Below are positions 1 to 64,000 of a DNA stretch of 64,000 nt, piece by piece (within the stretch, counting starts at the first letter, position 1; each line of letters starts with the position of its first letter). Both the position numbers and the translations under genes were made by a program. The stretch spans positions 62,001 through 126,000 of the forward strand of contig NW_026992302.1 of NCBI RefSeq assembly GCF_028769735.1. The letters run 5' to 3'. The notes beneath the pieces were generated by a model. It searched no databases. It saw nothing but the letters and a program-made list of their open reading frames with translations, and was not told the origin of the DNA. Origin of the DNA: Zonotrichia leucophrys gambelii (taxonomy: Eukaryota; Chordata; Aves; Passeriformes; Passerellidae).

Positions 1-291
1 GTGGGACACATGCCAGGTGAGATGGACAGGTGAGTTCAACAGGTGAGACACAGGTGAGATACAGGTGAGCCAGGTGAGCCAGGTCAGGGACAGGTCAGGG
101 ACAGGTCAGGGACAGGTCAGGGACAGGTGAGTGGCTGTGGCTCAGGTGGGATTCCCCAGGTGTGACCCAGGTGAGATTGCCTGCCCTAGGTGTGACCCAG
201 GTGTGTTCATCTATCTCAGGTGTAACCCAGGTGTGTCTCAGGTGAGGTTACCTGTCTCAGGTGTGTCCCAGGTGTGTCCCAGGTGTGTTAC
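1..291. repeat. Minisatellite, caggtgag/caggtgtgt type
   Basis: BCKDK intron sequence downstream of exon 6. It is built from 10-14 bp units such as caggtgagac and caggtgtgtcc. No exon is seen. Confidence 0.85.
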
Positions 292-761
292 CTGTATGTG
301 TCTCCGGCACTCCCTCAGCCCCTCTGCCAGCAGCGTGTGTGTAACACAGGTGTGTGTGGGTGTGTCCCAGGTGTGTTTATCTATCCCAGGTGTGTGTTAC
401 CTGTCCCAGGTGTGTCCCAGGTGTGTTACCTGTCCCAGGTGTGTCAGTTACCTGTATGTGTCTCCGGCACTCCCTCAGCCCCTCCGCCAGCAGCGTGTGT
501 GTAACACAGGTGTATCCCAGGTGTGTGTTACCTGTCCCAGGTGTGTCCCAGGTGTGTCCCAGGTGTGTCCCAGGTGTATCTCAGTTACCTGTATGTGTCT
601 CCGGCACTCCCTCAGCCCCTCCGCCAGCAGCGTGTGTGTAACACAGGTGTGTGTGTGTAACACAGGTGTGTGTGGGTATGTCCCAGGTGTGTCAGTTACC
701 TGTCCCAGGTGTGTTACCTGTATGTGTCTCCGGCACTCCCTCAGCCCCTCCGCCAGCAGTG
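292..761 (-). repeat. Four extra copies of the BCKDK exon 6 donor half
   Basis: Copies lie at about 292-335, 452-496, 589-632 and 718-761. Each reproduces the 3' end of exon 6 (LRECRRHIQ codons) with an intact CAG/GTAAC donor. They are separated by caggtgtgt-type 10-12 bp repeats. None has the 5' half or an acceptor. Confidence 0.93.
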
Positions 762-882
762 TGTGTGTAACACAGGTGTATCCCAGGTGTGTTTATCTAA
801 CACAGGTGTGTGTTACCTGTCCCAGGTGTGTCAGTTACCTGTCCCAGGTGTGTCCCAGGTGTATCTCAGGTGTGTCAGTTAC

Positions 883-1002
883 CTGTATGTGTCTCCGGCA
901 CTCCCTCAGCCCCTCCGCCAGCAGCGTCACCACGTCCTTGTGATCCTCCAGCAGCTGCCGCAGCAACGCGCAGTACTGGGACTCGTCACTGTGGGACTGG
1001 AT
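883..1002 (-). CDS. BCKDK: BCKDK exon 6, embedded in a minisatellite made of its own edges
   Basis: This 120-nt phase 0-0 exon encodes 40 residues, [20 protein letters not shown] through RECRRHIQ, matching human [20 protein letters not shown] through ESRKHIE. The acceptor CAG is at 1003-1005 and the donor GTAAC at 882-878. The first 42 nt recur seven times to the right (transcriptionally upstream) and the last 44 or so recur four times to the left. Only the central 30-40 nt are unique, which fixes this copy as the complete exon. Confidence 0.95.
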
Positions 1003-4000
1003 CTGCACAGGTGAGATACGGACAGGTGTGACACTGACAGGTGTGACAGGTGTGACACACACAGCAACGCGCAGTACTGGGACTCGTCACTGTGGGACTG
1101 GATCTGCACAGGTGAGACACAGACAGGTGAGAGACAGGTGTGACACAGGTGTGACACACACAGCAACGCGCAGTACTGGGACTCGTCACTGTGGGACTGG
1201 ATCTGAACAGGTGAGACAGGTAACAGGTAACAGGTGTGACAGGTGTGACAGGTGTGACACACACAGCAACGCGCAGTACTGGGACTCGTCACTGTGGGAC
1301 TGGATCTGCACAGGTGAGACAGGTAACAGGTGAGAGACAGGTGTGAGACACACACAGCAACGCGCAGTACTGGGACTCGTCAGTGTGAGACTGGATCTAC
1401 AGGTGTGACAGGTGTGACACAGGTGAGACACAGGTGAGACACAGGTGTGACACAGGTGTGACAGGTGAGACACTGACAGGTGTGACAGGTGTGACACACA
1501 CAGCAACGCGCAGTACTGGGACTCGTCACTGTGGGACTGGATCTACAGGTGAGAGACAGACAGGTGTGACACTGACAGGTGTGACACTGACAGGTGTGAC
1601 AGGTGAGACAGACACAGCAACGCACAGTACTGGGACTCATCACTGTGAGACTGGATCTGAGACAGGTAACAGGTAACAGGTGAGACACTGACAGGTGTGA
1701 CAGGTGTGACACACACAGCAACGCGCAGTACTGGGACTCGTCACTGTGGGACTGGATCTGCACAGGTGAGACACAGGTGTGACAGGTGAGACACAGGTGA
1801 GAGACAGGTGAGAGACAGGTGAGAAACAGGTGATGGACAGGTGAGAGACAGGTGAGACACAGGTGAGAAACAGGTGATGGACAGGTGAGAGACAGGTGAG
1901 ACACAGGTGAGAGACAGGTAAGAGACAGGAGAAATGGACAGGTGTGACACAGGTGTGACACAGGTGTGACACAGGTGTGACAGGTGTGACACAGGTGTGA
2001 CACAGGTGTGCCCAGGTGTGTTTTTACCCCCCCCACAGGTGTGTGCCAGGTTATACCAGGTCAGAGCCCAGCTGTGCCCAGGTGCCCCCAGGTGTATTTT
2101 GGGTGTATCCCAGGTGTATCCCAGGTGTATTTCGGGTGTATTTTTGGGTGTATTTTGGGTGTGTTTTACATTTATTTTGGGTGTATTTTGGGTGCATTTT
2201 GGGTGTATTTTTGGGTGTATTTTTGGGTGTATTTTTGGGTGTGTTTTACATTTACTTTGGGTGATTTTTGGGTGTATTTTGGATGTATTTGCGGTTTGGT
2301 TTTGGGTGTCTTTCAGGTGTATTTTTGTATTTTTACATATTATATTAATATAATATATTTATATATTTATATAATATATATTTAATATTTATATATATAT
2401 ATTTCAATATTTTGTATTTTTGGCTGTGTTTTGGGTGTATCTCAGGTGTATTTTGGGTGCATTTTTGGTGTGTTTTGGATGTATTTTTGGGTGTATTTTT
2501 GGTGTATTTCGGGCGTATTTTTGGGTGCATTTTGGGAGTGTTTTGGGTGTATTTCAGGCGTATTTTTGGGTGTATTTTGGGTGATTTTTGGGTGTATTTT
2601 TGGGTGTATTTTGGGTGTATTTTACATTTATTTTGGGTGTATTTTTGGGTGTATTTTGGGTGTATTTTTGGGTGTTTTTTGGGTGTATTTTTTGGTGTAT
2701 TTTGGGTGTTTTTTGGGTGTATTTTGGGTATATCCCAGGTGTGTTTTGGGGTGTATTTTGGGTGTATTTTGGGTGTATTTTTGGTCTATTTTAGGTGTAT
2801 CTCAGCTGTAATTTTAGGTGTATTTTGGGTGTATTTTGGGTGTATTTTTTGGTGTATTTTGGGTGTATCCCAGGTGTGTTTTGGGGTGTATTTTGGGTGT
2901 ATTTTGGGTGTATTTTTGGGTGTGTTTTACATTTATTTTGGGTGATTTTGGGGTGTATTTTGGATGTATTTTTGGGTGTATTTTGGGTGTACTTTGGGTG
3001 TATTTTTGGGTGTATTTTACATTTATTTCGGGTGTATTTTGGGTGTATCCCAGGTGTGTTTTGGGGTGTATTTTGGGTGTATTTTTTGGTGTATTTTGGG
3101 TGTATTTTGGCCATATCCCAGGTGTGTTTTGGGTGTATCTTAAATGTATTTTTGGTGTATTTTGGGTGTATTTTTGGGTCTTTTTTGGGTGTATTTTTGG
3201 GTGTATTTTGGGTGTATTTTTGGGTATATTTTGGGTGTGTTTTACATTTATTTTGGGTGTATTTTGGGTGTATTTTTGGGTGTATTTTGGGTGTACTTTG
3301 GGTGTATTTTACATTTATTTCGGGTCTATTTTGGGTGTATTTTACGTTTATTTCGGGTGTATTTTGGGTGTATTTTTGGGTGTATTTTACATTTATTTTG
3401 GGTGTATTTTGGGTGTATTTTTGGGTGTATTTTGGGTGTATTTTACATTTATTTTGGGTGTATTTTGGGTGTATTTTTGGGTGTTTTTTGGGTGTATTTT
3501 AGGTGTATCCCAGGTGTATTTTGGGTGTATTCTGGGTGTGTTTTGGGTGTATTTTGGGTGTTTTTGTCACTCACCGGGGGGAAGTCGCTCAGTTTCTGGA
3601 AGGCCCGGATGTACAGCTCGTGCTGGGGGGAGGGGAGAGAGAGAAAAAATCAGGAAATTCCGGAAAATTCCAGGGAAATTTTGGGGAATTTTGAGGTTTT
3701 GGGGATTCTTGGGATTCCCCCTAAAATATCTGGAAATTTTCAGGATTTTTGGGGGAATTTTTTTGAATTCTTGGGAATTTTTGAGCATTTTTTTTTATTT
3801 TTTCAGACTGTTTTTTTCCGGAATTTTTTTTTCTTTTAATTTTGGGGATTTTGGGATTCCCTTAAAATTCTCGGGAACATTTTTCAGATCATCTTTGGGG
3901 CAATTTTAGAATTTTTTTGGGATTTTTTTTTTTACCTTTAAATTTTTTTCGGAATTTTGGGAACGCTGGGAATTCCCAACAATCCCTGGTGTGATTTTGG

Positions 4001-7000
4001 GGTGATTTTGGGGTTTTTTGGGGGATTTTGGGGTTGATTTTTTGAGGATTTTTTTTTTAATTTTTTCAGATTTTTTTTTCTTTTAATTTTGGGGATTTTG
4101 GGATTCCCTTAAAATTCTCGGGAACATTTTTCAGATCATCTTTGGGGCAATTTTAGGATTTTTTGGGGGGATTTTTTGAGTATTTTTTTTTTTAATTTTT
4201 TCAGATTTGGTTTTTTTTTCAGAATTTTTTTTTTCTTTTAATTTTGGGGATTTTGGGTTTCCCTTAAAATTCTCGGGAACATTTTTCAGATCATCTTTGG
4301 GGCAATTTTAGGATTTTTTGGGGGGATTTTGGGGGGATTTTTTCAGGAACTTTTTTTTTTTTTTTGATTGTTTTTTTCAGAATTTTTTTTTTTCTTTTAA
4401 TTTTGGGGATTTTGGGGAATTCTTGGGAATATTTGTGGAATATTTCGGGAATATTTTCGGATCATCTTTGGGGCAATTTTAGGATTTTTTTGGGGGATTT
4501 TTTTTTTATATTTAAATTTTTTTCAGAATTTTGGGAACGCTGGGAATTCCCAACAATCCCTGGGGGATTTTGGGGTGATTTTGGGGTTTTTTGGGGGGAT
4601 TTTGGGGGGATTTTTTGAGGAAATTTTATTTTAATTTTCTCAGAATTTTTTTTTTTTCTTTTAATTTTGGGGATTTGGGGGAATTCTTGGGAATATTTTT
4701 CAGATAATCTTGGGGCAATTTTAGGATTTTTTTGGGGAATTTTGGGGGATTTTTTGAGGAATTTTTTTTTTTTTTTTTCAGATTTGGGGTTTTTTTCAGA
4801 ATTTTTTTTCTTTTAATTTTGGGGATTTTGGGGAATTCTTGGGAATATTTGTGGAATATTTCGGGAACATTTTTCAGATCATCTTGGGGCAATTTTAGGA
4901 TTTTTTTTTGGAATTTTGGGTTTGATTTTTTGAGGAATTTTTTTTTTATTTTTTCAGATTTTTTTTTTCTTTTAATTTTGGGGATTTTGGGATTCCCTTA
5001 AAATCCTTGGGAATATTTGGGGAACATTTTTCAGATCATCTTTGGGGCAATTTTAGGATTTTTTTGGGGGATTTTGGGAGGATTTTTTCAGGAACTTTTT
5101 TTTTTTTGATGGTTTTTTTTCAGAATTTTTTTTGTTTTAATTTTGGGGATTTTGGGATTCCCTTAAAATTCTTGGGAACATTTTTCGGATCATCTTTGGG
5201 CAATTTTAGGATTTTTTTTTGAATTTTGGGGGGATTTTTTCAGGAACTTTTTTTTTTTTATTTTTTCAGAATTTTTTTTTCTTTTAATTTTGGGGATTTT
5301 GGGGAATTCTTGGGAATATTTGTGGAATATTTCGGGAACATTTTTCAGATAATTTTGGATTAATTTTAGGATTTTTTTGGGGGGATTTTGAGGGGATTTT
5401 TGAGGAAATTTATTTTTTATTTTACTTTTTCAGATTGTTTTTTTCAGAATTTTTTTTTCTTTTAATTTTGGGGATTTTTGGGGTGATTTTGGGGATTTTT
5501 GGGGCTCACCACGTGCAGGATGGTGGGGTTGCAGCCGATGATGAAGGGAAGGTTCCGGAAGCCCTGGATGCGATGGGCGATGCGCACGGGCAGCTCCTGC
5601 TGCAGGTACCGGGCGCTTTTCTGGGCCAAAAAATGAAAATTTTGGGCAAATCCCACAAAATCAACAACATCTGGAGGTTTTACCCCAAATTCTGGAGGTT
5701 TTACCCCAATTTTTTGGAGTTTCACCGCGAAATTTGGAGGTTTTTACCCCAAATTCTGGAGGTTTTACCCCAATTTTTTGGAGTTTCACCCCAAAATTTT
5801 GAGGTTTTTACCCCAAAATCTGCAAGTTTTACCCCATTTTTTTTTGAAAATTTCATCCTAAAATTTTGAGGTTTTTACCCCAAATTCTGGAGGTTTTACC
5901 CCAATTTTTTGGAGTTTCACCCCAAAATTTGGAGGTTTTTACCCCAAATTCTGCAAGTTTTACCCCATTTCTTTTCTAAAGTTTCACCCAAAATTTTTGA
6001 GTTTTCACCCCAAATTCTGGAAGTTTTACCCCATTTTTTTTTTGAAAATTTCATCCAAAAATTTTGAGGTTTTTACCCCAAATTTTGGAGTTTCACCGCA
6101 AAATTTTGAGGTTTTTATTCCATTTTTTTTTAAAGTTTCATCCCAAAATTTTGAGGTTTTTACCCCAAATTCTGGAAGTTTTACCCCATTTTTTTTTTAA
6201 AGTTTCACCCCAAATTCTGGAAGTTTTACCCCTTTTTTTTTTTTGAAAATTTCATCCCAAAATTTTGAGGTTTTTACCCCATTTTTTTTTTAAAGTTTCA
6301 TCCCAAAATTTGGAGGTTTTTACCCCAAATTCTGCAAGTTTTAACCCATTTCTCTTTTAAAGTTTCACCTCAAAATTTTGAGATTTTCACCCCAAATTCT
6401 GGAGGTTTTACCCAATTTTTTGGGATTTCATCCCAAAATTTTGAGTTTTTCACCCCAAATTTTGGAGTTTTACCGTGAAATTTTCAGGTTTTTATCCCAT
6501 TTTTTTTTAAAGTTTCATCCCAAATTTTTGAGGTTTTTACCCCAAAATCTGGAGGTTTTGCCCCATTTGTTTTTTAAAGATTCATCCCAAAATTTTGAGT
6601 TTTTCACTCCAAATTCTGGAGGTTTTACCCCCTTTTTTTTTTTAAAGTTTCATCCCAAATTTTTGAGGTTTTTACCCCAAAATCTGGCAGTTTTACCTCA
6701 TTTATTTTTAAAGTTTCATCCCAAAATTTTGAAGTTTTTACCCCCAAATTTTGGAGTTTCATCCTAAAATTTTGAGGTTTTTATCCCATTTTTTTTTAAA
6801 GTTTCATCTCAAAATTTTGAGGTTTTTACCCCAAAATCTGCAAGTTTTACCCCATTTTTTTTTAAAGTTTCATTCAAAAATTTTGAGTTTTTACCCCAAA
6901 TTCTGGAAGTCTTACCCCATTTCTTTTCTAAAGTTTCACCCAAAATTTTTGAGTTTTCACCCCAAATTCTGGAAGTTTTACCCCAATTTTTTGGAGTTTC

Positions 7001-10000
7001 ATCCCAAAATTTGGAGGTTTTTACCCCAAATTTTGGAGTTTCACCGCAAAATTTTGAGGTTTTTATCCCATTTTTTTTTAAAGTTTCATCCCAAAATTTT
7101 GAGTTTTTCACCCCAAATTCTGGAGTTTTACCCCATTTATTTTTAAAGTTTCACCCAAAATTTTTGAGTTTTTACCTCAAAATCTGCAAGTTTTACCCCT
7201 TTTTTTTTTTTTGAAAATTTCATCCAAAAATTTTGAGGTTTTTACCCCAAATTTTGGAGTTTTACCGCAAAATTTTGAGGTTTTTACCCCATTTTTTTTT
7301 AAGTTTCATCCCAAAATTTTGAGGTTTTTACCCCAAAATCTGCAAGTTTTACCCCATTTTTTTAAGTTTCACTCCAAAATTTGGAGGTTTTTACCCCAAA
7401 TTTTGGGGGTTTTTTTACCCCAAATTTTTAAGGTTTCACCCAAATTTTTAAGACCGTACCACAAATTTTTGGCGTTTTACCCCAAATTTCGAGGACTCCC
7501 CACCCATTTCACCCCCAAAATTCAGGAAAAACTCCAAATTTTGGGGAGTCCCCCAAATTTTAAGACACCCCAGATTTTAAGGATCTCCCCCCAAAATTTT
7601 GGGGACCCCCCCAACCCTTTTTTTCCCCCAAAATTCCCCAAAATTCAAGGAAAAATCCCCAAATTTTGGTGCAATTTTTGGGGCCCCTCCCTCTACTTTT
7701 ACCCCAATTTTTGGGGACCCCTCCCAGATTTTGGGGACCCCCAAAATTTGACCTCCCCCAACCCTTTTTTCCCCCAAAATTCCCCAAAATTCAGGGAAAA
7801 ATCCCCAAATTTTGGTGCAATTTTTGGGGACTTTTACCCCAAATTTTGGGGATTTGGGGACCCCCAAAATTTGACCTCCCCCAACCCCTTTTTTCCCCAA
7901 AAATTCCCCAAAATTCAAGGAAAAATCCCCAAATTTTGGTGCAATTTTTGGGGACCCCTCCCAGATTTTAGGACCCCCAAAATTTGACCTCCCCCAACCC
8001 TTTTTCCCCCAAAATTCAAGGAAAAATCCCCAAATTTTAGTGCAATTTTTGGGGACTTTTACCCCAAATTTTGGGGATTTGGGGACCCCCAAAATTTGAC
8101 CTCCCCCAACCCTTTTTTTCCCCAAAATTTCCCCAAAATTTCCCCAAAATTCCCCAAAATTCAGGGAAAAATCCCCAAATTTTGGTGCAATTTTTGGGGC
8201 CCCTCCCTCTACTTTTCCCCCAATTTTTGGGGACCCCTCCCCGAATTTGGGGACCCCCCTCACCAGGATGTGGCTGCCGTCCTGCGAGCGCCCCGAGTAG
8301 AGCATCGTGGTGGGGGTCAAACGCACCGAGGGCTGGTTTGGGGTGAAAAAAGGAGATTTTGGTGAAACCCCAAATTTGGGATGGAATCCAGCCCAAAATG
8401 GAGCTGAAACCCCCTAAAAATCCCCCCAAAAAAGGCCAAAAATGGTCACAAAATCCCCTTAAAATTCCCCCCAAAAAATGCCCAAAAAAGGGCCAAAAAT
8501 GGTCACAAAATTCCCTTAAAATCCCCCCAAAAAAGGCCAAAAAAGGCCCCAAAAATGGTCACAAAACCTCCTAAAAATCCCACTGAAAAAGCCCAAAAAA
8601 GGCCCCAAAATCAGCCAAAAATGGTCCCAAAATCCCCCCAAAATGGCCCGAAATCCCCCCAAACTGACCCAAAATGACCCCAAATCCGGGGTAAATTTGG
8701 GGCGGGGTCTCCCCGTGTCTGAGTTAATTTGGGGAGGGGTCTCACCCTCTCAGCAGCCGCATCAATGACCCCAAATCCCCCCTAAATTCACCCCAAACTG
8801 ACCCAAAATGACCCCAAACCCCCCCCAAAATGGCCCCAAATCCGGGGTAAATTTGGGATGGGGTCTCCCTGGATTTGGGGCGGGGTCTCCCCGTGTCTGA
8901 GTTAATTTGGGGAGGGGTCTCACCCTCTCTGTGCCCACATCAATGACCCCAAATCCCTCAAAAATCCCCCTAAATTCACCCCAAACTGACCCAAAATGAC
9001 CCCAAATCCGGGGTAAATTTGGGGCGGGGTCTGCCCGGATTTGGGGCGGGGTCTCCCTGTGTCTGAGTTAATTTGGGGAGGGGTCTCACCCTCTCTGTGA
9101 CCACATCAGCAACCCCAAATCCCCCCCAAAATGGCTCCAAATCCCCCCCAAACTGACCCAAAATGGCCCCAAATCCGGGGTAAATTTGGGGCGGGGTCTC
9201 CCCAGGTTTTGGGGCGGGGTCTCCCCGTGCCCAGGGTAATTTGGGGAGGGGTCTCACCCTCTCTGTGACCACATCAGTGACCCCAAATCCCCCCCAAAAT
9301 GGCCCCAAACTGACCCAAAATGGCCCCAAATCCGGGGTAAATTTGGGGCGGGGTCTGCCCGGATTTGGGGAGGGGTCTCACCCTGTCAGCAACCACATCA
9401 ATGACCCCAAATCCCCCCCAAAATGGCCCCAAATTGACCCCAAATCCCCCCCAAACTGACCCAAAATGACCCCAAACCCGGGGTAAATTTGGGGCGGGGT
9501 CTGCCCGGATTTGGGGCGGGGTCTCCCCGTGTCTGAGTTAATTTGGGGAGGGGTCTCACCCTGTCAGCAACTGCATCAATGACCCCAAATCCCCCCCAAA
9601 ATGGCCCCAAATGGCCCCAAATTGACCCCAAATCCCCCCCAAACTGACCCAAAATGACCCCAGACCCCCGTGAAATTTGGGGCGGGGTCTCCCCGTGCCC
9701 AGGGTAATTTGGGGAGGGGTCTCACCCTGTCAGCAGCACCAATGACCCCAAATCCCCCCCAAAATGGCCCCAAATGGCCCCAAAATGGCCCCAAATCCCC
9801 CCCAAACTGACCCAAAATGACCCCAAATCTGAGGTAAATTTGGGGAGGGGTCTCCCCCATTTGGGGAGGGGTCTCACCCTCTTGGCAGCCGCGTCAATGG
9901 CCTCAAATCCCCTCTAAATTCCCCCCTAAAATGACCCAAAATGACCCCAAATCCCCCCCAAAATGGCCCCAAACTGACCCAAAATGGCCCCAAACCCGGG

Positions 10001-10250
10001 GTAAATTTGGGGCGGGGTCTCCCCGTGTCTAAGTTAATTTGGGGAGGGGTCTCACCCTGTCGGCCGCAGCGTCAATGGCGGGCTGGTGGTAGAAGGAGGT
10101 GACGGCCTTGCAGCGCTCCCGGGCCAGGTCCGGGGGGGTTTGGTCGGAGGCGCCGCGGGCGGGGGGCACGCGGGGGGGCACGCGGGGGGGCACGAGGGAG
10201 GCCCCGCCCCCAGACCCCCGCAGACCCCCCCCCAAAACGCGCCCCAGCAT
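883..10250 (-). CDS. BCKDK: BCKDK, 5' part of coding region (five exons, partial gene)
   Basis: Branched-chain alpha-ketoacid dehydrogenase kinase is a mitochondrial matrix kinase that phosphorylates and inactivates the BCKDH complex in valine, leucine and isoleucine breakdown. The coding join on the minus strand is 10250-10056, 8332-8264, 5620-5510, 3622-3575 and 1002-883, giving 181 residues. All junctions are phase 0 with AG/GT borders. The product follows human BCKDK closely: [18 protein letters not shown], then [19 protein letters not shown], then the [15 protein letters not shown] segment, [16 protein letters not shown] and the [15 protein letters not shown] segment. This is the N-terminal helical (alpha-ketoacid dehydrogenase kinase) domain. 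The GHKL ATP-binding domain would be encoded left of position 1. Gene identity is near certain. VKORC1 lies upstream in the same orientation. Confidence 0.95.
1003..2036. repeat. Minisatellite with seven extra copies of the BCKDK exon 6 acceptor half
   Basis: The 10-12 bp units are of the type caggtgtgaca and caggtgagaca. Partial exon copies are at 1062-1103, 1161-1202, 1264-1305, 1355-1396, 1501-1542, 1615-1656 and 1716-1757. Each carries the first 42 nt of exon 6 on the minus strand with an AG acceptor at its border. From 1758 to 2036 only the short unit remains. Confidence 0.93.
2037..3569. repeat. gggtgtatttt minisatellite, BCKDK intron 5
   Basis: About 1.5 kb of 10-13 bp units of the type gggtgtatttt, with interspersed tttacattta and cccaggtgt variants. 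It is interrupted at 2330-2405 by an AT-only stretch of tatata/aatata words. It lies between BCKDK exons 5 and 6. Reading frames across it are repeat artefacts. Confidence 0.9.
3575..3622 (-). CDS. BCKDK: BCKDK exon 5 (48 nt)
   Basis: This short exon encodes [16 protein letters not shown] (human has [16 protein letters not shown]). The acceptor CAG is at 3623-3625, preceded by a C-rich tract, and the donor GTGAG is at 3574-3570. It is single copy, although 1.5 kb of minisatellite lies directly downstream. Confidence 0.95.
3640..5500. repeat. T/G-rich tandem repeat, BCKDK intron 4
   Basis: Imperfect units of roughly 130-200 bp share the words ttttaattttggggatttt, cttaaaattc, cagatcatctttggggca and runs of 8-15 T. 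About nine to ten units are visible. No exon is seen. Confidence 0.85.
5510..5620 (-). CDS. BCKDK: BCKDK exon 4
   Basis: This 111-nt phase 0-0 exon encodes 37 residues from [18 protein letters not shown] to CNPTILHV, a highly conserved stretch of the kinase N-terminal domain. The acceptor CAG is at 5621-5623 and the donor GTGAG at 5509-5505. Confidence 0.96.
5630..7480. repeat. accccaaattctggaggtttt repeat, BCKDK intron 3
   Basis: Tandem and interspersed units of 30-35 bp alternate aaaattttgaggtttttacc, ccaaattctggaggttttac and catttttttttaaagtttc. They fill the intron between exons 3 and 4. No exon is seen. Confidence 0.88.
7481..8258. repeat. Roughly 120-150 bp tandem repeat, BCKDK intron 3
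   Basis: Five to six imperfect units share aaaatttgacctcccccaac, aattcagggaaaaatcccc and caaattttggtgcaattttt. The array ends immediately at the donor of BCKDK exon 3. Confidence 0.88.
8264..8332 (-). CDS. BCKDK: BCKDK exon 3
   Basis: This 69-nt phase 0-0 exon encodes [19 protein letters not shown] followed by SHIL, nearly identical to human BCKDK. The acceptor CAG is at 8333-8335 and the donor GTGAG at 8263-8259. No exon-edge copies are seen next to it. Confidence 0.95.
8340..8680. repeat. aaaaatggtcacaaaatcccc repeat, BCKDK intron 2
   Basis: Units of about 40-60 bp are built on ccaaaaatggtcacaaaa and tcccccaaaaaaggcc. No exon is seen. Confidence 0.8.
8681..10050 (-). repeat. Roughly 160 bp tandem repeat with eight copies of the BCKDK exon 2 donor half
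   Basis: Units combine ccccaaatcc/tgacccaaaatg stretches, gtaaatttggggcggggtct and ggggaggggtctcaccct. The last word is the donor edge of BCKDK exon 2. Diverged donor-half copies begin near 8741, 8919, 9085, 9252, 9376, 9554, 9721 and 9872, all keeping ctcac (GTGAG on the minus strand) followed by a degenerate version of the codons for AIDAAAD. Confidence 0.9.
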
Positions 10251-10253
10251 CTC
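10056..10253 (-). CDS. BCKDK: BCKDK exon 2: start codon and mitochondrial presequence
   Basis: The acceptor CAG is at 10254-10256, the exon opens GAG-ATG, and the ATG is at 10250-10248. The donor GTGAG is at 10055-10051. It encodes 65 residues. The first 35 are rich in Arg, Gly, Pro and Val with no acidic residue, as expected of a mitochondrial targeting sequence, and contain a direct RVPP RVPP repeat from a duplicated short coding unit. The mature kinase begins near [14 protein letters not shown]. Both edges of this exon are copied many times in the flanking introns. Confidence 0.93.
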
Positions 10254-10259
10254 CTGTAA

Positions 10260-12470
10260 TGGTGGGGAGGGGAAGGAAAGGGTTAATGGGGTGAGGAACA
10301 CAAAATCTGCAAAATTCCACCCAAAAATCCACCCAAAAACCTCAAAAATCCACCCAAAATTCCACCCAAAAACCTCGAAAATCCACCTAAAAAACCCCAA
10401 AATTCATCCAAAAATCTCCCTCAAAAAACCCCAAAACTCCACCCAAAAATCCACCCAAACACCCAAAAAATCCACCCAAAAATCCACCCAAAAACCCCAA
10501 AAATTCCACCCAAAAATCCACCCCAAAACGCGCCCCAGCATCTCCTGTGTGGGGAGGAAAGGGTTAATGGGGTGAGACAGCCAAAATCTGCAAAATTCCA
10601 CCCAAAAAACCCCCAAAATTCACTAAAAATTCCACCCAAAAATCCCCCAAAACCCCACCCAAAAAACCCCAAAATCCACCCAAACACCCAAAAAATCCAC
10701 CCAAAAATCCACCCAAAAATCCCCAAAATTCACTCAAAAATCCACCCCAAAAACTCCAAAAATTCCACCCCAAAAATTCCAAAATTCACCCAAAAATCCA
10801 CCCCAAAAATCCCCCCCAGAACGCGCCCCAGCATCTCCTGCAATGGGGACAGGAAAGGGTTAATGGGGTGAGACAGCCAAAATCTGCAAAAACCCAGCCA
10901 AAAAAACCCAAAAATCCACCCAAAAACCTCAAAAATCCACCCAAAAATCCACCAAATTTGCCCCAAAAATCCACCCAAAAATCCACCCAAAAACCCCAAA
11001 ATCCCACCCCAAAATCCACCCAAAAATCCCAAAAATCCACCCAAAAATCCACCCAAAAAACCCCAAAATTCACTCAAAAATCCACCCAAAAAACCCAAAA
11101 ATCCACCCAAAAATCCACCCAAAAATCCACCAAAAACTCCACACAAATCCACCCAAAAATCCCACCCAAAAAAAACCCAAAATCCACCCAAAAATCCACC
11201 TAAAAAAACCAAAAAATCCACCCAAAAACCCCAAAAATCCACCCAAAAAAACCAAAAATTCACCCAAAAATCCCCCCAAAAAACCCCAAAATTCACCCAA
11301 AATTTCACCCAAAAATCCACCCAAAAACCCCAAAAGTCCCACCACAAAAACTCCAAAATTCACCCAAAAATCCACCCAAAAAACCCCAAAATTCACTCAA
11401 AAATCCACCCAAAAAAAAAACAAAATTCACGCAAAAATCCACCCAAAAAAACCCCAAAAATTCACTCAAAAATCCACCCAAAAATCCACCCAAAAACCTC
11501 AAAAATCCACCCAAAAACCCCAAAAATCCACTCAAATACCCCAAAAATCCCACCCCAAAAAAACCCAAAAATCCACCCCAAAAATCCCACCACAAAAACT
11601 CCAAAATTCACCCAAAAATCCACCCAAAAAACCCCAAAAATCCACCCAAAAACCTCAAAAATCCCACCCCAAAAACCCCAAAAATCCACCCAAAAATCCA
11701 CCCAAAAATCCACCCAAAAAACCCCAAAATTCACTCAAAAATCTACCTAAAAAATCCCAAAAATCCACCCCAAAATTTCCCCCCAAAACGCGCCCCAGCA
11801 TCTCCTGTATGGGGGACAGGAAAGGGTTAATGGGGTGAGGAACCCAAAAACCCCAAAAATCCACCCAAAAATATCAAAAATCCACCCAAAAATCCACCCA
11901 AAAAATCCCAAAATTCACCCAAAAATCCACCCAAAAAACCCCAAAAATCCACCCAAAATTCCACCCAAAAACCCCAAAAATCCCCCCAAAAAACCCAAAA
12001 TTCACCCAAAAATCCACCCAAAAAAACCCCAAAATTCACCCAAAAATCCACCCAAAAAACCCCAAAAATCCACCCAAAAATCCATTTAAAAACCTCAAAA
12101 ATCCACCCAAAAACCCCAAAAATCCACTCAAATACCCCAAAAATCCCACCCCAAAAAACCCAAAAATCCACCCAAAAATCTACCTAAAAAACCCAAAAAA
12201 TCCACACAAAAACCCCAAAAATCCACCCAAAAAACCAAAAAATCCACCCAAAAATCCCCCCAAAAACCCCCAAAATCCACCCAAAATTCCACCCAAAAAA
12301 CCCCAAAAATCCACCCAAAAATCCCCCCCAAAAACCCCAAAATTCACCCAAAAATCCCCCCCAAAAACCCCAAAAATTCACCCAAAACCCCCAAAAATCC
12401 ACCCAAAAAACCATAAAAATCCCACCCCCATCTCCTGCATGGGGGCAAGGAAAGGGTTAATAGGGAAGGG
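10260..12470. repeat. aaaaatccaccc minisatellite with copies of the BCKDK exon 2 acceptor and start codon
   Basis: Most of the tract is a 10-14 bp unit, aaaatccaccca. Copies of the exon 2 upstream edge, including acceptor, GAG-ATG start and the next codons, occur near 10523-10580, 10818-10875 and 11783-11835. A shorter copy near 12428-12470 keeps the ATG but not the following codons. All also carry the upstream aaagggttaatggggt word. Confidence 0.9.
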
Positions 12471-14330
12471 AACCCAAAATACCCCAAAAAATTCACCCAA
12501 AAGCCCCAAAAATCCACAGAACACCTCAAATCCCCTCAAAAAAACCCCAAAAAGTCCCCTCAAGTAAAGACCCCAAAAATCCCCTCAGGGACCCCCAAAA
12601 ACCCCCTAAAATGACCCCAAAAATCCTCTCAAGAACCCCAAAAATCCCCAAAGGACCCCAAAATTCAGCCCAAAACCCCTAAAAATCTCCTGAAATCACC
12701 CCAAAAATCACCCATGGACCCTGATCCCCTCAGAGTTATCCTCAAAAATCCCTTTTTTACCTCAAAATCCCCTCAAAAACTGCCCCAAAACAACTTTTCC
12801 CCTCAGAGTTTCCCCAAAATAAAACCTAAAAATGCCCAAAACCGCAAAAAAATTGGATTTAAGTATCTGGGATCCCTTTTTCCCTCAAAATCCCCCAAAA
12901 AACTGTCCCAAAACCAATTTTCCCCTCAGAATTTCTTCTCAAAATGCCCAAAACCCAAAAAAAATGAGGATTTAAGTATCTGGGATCCCTTTTTCCCCTC
13001 AGAATCCCCTCAAAAATCTGTCCCCAAACCAATTTTCCCCTCAGAATTTCTTCTCAAAATGCCCAAAACCCCAAAAAAAAGAGGATTTAAGTATCTGGAA
13101 TCCCTTTTTCCCCTCAGAATCCCCCCAAAAATCTGTCTGAAAACCAATTTTCCCCTCAGAATTTCTTCTCAAAATGCCCAAAACCCCAAAAAAAGAGGAT
13201 TTAAGTATCTGGGATCCCTTTTTCCCCTCAGAATTACCCCAAAAACTCCTCAAGGACGCATTTTTTACCTCAAAATCCCCCAAAAAACTGCCCCAAAACC
13301 ACTTTTCCCCTCAGAATTTCTTCTCAAAATGCCCAAAACCGCAAAAAAAAGAGGATTTAAGTATCTAGGAGCCCTTTTTCCCCTCAGAATTGCCGCAAAC
13401 TCCTCAGGGACCCCCTTTTCCCCTCAGAGTTCCCTCAAAATAGAAACTTAAAAGGTCCAGAACACCCCTATAAAGGAATTTAAGTGTCCGGAACTCATTT
13501 TTTCCCTCAAATTCACCCCAAAATCGCTCCGGGTGCCCTTTTCCCCTCAGAATTACCCCAAAAACTGCTCGGGGAACCCTTTTTTCCCCTCAAAAACTAA
13601 CACAGAGCCACTTTTCCCCTCAGAGTTTCCCCAAAATCAAACCTCAAATTCACCCCAAAACCGCTCCGGAATCCCCTTTTCCCCTCAGAATTACCCCAAA
13701 TTACCCCAAAAAAAAGGGGGACCCCTTTTTTCCCCTCAAAAACTAACACAGAGCCACTTTTCCCCTCAGAGTTTCCCCAAAATCAAATCTCAACCCCAAA
13801 AAAAGAGGATTTAAGTCTCCGGGATCCTTTTTTCCCCTCAGAATCCCTCCAAAACCGCTCCGGGACCCCGTTTTCCCCTCAGAGTTCCCTCAAAATAGAA
13901 ACTGAAAAGGTCCAGAACACTCCTATAAGGGAATTTAAGTGTCCGGAACTCATTTTTTCCCTTAAATTCACCCCAAAACCGCTCCGGGACTCCTTTTTCC
14001 CCTCAGGATTTCTCCCAAAACCGCTCTGGAACCCCCTTTTCCCCTCAGAGTTCCCTCAAAATAGAAACTCTGAAGGTCCAGGACACCCCTATAAGGGAAT
14101 TGAAGTGTCCGGAACTCATTTTTTCCCTTAAATTCACCCCAAAACGGCCCCAAGTCCCCCTTTTTCCCCTCAGAATTACCCCAAAAACTCCTCAGGGACC
14201 CCTTTTTCCCTTTAACCCTCCTCCATTCCCACCTCTCCGCCCTCCCTTCTCCACAACCCCGTGTCCCAAACACAACCCCGGTGTCCGGACACTCCCTTTT
14301 CCCTCTCCATTTTCTCACAAAAACCCTTCA
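12471..14330. repeat. Roughly 120 bp tandem repeat, BCKDK intron 1
   Basis: Units share gaggatttaagtatctggga, tccctttttcccctcagaat and ttcttctcaaaatgccc. A second family at 13440-14200 adds gaaactnaaaaggtccagaa and ataagggaatttaagtgtcc. No exon is seen. ctcag words abound on the plus strand, antisense to the gene. Confidence 0.85.
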
Positions 14331-14389
14331 ATTTTACCCCAAAATCCCTTAAATTTTCCCCAAAAATTCCCCCAAATGTTCCCCCTCAC

Positions 14390-14560
14390 CAACCAGCGGC
14401 CCCGGGGCCTCCCCGACACCTCCCCCGGGTTCGGCTCGGAATGGACTCGCCCGTTCCCGCCCCTCCCGTTGTTTCCCCCCCCCGCGCGTTCCCCTCAGGG
14501 TGGTACGGTCCGGCCGCACTGCGCGTGCGCGGGAACCTGAGGGGAGCGGCGGGGACGCGG
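14390..14560 (-). other. BCKDK: Probable BCKDK non-coding exon 1
   Basis: A GC-rich single-copy segment ends on the minus strand in GCTGGTTG followed by a GTGAG donor at 14389-14385. Because coding exon 2 opens GAG-ATG right after its acceptor, an upstream untranslated exon is needed, and this is the only candidate. The 5' end near 14560 is a guess from the CpG-rich block. Confidence 0.65.
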
Positions 14561-14580
14561 CGCCCCCTGGCGGCCGAGGT
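14490..14580 (-). promoter_or_regulatory. BCKDK CpG promoter with NRF1-like and CTCF motifs
   Basis: A CpG-dense segment contains ctgcgcgtgcgcgg (14519-14532), close to the NRF1 palindrome, and GCGCCCCCTGGCGG (14560-14573), a strong match to the CTCF core. No TATA box is seen. It is placed as the promoter because it abuts the probable untranslated first exon. Confidence 0.6.
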
Positions 14581-14589
14581 GTGAGGGGG

Positions 14590-15235
14590 GGCTCGGGATT
14601 TTGGGGCAAAAAAATGGGAATTTGGGAATTTTCTGAGGGGAAAAAGGGATCCCCCAGCTCTAAATCCAAGCTTTTTAGGGAAATTTGAGGGGGAAAGTGA
14701 GTTGGGGGTTTTTTTTGAGGGAAAAAAAAGGGATTTTGGGATTTTTTTCTGAGGGGAAAAAGGGGTCCCCAAGCTCTAAATGCAAAACTTCTGGGAAATT
14801 TTGAGGGAAAAAGATGGTGCCAATGAATTAATAATTTTTTTTTTGAGGAAAAAGGGGAATTTGGGAATTTTTCTGAGGGGAAAAAAGTGTCCCCAGGCTC
14901 TAAATCTCAATGTTTTAAGGAAATTTGAAGGGAAAAGGGGGTCCCAGTGCATTAATTGGGGATTTTTTGGGTGAAAAAAGGCGAATTTGGGAATTTTTCT
15001 GAGGGAAAAATGGGGTCCCCAAGCTCTAAATTCAAAGTTTTTGAGAAAAATTTGAGGGAAAAAGGAATCCCAGAACCTTTTTGAGGTGAAAAATGAGGAA
15101 AAAAAAGGGATTTCTGGAGCCTTTTTGAGGAAAAATTTGAGGGAAAAATGTGAATTTCAAATCCTGAATTCCCTTTTTGGGGGGAAAATTGAGGGGGAAA
15201 GGGGTCACACAAAGAATTGTGGTGGGTTTTGGACA
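14590..15235. repeat. gaggggaaaaaggggtcccc repeat between VKORC1 and BCKDK
   Basis: Units of about 110 bp combine gggaatttttctgaggg, aaaaaggggtccccaagctc and taaatncaaantttt. This is intergenic, upstream of BCKDK. No gene is seen. Confidence 0.8.
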
Positions 15236-16660
15236 CTTTTTGTAAATTTTGCTCATTTTAATGCCTTTTTTGACTCATTTAAAACACTTCAATGTCACCT
15301 TTGGTCACTTTACTGTAACTTTTGCTCACTTTAATGCCATTTTTGACCCTTTTAAAACATTTCAATGTCACTTTTGGTCACTTTAATGCCATTTTTGACC
15401 CTTTTAAGGCACTTCAATGTCATTTTTGTTCGCTTTAATGCCATTTTTGGTCACTTTAATGCCATTTTTTTGTCACTTTTGATCACTTTAATGCCATTTT
15501 TTGTCACTTTAATGCCGTTTATAATTTCTTTAATGCCATTTTTGGTCACTTTAATGCCATTTTTTCTCCATTTAAGACATTTTAATGTAACTTTTCCTCC
15601 ATTTCCTGTAACTTTGCCTCCCTGTACCCCAATTTTGGGTGAATTTCACTCAATTTTGGGTCATTTCTCAGTTTTGGGTGGTTTCAGGTCGGTTTCACTC
15701 AAATTTGGGTGGATTTCTCTCAATCTTGGGTGGGTTCCCCTCCATTTTGGGTGGGTTTCTCTCAGTTTTGGGTGGGTTTCCCTCCATTTTGGGTCATTTT
15801 CTCTCAATTTTGGGTGGTTTCAGGTTGGTTTCACTCCATTTTGGGTGGATTTCTCTCCATTTTGGTTCATTTTCTGTCACTTTCACTCCATTTTGGGTGG
15901 ATTTTTCTCAATTTTGGGTGGATTTTACTCCATTTTGGGTGGGTTTCTCTCCATTTTCGTTCATTTTCTGTCACTTTCACTCCATTTTGGGTCATTTTCT
16001 CTCAGTTTTGGGTGTTTTCAGGTCGGTTTCACTCCATTTTGGGTGGGTTTCTCTCAATTTTGGTTCATTTTCTGTCACTTTTATTCCATTTTGGGTGGAT
16101 TTCTCTCAATTTTGGGTCATTCTCACTCCATTTTGGGTGGGTTTCACTCCATTTTGGGTGGGTTTCTCTCAATTTTGGTTCATTTTCTGTCACTTTCACT
16201 CCATTTTGGGTGGGTTTCTCTCAGTTTTGGGTCATTTTGGGTCATTCTCACTCCATTTTGGGTGGGTTTCTCTCCATTTTCTGTCACTTTCACTCCATTT
16301 TCTGTCACTTTCACTCCATTTTGGGTGGGTTTCCCTCCATTTTGGGTCATTTTCTCTCAGTTTTGGGTGGTTTCAGGTCGGTTTCTCTCCGTTTTGGGTG
16401 GGTTTCTCTCCATTTTGGGTGGATTTCTCTCAATTTTGGTTCATTTTCTGTCACTTTCACTCCATTTTGGGTGGGTTTCACTCCATTTTGGGTGGATTTC
16501 TCTCAGTTTTGGTTCATTTTCTTTTACTTTCACTCCATTTTGGGTGGGTTTCTCTCCATTTCAGGTGGGTTTCTCTCCATTTTGGGTGGGTTTCACTCTG
16601 TTTTGGGTCATTTTCTCTCCATTTTAGGTAGTTTCAGGTTGGTTTCACTCCATTTTGGGT
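15236..16660. repeat. cattttgggtgggtttctct minisatellite downstream of VKORC1
   Basis: 15236-15600 repeats a 20-25 bp unit, ggtcactttaatgccatttt. From 15630 a 21-24 bp unit, ctccattttgggtgggtttc, takes over and runs to the VKORC1 stop codon. The VKORC1 3' UTR must lie in it. A possible AATAAA for VKORC1 is at 16085-16080 (minus). The 420-codon open frame here is a repeat artefact. Confidence 0.85.
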
Positions 16661-16665
16661 GTGTT

Positions 16666-16898
16666 TCACTGGGTTTTGGTGCCGGTTTTGGTGCTGGTTT
16701 TGGTGCCGTTTTTTTGCCGCCTCCACCTCCGCAGGTTGAGCGCCAGCAGGGCCAGGTTGACCCCGTAGGTGCTGACGCAAACCAGGCACAAATCCCTGAG
16801 GCCGAAGAGCAGAACGGCCCCGAGCCAGAGCGACGCCAGCGCCGACACCAACGAGGTGACCACGAGGGCGAGGGCGGTGACACGGCCATGATGGAGAG
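16666..16898 (-). CDS. VKORC1: VKORC1 exon 3 with repetitive C-terminal tail
   Basis: It encodes the last TM segments and the redox site [13 protein letters not shown]. The tail [14 protein letters not shown] is encoded by three tandem 12-nt units (ggcaccaaaacc type). The acceptor CAG is at 16901-16899 and the stop TGA at 16668-16666. The tail does not resemble the human KAKRH ending. Confidence 0.92.
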
Positions 16899-19510
16899 CT
16901 GGGAGGGGAAATAAATGGGGATGAGATGGGGAAAAAATGGGGAAAAAATGGGGCCAAAATGGGGAAAAAATGGGGAAAAAAATGGGGCTGAAATGGGGAA
17001 AAAATGGGGCTGAAATGGGGAAAAAATGGGGAAAAAATGGGGAAAAAAATGGGGAAAAAATGGGGAAAAAATGGGGAAAAAATGGGGAAAAAATGGGGAA
17101 AAAATGGGGCTGAAATGGGGAAAAAAGGGGGAAAAAATGGGGGAAAAATGGGGCTGAAATGGGGAAAAAATGGGGAAAAATGGGGAAAAAATGGGGGGAA
17201 AATGGGGAAAAAATGGGGCTGAAATGGGGAAAAAATGGGGCTGAAATGGGGCTGAAATGGGGAAAAAATGGAGCCAAAATGGCACCAAAAATGTCACCAT
17301 GGGGTCACCAAAATGGCACCAAAATGGCACCAAAATGGGACCAAAATGGAGCCAAAATGACGCCAAAATGGCACCAAAATGGCACCATGGGGTCACCAAA
17401 ATGGCACCAAAATGGCACCAAAATGGCACCAAAATGGCACAAAAATGGCACCAAAATGGCACCATGGGGTCATCAAAGGGGGCACCAAAATGGCACCAAA
17501 ATGGCACCAAAATGGCACCAAAATGGCACCAAAAATGTCACCATGGGGTCACCAAAATGGCACCAAAATGGGACCAAAATGGCACCAAAAATGGCACCAA
17601 AATGGCACTAAAATGTCACCAAAATGGCACCAAAAATGGCACCAAAATGGGACCAAAATGGCACCAAAATGGCACCAAAATGGCACCAAAAATGGCACCA
17701 AAATGGGACCAAAATGGTACCAAAATGGCGCCAAAATGGCACAAAAATGGCACCAAAATGGCACCAAAAATGTCACCAAAATGGCACCAAAATGGCACCA
17801 AAATGGGACCAAAATGGTGCCGAAATGGCACCAAAATGGCACCAAAATGTCACCATGGGGTCACCAAAATGGCACCAAAATGGCACCAAAGGGGGCACCA
17901 AAATGGCACCAAAATGGCACCAAAATGGCACCATGGGGGCACCAAAATGGCACCAAAAATGGCACCAAAATGGCACCAAAATGGCACCAAAATGGAGCCA
18001 AAAGGTCCCAGTCCCTGCTTACCCAGCATGCCTTGCAGCAGGTAGAAGAGCAGCCCAATGGCGCCGTTGGGGACGTTCAGGGCGCTGTCCCGGCCCACCA
18101 GGTGCTCCAGCAGCCCCAGGCCACGCCCCCACCTGGAAAAAGGGGCGGGGCAAGGCTGAGACACGCCCACCAGCCAGCTACGCACGCCCCCATGCCCATA
18201 TATGGTGTGCATAGGTGGATAAACCACGCCCCTTATTGTTGTTAAGCCACGCCCCAGGTTGCTTTGCTGCTCTAAGCCACGCCCCCTCAGCAAAGCCACG
18301 CCCAATCCCCCATCTCATGTCCATATATGGTAATAACTAGGTTAAACCACACCCCCATGCCCATATATGGTGTGCATAAGTGGATAAACCACGCCCCTTA
18401 TTGTTGTTAAGCCACGCCCCAGGTTGCTTTGGTGCTCTAAGCCACGCCCCCTTTAGTTAAGCCACACCCATTTCCATGTCTTCATGTCCATATATGGTAA
18501 TAACTAGGTTAAACCACACCCCCATGCCCATATATGGTGTGCACAGGTGGATAAGCCACACCCCTTATCAGCCTTAAGCCACGCCCCCAGATTGCACCGA
18601 TGCTTTGCTGCTCTAAGCCACGCCCACTTAGTGAGGCCACACCCAATTCCCACTCCCCATGCCCATATATGGTTATAAATTGTTAAACCACGCCCCCATA
18701 GCCATATATGGGCACAGCTTGGCCACACCCCCATGTGGCAACAGGCAGAAGCCACGCCCTCATGCCCATATATGGAAACGCCCAAGCCACGCCCATATTT
18801 GGTCATAAGCATCCCCTTTATTCCCACATATATACACATAAGTGATACAAGCCCCTCCCCTTCATTAATATAAACACAAGCCACGCCCACATGGCTATAT
18901 ATGGGTGTAACACAACCACACCCTTGACCATATATGGCACAATCTGAAGCCACGCCTCCACATCCATATAAGGACATGCAAGCCACGCCCCTGTAACCAT
19001 ATATGGACACAAGCCACGCCTTCACACCCATATATGGACATGCAGCACCAGCCATTATCCCATATATGGGTCTAATTACCATAAACCAAGCCACGCCCCT
19101 CACACCCTCTCCTAGAATTTTAAGCCCCGCCCCTTTCCCCTCACGATCCCCGCCCACAACGCCCCCTAGCGGCCCGCCCTTCCCCTCACCCCATTGGCTG
19201 CCACCTCACATAAGCTCCGCCCACTCCCATTTCGCGCCCCCTAGCGGCCCGCCCTTCCCCTCGCTCCCATTGGCCGCCGCCTCACGTAAGCCCCGCCCAC
19301 TCCCGTTCCCGCCCTCCCCCTCCCGTTATTCCCGGGCCGTTCCCGGTGCTTTTACCGGGAGGAGAACACGCGGGTGCAGGACACGGAGGGCCCCAGGTCG
19401 CAGGCGGCTCGGTAGGACGGGTCCTTGGCCGCCTGGTGCTCCACATGCAGCGCGTACACCGACAGCGCCGCGCCCGCCACGCACAGCACCGCCCGCAGCA
19501 CCCCCGCCAT
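16666..19510 (-). CDS. VKORC1: VKORC1, vitamin K epoxide reductase (three exons)
   Basis: This is the ER membrane enzyme that reduces vitamin K epoxide for gamma-carboxylation of clotting factors and other Gla proteins, and is the target of warfarin. The join on the minus strand is 19510-19356, 18132-18023 and 16898-16666, 498 nt and 165 residues (human has 163). The middle exon is 110 nt. Visible family features are the loop cysteines Cys37 and Cys45 (human 43 and 51), the motif [17 protein letters not shown], Asn71 in SALN, and the CLVC redox site at Cys126/Cys129 (human 132/135). TM segments are visible at about 5-21, 75-90, 96-121 and 126-145. The warfarin-site motif TYA reads TYG here. 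It resembles VKORC1 rather than VKORC1L1 in the [13 protein letters not shown] region. It shares a promoter with PAGR1. Confidence 0.95.
16905..18000. repeat. VKORC1 intron 2 minisatellites
   Basis: 16905-17275 is a 10-12 bp aaaaaatgggg unit with gctgaaatgggg variants. 17276-18000 is an 11-bp ccaaaatggca unit with periodic catggggtcac interruptions. The switch is sharp. The unit GGCACCAAAA resembles the coding tail of exon 3 but in the opposite orientation. Confidence 0.92.
18023..18132 (-). CDS. VKORC1: VKORC1 exon 2
   Basis: This 110-nt exon encodes (R)[19 protein letters not shown] and [17 protein letters not shown]. The acceptor CAG is at 18135-18133 and the donor GTAAGC at 18022-18017. 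Confidence 0.95.
18140..19130. repeat. VKORC1 intron 1 repeat carrying CCATATATGG and CCACGCCC
   Basis: A degenerate tandem repeat (units 40-170 bp) in which aagccacgccc alternates with catgcccatatatgg. It contains fourteen perfect CC(A/T)6GG boxes and about twenty CCACGCCC/CCACACCC boxes. The three units at 18180-18660 are the most similar to each other. Confidence 0.93.
18196..19069. promoter_or_regulatory. Cluster of fourteen CArG (SRF-type) boxes
   Basis: Perfect CC(A/T)6GG matches start at 18196, 18321, 18361, 18488, 18528, 18663, 18702, 18766, 18793, 18928, 18964, 18997, 19028 and 19060. Twelve are exactly CCATATATGG. The match to the known SRF consensus is seen directly; any function is inference. 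Confidence 0.6.
19155..19320. repeat. Duplicated CTCF-like, GC-box and CCAAT module in VKORC1 intron 1
   Basis: A roughly 75-bp module occurs twice in tandem. Each copy has CGCCCCCTAGCGG (19160-19172 and 19235-19247), then cccgcccttcccctc, ccattgg (inverted CCAAT) and ccgcccactccc. The CGCCCCCTAGCGG core is close to the CTCF consensus. Confidence 0.75.
19356..19510 (-). CDS. VKORC1: VKORC1 exon 1
   Basis: The ATG is at 19510-19508. The exon encodes [20 protein letters not shown] (first TM segment), then [20 protein letters not shown] and [11 protein letters not shown]. The donor GTAAAA is at 19355-19350, splitting an Arg codon as in human. The start lies about 180 bp from the PAGR1 side of the divergent promoter. 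Confidence 0.94.
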
Positions 19511-19514
19511 CGTT

Positions 19515-19720
19515 CAACCCCGATTGGGCGGTGCCGCTGCCACTCCCACCTCCCCTCTCCGCTGATTGGCCGACAGCGATAAAGCTCCGCCTTGCTTCCT
19601 GTTTGGCTGCGGGGGATGATGGGAGGTGTAGTTCTTTTGCTTGCGCATGCGCAGTGGCGTGAGGGGGGACGGAAAAACGCGACTAAAAAATGGCGGGAGC
19701 GGGGCCAAGATGGCGGCGGG
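19515..19720. promoter_or_regulatory. Bidirectional VKORC1/PAGR1 promoter
   Basis: Between the VKORC1 start and PAGR1 exon 1 lie two ATTGG (inverted CCAAT) boxes (near 19523 and 19563), a degenerate ZNF143-type element (gatgatgggaggtgtagtt, from 19614), an NRF1 palindrome gcgcatgcgc (near 19645) and a YY1-type aagatggcggc (near 19708). No TATA box is seen. The head-to-head gene arrangement supports a shared CpG promoter. Confidence 0.75.
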
Positions 19721-19795
19721 GAGCTGAGTGAGGGCTCGGGCTCGGCCCCGCCGCTCCGGAACCCCCCGGAGGCGCTGGGGGAAGGCCGGGATTCG
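19690..19795 (+). CDS. PAGR1: PAGR1 exon 1 (5' UTR and probable N-terminal codons)
   Basis: The donor CG/GTGAGTGAGG is at 19795/19796. In the frame required by exon 2 it reads [20 protein letters not shown] then GRDS. Two ATGs in the leader (19690 and 19710) open out-of-frame ORFs of 13 and 5 codons, so they would act as uORFs. The 5' boundary is approximate. Confidence 0.55.
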
Positions 19796-22700
19796 GTGAG
19801 TGAGGCCCGGAGGGGTCCCGGGGGTGGCGGGGACGGGAGGGAATTGATGGGGAGGGGTCGCGGTGACGTCACGGGGCAAGATGGCGGCGGCGGCGTGAGG
19901 GGGGTGAGGGAAGGGAGGGAGGGAAATGGAGGGAGATTCACTCAGGGGGAGAAATAAAGAACTGGGAGCACTGGGAACCCTCAGGGATCAAACTGGGAGC
20001 ACTGGGAACCCTCAGGGAACAAACTGGGAGCACTGGGAACCCCCCAGAAATCAAACTGGGAGCACTGGGAACAAACTGGGAGCACTGGGAACCCTCAGGG
20101 ATCAAACTGGGAGCACTGGGAACAAACTGGGAGCACTGGGAACCCCCCAGAAATCAAACTGGGAGCACTGGGAACAAACTGGGAGCACTGGGAACCCCCA
20201 GAAATCAAACTGGGAGCACTGGGAGCCCTCAGAAATCAAACTGGGAGCATTGGGAACAAACTGGGAGCACTGGGAACCCCCAAAAATCAAACTGGGAGCA
20301 TTGGGAACCCTCAGGGATCAAACTGGGAGCACTGGGAACCCCCAGAAATCAAACTGGGAGCACTGGGATCAAACTGGGAGCACTGGGAACCCTCAGGGAT
20401 CAAACTGGGAGCACTGGGCTCAAACTGGGAGCACTGGGAACCCCCCAGAAATCAAACTGGGAGCACTGGGAACCCTCAGGGATCAAACTCGGAGCACTGG
20501 AAACCCCCAGAAATCAAACTGGGAGCACTGGGAACCCTCAGGGATCAAACTGGGAGCACTGGAAACCCCCCAGAAATCAAACTGGGAGCACTGGGAACCC
20601 TCAGGGATCAAACTGGGAGCACTGGAAACCCCCCAGAAATCAAACTGGGAGCACTGGGAACCCTCAGGGATCAAACTGGGAGCACTGGAAACCCCCCAGA
20701 AATCAAACTGGGAGCACTGGGAACCCTCAGGGATCAAACTGGGAGCACTGGGAACCCTCAGGGAACAAACTGGGAGCACTGGGAACCCCCCAGAAATCAA
20801 ACTGGGAGCACGGGGAACAAGCTGGGAGCACTGGGAACCCCCAGAAATCAAACTGGGAGCACTGGGAACCCTCAGGGATCAAATTGGGAGCACTGGGAAC
20901 AAACTGGGATTTTTCCATCTCGATTTTCCCCTCAAATTCTGAATTTTTTCTCTTTTTTTCTCTCTTATTTCCTTTTTTCTTCTCATCTTTGCCCCATTTT
21001 CCCGCCAAATCCCAATTTTCTCTCCCATTACCCCTCATTTTCTCCTCCTTTCCACCCCCAAATTTCCCCAATTTTTCACAAATTTACCCCAATTTTTATC
21101 CCATTTTCCCCCAATTTTCATCCCGTTTTTTCCCCAATTTTTACCCCATTTTTCCCAATTTTTTCCTCAATTTTCCCCATTTGTTCTCCAATTTTCCCCA
21201 TTTTTTCCCCCGTTATTCCCCACTTTTCCTCAATTTTCACCCCATTTTCCCCCAATTTTTATCCTGTTTTTTCCCAATTTTCACCCCATTTTTTCCCCAA
21301 TTTCCCCAATTTTCATCCCGTTTTTCCCCAATTTTTATCCCATTTTTCCGCCATTTTTCCCCAATTTTTCCCCCATTTTTCCCCAATTTTCCCCAATTTT
21401 TATCCCATTTTTTCCCCATTTTCTCCCAATTTTCCCCAATTTTTACCCATATTTTCCCCAATTTTTCCCCAATTTTCCCCCAATTTTCACCCCATTATTC
21501 CCCAATTTTTTCCTCAATTTCCCCTTGATTTGTACCCCATTATTCCCCAATTTTTACCCCATTTTTTCCCAATTTCCCCCCCTTTTTCCCCATTTTTGCC
21601 CCATTATTCCCCAATTTTTCCCCCTTTTTTCCTGCTAATTTCCCAATTTTTCCCAATTTTTACCCCATTTTTCCCCAAATTTTCCCCATTTTTCCCCCAA
21701 TTTTTACCCCATTTTTTCCCAATTTTTATTCCTTTTTTTCCTTAATTTTCCCCATTTTTTCCCCAATTTTCCCCCATTTTTCCCCAATTTTTCCCCCTTT
21801 TTTTCCCCATTTTCCCCCCAATTTTTATCCCATTTTTTCCCCATTTTTCCCCCAATTTTTTCCCCCAATTTTTTCCCCATTATTCCCAAAATTTTCCCCA
21901 TTTTTCCCCCATTTTTCCCCCATTTTTACCCCAATTTTTCCCCATTATTCCCTAATTTCCCCCCCAAATTTCCCCATTTTTCCCCCCGTTTTTCCCCAAT
22001 TTTCCCCATTTTTCCCCCATTATTCCCCAATTTTCCCCATTTTCACCCCATTTTTCCCCAATTTTCTCCCCATTATTCCCCAATTTTCCCCCAAATTTTA
22101 CCCCATTTTTTCCCCAATTTTTCCCCCATTATTCCCCAATTTCCCCCCAATTTTTATCCCGTTTTTTCCCCAATTTCCCCCCATTTTTCCCCCAATTTCC
22201 CCCATTATCCCCCATTATCCCCCCTTATCCCCGCCCAGCCCCCATGTCCACGCCCCGCCCCTCCCCCCCCTCCCTTCACTCCCTTTCCCTGACCCCTCCC
22301 CCGCCCTCCCCCCCCCCGCAGCCGCCCCCGGATCCCCCCAAAGCCCCCAATGAACCTGAACCTGAACCTGATGATGAAGCTGAGGATGAGGATGAGGATG
22401 AGGAGTGGGCGGTGCCCTGGAGCGAGGAGGAGGAGCAGGAGGAAGGAGCCGAGGGTTGGACCCCGCGGCCTCAGGAGATCCTGGAGCTCTTCGAGGGCAT
22501 CGCCCGCGCCGGGACCCTCCCGCTCCGGAACGTTCCATTCCCGCGGCGCCAGCCCACGCCCGAGCCCCCCGCCCTGCCCGAGGATGGAGGGGACGCCCCC
22601 GGCAGCCCCGGCCATGAGAATGAGGAGGAAAAGTAAAAAAAATTGGGATTTTGGGGGGATTTAGGGGGATTTTGGGGGTTTCAGGGCGTTCGGGACCCTC

Positions 22701-25700
22701 CCGCTCCGGAACGTTCCATTCCCGCGGCGCCAGCCCACGCCCGAGCCCCCCGCCCTGCCCGAGGATGGGTCTGAGAACTTGGGGAGCCCCAGCCACGAGA
22801 ACCAGGAGGAAAAGTAAAAATTGGGGGAAAATTGGGGGAGAAAATGGGATTTTTGAGTGATTTTTTAGGGAAAAAATTGGGATTTTTTGGGGAAAAAATG
22901 GGATTTTTGGGGGATTTTTTGAGGAATTTTTAGGGGATTTTTGGGCGGTTTTTGAGGGATTTTTCAAGAATTTTTGGGGGATTTTTAGGGGATTTTTGGG
23001 TGATTTTAGAGGGATTTTTAGGGGTTTTTCGGGGTTTTTTAAGCGATTTTTGAGAGATTTTTGGACAGTTTTTGAGGGATTTTTGGGGGATTTTTGTGGG
23101 ATTTTTGGGCGATTTTTGAGGGATTTTTGGGGAATTTTTGAGGGATTTTTTAGGGAATTTTTGGGTGATTTTTGAGGGATTTTTGAGCGATTTTTAGGGG
23201 GATTTTTGAGCGATTTTTGGGCGATTTTTGAGCGATTTTTGAGGGATTTTTGGGGGATTTTTGAGGGATTTTTAGGGCAATTTTTGGGCGATTTTTAGGG
23301 GGATTTAGGGGGATTTTGGGGTTTCAGGGCGTTCGGGACCCTCCCGCTCCGGAACGTTCCATTCCCGCGGCGCCAGCCCACGCCCGAGCCCCCCGCCCTG
23401 CCCGAGGATGGGTCTGAGAACCCGGGGAGCCCCAGCCATGAGAATGAGGAGGAAAAGTAAAAAAAATTGGGAATTTTTGGGAAAAAAATTGGGATTTTTG
23501 GAGGGATTTTTTGGGAAAAAAAATTGGGATTTTTTGGGAAAAAATTGGGATTTTTGAGGGATTTTTTGGGGAAAAAATTGGGATTTTTGGGTGATTTTTT
23601 GGGGAAAAAATGGGATTTTTGGGTGATTTTTTGGGGAAAAAATTGGGATTTTTTGGGAAAAAAATTGAATTTTTGGGGGATTTTTTGGGTGATTTTTAGG
23701 GGATTTTTGACGGATTTTTAAGTGATTTTTAGGGATTTTTGAGGTATTTTTGGGCAATTTTTGAGGGATTTTTGAGCGATTTTTGAGGGAATTTTAGGGG
23801 ATTTTTGGGGGATTTTTGGGGGATTTTTGGGTGATTTTTCAGGGATTTTTAGGGGATTTTTTGGGGATTTTTGAACAATTTTTGAGGGATTTTTGGGCAA
23901 TTTTTGAGGGATTATTGAGGGATTTTTGAGGGATTTTTGGGGGATTTTTGGGGGATTTTTGGGCGATTTTTGTGGGATTTTTCAAGAATTTTTGGGGGAT
24001 TTTTGGGGGATTTTTGAGGGATTTTTGGGCAATTTTTGAGGGATTTTTAGGGGTTTTTTGAGGGATTTTTGGGCGATTTTTGAGGGATTTTTGGGTGATT
24101 TTTGAGGGATTTTTGAGGGATTTTTAGGGGATTTTTGGGGGATTTTTGGGTGATTTTTGAGGGATTTTTGGGTGAGTATTGAGCAATTTTGGGGGATTTT
24201 GAGTGATTTTTGAGAGATTTTTAAGAGATTTTTAGGGGATTTTTGAGGGATTTTGAGTGATTTTGGGGGGATTTTTGAGGGATTTTTGGGTTATTTTTGA
24301 GTGTTTTTTAGGGGGATTTTTGTGGGATTTTTCAAGAATTTTTGGGCGATTTTTGAGGGATTTTTGAGGGATTTTTAGGGGATTTTGGGCAGATTTTGGG
24401 CCCATTTCAGAGGGAAATTCAACCCAAAAAAACCCCAAAATTCAACCCCAAAACCCCCAAAATTCCCCCCAAAACCCCCAAATTTTTTCTATTTCCAACC
24501 CCAAATTTATCCCAAAAACCCCAAAAGGAATTTTTCCCCATTTCTGAGGAATTTGAACCCAAAATTTTCCATTTTTTCCCGTTTTTAGGCCTCCTCCCCC
24601 CACGGAATTCGATTTTGACGACGAACCCGCCCCCCCCAACCCCGCCCTCATCGACCGGCGCCGAACCCCAGGTACAAAATTCCCAAATTTTGGGGAAATT
24701 CCCGGATTTTGGGGGAAATTCCCGGAATTTGGGGTTTGGGGTTTAAAGGGATTTTTTTGGGGATTTTTTGGGGATTTTTGGGGAAATTTTGGGGGTGGTT
24801 TAGGGGCATTTTTGGGGAATTTTTGTGGTGATTTTTGGTGGAATTTTGGGGTTTTTGGGTTGAATTTTGGGGTTTTTTTTGTTGAATTTTGGGGGTTTTG
24901 GGTGGATTTTTGGGGCAGTTTTGGAGTTTTGGGGATTTGGGGTTTTAAGGAAATTTTGGGATTTTTGGGGCAATTTTTGGGGCAATTTTTGGTGATTTGG
25001 GGGTTTTTGGGGGAGTTTTTTGGGGTGGTTTAAGGGGCGACTTTTGGGGTTTTTGAGGCGTTTTTGGGGTGGTTTTTGGGGAATTTTGTGGAAATTTTTG
25101 GTGGTTTGAGAGGAATTTTTGTGGTGATTTTGGGGTTTTTAGGGGGGATTTTTGGGGTTGTTTGGGGGATTTTTGGGGCGATTTTTGGTGGTTTTGGGGG
25201 ATTTTTGGTGTTTTTGATGGGGATTAAGGGTGGTATTTTGGGGTGATTTTTGGGGTGAATTTTGGGGGGTTTGGGTTGATTTTTGGGTAATTTTGTGGTG
25301 ATTTGGGGGATTTTTTGGGCTGAGTTTTGGGGCAACTTTGGGCTGATTTGGGGGATTTACATGCCAATTTTTAGGTTAATTTTGGAGATTTTCACAGCAA
25401 TTCTTGTGGAGATTTTGGCCTGATTTTGGCATTTTTACAGCGATTTTTGGGACGATTTTTGTGCATTTTAACAGTGATTTTTGAGGTGATTTCTGGGGCA
25501 GTTTTGAGGTGATTTTGGGGGGATTTTAAAGATTCTTACAGCGATTTTTGGGGTAATTTTTGTGTGATTTGATAGATTTTCATGGTCATTTTTAGGCGAT
25601 TTTAGGGCAAATTTTGGGGCTGATTTTAGGCTGATTTTTGAGGTGATTTTGGGGGATTTTTTGGGATTCTTAGGGTGATATTTTGAGTGATTTTTAGGCG

Positions 25701-26744
25701 ATTTTTGGGGTGATTTTGGGGTTATTTTTGGGGCCGATTTTGGGTATTTTTGTGGCAATTTTGGGCTGATTTTGGGGGAATTTTTTGGGATTCTTAGGGT
25801 GATATTTTGAGTGATTTTTGGGGTGATTTTTGGGGTGATTTTGGGGTTATTTTCAGGGCAATTTTGGAAATTTTCTCATCCATTCTCGTGGATATTTCAT
25901 TGCAATTTTGGGCTGATTTTGGCATTTTTACAGCGATTTTTGAGGCGATTTTTGGGGCAATTTTGAGGTAATTTTGGGGTGATTTTGGGGATTCTTACGC
26001 CAATTTTTTGGGTGATTTTTGGGTTATTTTTGGGTGATTTTTGGGGCGATTTTGGAGATTTTCACAGCAATTCTCGTGGAGATTTCGGTGCAATTTTGGG
26101 CTGATTTTGGGCATTTTTACAGTGATTTTTGAGGCGATTTTTGGGCTGATTTTTGGGGCGATTTTTGGGGGGATTTTGGGGATTTTTAGGGTGATATTTT
26201 GAGTGATTTTTGGGGCAATTTTGGAAATTTTCTCATCCACTCTCGCGGACATTTCATTGCAATTTTGGGCTGATTTGGGGCATTTCTACAGCGATTTTTG
26301 GGGTGATTTTTGGGGTTATTTTCAGGGCAATTTTGGAAATTTTCTCATCCATTCTCGTGGATATTTCATTGCAATTGTTGTGGTAATTTTGGGGTTGATT
26401 TTGGGGATTCTTATGGCGATTTATGCCCGATTTTGGCATTTTTACAGCGATTTTTGGGACGATTTTTCCCAGCGATTTCCGGGCCATTCCGGGGGCAATT
26501 CAAGGCCTCCCAAAAGTCCCCAAATTTGTGATTTTCCCCCCAATTTTGTGAATTTTCCCCCTCAGGCCCCCCGAGCCGCGGGCAGAAGCGCGAGGCGCGC
26601 CTGGACAAGGTGCTGCAGGACATGAAGCGCCACAAGAAACTGGAGGAGCAAATCCTGAGAACCGGCCGGGACCTCTTCCCCCCCGAGGGCCCCCAGAGCC
26701 CCAAGCGGCCCCCGGGGCTCTTCCTCAGGACCAGGAAATACTGA
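19724..26744 (+). CDS. PAGR1: PAGR1 (PA1), PTIP-associated glutamate-rich protein
   Basis: PAGR1 is a nuclear partner of PAXIP1/PTIP in the MLL3/MLL4 H3K4 methyltransferase complexes. The supported join is ...19795, 22322-22632, 24589-24671 and 26566-26744. The product has an acidic stretch ([18 protein letters not shown]), then [12 protein letters not shown], the conserved [18 protein letters not shown] region, [18 protein letters not shown] and the basic C-terminus [20 protein letters not shown] to RTRKY, all matching human PAGR1. The N-terminus is uncertain. 19724 is a CTG in frame with exon 2; in-frame ATGs exist at 19616 and 19619, and another inside intron 1 at 22244. From the CTG the product would be 214 residues (human 254). 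Confidence 0.9.
19930..20915. repeat. aaactgggagcactgggaac minisatellite, PAGR1 intron 1
   Basis: About 1 kb of 20- and 32-bp units alternates aaactgggagcactgggaac, ccctcagggatc and cccccagaaatc. The 338-codon open frame here is a repeat artefact. Confidence 0.93.
20920..22240. repeat. ccccaatttttccccatttt low-complexity tract, PAGR1 intron 1
   Basis: 1.3 kb of short units (12-17 bp) of C, T and A runs with very few G on the plus strand. It merges into the C-rich tract before exon 2. No exon is seen, apart from the in-frame ATG at 22244 just before the tract that leads into exon 2. Confidence 0.9.
22322..22632 (+). CDS. PAGR1: PAGR1 exon 2 (acidic region)
   Basis: The acceptor is a C-rich tract ending CAG at 22319-22321, and the donor GTAAAA is at 22633. 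It opens [20 protein letters not shown] and ends HENEEE plus AA of a split Lys codon. The human first coding exon ends at the same Lys. No in-frame ATG lies inside the exon. Confidence 0.92.
22685..22813 (+). repeat. PAGR1 exon 2 duplicate A: potential in-frame cassette exon
   Basis: A 129-nt near copy of the last part of exon 2 is preceded by tttcag (AG at 22683-22684) and followed by GTAAAA. The reading frame is open, the phase is 2 on both sides, and the length is a multiple of 3. Inclusion would add a second [20 protein letters not shown] block ending in [10 protein letters not shown]. The acceptor tract is G-rich rather than pyrimidine-rich, so use is uncertain. Confidence 0.8.
23328..23456 (+). 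repeat. PAGR1 exon 2 duplicate B: potential in-frame cassette exon
   Basis: A second 129-nt copy, with the same tttcag border (AG at 23326-23327) and the same GTAAAA donor. It is open in the same frame and again phase 2-2. It is closer to duplicate A (shared GGTCTGAGAAC change) than to exon 2, so one duplicate seeded the other. Confidence 0.8.
24589..24671 (+). CDS. PAGR1: PAGR1 exon 3
   Basis: The acceptor is TTTTTAG (24582-24588) and the donor G/GTACAA is at 24671/24672. It encodes (K)[20 protein letters not shown] then IDRRRTP(G), matching human [13 protein letters not shown] and LIDRRRTPG. Confidence 0.95.
24680..26560. repeat. ggggcgatttttggggtgat repeats, PAGR1 intron 3
   Basis: Short units of ggtgatttttgggg type run to about 25370. 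Then larger imperfect units of 100-190 bp share ggaaattttctcatccattc, tttcattgcaattttgggct and gcatttttacagcgattttt. No exon is seen. Confidence 0.85.
26566..26744 (+). CDS. PAGR1: PAGR1 exon 4 (terminal)
   Basis: The acceptor CTCAG ends at 26565. It encodes [40 protein letters not shown], and ends in FLRTRKY with stop TGA at 26742-26744. It is nearly identical to human PAGR1 across the coiled basic region. Confidence 0.95.
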
Positions 26745-26747
26745 AAA

Positions 26748-26815
26748 ATATTAAATATATTAAAATATATTAAATTGTCAGTGTTTGGTGTGGGTTGGAG
26801 TCTTTATTGGGTGAT
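26748..26815 (+). terminator. PAGR1 polyadenylation region
   Basis: ATTAAA-type signals lie immediately after the stop (attaaatatattaaaatata), followed by the GT-rich element gtgtttggtgtgggttgg. This predicts an unusually short 3' UTR. The whole block is copied at about 27269-27405. Confidence 0.6.
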
Positions 26816-26819
26816 TTTG

Positions 26820-28200
26820 GGATTTTTTTGGTGATTTTTATGTTGATTTTTGGGGTTTTTATGTTGACTTTTTGGTGATTTTTGTGGTGATTTTATGTTG
26901 ATTTTTTGGGTGATTTTTTGGTGATTTTTTGGTGATTTTACGTTGATTTTTTGGGGATTTTTGGGGTGATTTTTGGGGTTTTTATGTTGATTTTATGTTG
27001 ATTTTTTGGGTGATTTTTATGGTGATTTTACGTTGATTTTTTGGGATTTTTGGGGTGATTTTACGTTGATTTTTTGGGATTTTTTTGGGGATTTTTATGG
27101 TGATTTTTGGGGTTTTTATGTTTATTTTTGGTGATTTTTATGGTGATTTTTGGGGTTTTTATGTTGATTTTATGTTGATTTTTTGGGATTTTTTTGGTGA
27201 TTTTTATTTTGATTTTTGAGTATTTTTACATTAATTTTAGTGGATTTTTATTGGGATTTTTGGCCTTTTGGGACCTCTTCCCCCCCGAGGGCCCCCAGAG
27301 CCCCAAGCGGCCCCCGGGGCTCTTCCTCAGGACCAGGAAATACTGAAAAATATTAAATATATCAAATTATCAGCATTTGGTGTGGGTTCGGGTCTTTATT
27401 GGGGGATTTTAGGGGATTTTTTGGTGATTTTTGGGAATTTTATATTGATTTTTTGGGATTTTTTGGGTGATTTTTATGGTGATTTTTGGGGTTTTTATGT
27501 TGATTTTATGTTGATTTTTTTGGTGATATTTTTTGGTGGTTTTTCGGTTTTGATTTTTTTGGGATTTTTATGGTGGTTTTTGGGGTTTTATGTTGATTTT
27601 TTGGGATTTTTAGGTGATTTTTTGGGAATTTTATATTGATTTTTTGGGCAATTTTAGGTGATTTTTTAGTGGTTTTATGTTGATTTTTTGCTGATTTTAT
27701 GTTGATTTTTTGGGTAATTTTGGGTGATTTTCAGGGTTTTTATGTTATTTTATGTTGATTTTTTGGGATTTTTGGGGTGATTTTTATGGTGATTTTTGTT
27801 TTTTGTTTGATTTTATGTTTGATTTTTTGAGATTTTTTGAGGGATTTTACTTGATTTTTTGGATTTTTATGTTGATTTTTTGGGATTTTCATGTGATTTT
27901 TTGGGTAATTTTGGTGATTTTTTGGTGATTTTAATTGGTTTTTTGGAATTTTTATATTGTTTTTTTTGGGAATTTTTGGGTGATTTTTTGGTGATTTTAC
28001 GTTGATTTTTTGGGATTTTTTGGGTGATTTTTATGTTGATTTTTGGTGATTTTACATTGATTTTTGGGTGAATTTTTTTGGTGAAATTGGGAATTTTGCG
28101 TTGATTTTTGGGATTTTTATGTTGATCTCTTGGTGATTTTTTTGCATTACGGTGATTTTCGCGGTGATTTTAGAGAATTTCCAAAAATATTTTACCCACG
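26820..28200. repeat. gattttatgttgattttttg repeats downstream of PAGR1
   Basis: Units of about 15-30 bp are built on tttttggtgatttt and tatgttgattttttgggat, interrupted by the copy of the PAGR1 3' end (27269-27405). No independent gene is seen. Confidence 0.85.
27269..27405 (+). pseudogene. Tandem copy of the PAGR1 C-terminus, stop and poly(A) region
   Basis: It repeats about 26669-26810: the codons for [20 protein letters not shown] and LRTRKY, the stop, the ATTAAA block and the GT-rich downstream element. It has no acceptor site, so it is an exon-edge copy rather than a usable exon. Confidence 0.85.
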
Positions 28201-28204
28201 AAAA

Positions 28205-28262
28205 CTCAAGGAGCAAATCCTGAGAACCGGCCGGGACCTTTTTCCCCCCGAGGGCCCCAAAA
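28205..28262 (+). pseudogene. Second short fragment of PAGR1 exon 4
   Basis: About 55 nt match exon 4 from GAGCAAATCCTGAGAACCGG to GAGGGCCCC. It marks the junction between two repeat families. Confidence 0.8.
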
Positions 28263-28264
28263 AA

Positions 28265-29700
28265 TCCCACCCCAGAACCCCTCTGAGATGTTTCCACCAC
28301 CCCAAACCCCACTGACCAATCAAGTTCTTCCTTAATTAAAGGTAGGAGGGGCCAAATGACCTCCCAGACCCCAAAACACCTCAAATAAACCCAAAATTAC
28401 CCCCCCCAGAAACCCCCTGAGATGTTTCCACCACCCCAATCCCAACTCATACAGGTGTTTGAGCTAATTAAAGGATGGGGGGGGGCCAAATGACCTCCCA
28501 GACCCCAAAACACCTCAAAACCCACCCAAAACTCCCTTCCCAAAACCCCTCTGAGATGTTTCCACCACCTCAACCCCACTGACCAATCAAGATCTTTGTT
28601 AATTAAAGGTGGGAGGAGCCAAATGACCTCCCAGACCCCAAAACACCTCAAATAAACCCAAAATTCCACCCCCCAAAACCCCTCTGAGATGTTTCCACCA
28701 CCCCAAACCCCACTGACCAACCAAGTTCTTCCTTAATTAAAGGTGGGAGGAGCCAAATGACCTCCCAGACCCCAAAACACCTCAAACCCACCCAAAATTC
28801 CCCGTCCCAAAACCCCCCCGAGATGTTTCCACCACCCCAACCCCAACTAATACATGGTGGGAGGAGCTAATTAAGGATGGGGGCGGGGCCAAATGACCTC
28901 CCAGACCCCAAAACACCTCAAACCCACCCAAAATTCCCCTTCCAAAAACCCCTCTGAGATATTTCCACCACCCCAAACCCCACTGACCAATCAAGTTCTT
29001 CCTTAATTAAAGGTGGGAGGAGCCAAATGACCTCCCAGACCCCAAAACACCTCAAACCCACCCAAAATTCCACCCCCTGGAGATGCCACCAAAACCCCCC
29101 CGAGATGTTTCCACCACCCCAAACCCCACTGACCAATCAAGTTCTTCATTAATTAAAGGTGGGAGGAGCCAAATGACCTCCCAGACCCCAAAACACCTCA
29201 AACCCACCCAAAATTCCCCTTCCCAAAACCCCTCTGAGATGTTTCCACCACCCCAAACCCCACTGACCAACCAAGTTCTTCCTTAATTAATGGTGGGAGG
29301 AGCCAAGTGACCTCCCAGACCCCAAAACACCTCAAACCCACCCAAAATTCCACCCCCCGGAGATGCCACCACCACCACCAAAACCCCCCCGAGATATTTC
29401 CACCACCCCAAACCCACTGACCAATCAAGTTCTTCCTTAATTAAGGTGGGAGGAGCCAAATGACTTCCCAGACCCCAAAACACCTCAAATAAACCCAAAA
29501 CTCCCCTTCCAAAAACCCCCCTGAGATGTTTCCACCACCCCAACCCCCACTGACCAATCAAGTTCTTCCTAATTAAAGGTGGGAGGAGCCAAATGACCTC
29601 CCAGACCCCAAAACACCTCAATCCCACCCAAAACTCCACCCCCTGGAGATGCCACCAGAACCCCCCCGAGATATTTCCACCACCCAACCCCAACTCATCA
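28265..29700. repeat. Roughly 133 bp tandem repeat between PAGR1 and MFAP4
   Basis: About eleven units of 130-150 bp, each with gagatgtttccaccacccc, actgaccaatcaagttcttc, aattaaaggtgggaggagcc and aaatgacctcccagacccc. Some units carry a short gccaccaccacc insertion. This is intergenic, between convergent genes. Confidence 0.92.
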
Positions 29701-29714
29701 ATCAACGCTTGGCC

Positions 29715-29720
29715 TTTATT
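29715..29720 (-). terminator. MFAP4 AATAAA polyadenylation signal
   Basis: AATAAA on the minus strand, 89 nt beyond the stop codon. This gives a short 3' UTR that ends at the edge of the 133-bp repeat array. Confidence 0.75.
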
Positions 29721-29808
29721 GAGGGCGGGGTCAACACGGGACGTGTCTGGAAGGGGAGTGGCATGAGGTGGGCGTGGCCTGGGGTGGGGCAAGGTGGGCG
29801 TGGCCCCC

Positions 29809-30056
29809 TCAGAGGCGCCGGATCTTCATCTCGCTGCGCTTGAGGGAGTAGTAGAAGCCCTTCCACTGGGCCCAGTTGATGCCGTTGGCGTAGGAGAGGT
29901 GGGGCCCGGCCAGGTAGAAGCCGTTGAGGTTGGAGAAGTGGCAGGAGCGGAACCACCAAGCGCCCGAGGAGAGCGCGGCGCAGTTCTGGGCGAACAGGTC
30001 CTGGTCGCGGTCGAAGGTGGAGAACTTCTGCCCGTTGTGGTAGCTCAGGGAGTCTC
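29809..30056 (-). CDS. MFAP4: MFAP4 exon 6 (terminal)
   Basis: It encodes (G)[59 protein letters not shown] and [20 protein letters not shown] then RL. The stop TGA is at 29811-29809. The acceptor CAG is at 30059-30057. Confidence 0.96.
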
Positions 30057-33000
30057 CTGGGAGGGGATGGGGGTGGTCAGTGGTGGGAGGAGGTGGTGGT
30101 CAAGGTTGGCTGGGTGGAGCTGCACTGACCGCCCGATGGTCAACCTTGATCTCACTGACCACCATTGATTCCCATTGACCACCATTGACCGCCCAATGGT
30201 CAACCTTGACTCCATTGACCTCCCAATGGTCGACCTTGACTTGGTTGACCACCATGACCGCCCAATGGTCAACCTTGACCTCATTGACCATACTGACCGC
30301 CAATGGTCAACCTTGACTTATTGACCTAATTGACCACCACTGACCGCCCAATGGTCAACCTTGACCTCACTGACCACCATTGACCACCCAATGGTCAACC
30401 TTGACTTCGTTGACCACCATTGACTCATTGACCACCATTGAACCCCATTGACCACCCAATGGTCAACCTTGACCTCATTGACCACCACTGACCACCCAAT
30501 GGTCAACCTTGGTTCGCTTGACCATTGTTGACCACCATTGACCACCCAATGGTCAACCTTGATCTCACTGACCACCATTGACCTCCCAATGGTCAACCTT
30601 GACCTCATTGACCACCATTGACCGCCCGATGGTCAACCTTGACCTCATTGACCACCACCGACCACCCAATGGTCAACCTTGACTTATTGACCACCATTGA
30701 CCACCATTGATTCCTATTGACCACCGTTGACCATCGTTGACTCCCATTGACGTTCCAATGGTCACCTTGACTCAGTTGACCACCATTGACCCAACGGTCA
30801 GCCTTGCCTCAGTTTCCCCACTGACCATTATTGATTCCAATTGACCACTCAATGGTCAACCTTGGTTTGCTTGACCACCATGGACTCCCATTGACCTCCA
30901 TTGACCTCCCAATGGTCAACCTTCACTCGGCTGACCCTTCTTGACCACCCAATGGTCAACTGTGCCTCAGTTTCCCCCACTGACCCCCATTGATTTTCAT
31001 TGACCTCCATTGACCACCCAATCATCAACCTTGACTCAGTTGACCCCCATTGGCCACCATTGACTCCCATTGATCACCATGGACTCCATTGACCCCATTG
31101 ATTATCCTTGACCTCCATTGACCTCTCAATGGTCAACCTTCACTCGTTGACCATTCTTGACCACCATTGACCTTCCAATGGTCAACCCTGACTTGGTTGA
31201 CCCCCATTGACCTTCCAATGGCCAACCATGACTTGGTTGACCACCATTGACCACCATTGATTCCCATTGACCACCATTGACCATCATTGGCTCCCATTGA
31301 CTTTCCAATGGTCACCCTTGACTCGGTTGACCCCCATTGACTCCCATTGACTACCATTGATTCCCATTGACCTTCCAATGGCCAACCATGACTTGGTTGA
31401 CCCCCATTGATTCCTATTGACTCCTATTGATCTTCCAATGGTCACCCTTGACTCGGTTGACTACCATTGACCCCCGCTGACCACCATTGACCTTCCAATG
31501 GTCAACCCTGACTTGGTTGACCCCCATTGACCATCGTTGACTCCCATCGACTTTCCATGGTCACCCTTGACTCGGTTGACCACCGTTGACCTTTCAATGG
31601 TCAACCTCAATTTCCTTGACCACCATTGACCTCCCAATGGTCAACCTTGACTCGGTTGACCACCATTGACTCCCATTGACCCCCATTGACCTCCCAATGG
31701 TCAACCTTGACCTGGGCACCATTGTTGACCTTCCAATGGTCAACATTGCCTCCATTGACCCCCATTGACTCCCATTGACTCCCATTGACCTTCCAATGGT
31801 CAACCTTGACTTGGTTGACCACCATTGATTCCCATTGACTCCCATTGACCCCCATTGATTATCATTGACCTCCCAACGGTCAACCTTCACTCGGCTGACC
31901 CTTCTTGACCCCCCAACGGCCAGCCGTGCCTCAGTTTCCCCCACTGACCACCATTGATTATCATTGACCTCCATTGACCTCCCAACGGTCAACCTTGACT
32001 TGATTGACCATTCTTGACCCCCATTGACCTCCATTGACCTCCCAACGGTCAACCTTGACTTGGTTGACACCCAATGACCACCCAATGGTCAACCTTGGCT
32101 TGCTTGACCACCATGGACTCCCATTGACCACCATTGACCCCCATTGACCATCGTTGACTCCCATTGACTTTCCAACCTTGACTCGGTTGACCACCATTGA
32201 CCACTGTTGACCACCCAACGGTCAACCGTGCCTCAGTTTCCCCCACTGACCACCATTGATTCCCATTGACTCCCATTGACCACCATTGACTTTCCAATGG
32301 CCAACCATGACTCAGTTGACCCCCAATGACCACCCAATGGTCAACCTTGGTTTGCTTGACCACCATTGACTCCCATTGATTCCCATTGACCATCATTGGC
32401 TCCCATTGACTTTCCAATGGTCACCCTTGACTCGGTTGACCACCATGGACTCCCATTGACCACCGTTGACCTTTCAATGGTCAACCTCAATTTCCTTGAC
32501 CATCATTGACCTCCCAATGGTCAACCTTGACTTGATTGACCACCATTGACCACCATTGATTCCCATTGACCATTATTGACCCCCATTGATTATCATTGAC
32601 CACCATTGACCTCTCAATGGTCAACCTTGACTCGATTGACCACCCAATCATAACCCTTGACTCAGTTGACCCCCATTGACCACCATTGACTCCCATTGAC
32701 CCCCATTGATTATCATTGACCTCCATTGACCTCCCAATGGTCAACCTTCACTCGGTTGACCATTCTTGACCACCATTGACCTGGATTGACCACCCAATGG
32801 TCAACCATGGTTTGCTTGACCATTGTTGACCACCATTGACCATCCAATGGCCAACCTTGACTTGGTTGACCTCCAATGACCACCATTGACTCCCATTGAC
32901 CTTCCAATGGTCAACCTTGACTCCATTGACCACCATTGATCACCATTGATTCCTATTGACTCCCATTGACCTTCCAATGGTCAACCTTTACTTGGTTGAC

Positions 33001-36000
33001 CACCATTGATTCCCATTGACTCCCATTGACCATTATTGACCCCCATTGATTATCATTGACCTCCCAAGGGTCAACCTTGACTCGGTTGACCATTCTTGAC
33101 CACCCAATGGTCAACCCTGCCTCAGTTTCCCCCACTGACCACCATTGATTATCATTGACCTCCATTGACCTCCCAACGGTCAACCTTGACTCAATTGACC
33201 ACCCAATCATAACCCTTGACTCAGTTGACCCCCATTGACCACCATTGATTATCATGGACCTCCATTGATTACCATTGACCTCCATTGACCTTTCAATGTC
33301 AACCTTCACTCGGTTGACCATTCTTGACCACCATTGACCTGGATTGACCACCATTGACCTTCCAATGGCCAACCATGACTTGGTTGACCCCCATTGATTC
33401 CCATTGACTCCCATTGACCTTCCAATGGTCAACCTTGACCTGGGCACCATTGTTGACCTTCCATTGACCACCATTGATCACCATTGATTCCTATTGACTC
33501 CCATTGACTTTCCAATGGTCAACCTTGACTTGGCTGACCTCCCAATGGTCAACCTTGACCTCCCAATGGTCAACCTTGACCTGGGCACCATTGTTGACCT
33601 TCCATTGACCACCATTGATTCCTATTGACTCCCATTGACCCCCATTGACTCCCATTGACTATCATTGATCTCCATTGACCTCTCAATGGTCAACCTTCAC
33701 TCGGTTGACCATTCTTGACCACCATTGGCCTTGATTGACCGCCCAATGGTCAACCTTGGTTTGCTTGACCACCATTGAACCCCATTGACCGCCCTATGGT
33801 CAACCTTGCCTCGGTTGACCCCCATTGACCACCATTGATTCCCATTGACCACCATTGATTATCATTGACCTCCATTGACCTCCCAATGGTCAACCTTGAC
33901 TTGATTGACCACCATTGATTCCCATTGACCACCATTGACTTTCCAATGGCCAACCATGACTTGGTTGACCCCCAATGACCACCCAACGGCCAGCCGTGCC
34001 TCAGTTTCCCCTCACCGGCGCCGCCGTCGACGAAGCCGGCCACGTGCAGGGTGTAGCCGTCCTCCTCGGCGCTCACGGCCGTGGGCGACAGCGCGAAGGA
34101 GCCGTAGGTGGCCGAGGCCGAGTTGTTCTCAAAGTCCTCGAGCTCCACGCGCAGCTCGTAGCGGGCCTGGAGGGTCAGCAGGGCCAGGCTCTGCAGGCCT
34201 GGGGGGTCAGAGGTCACACAGGGGTCAGTGGTCACTCAGGGGTCACTCAATGATCATTGGTCACACAGAGGTCACTCAGGGGTCATTCAAAGCTCAGGGG
34301 TCACTCAGGGCCTGGAGGGTCAGCAGGGCCAGGCTCTGCAGGCCTGGGGGGTCAGAGGTCACACAGGGGTCAGTCAAGGGTCAGTGGTCACTCAGGGTCA
34401 CTCAGGGGTCACTCAGGGGTCAGTGGTCACTCAGGGCCTGGAGGGTCAGCAGGGCCAGGCTCTGCAGGCCTGGGGGGTCAGAGGTCACACAGGGGTCACT
34501 CAGGGGTCACTCAGGGCCTGGAGGGTCAGCAGGGCCAGGCTCTGCAGGCCTGGGGGGTCAGAGGTCACAGGGGTCACTCAGTGGTCACTCAGGGCCTGGA
34601 GGGTCAGCAGGGCCAGGCTCTGCAGGCCTGGGGGGTCAGAGGTTGCACAGGGGTCAGTCAGGGGTCAGAGGTCACACTGGGGTCACTCAGGGGTCACTCA
34701 GGGGTCAGGGGTCACTCAGGGGTCACTCAGGGGTCACTCAGAGGTCACTCAGGGGTCACTCAGGGGTCAGTGGTCTCTCAGGGGTTACTCGGGGGTTACT
34801 CAAGGGTCAGTCAATGATCAGTGGTCACTCAGGGGTCACTCAGGGGCCAGTGGTCACACAGGGGTCACACAGGGGTCAGTCAATGGTCAGGGGTCACTCA
34901 GGGGTCACTCAGGGGTCAGTGGTCACTCAGTGGTCACTCAATGATCATTGGTCACTCAGGGTCAGCAGGGCCAGGCTCTGCAGGCCTGGGGGGTCAGAGG
35001 TCACACAGGGGTCACTCAGGGGTCACTCAATGGTCAGTGGTCACTCAGGGCCTGGAGGGTCAGCAGGGCCAGGCTCTGCAGGCCTGGGGGTCAGAGGTCA
35101 CACGGGGGTCACACAGTGGTCAGTGGTCACACTGGGGTCAGTCAATGTTCATTGGTCACTCAGGGGTCAGTGGTCACTCAGGGCCTGGAGGGTCAGCAGG
35201 GACAGGCTCTGCAGGCCTGGGGGGTCAGAGGTCACACGGGGGTCACTCAGGGGTCAACGGTCACTCAGGGGTCACTCAGGGGTCAGGGGTCACTCAGGGG
35301 TCACTCAGGGGTCATTGGTCACTCAGGGCCTGGAGGGTCAGCAGGGCCAGGCTCTGCAGGCCTGGGGGTCACAGAGGGGCCAGAGGTCACTCAGGGGTCA
35401 GTGGTCACTCAGGGGTCAGTGGTCACTCATTGGTCACTCAGGGCCTGGAGGGTCAGCAGGGCCAGGCTCTGCAGGCCTGGGGGTCACAGAGGGGTCAGAG
35501 GTCACTCAGGGGTCACTCAGGGGTCACTCAGGGGTCAGTCAAGGGTCAGTGGTCACTCAGGGGTCACTCAGGGTCAGCAGGGCCAGGCACTGCAGGCCTG
35601 GGGGGTCAGAGGTCACACAGGGGTCAGTGGTCACTCAGGGGTCACTCAATGGTCATTGGTCACTCAGGGCCTGGAGGGTCAGCAGGGCCAGGCTCTGCAG
35701 GCCTGGGGGTCACAGAGGGGTCAGAGGTCACACAGGGGTCAGTCAATGGTCAGTGGTCACTCAGGGGTCACTCAGGAGTCAGTCAATGGTCAGTGGTCAC
35801 ACAGGAGTCACTCAGGGCCTGGAGGGTCAGCAGGGCCAGGCTCTGCAGGCCTGGGGGTCAGAGGTCACGCTGGGGTCACACTGGGGTCACCAGGGGTCAC
35901 ACAGGGGTCAGTGGTCATTCAGTGGTCACTCAATGGTCATTGGTCACTCAGGGGTCACTCAGGGGTCACTCAATGGTCATTGGTCACTCAGAGCCTGGAG

Positions 36001-39000
36001 GGTCAGCAGGGCCAGGCTCTGCAGGCCTGGGGGGTCACAGAGGGGTCAGAGGTCACTCAGGGGTCAGAGGTCACACTGGGGTCAGTCAATGGTCATTGGT
36101 CACTCAGGGTCACTCAGGGTCACACAGGGGTCACTCAGGGGTCACTCAGGGGTCAGTGGTCATTCAGTGGTCACTCAATGGTCATTGGTCACACAGAGGT
36201 CACTCAGGGGTCAGTGGTCACTCAGGGGTCACTCAGGGCCTGGAGGGTCAGCAGGGCCAGGTTCTGCAGGCCTGGGTGGCACAGAGGGGTCAGAGGTCAC
36301 TCAGGGGTCACTCAGGGGTCAGTGGTCACTCAGGGTCAGCAGGGCCAGGCTCTGCAGGCCTGGGGGGTCAGAGGTCACAGGGGTCACTCAGGGGTCACTC
36401 AGGGGTCATTGGTCACTCAGGGCCTGGAGGGTCAGCAGGGCCAGGCTCTGCAGGCCTGGGGGGTCAGAGGTCACACAGGGGTCAGTGGTCACTCAGGGGT
36501 CACTCAGGGGTCACACAGGGGTCACTCAATGGTCATTGGTCACTCAGGGCCTGGAGGGTCAGCAGGGCCAGGCTCTGCAGGCCTGGGGGGTCAGAGGGGT
36601 CAGAGGTCACACAGGGGTCACTCAGGGGTCACACAGGGGTCAGTGGTCACTCATTGGTCACTCATTGGTCACTCAGAGGTCAGTGGTCACTCAGGGGTCA
36701 GTCAATGGTCAGTGGTCACTCAGGGGTCACTCAGGGGTCACTCAAGGGTCAGTCAATGGTCAGTGGTCAGTCAGGGGTCATTCACTGGTCACTCAGGGGT
36801 CACTCAGGAGTCAACTACTTGTCCCTACTGGTTTATTCTGGTTTATACTGGTTTGTACTGGTTTATACTGGTTCATACTGGTTTATACTGGTCCATACTG
36901 GTTTATACTGGTCTATACTGGTTTCTATGGATTTCTATGGATTTTCACGGGGATTTTTTGCCCCATACTGGTCCATACTGGTCTATACTGGTTTCTATGG
37001 ATTTCTATGGATTTCTATGGGGATTTTTGGGTCCATACTGGTCCATACTGGTTTATACTGGTCCATACTGGTTTATACTGGTTTATACTGGTTTTTACTG
37101 GTCGTACCCAGCCAGTACTCGCCGTCGGCGCGCCCGAACCCGGCCCTGTAGCCTGTACTGGTTTATACTGGTTTATACTGGTCTATACTGGTTTCTATGG
37201 ATTTCTATGGATTTCTATGGGGATTTTTTGGTCCCTACTGGTTTATACTGGTCCATACTGGTTTATACTGGTTTCTATGGATTTCTATGGGGATTTTTGG
37301 GTCCATACTGGTCCATACTGGTTTATACTGGTTTATATGGATTTCTGTGGATTTTTTCACTCCATACTGGTTTATACTGGTCTATACTGGTTTCTATGGA
37401 TTTCTATGGATTTCTATGGGGATTTTTGGGTCCATACTGGTTTATACTGGTTTATACTGGTTTATACTGGTTTTTACTGGTCGTACCCAGCCAGTACTCG
37501 CCGTCAGCGCGCCCAAACCCAGCCCTGTACTGGTTTATACTGGTTTATACTGGTTTCTATGGATTTCTATGGATTTCTATGGGGATTTTTGGCCCCATAC
37601 TGGTCCATACTGGTCCATACTGGTCCATACTGGTCTATACTGGTTTTTCCTGGCCGTACCCAGCCAGTACTCGCCGTCGGCGCGCCCAAACCCAGCCTTG
37701 TAATCGTTCCAGCCGCGGAAGAAGCTGACGGAGCCGTTGAAGCGGCGCTGGAACACCTGGGGGAGGGGCAAAAAATGGGGGCGGGGCCAAAATGGGGGCG
37801 GGGCAAAAAAAAGGGAAATGGGGAGGGGCAGGGAAATGGATTTGGGGGTTCAGGGTGGGGGCGGGGTGAAGAAATGAGGGTGGGGCAGGGGTGGGGGAGG
37901 GGCAATCCTGGGGTCATTTTAAGGGTGGGGGAGGGGCAATCCCAGGATTATTTGGAGGGTGGGGGGAGGGGCAATTCAGGGGTGGGGGAGGGGCGACCCC
38001 ATGGTCATCTTGAAGGTGGGGGAGGGGCTATTCAGGGGTGGGGAGGAGCAATTCAGGGGTGGGGGAGGGGCGATCAGGGGGTCATCGTAAAGGTGGGGGA
38101 GGGGCAATCCTGGGGGGGACATTATTGGGAGTGGGGGAGGGGCAATCCCGCTCCCATTCCCACCGGGATTTTTTATTGGGACCATAATGGGGGGATGGGA
38201 TGTTGGGGTGGGGGGAGGGGCGCCCATCCCCCCGCCCCTCCCCCCCCACTTCCGGTACCGTCCACACGTGCCCCTCGGTGCTCATGTCGCAGTAGACGGG
38301 CACGGGCTCCCATCCCCCCACATCCCCCCCATCCCCCCACTTCCGGTACTCCCCCCCCACTTCCGGTACCGTCCACACGTGCCCCTCGGTGCCCCATCCC
38401 CCCCATCCCCCCACTTCCGGTACTCCCCCCCCACTTCCGGTTACCGTCCACACGTGCCCCTCGGTGCCCCTCCCCCCCATCCCCCCCATCCCCCCATCCC
38501 CCCACTTCCGGTACTCCCCCCCACTTCCGGTACCGTCCACACGTGCCCCTCGGTGCCCCTCCCCCCCATCCCCCCACTTCCGGTACTCCCCCCCCACTTC
38601 CGGTACCGTCCACACGTGCCCCTCGGTGCTCATGTCGCAGTAGACGGGCACGGGCGCCCCTCCCCCCCCCGCGGGGGACACCAGGTACACGCCGTCCTCG
38701 CGCGCCCCCCCCGCGTGCACGTCCTGGCAGTCCCGCGGGGGGAGGGGCGGGCACAGCGACGGGAACGCTGCGGGGGGAGGGGGGGAGGGGGGGAATGGGG
38801 GGGGAGGGGGCTGTGAGACCCGAGCCCCTCCCCCCACCCCACCAGTTCAAACCAGTTCACTCCCAGTTTGTCCCAGTACATCCCAGTCCACCCCAGTTCG
38901 TCCCAGTTCAAACCAGTTCACTCCCAGTTCAAACCAGTCCATCCCAGTATCGGGGGGAGGGGAAATGGGGGGGGAGGGCGCTGTGAGACCCGAGCCCCTC

Positions 39001-42000
39001 CCCCCCAGTCATAGGGAGGGATGGCCCTGTTTGAACCAGTTCACTCCCAGTTCAAACCAGTTTGTCCCAGCATTGTGAGGGGGAGGGGGGAAATGGGGGG
39101 AAATGGGGGGGGAGGGGGCTGTGAGCCCCGCCCCCCCCCCAGTCATCGGGAGGGACCGCCCCGGTTCGTCCCAGTTCAAACCAGTTCAAACCAGTTCATC
39201 CCAGTTCAATCCCAGTTCAAACCAGTATTGTGAATGCCCTCCCAGTTCGTCCCAGTTTGTCCCAGTACATCCCAGTTCATCCCAGTTCACTCCCAGTTTG
39301 TCCCAGTATTGTGAATGCCTTCCCAGTTCACTCCCAGTTCGTCCCAGTATCGTGAATGCCCTCCCAGTTCATCCCAGTTCAAACCAGTTCACTCCCAGTT
39401 TGTCCCAGTTTGTCCCAGTTCGTCCCAGTTTGTCCCAGTTTGTTCCAGTTTGTCCCAGTTTGTCCCGGTCCCTCCCAGTTCGTCCCAGTTCATCCCAGTT
39501 CAAACCAGTTCACTCCCAGTTCAAACCAGTTCACTCCCAGTTCATCCCAGTTCATCCCAGTTCATCCCAGTTCATCCCAGTTCATCCCAGTTCGTCCCAG
39601 TTTGTCCCAGTTCGTCCCAGTCCCTCCCAGTATCCTGAATCCCCTCCCAGTTCGTCCCAGTTCGTCCCAGTCCCTCCCAGTTCATCCCAGTTCGTCCCAG
39701 TTCATCCCAGTTCAAACCAGTTCACTCCCAGTTCGTCCCAGTTCACTCCCAGTATTGTGAATGCCCTCCCAGTTCGTCCCAGTCCCTCCCAGTACATCCC
39801 AGTTTGTCCCAGTTTATCCCAGTGTCGGGAATGCCCTCCCAGTTCGTCCCAGTCCATCCCAGTTCATCCCAGTATCATAAGTGCCCTCCAGTTCATCCCA
39901 GTTTGTCCCAGTTCAAACCAGTTCACTCCCAGTATCGTGAGTGCCCTCCTAGTTAGTCCCAGTCCCTCCCAGTTTGTCCCAGTTCAAACCAGTAACATCC
40001 CAGTTCATCCCAGTCCATCCCAGTGCCCTCCCAGTTCATCCCAGTTCATCCCAGTTCATCCCAGTTCAAACCAGTTCATCCCAGTCCATCCCAGTCCATC
40101 CCAGTTCATCCTAGTTTGTCCCAGTTCACTCCCAGTTTGTCCTGGTTCATCCCAGTTTGTCCCAGTTCGTCCCAGTTCATCCCAGTTCATCCCAGTATAT
40201 CCCAGTTCGTCCCAGTACATCCCAGTCCATCCCAGTACCCTGAATTCCTCCCAGTCTATCCCAGTCCATCCCAGTTTATCCCAGTCCCTCCCAGTCCCTC
40301 CCAGTCCATCCCAGTCCAATCCCAGTCCATCCCAGTACCCTGAATTCCCTCCCAGTTCATCCCAGTCCCTCCCAGTCCCTCCCAGTCCCTCCCAGTTTGT
40401 CCCAGTTTGTCCCAGTCCATCCCAGTCCCATCCCAGTCCCTCCCAGTTTATCCCAGTCCCTCCCAGTCCCATCCCAGTCCATCCCAGTTCATCCCAGTAT
40501 CGTGAGTGCCCTCCCAGTCCCTCCCAGTTTATCCCAGTTTATCCCAGTCTCACCCTGGTTGCGGATGGGCTGTCCCAGTCCCTCCCAGTTTGTCCCAGTC
40601 CCTCCCAGTTTATCCCAGTCCCTCCCAGTTTATCCCAGTCCATCCCAGTCCCTCCCAGTCCCTCCCAGTCCCTCCCAGTTTATCCCAATCCCCTCCCAGT
40701 CCCTCCCAGTTCATCCCAATCCCCTCCCAGTTTGTCCCAGTTCCCTTCCAGCCCCCTCCCAATCCCATCCCAGTCCCTCCCAGTCCCTCCCAGTCCCTCC
40801 CAGTTTGGCCAGTTTATCCCAGTCCCTCCCAGTTTGTCCCAGTCCCTCCCAGTTTATCCCAGTAACCTCCCAGTTCGTCCCAGTCCATCCCAGCCCCTCC
40901 CAGTCCCCTCCCAGTCCCTCCCAGTTCATCCCAATCCCTCCCAGTCCATCCCAGTCCCTCCCAGTTTATCCCAGTCCCTCCCAATCCCCTCCCAGTTCCC
41001 TCCCAGTTTATCCCAGTACCTCCCAGTCCCTCCCAGTCCCTCCCAGTTTATCCCAATCCCCTCCCAGTCCATCCCAGTCCCTCCCAGTCCCTCCCAGTTT
41101 ATCCCAGTCCATCCCAATCCCATCCCAATCCCATCCCAGTCCATCCCAGTTTATCCCAGTCCCTCCCAGTCCCTCCCAATCCCATCCCAGTCCCTCCCAG
41201 TTTATCCCAGTCCATCCCAGCCCCTCCCAGTCCCTCCCAGTCCCTCCCAGTTCATCCCAATCCCCTCCCAGTTTATCCCAGTTTGTCCCAGTCCCATCCC
41301 AGTCCCTCCCAGTCCATCCCAGTATCCTGAATCCCCTCCCAGTCCCTCCCAGTTTGTCTCAGTTCCCTCCCAGTTTATCCCAGTCCCTCCCAATCCCCTC
41401 CCAATCCCCTCCCAGTCCATCCCAGTCCCTCCCAGTTTGTCCCAGTCCCTCCCAGTTTATCCCAGTCCCTCCCAGTTTATCCCAGTTTGTCCCAGTCTCA
41501 CCCTGGTTGCGGATGGGCTGTCCCTGTCCCTCCCAGTCCCTCCCAGTCCCTCCCAGTCCCTCCCAGTCCCTCCCAGTCCATCCCAGTCCATCCCAGTCCA
41601 TCCCAGTTTATCCCAGTTTATCCCAGTCCCTCCCAGTCCATCCCAGTCCATCCCAGTTTATCCCAGTTTATCCCAGTCCCTCCCAGTTTGTCCCAGTCCC
41701 TCCCAGTCCCTCCCAGTCCCTCCCAGTTTGTCCCAGTCCCTCCCAGTCCATCCCAGTCCCTCCCAGTTTATCCCAGTTTGTCCCAGTTTGTCCCAGTCTC
41801 ACCCTGGTTGCGGATGGGCTGTCCCTGTCCCTCCCAGTCCATCCCAGTTTATCCCAGTTTATCCCAGTCCCTCCCAGTTTGTCCCAGTCCCTCCCAGTTT
41901 ATCCCAGTCTGTCCCAGTTTATCCCAGTCCATCCCAGTCCCTCCCAGTCCCATCCCAGTTTATCCCAGTCCCTCCCAGTCCCTCCCAATCCCATCCCAGT

Positions 42001-45000
42001 CCCTCCCAGTCCATCCCAGTTTATCCCAGTCCATCCCAGTTTACCCCAGTCCCTCCCAGTTTATCCCAGTCCCTCCCAGTCCATCCCAGTCCCTCCCAGT
42101 CCATCCCAGTCCCCTCCCAGTCCCTCCCAGTCCCTCCCAGTTTATCCCAGTTCATCCCAGTTCTCACCCTGGTTGCGGATGGGCTGTCCCAGTCCCTCCC
42201 AGTCCCTCCCAGTCCCTCCCAGTCCCATCCCAGTCCATCCCAGTTTATCCCAGTCTCACCCTGGTTGCAGATGGGCTGTCCCAGTCCCTCCCAGTCCCTC
42301 CCAGTCCCTCCCAGTCCTCCCAGTCCCTCCCAGTCCCTCCCAGTTTATCCCAGTCCCTCCCAGTCCCTCCCAGTCCCTCCCAGTCCCTCCCAGTTTATCC
42401 CAGTTTATCCCAGTCCCTCCCAGTTTATCCCAGTCCCTCCCAGTCCCTCCCAGTTTATCCCAGTCCATCCCAGCCCCTCCCAATCCCCTCCCAGTCCCTC
42501 CCAGTCCCTCCCAGTCCCTCCCAGTCCCTCCCAGTTTATCCCAGTTTATCCCAGTTTGTCCCAGTCTCACCCTGGTTGCGGATGGGCTGTCCCTGGCCCT
42601 GGCCCGGGCTCAGCGTCCCCAGGGCCACCAACAGAGCCACGGCCGCGACCTGGGGGGGGTTTGGGGCAAATTCGGGGGGGTTGGGGCAAATTCGGGGGGT
42701 TTGGGGCAAATTCGGGGGAATTTTGGGGAATTTTTGAGGAAATTTGGGGGAAATTTTGAGGAAATTTGGGGGGAAAATTTATGGGGGGATTTGGGGTTAA
42801 TTTTGCGGAAATTTGGGGGGTTTTGGGTCAATTTGGGGGAAATTTTGGGGGGAAATTTTGGGGGTTCCTGAAGGGAATTTTGGGGGGATTTTTGAGGATT
42901 TTGGGGGATTTTTGAGGAAATTTTGGGGGAATTTTGAGAGATTTTTGGGGGAATTCAGGAGGATTTTTGGGGAAATTTTGGGGGAATTTTGAGAGATTTT
43001 TGGGGAAATTTATGGGGGGATTTGGGGTTAATTTGAGTCAATTTGGGGGAAATTTCGAGGGTTCCTGAAGGGAATTTTGGGGGGATTTTTGAGGATTTTT
43101 TGGGGGAATATTGAGGAAATTTGGGGGAATTTTGAGAGATTTTAGGGGGAATTTTGAGAGATTTTGGGGGAAATTTATGGGGGGATTTGGGGTTAATTTG
43201 AGTCAATTTTGGGTGAAATTTGGGGGGAGATTTTGGGGGTTCCTGAAGGGAATTTTGGGGGAATTCAGGAGGATTTTTGAGGAAATTTGGGGGAAATTTT
43301 GAGAGATTTTGGGGGGAATTTTGAGAAATTTTTTGGGGAAATTTATGGGGGGATTTGGGGTTAATTTGAGTCAATTTGGGGAAATTTGGGGGGAAATTTT
43401 GGGGGTTCCTGAAGGGAATTTTGGGGGGAATTCTGGAGGATTTTGGGGGGATTTTTGAGGAAATTTGGGGGGAATTTTGAGAGATTTTTGGGGTAAATTT
43501 AGGGGGGGATTTGGGGTTAATTTGAGTCAATTTGGGGGAAATTTTGAAGGTTCCTGAAGGGAATTTTGGGGGGATTTTTGAGGAATTTTGGGGGAATTTT
43601 GAGAGATTTTTGGGGGAAATTTATGGGGGGATTTGGGGTTAATTTGAGTCAATTTTGGGGGAAATTTGGGGGGAAATTTTGGGGGTTCCTGAAGGGAATT
43701 TTGAGGGAATTCTGGAGAATTTTGGGGAATTTTGAGGAAATTTGGGGGAAATTTTGAGAGATTTTGGGGGAATTTTGAGAGATTTTCGGGGAAATTTATG
43801 GGGGGAATTGGGGTTAATTGGAGTCAATTTTGGAGAAATGTGGGGGGAGATTTTGGGGGTTCCTGAAGGGAATTTTGGGGGGAATTCTGGAGGATTTTTG
43901 AGAGATTTTTGGGGGAAATTTATGGGGGGATTTGGGGTTAATTTGGGGGAAATTTGGGGGGTTTTGGGTCAATTTGGGGGAAATTTGGGGGGAGATTTTG
44001 GGGGTTCCTGAAGGGAATTTTGGGGGGAATTCTGGAGGATTTTGGGGGATTTTTGAGGAAATTTGGGGGAATTTTGAGAGATTTTTGGGGGAAATTTATG
44101 GGGGGATTTGGGGTTAATTTGGGGAAAATTTGGGGGGTTCCTGAGGGGAATTTTGGGGGAATTCTGGAGGATTTTGGGGGGATTTTTGAGGAAATTTGGG
44201 GGGAATTTTGAGAGATTTTTGGGGGAAATTTATGGGGGGATTTGGGGTGAATTTGGAGGATTTTGGGGCCTTTTTTGGGTGGAATTTGGGGGCTTTTTTT
44301 GGGGTGAATTAGTGGGATTTTAGGTAATTTAGGAAGTTTTTTTGCGGGGGAATTTGGGATTAATTCGGGCGATTTTTGGGGGGTTTTTGGGATTAATTTG
44401 GAGAATTTTGGGGCCTTTTTGGGGGAATTTTGGGGGGTTTTTTTTGGGGTGAATTAGTGGGATTTTAGGTAATTTAGGGAAGCTTTTGGGGGGGAATTTG
44501 GGATTAATTCGGGGAATTTTTGGGGGGATTTTGGTTTTTTTTGGGGGGGAATTTGGTGGAATTTTGGGGCCTTTTTGGGGGAATTTTGTTTTTTTTTGGG
44601 GGGGTGAATTAGTGGGATTTTAGGTAATTCAGGAAGTTTTTTTGGAGGAAATTTGGGATTAATTCGGGGATTTTGGGGTGAATTTGGAGGATTTTGGGGC
44701 ATTTTTGGGGTTTTTTTTGGGGTGAATTAGTGGGATTTTAGGTAATTCAGGGAGTTTTTTTGGGGGGAATTTGGGATTAATTGGGGCTATTTTTGGGGTG
44801 GAATTTTGGGGCTTTTTTTGGGGTGAATTAATGGGATTTTAGGTAATTTTGGGGAAGTTTTTTTGGGGGGATTTTTGGGTGAATTTGGGGGATTTTGGGG
44901 CCTTTTTGGGGGGAATTTTGGGGTTTTTTTTGGGGTTAATTAGTGGGATTTTAGGTAATTTAGGGAAGTTTTTTTGGGGGGAATTTGGGATTAATTCGGG

Positions 45001-46335
45001 GGATTTTTGGGGGGATTTTGGGGTGAATTTGGAGAATTTTGGGGCCTTTTTGGTTTTTTTTTTTGGGTTAATTAGTGGGATTTTAGGTAATTCAGGGAGT
45101 TTTTTGGGGGGAATTTGGGATTAATTTGGGGGATTTTTGGGGCGATTTTGGTTTTTTTTTTGGGGTGAATTAGTGGGATTTTAGGTAATTTAGGGAAGTT
45201 TTTTTGGGGGGGAATTTGGGATTAATTCGGGCGATTTTTGGGGGGATTTTTGGGGGGAATTTCGGGGTTTTTGGGGTGAATTTGGAGGATTTTGGGGCCT
45301 TTTTTGGGGGAATTTTGGGGTTTTTTTTGGGGTGAATTAGTGGGATTTTAGGTAATTCAGGGAGTTTTTTTTAGGGGGAATTTGGGATTAATTCAGGGAT
45401 TTTTGGGGCGATTTTGGTTTTTTTTTTGGGGTGAATTAGTGGGATTTTAGGTAATTTAGGGAGTTTTTTTTGGGGGAGAATTTGGGATTAATTCGGGGGA
45501 TTTTTGGGGTGAATTTGGAGGATTTTGGGTGGAATTTTGGTTTTTTTTTTTTGGGGTGAATTAGTGGGATTTTAGGTAATTTAGGGAGTTTTTTGGGGGG
45601 GAATTTGGGATTAATTCGGGGGATTTTTGGGGGGATTTTGGGTTTTTTTTTGGGGTGAATTAGTGGGATTTTAGGTAATTCAGGAAGTTTTTTTGGGGGG
45701 AATTTGGGATTAATTCGGGGGATTTTGGGGGGGATTTTGGGGTGAATTTGGAGGATTTTGGGGGGAATTTTGGGTTTTTTTTGGGGTGAATTAGTGGGAT
45801 TTTAGGTAATTTAAGAAGTTTTTTTGGGGGGGAATTTGGGATTAATTTGGGCGATTTTTGGGGGGAATTTTGGGGTTGTTGGGGTAAATTTGGAGGATTT
45901 TGGGGCCTTTTTGGGGTTTTTTTTTGGGGGTGAATTAGTGGGATTTTAGGTAATTCAGGAAGTTTTTTTTGGGGGGAATTTGGGAATAATTCGGGGGATT
46001 TTTGGGGATTTTGGGGGTTTTTTTTGGGGGGTAAATTAGTGGGATTTTAGGTAATTCAGGAAGTTTTTTTGGAGGAAATTTGGGATTAATTCGGGGGATT
46101 TTTGGGGGTGAACCCGTGGGAACTCGAGGCGATTTTGGGCTGATTTCGGGACTTTTTCCGAGCTCAATTTTTGCCATTTTTTGCCATTTTTTTTCATTTT
46201 CCGGCCGGAATTTGGGCGGAATTTGAAGTTTCCCCCCTCCCAAACTTGGATTTTTTCCCGGGTTTGATTTTGGGTGAATTTTTGGGGTGAATTTGGGGGA
46301 TTTTGGGGCAATTTCGGGGGTCCCGTTACCTCCAT
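29809..46335 (-). CDS. MFAP4: MFAP4, microfibril-associated glycoprotein 4 (six exons)
   Basis: This secreted fibrinogen-like protein of elastic microfibrils binds collagen and elastic fibre proteins. The join on the minus strand is 46335-46330, 42649-42571, 38767-38607, 37756-37660, 34198-34016 and 30056-29809, 774 nt and 257 residues (human 255). All splice phases agree. There is a signal peptide ([18 protein letters not shown]), then [96 protein letters not shown], the calcium-site segment FDRDQD (about 190-195), [20 protein letters not shown] and a KIRRL end. N-glycosylation sequons are NGS and NNS. The human RGD is absent. Confidence 0.93.
30060..34010. repeat. ccaatggtcaaccttgac minisatellite, MFAP4 intron 5
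   Basis: Almost 4 kb of 10-12 bp ttgaccaccat units, with a longer recurring block cccaatggtcaaccttgac every 30-90 bp. The block contains a CCAAT core and GGTCA/TGACC half sites in both orientations. Periodic tgcctcagtttcccc blocks mark larger higher-order units. Confidence 0.92.
34016..34198 (-). CDS. MFAP4: MFAP4 exon 5
   Basis: It encodes (G)[39 protein letters not shown] and [20 protein letters not shown] then A(G). The acceptor CAG is at 34201-34199 and the donor GTGAG at 34015-34011. The acceptor half is copied about sixteen times to the right. Confidence 0.95.
34199..36815 (-). repeat. ggtcactcagg minisatellite with about sixteen MFAP4 exon 5 acceptor halves
   Basis: The short unit is ggtcactcaggg (11-12 bp). 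Every 80-250 bp there is a copy of the exon 5 acceptor edge (agcagggccaggctctgcag plus gcctggggggtcagagg), mostly also with the ggcctggagggtc codons. Copies begin near 34308, 34437, 34515, 34595, 34957, 35048, 35181, 35330, 35443, 35572, 35667, 35817, 35993, 36237, 36332, 36420 and 36547 (three are shorter). Confidence 0.93.
36816..37652 (-). repeat. tactggttta minisatellite with two MFAP4 exon 4 donor halves
   Basis: A 10-bp unit tactggttta/tactggtcca alternates with tttctatggatttctatggg blocks. Two copies of the exon 4 donor edge (gtacccagccagtactcgcc) lie near 37103-37150 and 37483-37530. Confidence 0.93.
37660..37756 (-). CDS. MFAP4: MFAP4 exon 4
   Basis: It encodes [20 protein letters not shown] then [12 protein letters not shown](G), almost identical to human MFAP4. 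The acceptor CAG is at 37759-37757 and the donor GTACGG at 37659-37654. Two further donor-half copies lie to the left (about 37103-37150 and 37483-37530). Confidence 0.95.
37760..38230. repeat. ggtgggggaggggcaatcc repeat, MFAP4 intron 3
   Basis: G-rich 30-45 bp units of the type gggtgggggaggggcaat. No exon is seen. The G-runs suggest G-quadruplex potential on the plus strand. Confidence 0.85.
38231..38600 (-). repeat. MFAP4 exon 3 donor-half repeat with ETS-like CCGGAAGTG
   Basis: Copies of the exon 3 donor edge (ccggtaccgtccacacgtgc and cctcggtg) begin near 38251, 38366, 38441 and 38531. The first extends 60 nt into the exon. Between them ccccacttccggtact recurs; CACTTCCGG occurs about nine times. 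Confidence 0.9.
38607..38767 (-). CDS. MFAP4: MFAP4 exon 3 (start of fibrinogen-like domain)
   Basis: It encodes (A)[39 protein letters not shown] and [14 protein letters not shown]. The acceptor CAG is at 38770-38768 and the donor GTACCGG at 38606-38600. The donor edge is copied several times to the left. Confidence 0.92.
38770..42565. repeat. 3.8 kb tcccagttca/tcccagtccc decamer array, MFAP4 intron 2
   Basis: A nearly pure 10-bp unit runs to 42565, with the variants tcccagttca, ttcgtcccag, tttatcccag and tccctcccag. Five extra exon 2 donor edges (ctcaccctggttgcggatgg) are at about 40549, 41497, 41798, 42163 and 42255. Stop-free frames of up to 1218 codons result from the repeat. Confidence 0.94.
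42571..42649 (-). CDS. MFAP4: MFAP4 exon 2 (signal peptide)
   Basis: The acceptor CAG is at 42652-42650 and the donor GTGAG at 42570-42566. It encodes [20 protein letters not shown] then QPIRNQ: a hydrophobic signal core followed by a short linker. The donor edge is copied five more times in the intron to its left. Confidence 0.9.
42655..44240. repeat. ggttcctgaagggaattttg tandem repeat, MFAP4 intron 1
   Basis: About nine units of 150-200 bp share ggttcctgaagggaattttg, ggattttgggggatttttg, aattttgagagatttttggg and aaatttatggggggatttgg. Confidence 0.9.
44241..46110. repeat. gtgaattagtgggattttag tandem repeat, MFAP4 intron 1
   Basis: About fourteen units of 90-170 bp share gtgaattagtgggattttag, gtaatttagggaagtttttt and gggaatttgggattaattcg. 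No exon is seen. Confidence 0.9.
46330..46335 (-). CDS. MFAP4: MFAP4 exon 1 (Met-Glu only)
   Basis: GCC-ATG-GAG/GTAACG: only two codons precede the donor at 46329-46325. This fits the phase 0 acceptor of exon 2, which has no start codon of its own. Human MFAP4 likewise begins with a very short coding first exon (from memory). It is the only suitable candidate upstream. Confidence 0.7.
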
Positions 46336-46490
46336 GGCTCCGGAGCGGCTCCGAATCCGGGCTGGGGGGGGGAGGGGAGATCGGGGGCCCCTTTTGGGGG
46401 AGGGACCCCCGGCCCTGCCCTTTTTTGGGAGAAAAATCCCAAAATCCGCCCTTTTATCCCTCCGGAAAAAAAAAAGAGACAAACCGCCAT
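46336..46490 (-). promoter_or_regulatory. MFAP4 5' UTR and proximal promoter
   Basis: A GC-rich segment upstream of the MFAP4 ATG, bounded by AT-rich DNA at about 46490 with TATA-like words on the minus strand (aataaataaaataatg). The TSS is not determinable from sequence. Confidence 0.4.
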
Positions 46491-47350
46491 TTTTTTTCAT
46501 TATTTTATTTATTTTTTAAAATGATTTTTTTTTATTTTTTCATTATTTTTTATTGTTTTTTAAATGATTTTTTATTATTTTTTTATTATTTTTAAAATGA
46601 TTTTTTATTGTTTTTAATGTCATTTTTTATTATTTTGTATTATTTTAAAAATGATTTTTTGTTTTTTTAATGTCGTCTTTTATTTTTTTATTATTTTTAA
46701 AAATGATTTTTAATTATTTTTAATGTCATTTTTTACTATTTTTAATGTCATTTTAAATTATTTTTTTAAAATGATTTTTTCACTATTTTTTTTCCTCATT
46801 TTTCTTCTTTTCTCCCTTCCCTTTCCCAGATTTTCCCCATTTCCCCCCAGATTTTTCCCGATTTTTGCCTTTTTTAAAGGAAAAACAGCCCCGACCCCGC
46901 CCTCCGAGACAACCCCACCCTTCCGTGTTGTTTTAAGGGAATAAACCCAAAAATTTCCTTTTTTTTAAAGGAAAAACAGGAAAAAAAAATCCAGAATTTG
47001 TGGGTTTTTTACCGGATTTTGACTTTTTAATAAAACGCCATCCTTGACTCCGCGTGTTTAACGGAAAAAACTGAATTCTGCCGGTTATAGGGAGAAATCC
47101 TCGAATTGTGCCAGTTCATAATCCTTAATTTTGTTTATTTGTACGAAAAATTCCTTTTGCCTTCCCTCATCTGTGGAGTAATCCTCCCCCAAATTTCGCC
47201 TCTTTACAAGAAAACCAGAATATCCCCGCCCCCACAGGGAACCCACCCAATTCCCGCCCCTTTGGTGTGGAAACGCCCCGAATTCCACGTTTTTATCGTG
47301 GAAAAAAACCCCGAAATTCGCATTTTTTTGGGTTAAAAACCTTCGGTTAT
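46491..47350. other. AT-rich spacer between MFAP4 and SRRM2
   Basis: 46491-46790 is a simple ttttttattatttttaaaat repeat. 46850-47340 is more complex and holds degenerate units with gttttaaggg/tttaaaggaaaaac words. No gene or RNA is recognised. Confidence 0.7.
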
Positions 47351-47399
47351 TCCTCGCCCCCCCCTAGCGGCTCGGATGACTCCGCTGAGGGCGGCGGGT

Positions 47400-47780
47400 T
47401 GTAGCTGTCACAAGATGGCGGCCGCGCGCTGTGCATGCCGGGAGTTGTAGTCCAACCCTCATTATTAATTTATTAACGGAGCCGCTAAATGACTACAACT
47501 CCCAGCGCGCATCGCGCCGCAGCATAGGCAGAAGATGGCGGCGCCCCGCGGTGCACGCCGGGAGCTGCAGTCCTCACCCGCTGCCGTTAACGGAAGGGGC
47601 GGAGCTAACGGACTACCAACCCCATCACCCCCCGCGCTCGCGCATGCGCTCGCAGCGGAAGTGGAGGCGGGGGCGCGCGTGGCGTCGCCTCAGCGTCGGC
47701 TCCGCTCGGCGGCGAGGCCGCGTAGGGATCGCGAGGGTTCTGTCGCGATAGAGCGGAGCTGTCGGCGATAGAGGAACAGG
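47400..47780 (+). promoter_or_regulatory. SRRM2 CpG promoter with a duplicated YY1/ZNF143 module
   Basis: Two modules exactly 120 bp apart each contain aagatggcgg (YY1-type, 47412 and 47532) and a ZNF143-type element (gcatgccgggagttgtagt at 47433-47451; gcacgccgggagctgcagt at 47553-47571). A third ZNF143 element lies in opposite orientation at 47492-47510 (actacaactcccagcgcgc). An NRF1 palindrome gcgcatgcgc is near 47640, with an ETS-like gcggaagtgg just after. No TATA box is seen. Confidence 0.75.
47650..47779 (+). other. SRRM2: Probable SRRM2 non-coding exon 1
   Basis: A CpG-rich leader ends gaggaacag followed by GTGAGG at 47780. Coding exon 2 starts with seven untranslated bases and the ATG, so an upstream untranslated exon is required. 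The 5' end is approximate. Confidence 0.65.
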
Positions 47781-49770
47781 TGAGGATCGGGAGGAACACG
47801 GGGGGAGCGTCCTGGGGGGTATCGGGGGGCGGTGGAACGAGGAGGGGGGAGGGGCGAGGCCCGCGCGGCCTTGGCGGGATCGTGAGGGGGGAAGGGCGGG
47901 GTGGCGTGAGGGGAGGGGGGGGGGAAACGGGGTTGGGGTGAAAAATGAGTTAAAATAAACTCGGTTTTAGTAAAAAATGAAAGTTTGGGAAGGGGGACTG
48001 GGGGTAAAATTGGGGTTTGGGGGCAAAACGGAGGCGTGAGGGGAAAAAACGGGAGGTTGGGGTGGAAGAGGAAAAAAGGAAATGTGAGGTAAAAAGGGGA
48101 AATTTAAAGTTAAAAGGGGAAGGTTGGGGTGTAAAAAAAGAGTTTTGAGGGGGAAAATGAAAGTTTAGGGGGAGGAAAAGGTGTGAGGGGGAAAAAGAAA
48201 GTTCCGGGTGAAAAAGGGAAGGTTTCGGTTAAAAAGAAGTTTTGGGGGAAATTCTGATTTTTTTGAGGGGGAAAAGTTGAGATCGGCCGAGTTGTGAGGG
48301 GAAAAATGGGTTTTTAAGGAAAAAAAATGGGATTTTGGGTGAAAATAAGAAAATTTTGGGGCACGGGAGGAGAAAATGAAAGTTTGGAGTTGAAAAGAGA
48401 TTATTGAAGGTCGTGAGGGGATAAAATGGGATTTGGGGTTAAAAATGGGGATTTTGGGGTTTGTGAGGGGAAAATGGGAATTTTTGAAGGAAAAAGAGGA
48501 ATTTCTGAGGGGAAAATGGGAATTTTTGAGGGGAAAATGGGAATTTTTGAGGGAAAAAAAGGAATTTTTGAGGGGAAAATTGAGATTTTTAGGGGGTTTG
48601 TGAGGGGAAAAGCGGAATTTGTGTTAAAATCAGGATTTTGGGCTTTGTGAGGGGAAAGTTGGGAGTTCGGGGAGTTTTGAGGGGAAAATGGGAATTTTTG
48701 AGGGAAAAAAAGGAATTTCTGAGGGGAAAATGGGAATTTCTGAGGGAAAATTGGGATTTCTGAGGGAAAAATTGGAATTTTTGAGGGGAAAATGGGAATT
48801 TCTGAGGGGAAAAAGGAATTTTTGAGGGAAAATTGGAATTTCTGAGGGGAAAATTGGAATTTTTGAGGGGAAAATGGGGATTTTTGAGGGGAAAATTGGG
48901 ATATTTAGGGGGTTTGTGAGGGGAAAAGCGGAATTTGGGTTAAAATCAGGATTTTGGGCTTCGTGAGGGGAAAGTTGGGAGTTCCGGGAGTTTTGAGGGG
49001 AAAATGGGAATTTCTGAGGGAAAATTGGAATTTTTGAGGGAAAACTGGGATTTTTGAGGGGAAAATGGGAATTTTTGAGGGGAAAAATTGGAATTTCTGA
49101 GGGGAAAATTGGGATTTTTGAGGGGAAAATGGGAATTTTTGAAGGAAAAAAAGGAATTTTTGAGGGGGAAATTTGGGATTTTTGGGGGTTTTGTGAGGGG
49201 AAAAATGGAATTTGGGGTTTTTTAAAATCGGATTTTGGGGTTTGTGAGGGAAAGTTGGGAGTTCGGGAGTTTTGAGGGGGAAAAGGGAATTTCTGAGGAG
49301 AAAAGGAATTTTGAGGGAAATTGGGATTTTTGAGGGGAAAAAGGGAATTTCTGAGGGGAAAAATGGGATTTTTGAGGGGAAAATGGGGATTTCTGAGGGG
49401 AAAATGGGAATTTTTGAGGGAAAAAATGGGAATTTTTGAGGGGAAAATTGGGATTTTTAGGGGGTTTTGTGAGGGGAAAAGCGGAATTTGGGTTAAAATC
49501 AGGATTTTGGGGTTTGTGAGGGGGAAAGTTGGGAGTTCGGGGAGTTTTGAGGGGAAAATGGGAATTTTTGAGGGGAAAATTGGGATTTTTTGAGGGGAAA
49601 AAAAGGAATTTTTGAGGGGAAAATTGGAATTTCTGAGGGAAAATTGGGATTTCTGAGGGGAAAATGGGATTTTTGAGGGGAAAATTGGGATTTCTGAGGG
49701 GAAAATTGGGATTTTTGAGGGGAAAATTGGAATTTCTGAGGGAAAAAAGGAATTTTTGAGGGGAAAATTG
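47781..49770. repeat. tgaggggaaaatgggaattt minisatellite, SRRM2 intron 1
   Basis: After a G-rich start (47800-47940), 18-22 bp units of tgaggggaaaatgggaattt type dominate. They are grouped into larger units of about 330 bp marked by cggaatttgggttaaaatca and gggagttcggggagttttga. No exon is seen. Confidence 0.9.
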
Positions 49771-52700
49771 GCACAGGGATCTCAGGGATTTGGGGCTATA
49801 GGAACAAGGGGATTTCAGGGATTTGGGGCTATAGGGACAAGGGGATTTCAGGGATTTTTGGCACAGGGATTTCAGGGATTTGGGGCTATAGGAACACGGG
49901 GATTTCAGGGATTTGGGGCTGTGGGATTTCAGGGATTTTTGGCACAGGGATTTCAGGGATTTGGGGCTATAGGAACAAGGGGATTTCAGGGATTTTTGGC
50001 ACAGGGATCTCAGGGATTTGGGTCTATGGGATTTCAGGGATTTGGGGCTGTAGGAACAAGGGGATTTCAGGGATTTGGGGCTGTGGGATTTCAGGGATTT
50101 TTGGCACAGGGATCTCAGGGATTTGGGATTATAGGAGTGAGGGGATTTCAGGGATTTGGGGCTATAGGAACAAGGGAATCTCAGGGATTTTTGGCACAGG
50201 GATCTCAGGGATTTGGGTCTTTGGGATCTCAGGGATTTGGGGCTACAGAAACAAGGGGATTTGAGGGATTTGGGTCTTTGGGATTTCAGGGGTTTGGGGC
50301 TATAGGAACAGGGGATTTAAGGGATTTTGAGCTACAGAAACAAGGGAATTTCAGGGATTTTTTGCACAGGGATTTCAGGGATTTGGGGCTATAGGAACAC
50401 GGGGATCTCAGGGATTTGGGGCTGGGGGCTCTGGGGGATTTGGGGGGCCCTGACCGCCCCGTTCCCAGCGCTGGGATGTACAATGGGATCGGGGGATTTG
50501 GGGCTATAGGAACACGGGGATTTGGGTCTATGGGATTTCAGGGATTTGGGGCTATAGGAACACGGGGATTTCAGGGATTTGGGGCTATGGGGTCAGGGGG
50601 ATTTGGGGCGGGGGTCTCTGGGGTTTCTGGGGGATTTGGGGGGCCCTGACCGCCCCGTTCCCAGCGCTGGGATGTACAATGGGATCGGGGGATTTGGGTC
50701 TGTGGGATCTCAGGAATTTTGGGCTATAGGGACAAGGCGATTTCAGGGATTTTGGCACAGGGATCTCAAGGATTTGGGTCTATGGGATTTCAGGGATTTG
50801 GGGCTATGGGGTCAGGGGGATTTGGGGCACAGGGTCAGGGGTTCCTGGGGATTTGGGGGGCCCTGACCGCCCGTTCCCAGCGCTGGGATGTACAATGGGA
50901 TCGGGGGGTTTGGGTCTATGGGATTTCAGGAATTTTGAGCTATAGGAACACGGGGATTTGGGGCTATGGGGTCAGGGGATTTGGGGCTATAGGAACACGG
51001 GGATTTGGGGCACAGGGATTTCAGGGATTTGGGGCTGGGGTCTCTGGGGGATTTGGGGGGCCCTGACCGCCCCGTTCCCAGCGCTGGGATGTACAATGGG
51101 ATCGGGGGATTTGGGGCTGTAGGAACACGGGGATTTCAGGGATTTTTGGCACAGGGATTTCAGGGATTTGGGGCTGTAGGAACACGGGGATTTGGGGCTC
51201 TGGGGTCAGGGGGTTTGGGTCTATGGGATTTCAGGGATTTGGGGCTATGGGGTCAGGGGGCTCTGGGGGATTTGGGGGATTTGGGGGGCCCTGACCGCCC
51301 CGTTCCCAGCGCTGGGATGTACAATGGGATCGGGAGATCTGGGGCACAGGGATTTCAGGGATCTCAGGGATTTGGGGCTGTAGGAACACGGGGATTTTTG
51401 GCACAGGGATTTCAGGGATTTGGGGCTGGGGTCTCTGGGGTTTCTGGGGGATTTGGGGGGCCCTGACCGCCCCGTTCCCAGCGCTGGGATGTACAATGGG
51501 ATCGGGGGATTTGGGGCTATGGGAACACGGGGATCTCAGGGATTTGGGGCTATAGGAACACGGGGATTTCAGGGATTTGGGGTTATAGGAATGGGGGGAT
51601 TTTTGGCACAGGGATCTCAGGGATTTCAGGGATTTGGGGCTGGGGTCTCTGGGGGATTTGGGGGGCCCTGACCGCCCCGTTCCCAGCGCTGGGATGTACA
51701 ATGGGATCAGGGATTTGGGGCTATGGGAATGGGGGAATCTCAGGGATTTTTGGCACAGGGATCTCAGGGATCTCAGGGATTTGGGGCTGGGGGCTCTGGG
51801 GGATTTGGGGCACAGGGTCAGGGATTTGGGGGGCCCTGACCGCCCGTTCCCAGCGCTGGGATGTACAATGGGATCGGGGGATTTGGGGCTATGGGAACAC
51901 GGGGATTTCAGGGATTTTGGGCTATAGGAATGAGGGGATTTCAGGGATTTGGGGCTATGGGATTTCAGGGATTTGGGGCTATAGGAACAAGGGGATTTCA
52001 GGGATTTTGGGCCTATAGGAACAGGGGAATTTGGGGGTATAGGAGTGAGGGGATTTCAGGGATTTGGGGCTATAGGAATGAGGGAATTTCAGGGATTTTT
52101 GGCACAGGGATTTCAGGGATTTGGGGCTGTAGGAACGAGGGGATTTCAGGGATTTTGGGTTATAGGGTCAGGGGCATTTTGGGCTATAGGGACAAGGGGA
52201 TTTCAGGGATTTGGGGTTATAGGAATGGGGGGATTTGGGGGTATAGGAACACGGGGATTTCAGGGATTTGGGGCTGTGGGAACGAGGGGATTTCAGGGAT
52301 TTGGGGCTACAGAAACAAAGGAATTTCAGGGATTTTTGGCACAGGGATTTGGGGCTATGGGCTCAGGGGGATTTGGGTCTATAGGGTCAGGGGTCTCTGG
52401 GGTTTCTGGGGGATTTGGGGGGCCCTGACCACCCCGTTCCCAGCGCTGGGATGTACAATGGGATCGGGGGATTTGGGGCTATAGGAACAGGGGGATTTGG
52501 GGCTATGGGGTCAGGGGGATTTGGGGCTATGGGATCAGGGGATTTGGGGGATTTGGGGGGCCCTGACCGCCCCGTTCCCAGCGCTGGGATGTACAATGGG
52601 ATCAGGGGGATTTGGGGCTATAGGAACACGGGGATTTCAGGGATTTGGGGCTACAGAAACAAGGGAATCTCAGGGATTTTTGGCAGGGGGATTTCAGGGA

Positions 52701-53000
52701 TTTGGGGCTGGGGTCTCTGGGGGATTTGGGGGATTTGGGGGGCCCTGACTGCCCCGTTCCCAGCGCTGGGATGTACAATGGGATCGGGCTGTAGGAATGG
52801 GGGGATCTCAGGGATTTGGGGCTACAGGAACACGGGGATTTCAGGGATTTGGGACCCTGGGATCTTGGGGATTTGGGGCTGTAGGAATGGGGGGATTTCA
52901 GGGATTTGGGTCTATGGGATCTCAGGGATTTCAGGGATTTGGGGCTGGGGGCTCTGGGGGATTTGGGGGATTTGGGGGGCCCTGACCGCCCCGTTCCCAG
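49771..53000 (+). repeat. gggatttcagggatttgggg minisatellite with eleven extra SRRM2 start-codon edges
   Basis: The base unit is about 20-35 bp: gggatttcagggatttgggg with gctataggaacacgg. Copies of the exon 2 edge (ccctgaccgccccgttccca plus gcgctgggATGTACAATGGG) have ATGs at 50476, 50672, 50888, 51089, 51317, 51489, 51694, 51861, 52451, 52589 and 52771. The true start is at 53008. Confidence 0.95.
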
Positions 53001-53255
53001 CGCTGGGATGTACAATGGGATCGGGCTGCCGACGCCGCGGGGCAGCGGCACCAACGGCTACGTCCAGCGCAACCTCTCGGCCCTGCGGCCCAAGAAAGGG
53101 GGGGCGGGCGGGGACCCCCCCCCCGGCGAGGAGGAGCTGAAACGTCTCGAGGCCGCCCTGGCCAAGAAACCCAACGCCGACATCCTCGACCACCAGCGCA
53201 AGAGGAGGGTGGAGCTGAAATGCCTGGAGCTGGCCGAGCTCATGGAGGAGCAGGG
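53001..53255 (+). CDS. SRRM2: SRRM2 exon 2: start codon and first half of cwf21 domain
   Basis: The acceptor CAG is at 52998-53000, the ATG at 53008 and the donor GG/GTGAG at 53255/53256. It encodes 82 full codons. The acceptor-plus-ATG edge is present eleven more times upstream, but only this copy continues into GLPTPRGSGTNGY. Confidence 0.96.
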
Positions 53256-56200
53256 GTGAGTCAGAAAAATCAGAAAAAATCAGCCCAAAAATGGGTTAAA
53301 ACAACCCCAAAATGGCCTGGAAAAAACAACATAAAATACCAAAAAATTGGCCCAAAAATAGCCCAAAACACCCAGGAAAAACCAACATAAAATAGCCCAA
53401 GATGGCCCCAAAAAACCCAAAATTAGCCCCAAAAATGGCCTGAAACAACCCCAAAATAACCTGGAAAAACCAACATAAAATAGCCCAAGAGGGCCCCAAA
53501 AATGCCCCAAAATCCCCTGGAAGAAGAAGCCCAAAATACCCAGAAATAGCCCCAAAAATAGCCCCAAACACCCCAAAAATACCCTGGAAAAACCAACATA
53601 AAATAGCCCAAGATGGCCCCAAAAATAGCCCCAAACACCCCAAAAATACCCTGGAAAAAAGAGTCTGAAATACCAAAAATTCGGCCCAAAAATAGCCCAA
53701 AACACCCTGGAAAAACCAACATAAAATACCCCAAGATGGCCCCAAAAAACCCAAAAATTAGCCCCAAAAATAACCCCAAATACCCCAAAAATACCCTGGA
53801 AAAACCAACATAAAATACCCCAAGATGGCCCCAAAAACAGCCCCAAAAAACCCAAAATTAGCCCCAAAAATAGCCCCAAACACCCCAAAAATACCCTGGA
53901 AAGACCAACTTAAAATACCCCAAGATGGCCCCAAAAAACCAAAGATTAGCCCCAAAAATATCCTGGAAAAACCAACGTAAAATACCAAAAAATTGGCCCA
54001 AAAATAGCCCCAAACACCCCAAAAATACCCTGGAAAAAAGAGTCCAAAATACCAAAAATCAGCCCCAAAAATAATTTCAAATATCCCAAAAATACCCTGA
54101 AAAACCAACATAAAATACCCCAAGATGGTGCCAAAAACAGCCCAAAAATCCCCTGGAAGAAGGAGCCCAAAAACCCAAAATTAGCCCCAAAAATAGCCCC
54201 AAACACCCCAAAAATACCCTGGAAAAACCAACATGAAATATCCAGAAATATCCTGAAATTCTCAGTGAAATGCCTGGAGCTGGCCGAGCTCATGGAGGAG
54301 CAGGGGTGAGGCCCGAAAATTGGGAAAATCGGCACAAAAAATGGGAAAAATCAGCCCAAAAATGGGAAAAATCAGCCCAAAAATGGGTTAAAACAACCCC
54401 AAAATACCCTGGAAAAAGTGACCAAATTTTTCCAAATTTCCCAATTTTTTTCCCAATTTTTTTCCCAATTTTTTCCCCCAAATTTCCCCATTTTTCCCTT
54501 TTTTCCCCATTTTTTCCCCCAAATTTCCCCTTTTTTTCCTTTTTTTCCCCAATTTTTTCCCCAATTTTTCCCTTTTTTTTCCCTTTTTTTCCCCTTTTTT
54601 TCCCAAATTTTCCCATTTTTCCCCCCAAATTTCCCCATTTTTTTCCCAATTTTTTCCCAACTTTTTTCCCAATTTTTCCCATTTTTCCCCCAAATTTCCC
54701 CATTTTTTTCCCAATTTTTCCCAATTTTTTTCCCAATTTTTTCCCATTTCCCCCCATTTTTTTCCCAATTTTTTCCCATTTTTCCCCCAAATTTCCCAAT
54801 TTTTTTCCCAATTTTTTCCCATTTTCCCCCCAAATTTCCCTTTTTTTTTTCCCTTTTTTTCCCAATTTTTCCCCCAAATTTCCCAATTTTTTCCCCAATT
54901 TTTTTCCCATTTTTTCCCCCAAATTTCCCATTTTTTTTCCATTTTCTCTCCTGTTTTTTCCCCATTTTCTCAGATTTTCCCAAATTTCCCATTTTTTTCC
55001 CAATTTTTTCCCATTTTTCCCCCCAAATTTCCCCATTTTTTTTTCCCTTTTTTTTCCCAATTTTTCTCCCCAAATTTTCCAATTTTCCCCCCAAAATTTC
55101 CCAATTTTTTTCCCTTTTTTTCCCAATTTTTTTCCCAATTTTTTCCCCAATTTTTCCCCAATTTTTCCCATTTTTTTTCCCAATTTTTTTCCAATTTTTT
55201 CCCATTTTTCCCCCCAAATTTCCCCATTTTTTTCCCCTTTTTTTCCCAATTTTTTCCCATTTTTCCCCCAAATTTCCCATTTTTTTCCCATTTTTTTCCC
55301 AATTTTTCCCACTTTTTCCCCCCAAATTTCCCATTTTTTTTTCCATTTTTTCTTTCACTTTCTCCCCAAATTTCCCATTTTTCCCATTTTCCCCAATTTT
55401 TTCCCCAATTTTTTCCCCAATTTTTCCATTTTTCCCCAAATTTCCTTTTCTCCCCAATTCCTTTTTTTTCCCATTTTTTCCCCAATTTTTCCCATTTTTC
55501 CCCCCAAGTTTCCCTTTTTTTTTGCCATTTTTCCCAATTTTTTTCCCAATTTTTTTCCCAATTTTTCCTTCCCCAAATTTCCCAATTTTTTTCCCATTTT
55601 TTCACCCAAATTTCCCCATTTTTTTTCCCATTTTTTTCCCAATTTTTCCCATTTTCCCCCAAATTTCCCATTTTTTTCCATTTTTTTCCCAATTTTTTCC
55701 CACTTTTTCCATTTTTTTCCCAATTTCCCATTTTTTCCCATTTTTCCCAATTTTTCCCATTTTTTCCCCCAAATTTCCCTTTTTTTTCCCTTTTTTTCCC
55801 AATTTTTTCCCATTTTTCCCCCAAATTTTCCCATTTTTTTCCCTTTTTTTTCCCAATTTTTTCCCATTTTTCCCCATTTTTCCCCCAAATTTCCCCAATT
55901 TTTTTCCCAATTTTTTTCCCAATTTTTCCCATTTTTCCCAAATTTCCCCATTTTTTTCCCCTTTTTTTTCCCATTTTTCCCCCAAATTTTCCCCTTTTTT
56001 TCCCTTTTTTTTCCCAATTTTTTCCCAATTTTTCCCAATTTTTTCCCATTTTTCTCCCAAATTTCCCCTTTTTTTTTCCCAATTTTTCCCATTTTTTCCC
56101 CCAAATTTCCCCATTTTTTCCCCTTTTTTTCCCATTTTTTTTCCCCAAATTTCCCCATTTTTTTTCCCCTTTTTTTTCCCCAATTTTTCCCATTTTTCTC

Positions 56201-59200
56201 CCAATTTTTTTCCCAATTTTTCCCCATTTTTTCCCCTTTTTTTCCAAATTTCCCCATTTTTTTCCCAATTTTCTTTCCCCAAATTTCCCTTTTTTTCCCT
56301 TTTTTCCCATTTTCCCAAATTTTCCCATTTTTTTTTTCCATTTTTTCCCCCATATTCGTCCCCATTTTCCCTTTTTTTCCCCAATTTTTTTCCCAATTTT
56401 TCCCCATTTCCCATTTTAATTTCCCTTTTTTCCCCTTTTTATTGCCCGATTGATTTGGCCCCAAATTCCGCATTTTTGTTGCAATGGATTTTTCGGCACA
56501 GAGCTCAAATTTCCCAGTTTTTGTATCCCTTAATTTTTTTAATTATTAATTACATTGTTATTAGCTTTTCGAGTATTGGGAGAGACGGGCAATTGGTGGC
56601 CAAAATCCGGAATTTTGGTGCTGAAAAGGAATTTTGGGCCGATTCCGAGAAAACTTGGTTTGGACCTTAATTACTGTAATTAATTAATTAATTAATTAGG
56701 TTGTTAATTAGTCTGGGTAATTGGGAGGGGTTTGGGGCCAAAAAATCCGGAATGTTTTTGGGTGAAAAATGGAATTTTTTGGGCGATTTAGGAGGGAAAT
56801 TTGGGTTTTTGGGATCATTAATCCCTGTGAAGTCATTAATTAGATTAATTATGATTAATTAGTCTTGGGTGATTGGGAAGGGATTTATGGGAAAAAAGGG
56901 AATTTTTAGGGCGAAAAAAGGATTTTTAGGGCGAAAAATGGAATTTTTTGGGAATTTTGAGAGGAAATTTGGGGTTTTTGGGATCATTAATCCCATGTGA
57001 AGTCATTAATTAGCTTAATTAGATTAATTAGCAGCTTATTAATTATTTCTGGGTAATTGGGAGCGGGTTTGGGGCCAAAAAAAACGGAGTTTTTAGGGCG
57101 AAAAATGGAATTTTTTGGGAATTTTGAGGGGAAATTTGGGGTTTTTGGGATCATTAATCCCATGTGAAGTCATTAATTAGATTAATTAGATTAATTAGCA
57201 GCTTGTTAATTAGTTCTGGGTAATTGGGAAGGGATTTATGGGGAAAAAAGGGAATTTTTAGGGCGAAAAATGGAATTTTTTGGGCAATTTGGGGGGAAAT
57301 TTGGGATTTTTGGGATCATTCATCCCATGTGAAGTCATTAATTAGCTTAATTAGCAGCTTGTTAATTAGTTGTGGGTAATTGGGAAGGGATTTATGGGGA
57401 AAAAAGGGAATTTTTAGGGCAAAAAATGGAATTTTTAGGGTGAAAAATGGAATTTTTTGGGGCAATTTGAGAGGAAATTTGGGGTTTTTGGGATCATTAA
57501 TCCCATGTGAAGTCATTAATTAGATTAATTAGCAGCTTGTTAATTAGTTCTGGGTAATTGGGAAGGGATTTATGGGGAAAAAAGGGAATTTTTAGGGTGA
57601 AAAATGGAATTTTTTGGGCAATTTCAGAGGAAATTTGGGGTTTTTTGGGATCATTAATCCCATGTGAAGTCATTAATTAGCTTAATTAGATTAATTAGCA
57701 GCTTGTTAATTAGTTGTGGGTAATTGGGAAGGGATTTATGGGAAAAAAGGGAATTTTTTGGGGGAAAAATGGAATTTTTTGGGCGATTTGAGAGGAAATT
57801 TGGGGTTTTTTGGGATCATTAATGCCATGTGAAGTCGTTAATTAGCTTAATTAGCAGCTTGTTAATTAGTTGTGGGTGATTGGGAAGGGATTTATGGGGG
57901 AAAAAAGGGAATTTTTTGGGCAAAAAAGGGAATTTTATGGGGAAAAAATGGAATTTTTTGGGAATTTTGAGGGGAAATTTGGGGTTTTTGGGATCATTCA
58001 TCCCACGTGAAGTCATTAATTAGATTAATTAGCAGCTTGTTAATTAGTTGTGGGTAATTGGGAAGGGATTTATGGGAAAAAAAGGGAATTTTTAGGGTGA
58101 AAAATGGGATTTTTGGGGTGATTCGAGTGAGAAAATCCAAATTTTTTGAGGGGAAAAAAAGGGATTTTTTGGGGGGGTTTTAATCAGAAAAAATTCATTT
58201 TTTTAATGGGAAAAAAAAAGAGATTTTTAAGGTGATTTGGGTGGGAAAATGCAAATTTTTTAGGGGAAAAAATGAGATTTTTTAGGAATTTTTAAACTGA
58301 AAAATTCCATTTTTTTGAGGGGAAAAAGGGATTTTTTTGGGGGTGTATTACACTGAAAAATTCCATTTTTTTGAGGGGAAAAAGGGATTTTTTTGGGGGC
58401 GTATTAAGGTGAAAAATTCCATTTTTTTGAGGGGAAAAAGGGAATTTTTTGGGGTAGCTGCAGGTGAAAAAAAAATGGGATATTGGGAGTGAAAAATGGA
58501 ATTTTTGAGTGAGAAAAACTGGGATTTAAAAGGGAAAAAAATGGATTTTTTGGGGGCGTATTAAGCTGAAAAATTCCATTTTTTGGAGTAAAAACCGGAT
58601 TTTTGCCGCGATTTTTGCGGGAATTTCGGGGTTTTTTGGCTGCTTGGCCTCTCTAAGTTTTGATTGAGGTATTTAATTAATTAATTATGCTAATTAGGGC
58701 CACGGAGACGCACCAGCAGGCCGAGGCTAACGAGCGCAAGAACGAGCGGCTCCGCGCCGCCTTCGGCATCAGCGACTCCTACGTGGACGGGAGCGCCTTC
58801 GACGCCGCCCGCAGGGCCAAGGAGGAGCCCCCCGAGGCGCCCAGGTAGCACCAAAAACACCAAAATTCACCCCAAAAATTTACCCCAAAATCACACAAAA
58901 ATCTCACAAAAATCCCACAAAAAAATCCCGAAAATTTGCCCCAAAAATCTCAAAAAATGACCCGAAAAATGCCCCAGAATCGACCCCAAAATTGTCCCCC
59001 CGAGGCGCCCAGGTGACCCCAAAAATACCAAAATTCACCCCAAAAAATCCCAAAAATTTACCCCAAAATCCCACAGAAATCTCAGAAAAATCTCACAAAA
59101 ATCCCACAAAAAATCCACAAAAAAACCGCAAAAATTTACCTAAAAATGACCCCAAAATCGTCCCCCCAAGCCGCCGAAAACGCTGAAATTCACCCCAAAA

Positions 59201-62200
59201 AATCCCGAAAATTTACCCCAAAATCCCACAAAAAATCCCACAAAAAATCCCCAAAAAAATCCCACAAAAAATCCCCAAAAAATGACCCCAAAAATCCCAA
59301 AAAATGACCCCAAAATCGTCCCCCCGAGGCGCCCAGGTAGCACCAAAAACACCAAAATTCACCCCAAAAATTTACCCCAAAATCCCACAAAAATCTCACA
59401 AAAATCCCACAAAAAATCCCACAAAAAATCCCAAAAATTTGCCCAAAAACGACCCCAAAAGCTCCAAGGAGGAGCCCCCCGAGGCGCCCAGGTGACCCCA
59501 AAAATACCAAAATTCACCCCAAAAAATCCCAGAAATTTACCCCAAAATCCCACAAAAATCTCACAAAAATCCCACAAAAAATCCCCAAAAAAATCCCAAA
59601 AATTTACCCAAAAATGACCGCAAAATCGTCCCCCCAAGCCGCCGAAAACGCTGAAATTCACCCCAAAAAATCCCAGAAATTTACCCCAAAATCCCACAAA
59701 AAACTCAGAAAAATCCCACAAAAAATCCCCCAAAAAATCACGAAAATTTACCCCAAAATCCCACAGAAATCTCACAAAAATCCCCCAAAAAATCCCGAAA
59801 ATTTAACCCAAAATCCCACAAAAAATCCCCAAAAACTTACCCTAAAAAATCCCAAAAATTTACCCCAAAATCCCACAAAAATCTCACAAAAAATCCCCCA
59901 AAAAACCCCCCCAAAAATCCCCCGAAATTCCCCATAAAATCCCCTCAAAATCCCTCAAACCTCCCCCTAAAATCCCCCCAAATTTCCCCAAAAATCCCAA
60001 AATTTTCCCCAAATTTTCCCAAAAAATTTTAATTTTTTCCCATTTTTCCCCTCCCAGCGCCGCCCCCGAGGAGCTGAGCTCCCGCTCGCCCTCCCCGAAG
60101 CAGAAAAAGAAGAAAAAGAAGAAGGATCGGGGCAGGTGAGGAAAATTTGGGATAAAATTTGGGAATTTTGGGAAAATTTGGGATTTTGGGAAAAATTTGG
60201 GAATTTTGGGAAAATTTTTGGGGGAGTTTTGGGGGAGTTTTGGGGTTTTTTGGGAAATTTTATTGGAATTTTTGAGGGATTTTTTGGGAATTTTTGAAGG
60301 GGGATTTTGGGTTTTTTTGGGTTTTTTTTTTGGTTTTTTTTGGGAATTTTTTGGGGTTTTTTTTGGAATTTTTAGGGAAGATTTTGGGAAAATTTTGGGG
60401 TGATTTGGGGGAGTTTTGGGGTTTTTTGGGGAATTTTTTTGGAATTTTTAAGGGGGAATTTTGGGTTTTTTCGGAATTTTTGGGGGTTTTTTTTGGGATT
60501 TTTTTGGGGTTTTTTTGGGAATTTTGAGGGAACATTTTGGGGAGTTTTTGGGGCTTTTGGATTTTTTGGGGGTTTTGGGTTTTTGGGTTTTTTTGGAATT
60601 TTTGAAGGGTTTTTTTGGGAATTTTGAGGGAAAATTTGGGATTTTTTTGGGAAATTTTTGGGGTTTTTGGGGTGATTTTTGGGGGAGTTTTGGGGTTTTT
60701 TTGGGATTTTTTGAGGGGGGATTTTGGGATTTTTTTGGAATTTTTGAGGGGTTTTTTGGCAATTTTAAGGGAAAATTTGGTTTTTTTGGGGAGTTTTTGG
60801 GGTGATTTTTGGGGGAGTTTTGGGGTTTTTTGGGGGTTTTTTTTTGGAATTTTTGAGGGGCAATTTTGGGTTTTTTTGAGGGGTTTTGGGTCATTTTTGG
60901 GAACTTTTTTGGGGTTTTTTGGGAATTTTGAGGGAAAATTTGGGGTTTTTTTTGGGAAAATTTTTGGGGGAGTTTTGGGGTTTTTTGGGGAATTTTTTTG
61001 GAATTTTTGAGGGGTTTTTGGGAATTTTGAGGGGAGATTTTGGGAAAATTTTGGGGTTTTTGGGGTGATTTTTGGGGGAGTTTTGGGGTTTTTTCGGGGG
61101 ATTTTTTTGGGAATTTTTGAGGGAAGATTTTGGGATTTTTTTTTGAAGTTTTGAGGGGTTTTTTGGGAATTTTGAGGGGAGATTTTGGGAAAATTTTGGG
61201 GTTTTTGGGGTGATTTTTGGGGGAGTTTTGGGTTTTTTTGGGGAATTTTTTTAGAATTTTTGAGGGGGAATTTTGGGTTTTTTTGGTATTTTTTTGGGTT
61301 TTTTTTGGGATTTTTTGGGTTTTTTTTGGGAATTTTTTGGGGTTTTTTTGGAATTTTGAGGGAAGATTTTGGGGAGTTTTTGGGGGAGTTTTGGGGTTTT
61401 TTGGGGATTTTTTTTGATTTTTTGGGAATTTTTGGGGGGATTTGGGGTTTTTTTTGGATTTTTTGGGGGGTTTTTTTGGAATTTTGAGGGAAAATTTTGG
61501 AGAAATTTTGGAAAATTTTTGGGGTGTTTTTGGGGGAGTTTTGGGGTTTTTTTGGGGTATTTTTTTGGAATTTTTGAGGGGGGATTTTGAGGGTTTTTTT
61601 GGAATTTTTGAGGGTTTTTTTGGGAATTTTGAGGGAAAATTTGGGGTTTTTTTGGGAAAATTTTGGGGTGATTTTTGGGGTTTTTTAGGCTTTTTTTGGA
61701 ATTTTTAAGGGGGAATTTTGGTTTTTTTTGGATTTTTTTGGGGGTTTTTTGGGGAATTTTTTGGGTTTTTTTTGGGATTTTTTGGGTTTTTTTTGGGATT
61801 TTTTTGGGTTTTTTTTTGGAATTTTGAGGGAAGATTTTGGGGAGTTTTTGGGGCTTTTGGATTTTTTGGGGGTTTTGGGTTTTTGGGGTGATTATTTGGG
61901 GTTTTTGGGGTGATTTTTGGGGGAGTTTTGGGGTTTTTGGGGGAATTTTTTGGGAATTTTTGAGGGATTTTTGGGAATTTTTGAGGGGGATTTTGGGATT
62001 TTTTTTTGGAATTTTGAGGGAAAATTTGGGGTTTTTTTGGGAAAATTTTTGGGGTTTTTGGGGTGATTTTGGGGGGAGTTTTGGGGTGATTTTTGGGGGA
62101 TTTTTTTGGGAATTTTGAGGGATTTTTAAAGGGGAGATTTTGGGGTTTTTTGGGTGGTTTTGTTGGGAGTTTTGGAAGAGGATTTTTGGGAATTTTGGGG

Positions 62201-63906
62201 GGATTTTTGGGAGGTTTGAGGTGAATTTTGGGAAATTTTGGGGTGATTTTTGGGGGGGTTTTGGCTTTTTTTTTTGAATTTGTGAGGTTTTTTGTGGGAA
62301 TTTTTCGGGGATTTGAGGTGGAATTTTGGGTGGAATTGGGAATTTCAGGAGGGAATTTTGGAGGAATTTTGGGTGGAATTTTGGAGTTTTTTGGGTGGAA
62401 TTTCAGGTGGATTTTAGAAAATTTCGTGTGAGAATTTAAAGAATTTAAGGGGAAAATTGGCAGATTTTGGGTGGAATTTGGATGACTTGAATTTTCTGTT
62501 GGAATTTCTGGTGGGATTTTTAATGCAATTTTTGGTGGAATTTGGGGGATTTCGGGTGGAATTTTTGGTAGAATTTTTGTCTTATTTTGGGTGGAATTTG
62601 AGGAATTTTAGATAAAATTTTGGGTAAAATTTGGTGAATTTCTGATGAATTTTTGGGTGAAACTTTGGGAATTTCAGGTGAAATTTTGGGTAAAACTTGA
62701 GGAATTTCAGATGAAATTTTGGGAAAAATTTGAGGAATTTCAGGTGAAATTTTGGGTGAAACTTTGGGAATTTCAGGTGAAATTTTGGGTAAAATTTGGG
62801 GAATTTCAGGTGAAATTTTGGATAAAATTTGGGGAATTTCAGGTGAAATTTTGGGTAAAATTTTGGGAATTTCAGGTGAAATTTTGGGTGAAACTTCAGG
62901 AATTTCAGGTGAAATTTTCAGTAGGATTTGAGTCTAATTTTGGCAGGAATTTAAAGATTTTCAGGTGAAATTTTGGCTAAAAATTGGGAAATTTCGGGTG
63001 AAATATTGGGTAAAATTTGGTGAATTTTAGGTGAAATTTTGGGTGAAACTTTATGAATTTGAGGTGAAATTTTCAGTAGGATTTGAGTCTGATTTTGGCA
63101 GGAATTTGGGAAATTTCAGGTGAAATTTTGGGTGAAATTTTGGGTGAATTTTTGGGAATTTCAGGTGAAATTTTGGGTAAAATTTGAGGAATTTCAGGTG
63201 AAATTTTGGGTAAAATTTGGGGAATTTCAGGTGAAATTTTGGATAAAAATTGGGAAATTTCGGGTGAAATTTTGGGTAAAATTTGAAAAATTTCAGATGA
63301 AATTTTGGGTAAAATTTGAGGAATTTTAGGTGAAATTTTGGGTGGAATTTCAGATGAAATTTTCAGTAGGATTTGAGTCTGATTTTGGCAGGAATTTGGG
63401 AAATTTCAGGTGAAATTTTGGGTAAAATTTTGGGAATTTCAGGTGAAATTTTGGGTAAAATTTGAGGAATTTCAGGTGAAATTTTCAGTAGGATTTGAGT
63501 CGAATTTTGGTTGGAATTTTGGGTGAAATTTGTGAAATTTTGGGTGAAATTCGTGCAATTTTGGGGTCTCCCATCCCGTTTTCACCCCCCAGGTCCGCCA
63601 GTCGCTCCGGGGAGAGGAAGAAGAGCAAGAAGAAGAAGCACAGGTGAGAGGGGGCGTGGCCAAACCGCGAGTGGGCGTGGCCACCCACCAAAGTGGGCGT
63701 GGCCAACCCTTAACACTCCGTGACCACCACCTAATATGGGAAAATGGGCGTGGCCTTTGAATAAAAATGGGCGTGGCCTCAAGGCAACACCACTTGGGTC
63801 AGGTAAAAGGGGCGTGGCTTAAAAATAAGGGGCGTGGCCTCGCTAAACCACGCCTCCTTTTTGCCCCTTCTAGGTCTGAATCGGAGGCCAAGAAGCGAAA
63901 GCACCG
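53008..63906 (+). CDS. SRRM2: SRRM2 (SRm300), 5' part of coding region
   Basis: SRRM2 is a large spliceosome-associated and nuclear-speckle scaffold protein with an N-terminal cwf21 domain and long RS-rich regions. The visible join is 53008-53255, 58698-58844, 60058-60135, 63593-63643 and 63874-63906, all phase 2 junctions with AG/GT borders. It reads MYNGIGLPTPRGSGTNGYVQ, then RLEAALAKKPNADILDHQRK and LKCLELAELMEEQG. It continues with THQQAEANERKNERLRAAFG, ISDSYVDGSAFDAARRAKEE, SPSPKQKKKKKKKDRGR, SGERKKSKKKKHR and SESEAKKRKHR, each matching human SRRM2 in order. The human segment YEEQQIQEKVATFRLMLLEK and what follows has no visible exon. The gene continues past 64000. Confidence 0.95.
53260..54265. 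repeat. aaaataccctggaaaaaccaac repeat, SRRM2 intron 2
   Basis: Units of 60-110 bp share ccctggaaaaaccaacataa, aataccccaagatggcccc and aaaattagccccaaaaatag. The exon missing from SRRM2 was looked for here and not found. Confidence 0.88.
54266..54306 (+). repeat. Copy of the SRRM2 exon 2 donor half
   Basis: About 40 nt identical to the end of exon 2 (tgaaatgcctggagctggcc to gaggagcaggg) with the GTGAGG donor, preceded by ctcag. Spliced after exon 2 it would shift the frame, so it is not a clean cassette. Confidence 0.88.
54418..56450. repeat. 2 kb almost G-free ttcccaatttttttcccc tract, SRRM2 intron 2
   Basis: Short units of cccaattttttt and ccccaaatttccc. The plus strand has only a handful of G in 2 kb. 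This leaves all frames open on both strands for hundreds of codons (low-complexity FPIF and GKKWEK translations). Confidence 0.93.
56660..58120. repeat. Roughly 170 bp repeat rich in TTAATTAG, SRRM2 intron 2
   Basis: About eight units share gggatcattaatcccatgtg, aagtcattaattag, attaattagcagcttgttaa and gggaagggatttatgggg. TAATTA cores occur several times per unit. The acceptor context of the next SRRM2 exon (atgctaattag) resembles the unit. 58120-58640 continues as gaggggaaaaagggatttt units. Confidence 0.92.
58698..58844 (+). CDS. SRRM2: SRRM2 internal exon (THQQAEANERKNERLRAAFG)
   Basis: The acceptor aattag lies at 58692-58697 in an AT-rich, TAATTA-containing context with no pyrimidine tract. 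The donor AG/GTAGCA is at 58844/58845, an atypical GTAGCA. The phase is 2-2, so it joins exon 2 in frame even without the missing exon. Confidence 0.94.
58845..60050 (+). repeat. aaaatcccacaaaaaatccc repeat with SRRM2 exon donor halves
   Basis: Units of 130-160 bp of cccacaaaaatctcacaaaa type carry copies of the preceding exon's donor edge, ccccccgaggcgcccaggt, near 58997, 59320 and 59474 (the last includes aaggaggagc). Degraded versions (ccccccaagccgccgaaaac) are near 59162 and 59630. The intact copies keep AG/GT. Confidence 0.9.
60058..60135 (+). CDS. SRRM2: SRRM2 exon with poly-Lys
   Basis: It encodes SAAPEELSSRSPSPKQKKKK then KKKDRG(R); human has SSSSRSPTPKQKKKKKKKDR. The acceptor is CCCAG at 60053-60057 and the donor GTGAGG at 60136. 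Confidence 0.94.
60136..62450. repeat. gggaattttgagggaaaatttgg repeats, SRRM2 intron
   Basis: Imperfect units of 60-180 bp share ggtgatttttgggggagttt, tggaatttttgagggg and gggaattttgagggaagatt. No exon is seen. Confidence 0.87.
62451..63560 (+). repeat. aatttcaggtgaaattttgggtaaaa minisatellite, SRRM2 intron
   Basis: Units of about 30-33 bp. Each typical unit contains TTTCAG directly followed by GTGAAA, and many also ggGTAAAA. Larger units are marked by tcagtaggatttgagtctga. It runs to just before the exon at 63593. Confidence 0.9.
63593..63643 (+). CDS. SRRM2: SRRM2 exon (SASRSGERKKSKKKKH)
   Basis: 51 nt, phase 2-2, encoding (R)SASRSGERKKSKKKKH(R). The acceptor is CCCCCCAG at 63585-63592 and the donor GTGAG at 63644. 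Confidence 0.92.
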
Positions 63907-64000
63907 GTAAGGAGGGGGGGGCGGGGAAAATGCAAATTAGGATAGGTGGGTGTGGTCACAGGGTGGGTGTGGTCACAGGGTGGGTGTGGTCACCGGGTGG
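63644..64000. repeat. gggcgtggcc and gtgggtgtggtcacag repeats at the right edge
   Basis: 63644-63860 has about eight GGGCGTGGC (KLF/Sp1-like) words in the short intron. 63940-64000 begins a 17-bp ggtgggtgtggtcacag array that runs off the window. Confidence 0.8.
63874..63906 (+). CDS. SRRM2: SRRM2 micro-exon (SESEAKKRKH)
   Basis: 33 nt encoding (R)SESEAKKRKH(R), matching human SESESKKRKHR. The acceptor is CCTTCTAG at 63866-63873 and the donor GTAAGG at 63907. Confidence 0.92.

Follow-up and report, generated by a model that had tools for sequence, protein, structure and literature searches.

The window, i.e. the whole analysed stretch of 64,000 nucleotides from Zonotrichia leucophrys gambelii, comprises 24 exons of BCKDK, VKORC1, PAGR1, MFAP4 and SRRM2 and is part of a contig of 166,073 bp. 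Tandem repeats cover 0.834 of the window and 0.790 of the contig; this repeat load fits a dot chromosome, the contig itself being unplaced on any chromosome. The exons concerned and the copies of their edges are the following (e, exon):

292 to 759, minus strand: four donor-half copies of BCKDK e6 (292-336, 452-496, 589-633, 718-759), GT in 4/4
883 to 1002, minus strand: BCKDK e6, source of two arrays (sequence and protein match)
1062 to 1757, minus strand: seven acceptor-half copies of BCKDK e6, 42 exon bases each
8740 to 9899, minus strand: eight diverged donor-half copies of BCKDK e2, GTGAGA in 8/8
10056 to 10253, minus strand: BCKDK e2 with the start codon
10521 to 12434, minus strand: four acceptor-half copies of BCKDK e2, AG in 4/4
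22322 to 22632, plus strand: PAGR1 e2, donor AAAA/GTAAAA, 5' boundary inferred
22685 to 22813, plus strand: PAGR1 e2 copy 1, potential in-frame cassette exon of 129 nt with a TTTCAG acceptor, the donor of e2 and no stop
23328 to 23456, plus strand: PAGR1 e2 copy 2, potential in-frame cassette exon of 129 nt
26566 to 26744, plus strand: PAGR1 terminal exon e4 with stop
27270 to 27346, plus strand: copy of the 3' end of PAGR1 including the stop codon; this end lacks a splice site
28209 to 28258, plus strand: partial copy of PAGR1 e4
34016 to 34198, minus strand: MFAP4 e5
34308 to 36582, minus strand: 17 acceptor-half copies of MFAP4 e5, 28-36 exon bases, AG in 17/17
37108 to 37529, minus strand: two donor-half copies of MFAP4 e4 (37108-37150, 37487-37529)
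37660 to 37756, minus strand: MFAP4 e4
38259 to 38556, minus strand: four donor-half copies of MFAP4 e3
38607 to 38767, minus strand: MFAP4 e3
40554 to 42282, minus strand: five donor-half copies of MFAP4 e2, GTGAGA in 5/5
42571 to 42649, minus strand: MFAP4 e2
50469 to 52791, plus strand: 11 acceptor-half copies of SRRM2 e2, ATG in each
53001 to 53255, plus strand: SRRM2 e2 with the start codon
54266 to 54305, plus strand: one donor-half copy of SRRM2 e2
58698 to 58844, plus strand: SRRM2 e3
58997 to 59491, plus strand: three donor-half copies of SRRM2 e3

With blastn-short and a cut-off of at least 20 nt and more than 35 bits, the 24 exons returned 59 additional exon-edge copies within the window, all of them on the gene strand (59/59), while 20 shuffled-intron controls gave no hit and a best score of 32.2 bits. 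This confirms such copies beside exons of BCKDK, PAGR1, MFAP4 and SRRM2, as stated in an earlier note on this DNA whose title, however, should say four genes instead of five because the three exons of VKORC1 have no exon-edge copies in the window. The geometry described there is found as well: acceptor halves lie upstream and start at exon base 1 in 38/38 cases, and donor halves lie downstream and end with the last exon base in 19 of 21, the two exceptions being partial alignments at 22691 and 28209. Two of the SRRM2 e3 copies comprise only about 17 exon bases and fall below the BLAST cut-off.

A screen of the contig, covering all except its last 73 bases, was carried out with 30 hand-annotated exons and the threshold of 42.1 bits used by Hron et al. 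(PMC12954441). It yielded 81 copies, all located in adjacent introns or flanks and on the same strand (81/81), and none elsewhere on the contig. The exon border is reached within 3 nt by 50 of the 52 upstream copies (exon base 1) and by 26 of the 29 downstream copies (last base); the median exon part amounts to 36 nt, and no copy covers more than 44% of its exon. Copies accompany 14 of the 30 exons, a proportion which is not a fair rate since the window was chosen. Six further hits score between 35 and 42.1 bits: one, of MFAP4 e2, is a true copy; the other five are distant low-complexity matches, three of them on the opposite strand. The 1.12-Gb genome contains 12 exact matches to a 27-mer spanning the acceptor of SRRM2 e2, all on the contig of SRRM2. 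A screen confined to the paralogues of BCKDK covered three PDK loci (contigs C1, C9 and C28) with the 24 exon segments located by tblastn within 20 kb, and none of these had an additional copy; tandem-repeat cover at these loci is 0.3%, 0.4% and 28%, respectively, compared to 79% for the BCKDK contig.

In chicken, Hron et al. (2026) have described “exon stuttering” in 236 introns, mostly of dot chromosomes, where the intron next to a coding exon contains direct but imperfect repeats of the lateral part of that exon together with its splice site (PMC12954441). There, the source lies at most 1 base from the exon border in more than 90% of cases, the median exon part is 36 bp, and stuttering is isolated between exons. 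Further traits of the chicken case are introns consisting largely of tandem repeats and varying strongly in length among individuals, and absence from paralogues on other chromosomes. The earlier note's remark that no chromosome-wide description existed is thereby overtaken, this paper being the only one on exon-edge copies that we found in the literature from 2020 on. The sparrow arrays resemble the chicken case in that they are direct border copies with splice site in adjacent introns and share its median; they extend the phenomenon to a songbird contig and make its open mechanism testable. Join overlaps, copies datable by old exon states and in-frame PAGR1 cassettes are added here and, as far as the accessible part of PMC12954441 goes, are new relative to it. 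Going by the portions consulted of two further papers, intron gain by tandem genomic duplication (PMC4974935) likewise involves splice signals but creates a new intron, whereas the sparrow duplicates lie within an existing intron and leave the exon whole; the introns of GC-rich avian genes (PMC6792250) share the filling with tandem repeats, exon-edge copies being unmentioned there.

The splice dinucleotide is present in every anchored copy, namely AG in 39/39 and GT in 29/29 within the window and AG in 54/54 and GT in 38/38 on the contig, which bears out the claim that copies keep it except at the 3' end of PAGR1. The copies at 27270-27346 and 28209-28258 derive from the end of that gene, which has no splice site; interpreting this place as an overlooked splice donor proved incorrect. 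In the window, the consensus of the copied sites is at most 1 bit below that of the true site, or better, for 34 of 39 acceptors and 26 of 29 donors. To this extent splice-site consensus is indeed multiplied. In the human 6-16 gene a tandem repeat at an exon edge is said to have multiplied donor sites, in a single gene and with a short unit; in the sparrow numerous exons are affected, at acceptor and donor edges alike. The further suggestion of decoy use “at scale” is not borne out, as only 2 of the 68 window copies, both of PAGR1 exon 2, have a partner site no more than 400 nt away that is in frame and without an intervening stop. Partner sites beside acceptor copies numbered 14, 10 and 10 at three cut-offs against 37, 21 and 7 expected, so that their depletion depends on the cut-off.

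Identity on the contig is 100% for the dinucleotide (92 copies), 95% (acceptor) and 91% (donor) for 20 exon bases, and 78% and 79%, respectively, for the next 12 intron bases in gapless alignment. Together with the strength of the consensus, which for most window copies equals that of the true site, this gradation would suit selection on the copied sites as tuners of splicing or as spares. Yet young star-like arrays yield the same pattern without selection, 66 of the 68 window copies lack an in-frame partner, and 92 copies are not 92 independent trials because they are related; we therefore regard functional decoys as quite improbable. No copied edge occurs in the BCKDK and PAGR1 proteins examined from Zonotrichia leucophrys gambelii, one of each and both labelled “isoform X2”.

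Misassembled repeats could in principle have multiplied edges which are single in the bird, considering that about 79% of the contig is tandem repeat and that bird DNA of this GC-rich, repeat-rich kind has been described as difficult both in sequencing and in assembly (PMC12954441, PMC6792250). However, the copies are imperfect and in most arrays differ from one another in substitutions, spacing and join type. Database proteins of Passerculus, Camarhynchus and Lonchura contain duplicated exon edges of PAGR1 or MFAP4, and the Passerculus PAGR1 model holds a copy whose join is the same at the protein level, K-(G/A)FGTLPLRNV. In addition, according to Hron et al. (PMC12954441), the repeat structure of the introns of one chicken gene, PHF8, was confirmed in raw nanopore reads. 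An assembly artefact is accordingly very improbable. The protein repeats were identified by an off-diagonal scan, and the argument is based solely on its high-scoring pairs in P0122, P0125 and P0279; self-BLAST found no internal repeats in the database proteins even where these are visible. Among the matches listed, the scan was positive for PAGR1 in 14 of 18 birds and 66 of 102 others, being swamped by low complexity, for BCKDK in 5 of 25 birds and 0 of 95 others, and for MFAP4 in 2 of 14 birds and 4 of 106 others.

An intron source could be found for 17 of the 21 join types in the window arrays and for none of the remaining four. At these joins the copy overlaps the intron repeat by 3.9 nt compared to 1.6 nt in controls, both sides of the overlap being counted and BCKDK e2 donor copies as well as joins with fewer than 15 exon bases being left aside. 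The overlap exceeds the control mean in 16 of the 17 types and falls below it in one (combined P ~1e-5, with the caveat that join types of the same array are interdependent). This points to local duplication driven by microhomology.

Substitutions in the exons date the copies, so that the order and pace of seeding become readable from the sequence. Among the BCKDK e2 donor copies the four farthest carry GAG (Glu), the next three GAC (Asp, as in the exon) and the nearest, which is odd, AAG (Lys). BCKDK e2 and e11 are the two arrays with both old and new exon states, the old copies lying farther out; silent changes in BCKDK e9 also bear on the order, but its nearest copy breaks it. As none of the eight arrays tested shows a significant gradient of identity with distance (rho -0.47 to +0.56), it is e2 and e11, plus the silent changes of e9, which indicate outward growth. 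At the e11 site Glu is found in 5/5 readable passerine relatives and Asp in 7 of 13 other readable bird proteins; the probable polarity thus draws its support from the passerines. The BCKDK e6 acceptor copies agree with the window exon in Ser-His (7/7) and the MFAP4 e2 donor copies in its Asn codon (5/5). Copies and exons show 47 amino-acid differences, of which 24 are changes in the copy, 12 are unresolved, 5 are unclear and 6 are old states kept by the copy. The DVVAER of the BCKDK e2 copies was considered as an ancestral state shared with mammals and rejected: the bird proteins examined mostly read IDAAAEK or IDAAAER, so that the valines arose in the copies and only Glu is old. Apparent old and young ages alike could also result from gene conversion of copies with the exon or of the exon with copies.

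A single capture per exon edge might have been followed by amplification of the captured copy only. One join is common to all seven BCKDK e6 acceptor copies, and variants are shared by several copies in the BCKDK e9, e11 and e2 donor arrays, which speaks for such self-spreading. Against it, MFAP4 e5 (three join types), SRRM2 e2 and the BCKDK e2 acceptor array, whose farthest copy has just 6 exon bases, contain multiple join types, and old and new exon states occur within one array. In 7 of 8 arrays the copies are on average nearer to the exon than to each other, which slow exon evolution predicts likewise. We consider single capture a serious but less probable course.

The arrays are most probably a songbird case of avian exon stuttering which is likely to have arisen by local tandem duplication through few shared bases (probability roughly 0.85). 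The earlier proposal of tandem duplication across intron-exon borders fits the orientation, one-sidedness and locality of the copies and their short join overlaps; as to the mechanism itself, replication slippage or microhomology-mediated repair would connect an exon-internal position with the intron repeat, and slippage or unequal exchange among intron repeats would account for later spread. A selective filter may have shaped the outcome. Duplications would be tolerated if the real exon stays whole and the additional half falls on the side of the intron, given that an isolated upstream acceptor or downstream donor rarely has a partner defining an exon, while duplications inside an exon or across a whole exon would be removed. 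If exons seed repeatedly over time, each copy would preserve the exon as it was when that copy arose, and a copy gaining a partner site by chance would become a candidate new exon, as in PAGR1 exon 2.

By prediction from the sequence, the two PAGR1 exon-2 copies could be used as extra coding exons; they illustrate in concrete form how a stuttered edge might turn into a coding exon of its own. Tentatively, and with more doubt than confidence, we suggest that exons of bird dot-chromosome genes keep shedding copies of their edges into the introns, that each array is a dated record of earlier coding states of its exon, and that a shed edge occasionally acquires a partner splice site and becomes an in-frame exon, as sparrow PAGR1 would suggest. 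Protein models of related birds include PAGR1 exon-2-type copies as coding sequence. Gene models on such contigs call for caution, since copied edges can enter them as false exons or as new ones.

The window carries exons of five genes, and tandem repeats make up about 83% of its sequence. On its 166,073-base contig it spans 62001-126000.

Genes of the window, strand and basis of assignment
BCKDK exons, minus strand: translation and matches to solved structures and Pfam
VKORC1 exons, minus strand: translation and matches to solved structures and Pfam
PAGR1 exons, plus strand: translation; the Pfam match PAXIP1_C only
MFAP4 exons, minus strand: translation and matches to solved structures and Pfam
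SRRM2 exons, plus strand: translation and matches to solved structures and Pfam

The BCKDK and PAGR1 translations are identical to the Zonotrichia leucophrys gambelii database proteins P0001 (all 147 residues searched) and P0121 (all 190 residues), respectively. The remaining BCKDK coding exons were located on the contig beyond the window, yielding a conceptual protein of 411 amino acids identical to P0001. Since P0121 starts upstream of the inferred exon 2 acceptor, the 5' boundary of PAGR1 exon 2 is less sure than its donor; the Camarhynchus parvulus gene model P0122 agrees with the inferred join of exons 1 and 2. A tblastn search with a human peptide from the SRRM2 segment between exons 2 and 3 gave no match at window positions 53256-58697, and as exons 2 and 3 share a phase the exon between them may be lost or too diverged.

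We compared each of the 24 exons with the window by blastn-short, the program setting of a study on chicken (Hron et al. 2026, PMC12954441). Above 35 bits, 59 extra exon-edge copies were obtained, all on the gene strand, while 20 rounds with shuffled introns gave no match. The one-sided geometry described in the earlier note is borne out, as all 38 upstream copies begin with the first base of the exon, while the last exon base is reached by 19 of the 21 downstream copies. At the published threshold of 42.1 bits, 30 exons compared with the contig (minus its last 73 bases) gave 81 copies, each on the same strand as its gene and located in an adjoining intron or flank, and none elsewhere on the contig. 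Copies accompany 14 of these exons; the copied part measures 22-123 nt (median 36 nt) and comprises at most 44% of any exon. Between 35 and 42.1 bits the contig holds six further matches, namely one true copy of MFAP4 exon 2 and five distant low-complexity matches, three of them on the opposite strand. No copies of VKORC1 exons were found by blastn-short. Likewise, 24 exon segments at three loci of the BCKDK paralogues PDK (contigs C1, C9 and C28; 20 kb each) show no extra copies, the tandem-repeat cover being 0.3%, 0.4% and 28%, respectively.

BCKDK exons beyond the window with copies
Exon 7: seven donor copies
Exon 9: nine acceptor copies
Exon 10: two donor copies
Exon 11: five acceptor copies and a weak one

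The earlier note knew of no description of such a pattern, a statement which is out of date because exactly this phenomenon has been named exon stuttering in chicken. According to Hron et al. (PMC12954441), it affects 115 genes and 236 introns there, 190 on dot chromosomes, with high length variation between individuals and a median exon part of 36 bp, equal to the 36 nt of the sparrow contig. The authors leave the mechanism open and note that repeats have expanded locally in birds other than chicken as well; the terms "microhomology" and "RNA-seq" are absent from their main text. Our search of the available literature from 2020 on found no other paper on stuttering. Measured against the accessible text of PMC12954441, the songbird instance, the overlaps at joins, the dated copies and the PAGR1 cassettes go beyond that description.

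The retention of splice dinucleotides, likewise proposed before, holds throughout the anchored copies, with AG kept in 39/39 and GT in 29/29 cases in the window and in 54/54 and 38/38 on the contig. Copies too short or too diverged to reach the BLAST threshold, some of which were anchored by eye, are part of these counts, whereas both copies at the PAGR1 gene end are omitted. Scored in bits by a simple weight matrix, acceptor copies lie at most 1 bit below the true site or surpass it in 34 of 39 cases in the window and 43 of 54 on the contig, and donor copies do so in 26 of 29 and 34 of 38 cases, respectively; in 21 of the 29 window donor copies the 9-mer is identical to that of the true site. 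An in-frame, stop-free cassette with a partner site within 400 nt is available to only two of 68 window copies, both in PAGR1 intron 2, so that the majority of copied sites are predicted from sequence to be inert. Frame was waived for the two start-codon exons, beside whose acceptor copies only donors scoring at most 1.2 bits occur. In the SRRM2 intron array at 62600-63560 the units resemble TTTCAGGTGAAATTTT, by which the intron repeat itself contains many sense-strand, donor-like CAGGTGA strings.

PAGR1 exon 2 end copies
22685-22813, plus strand: copy 1, 129 nt, TTTCAG directly 5', the exon's donor kept, no stop
23328-23456, plus strand: copy 2, 129 nt, TTTCAG directly 5', the exon's donor kept, no stop

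Both copies start and end in the phase right for in-frame splicing. In gene models of other songbirds, copies of this edge are present as coding sequence. Passerculus sandwichensis P0125, from the family of Zonotrichia, contains the edge twice, one copy being joined as K-GFGTLPLRNV where the window copy would read K-AFGTLPLRNV. Camarhynchus P0122, from outside this family, also contains it twice with a different join, and Zonotrichia P0121 contains no edge copy. In the Lonchura striata MFAP4 protein P0279 the exon 5 donor edge, single in the window, is duplicated. Among non-bird proteins, Pelodiscus MFAP4 (P0299) and Tupaia PAGR1 (P0142) show large internal duplications which could be real or due to annotation.

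Among 21 distinct window joins with at least 15 exon bases, the intron source is identifiable for 17. At the joins, exon and intron source overlap by a mean of 3.9 nt compared to 1.6 nt at other positions of the same exon, and the overlap exceeds the control mean in 16 of the 17 sourced joins. Such short overlaps are compatible with slippage or microhomology-mediated duplication, which would leave a one-sided geometry if the intact exon must survive. The BCKDK exon 6 acceptor array has a single join in all seven copies, while several occur in the arrays of MFAP4 exon 5 (13, 3 and 1 copies) and SRRM2 exon 2 (8, 2 and 1 copies).

Copies were dated by codons that set the exon in the window apart from its counterparts in other songbirds. 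At BCKDK codon 64 the window encodes Asp, whereas three of the four passerine relatives compared have Glu (Manacus has Asp); among eight copies the four farthest encode Glu, the next three Asp and the nearest Lys. At BCKDK exon 11 the five nearer copies, one with a one-base deletion, share the exon's Asp and the farthest encodes Glu, found in all five readable passerine relatives; 13 other readable bird proteins have Asp (seven) or Glu (six). Two MFAP4 exon 4 copies encode Arg, as do all four songbird relatives, where the exon has Lys, yet this codon sits at the join and is weaker evidence. The arrays of the BCKDK exon 6 acceptor and MFAP4 exon 2 look younger, judged by residues which their copies share with the exon, unlike the relatives: Ser-His in 7/7 copies (Val-Arg or Gly-Gln in the passerine relatives compared) and Asn in 5/5 (Pro in both relatives with that stretch). 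A gradient of identity with distance is significant in none of the eight arrays tested, which counts against a simple age rule.

The presequence region at the N-terminus of the Taeniopygia BCKDK proteins P0003 and P0006 contains repeated GGGTPQNPPWG-like units, which may reflect the expansion of a repeat inside the exon. The intron arrays at window positions 44001-46000 and 54001-56000 display extreme strand asymmetry, with GC skews of +0.88 and -0.79.
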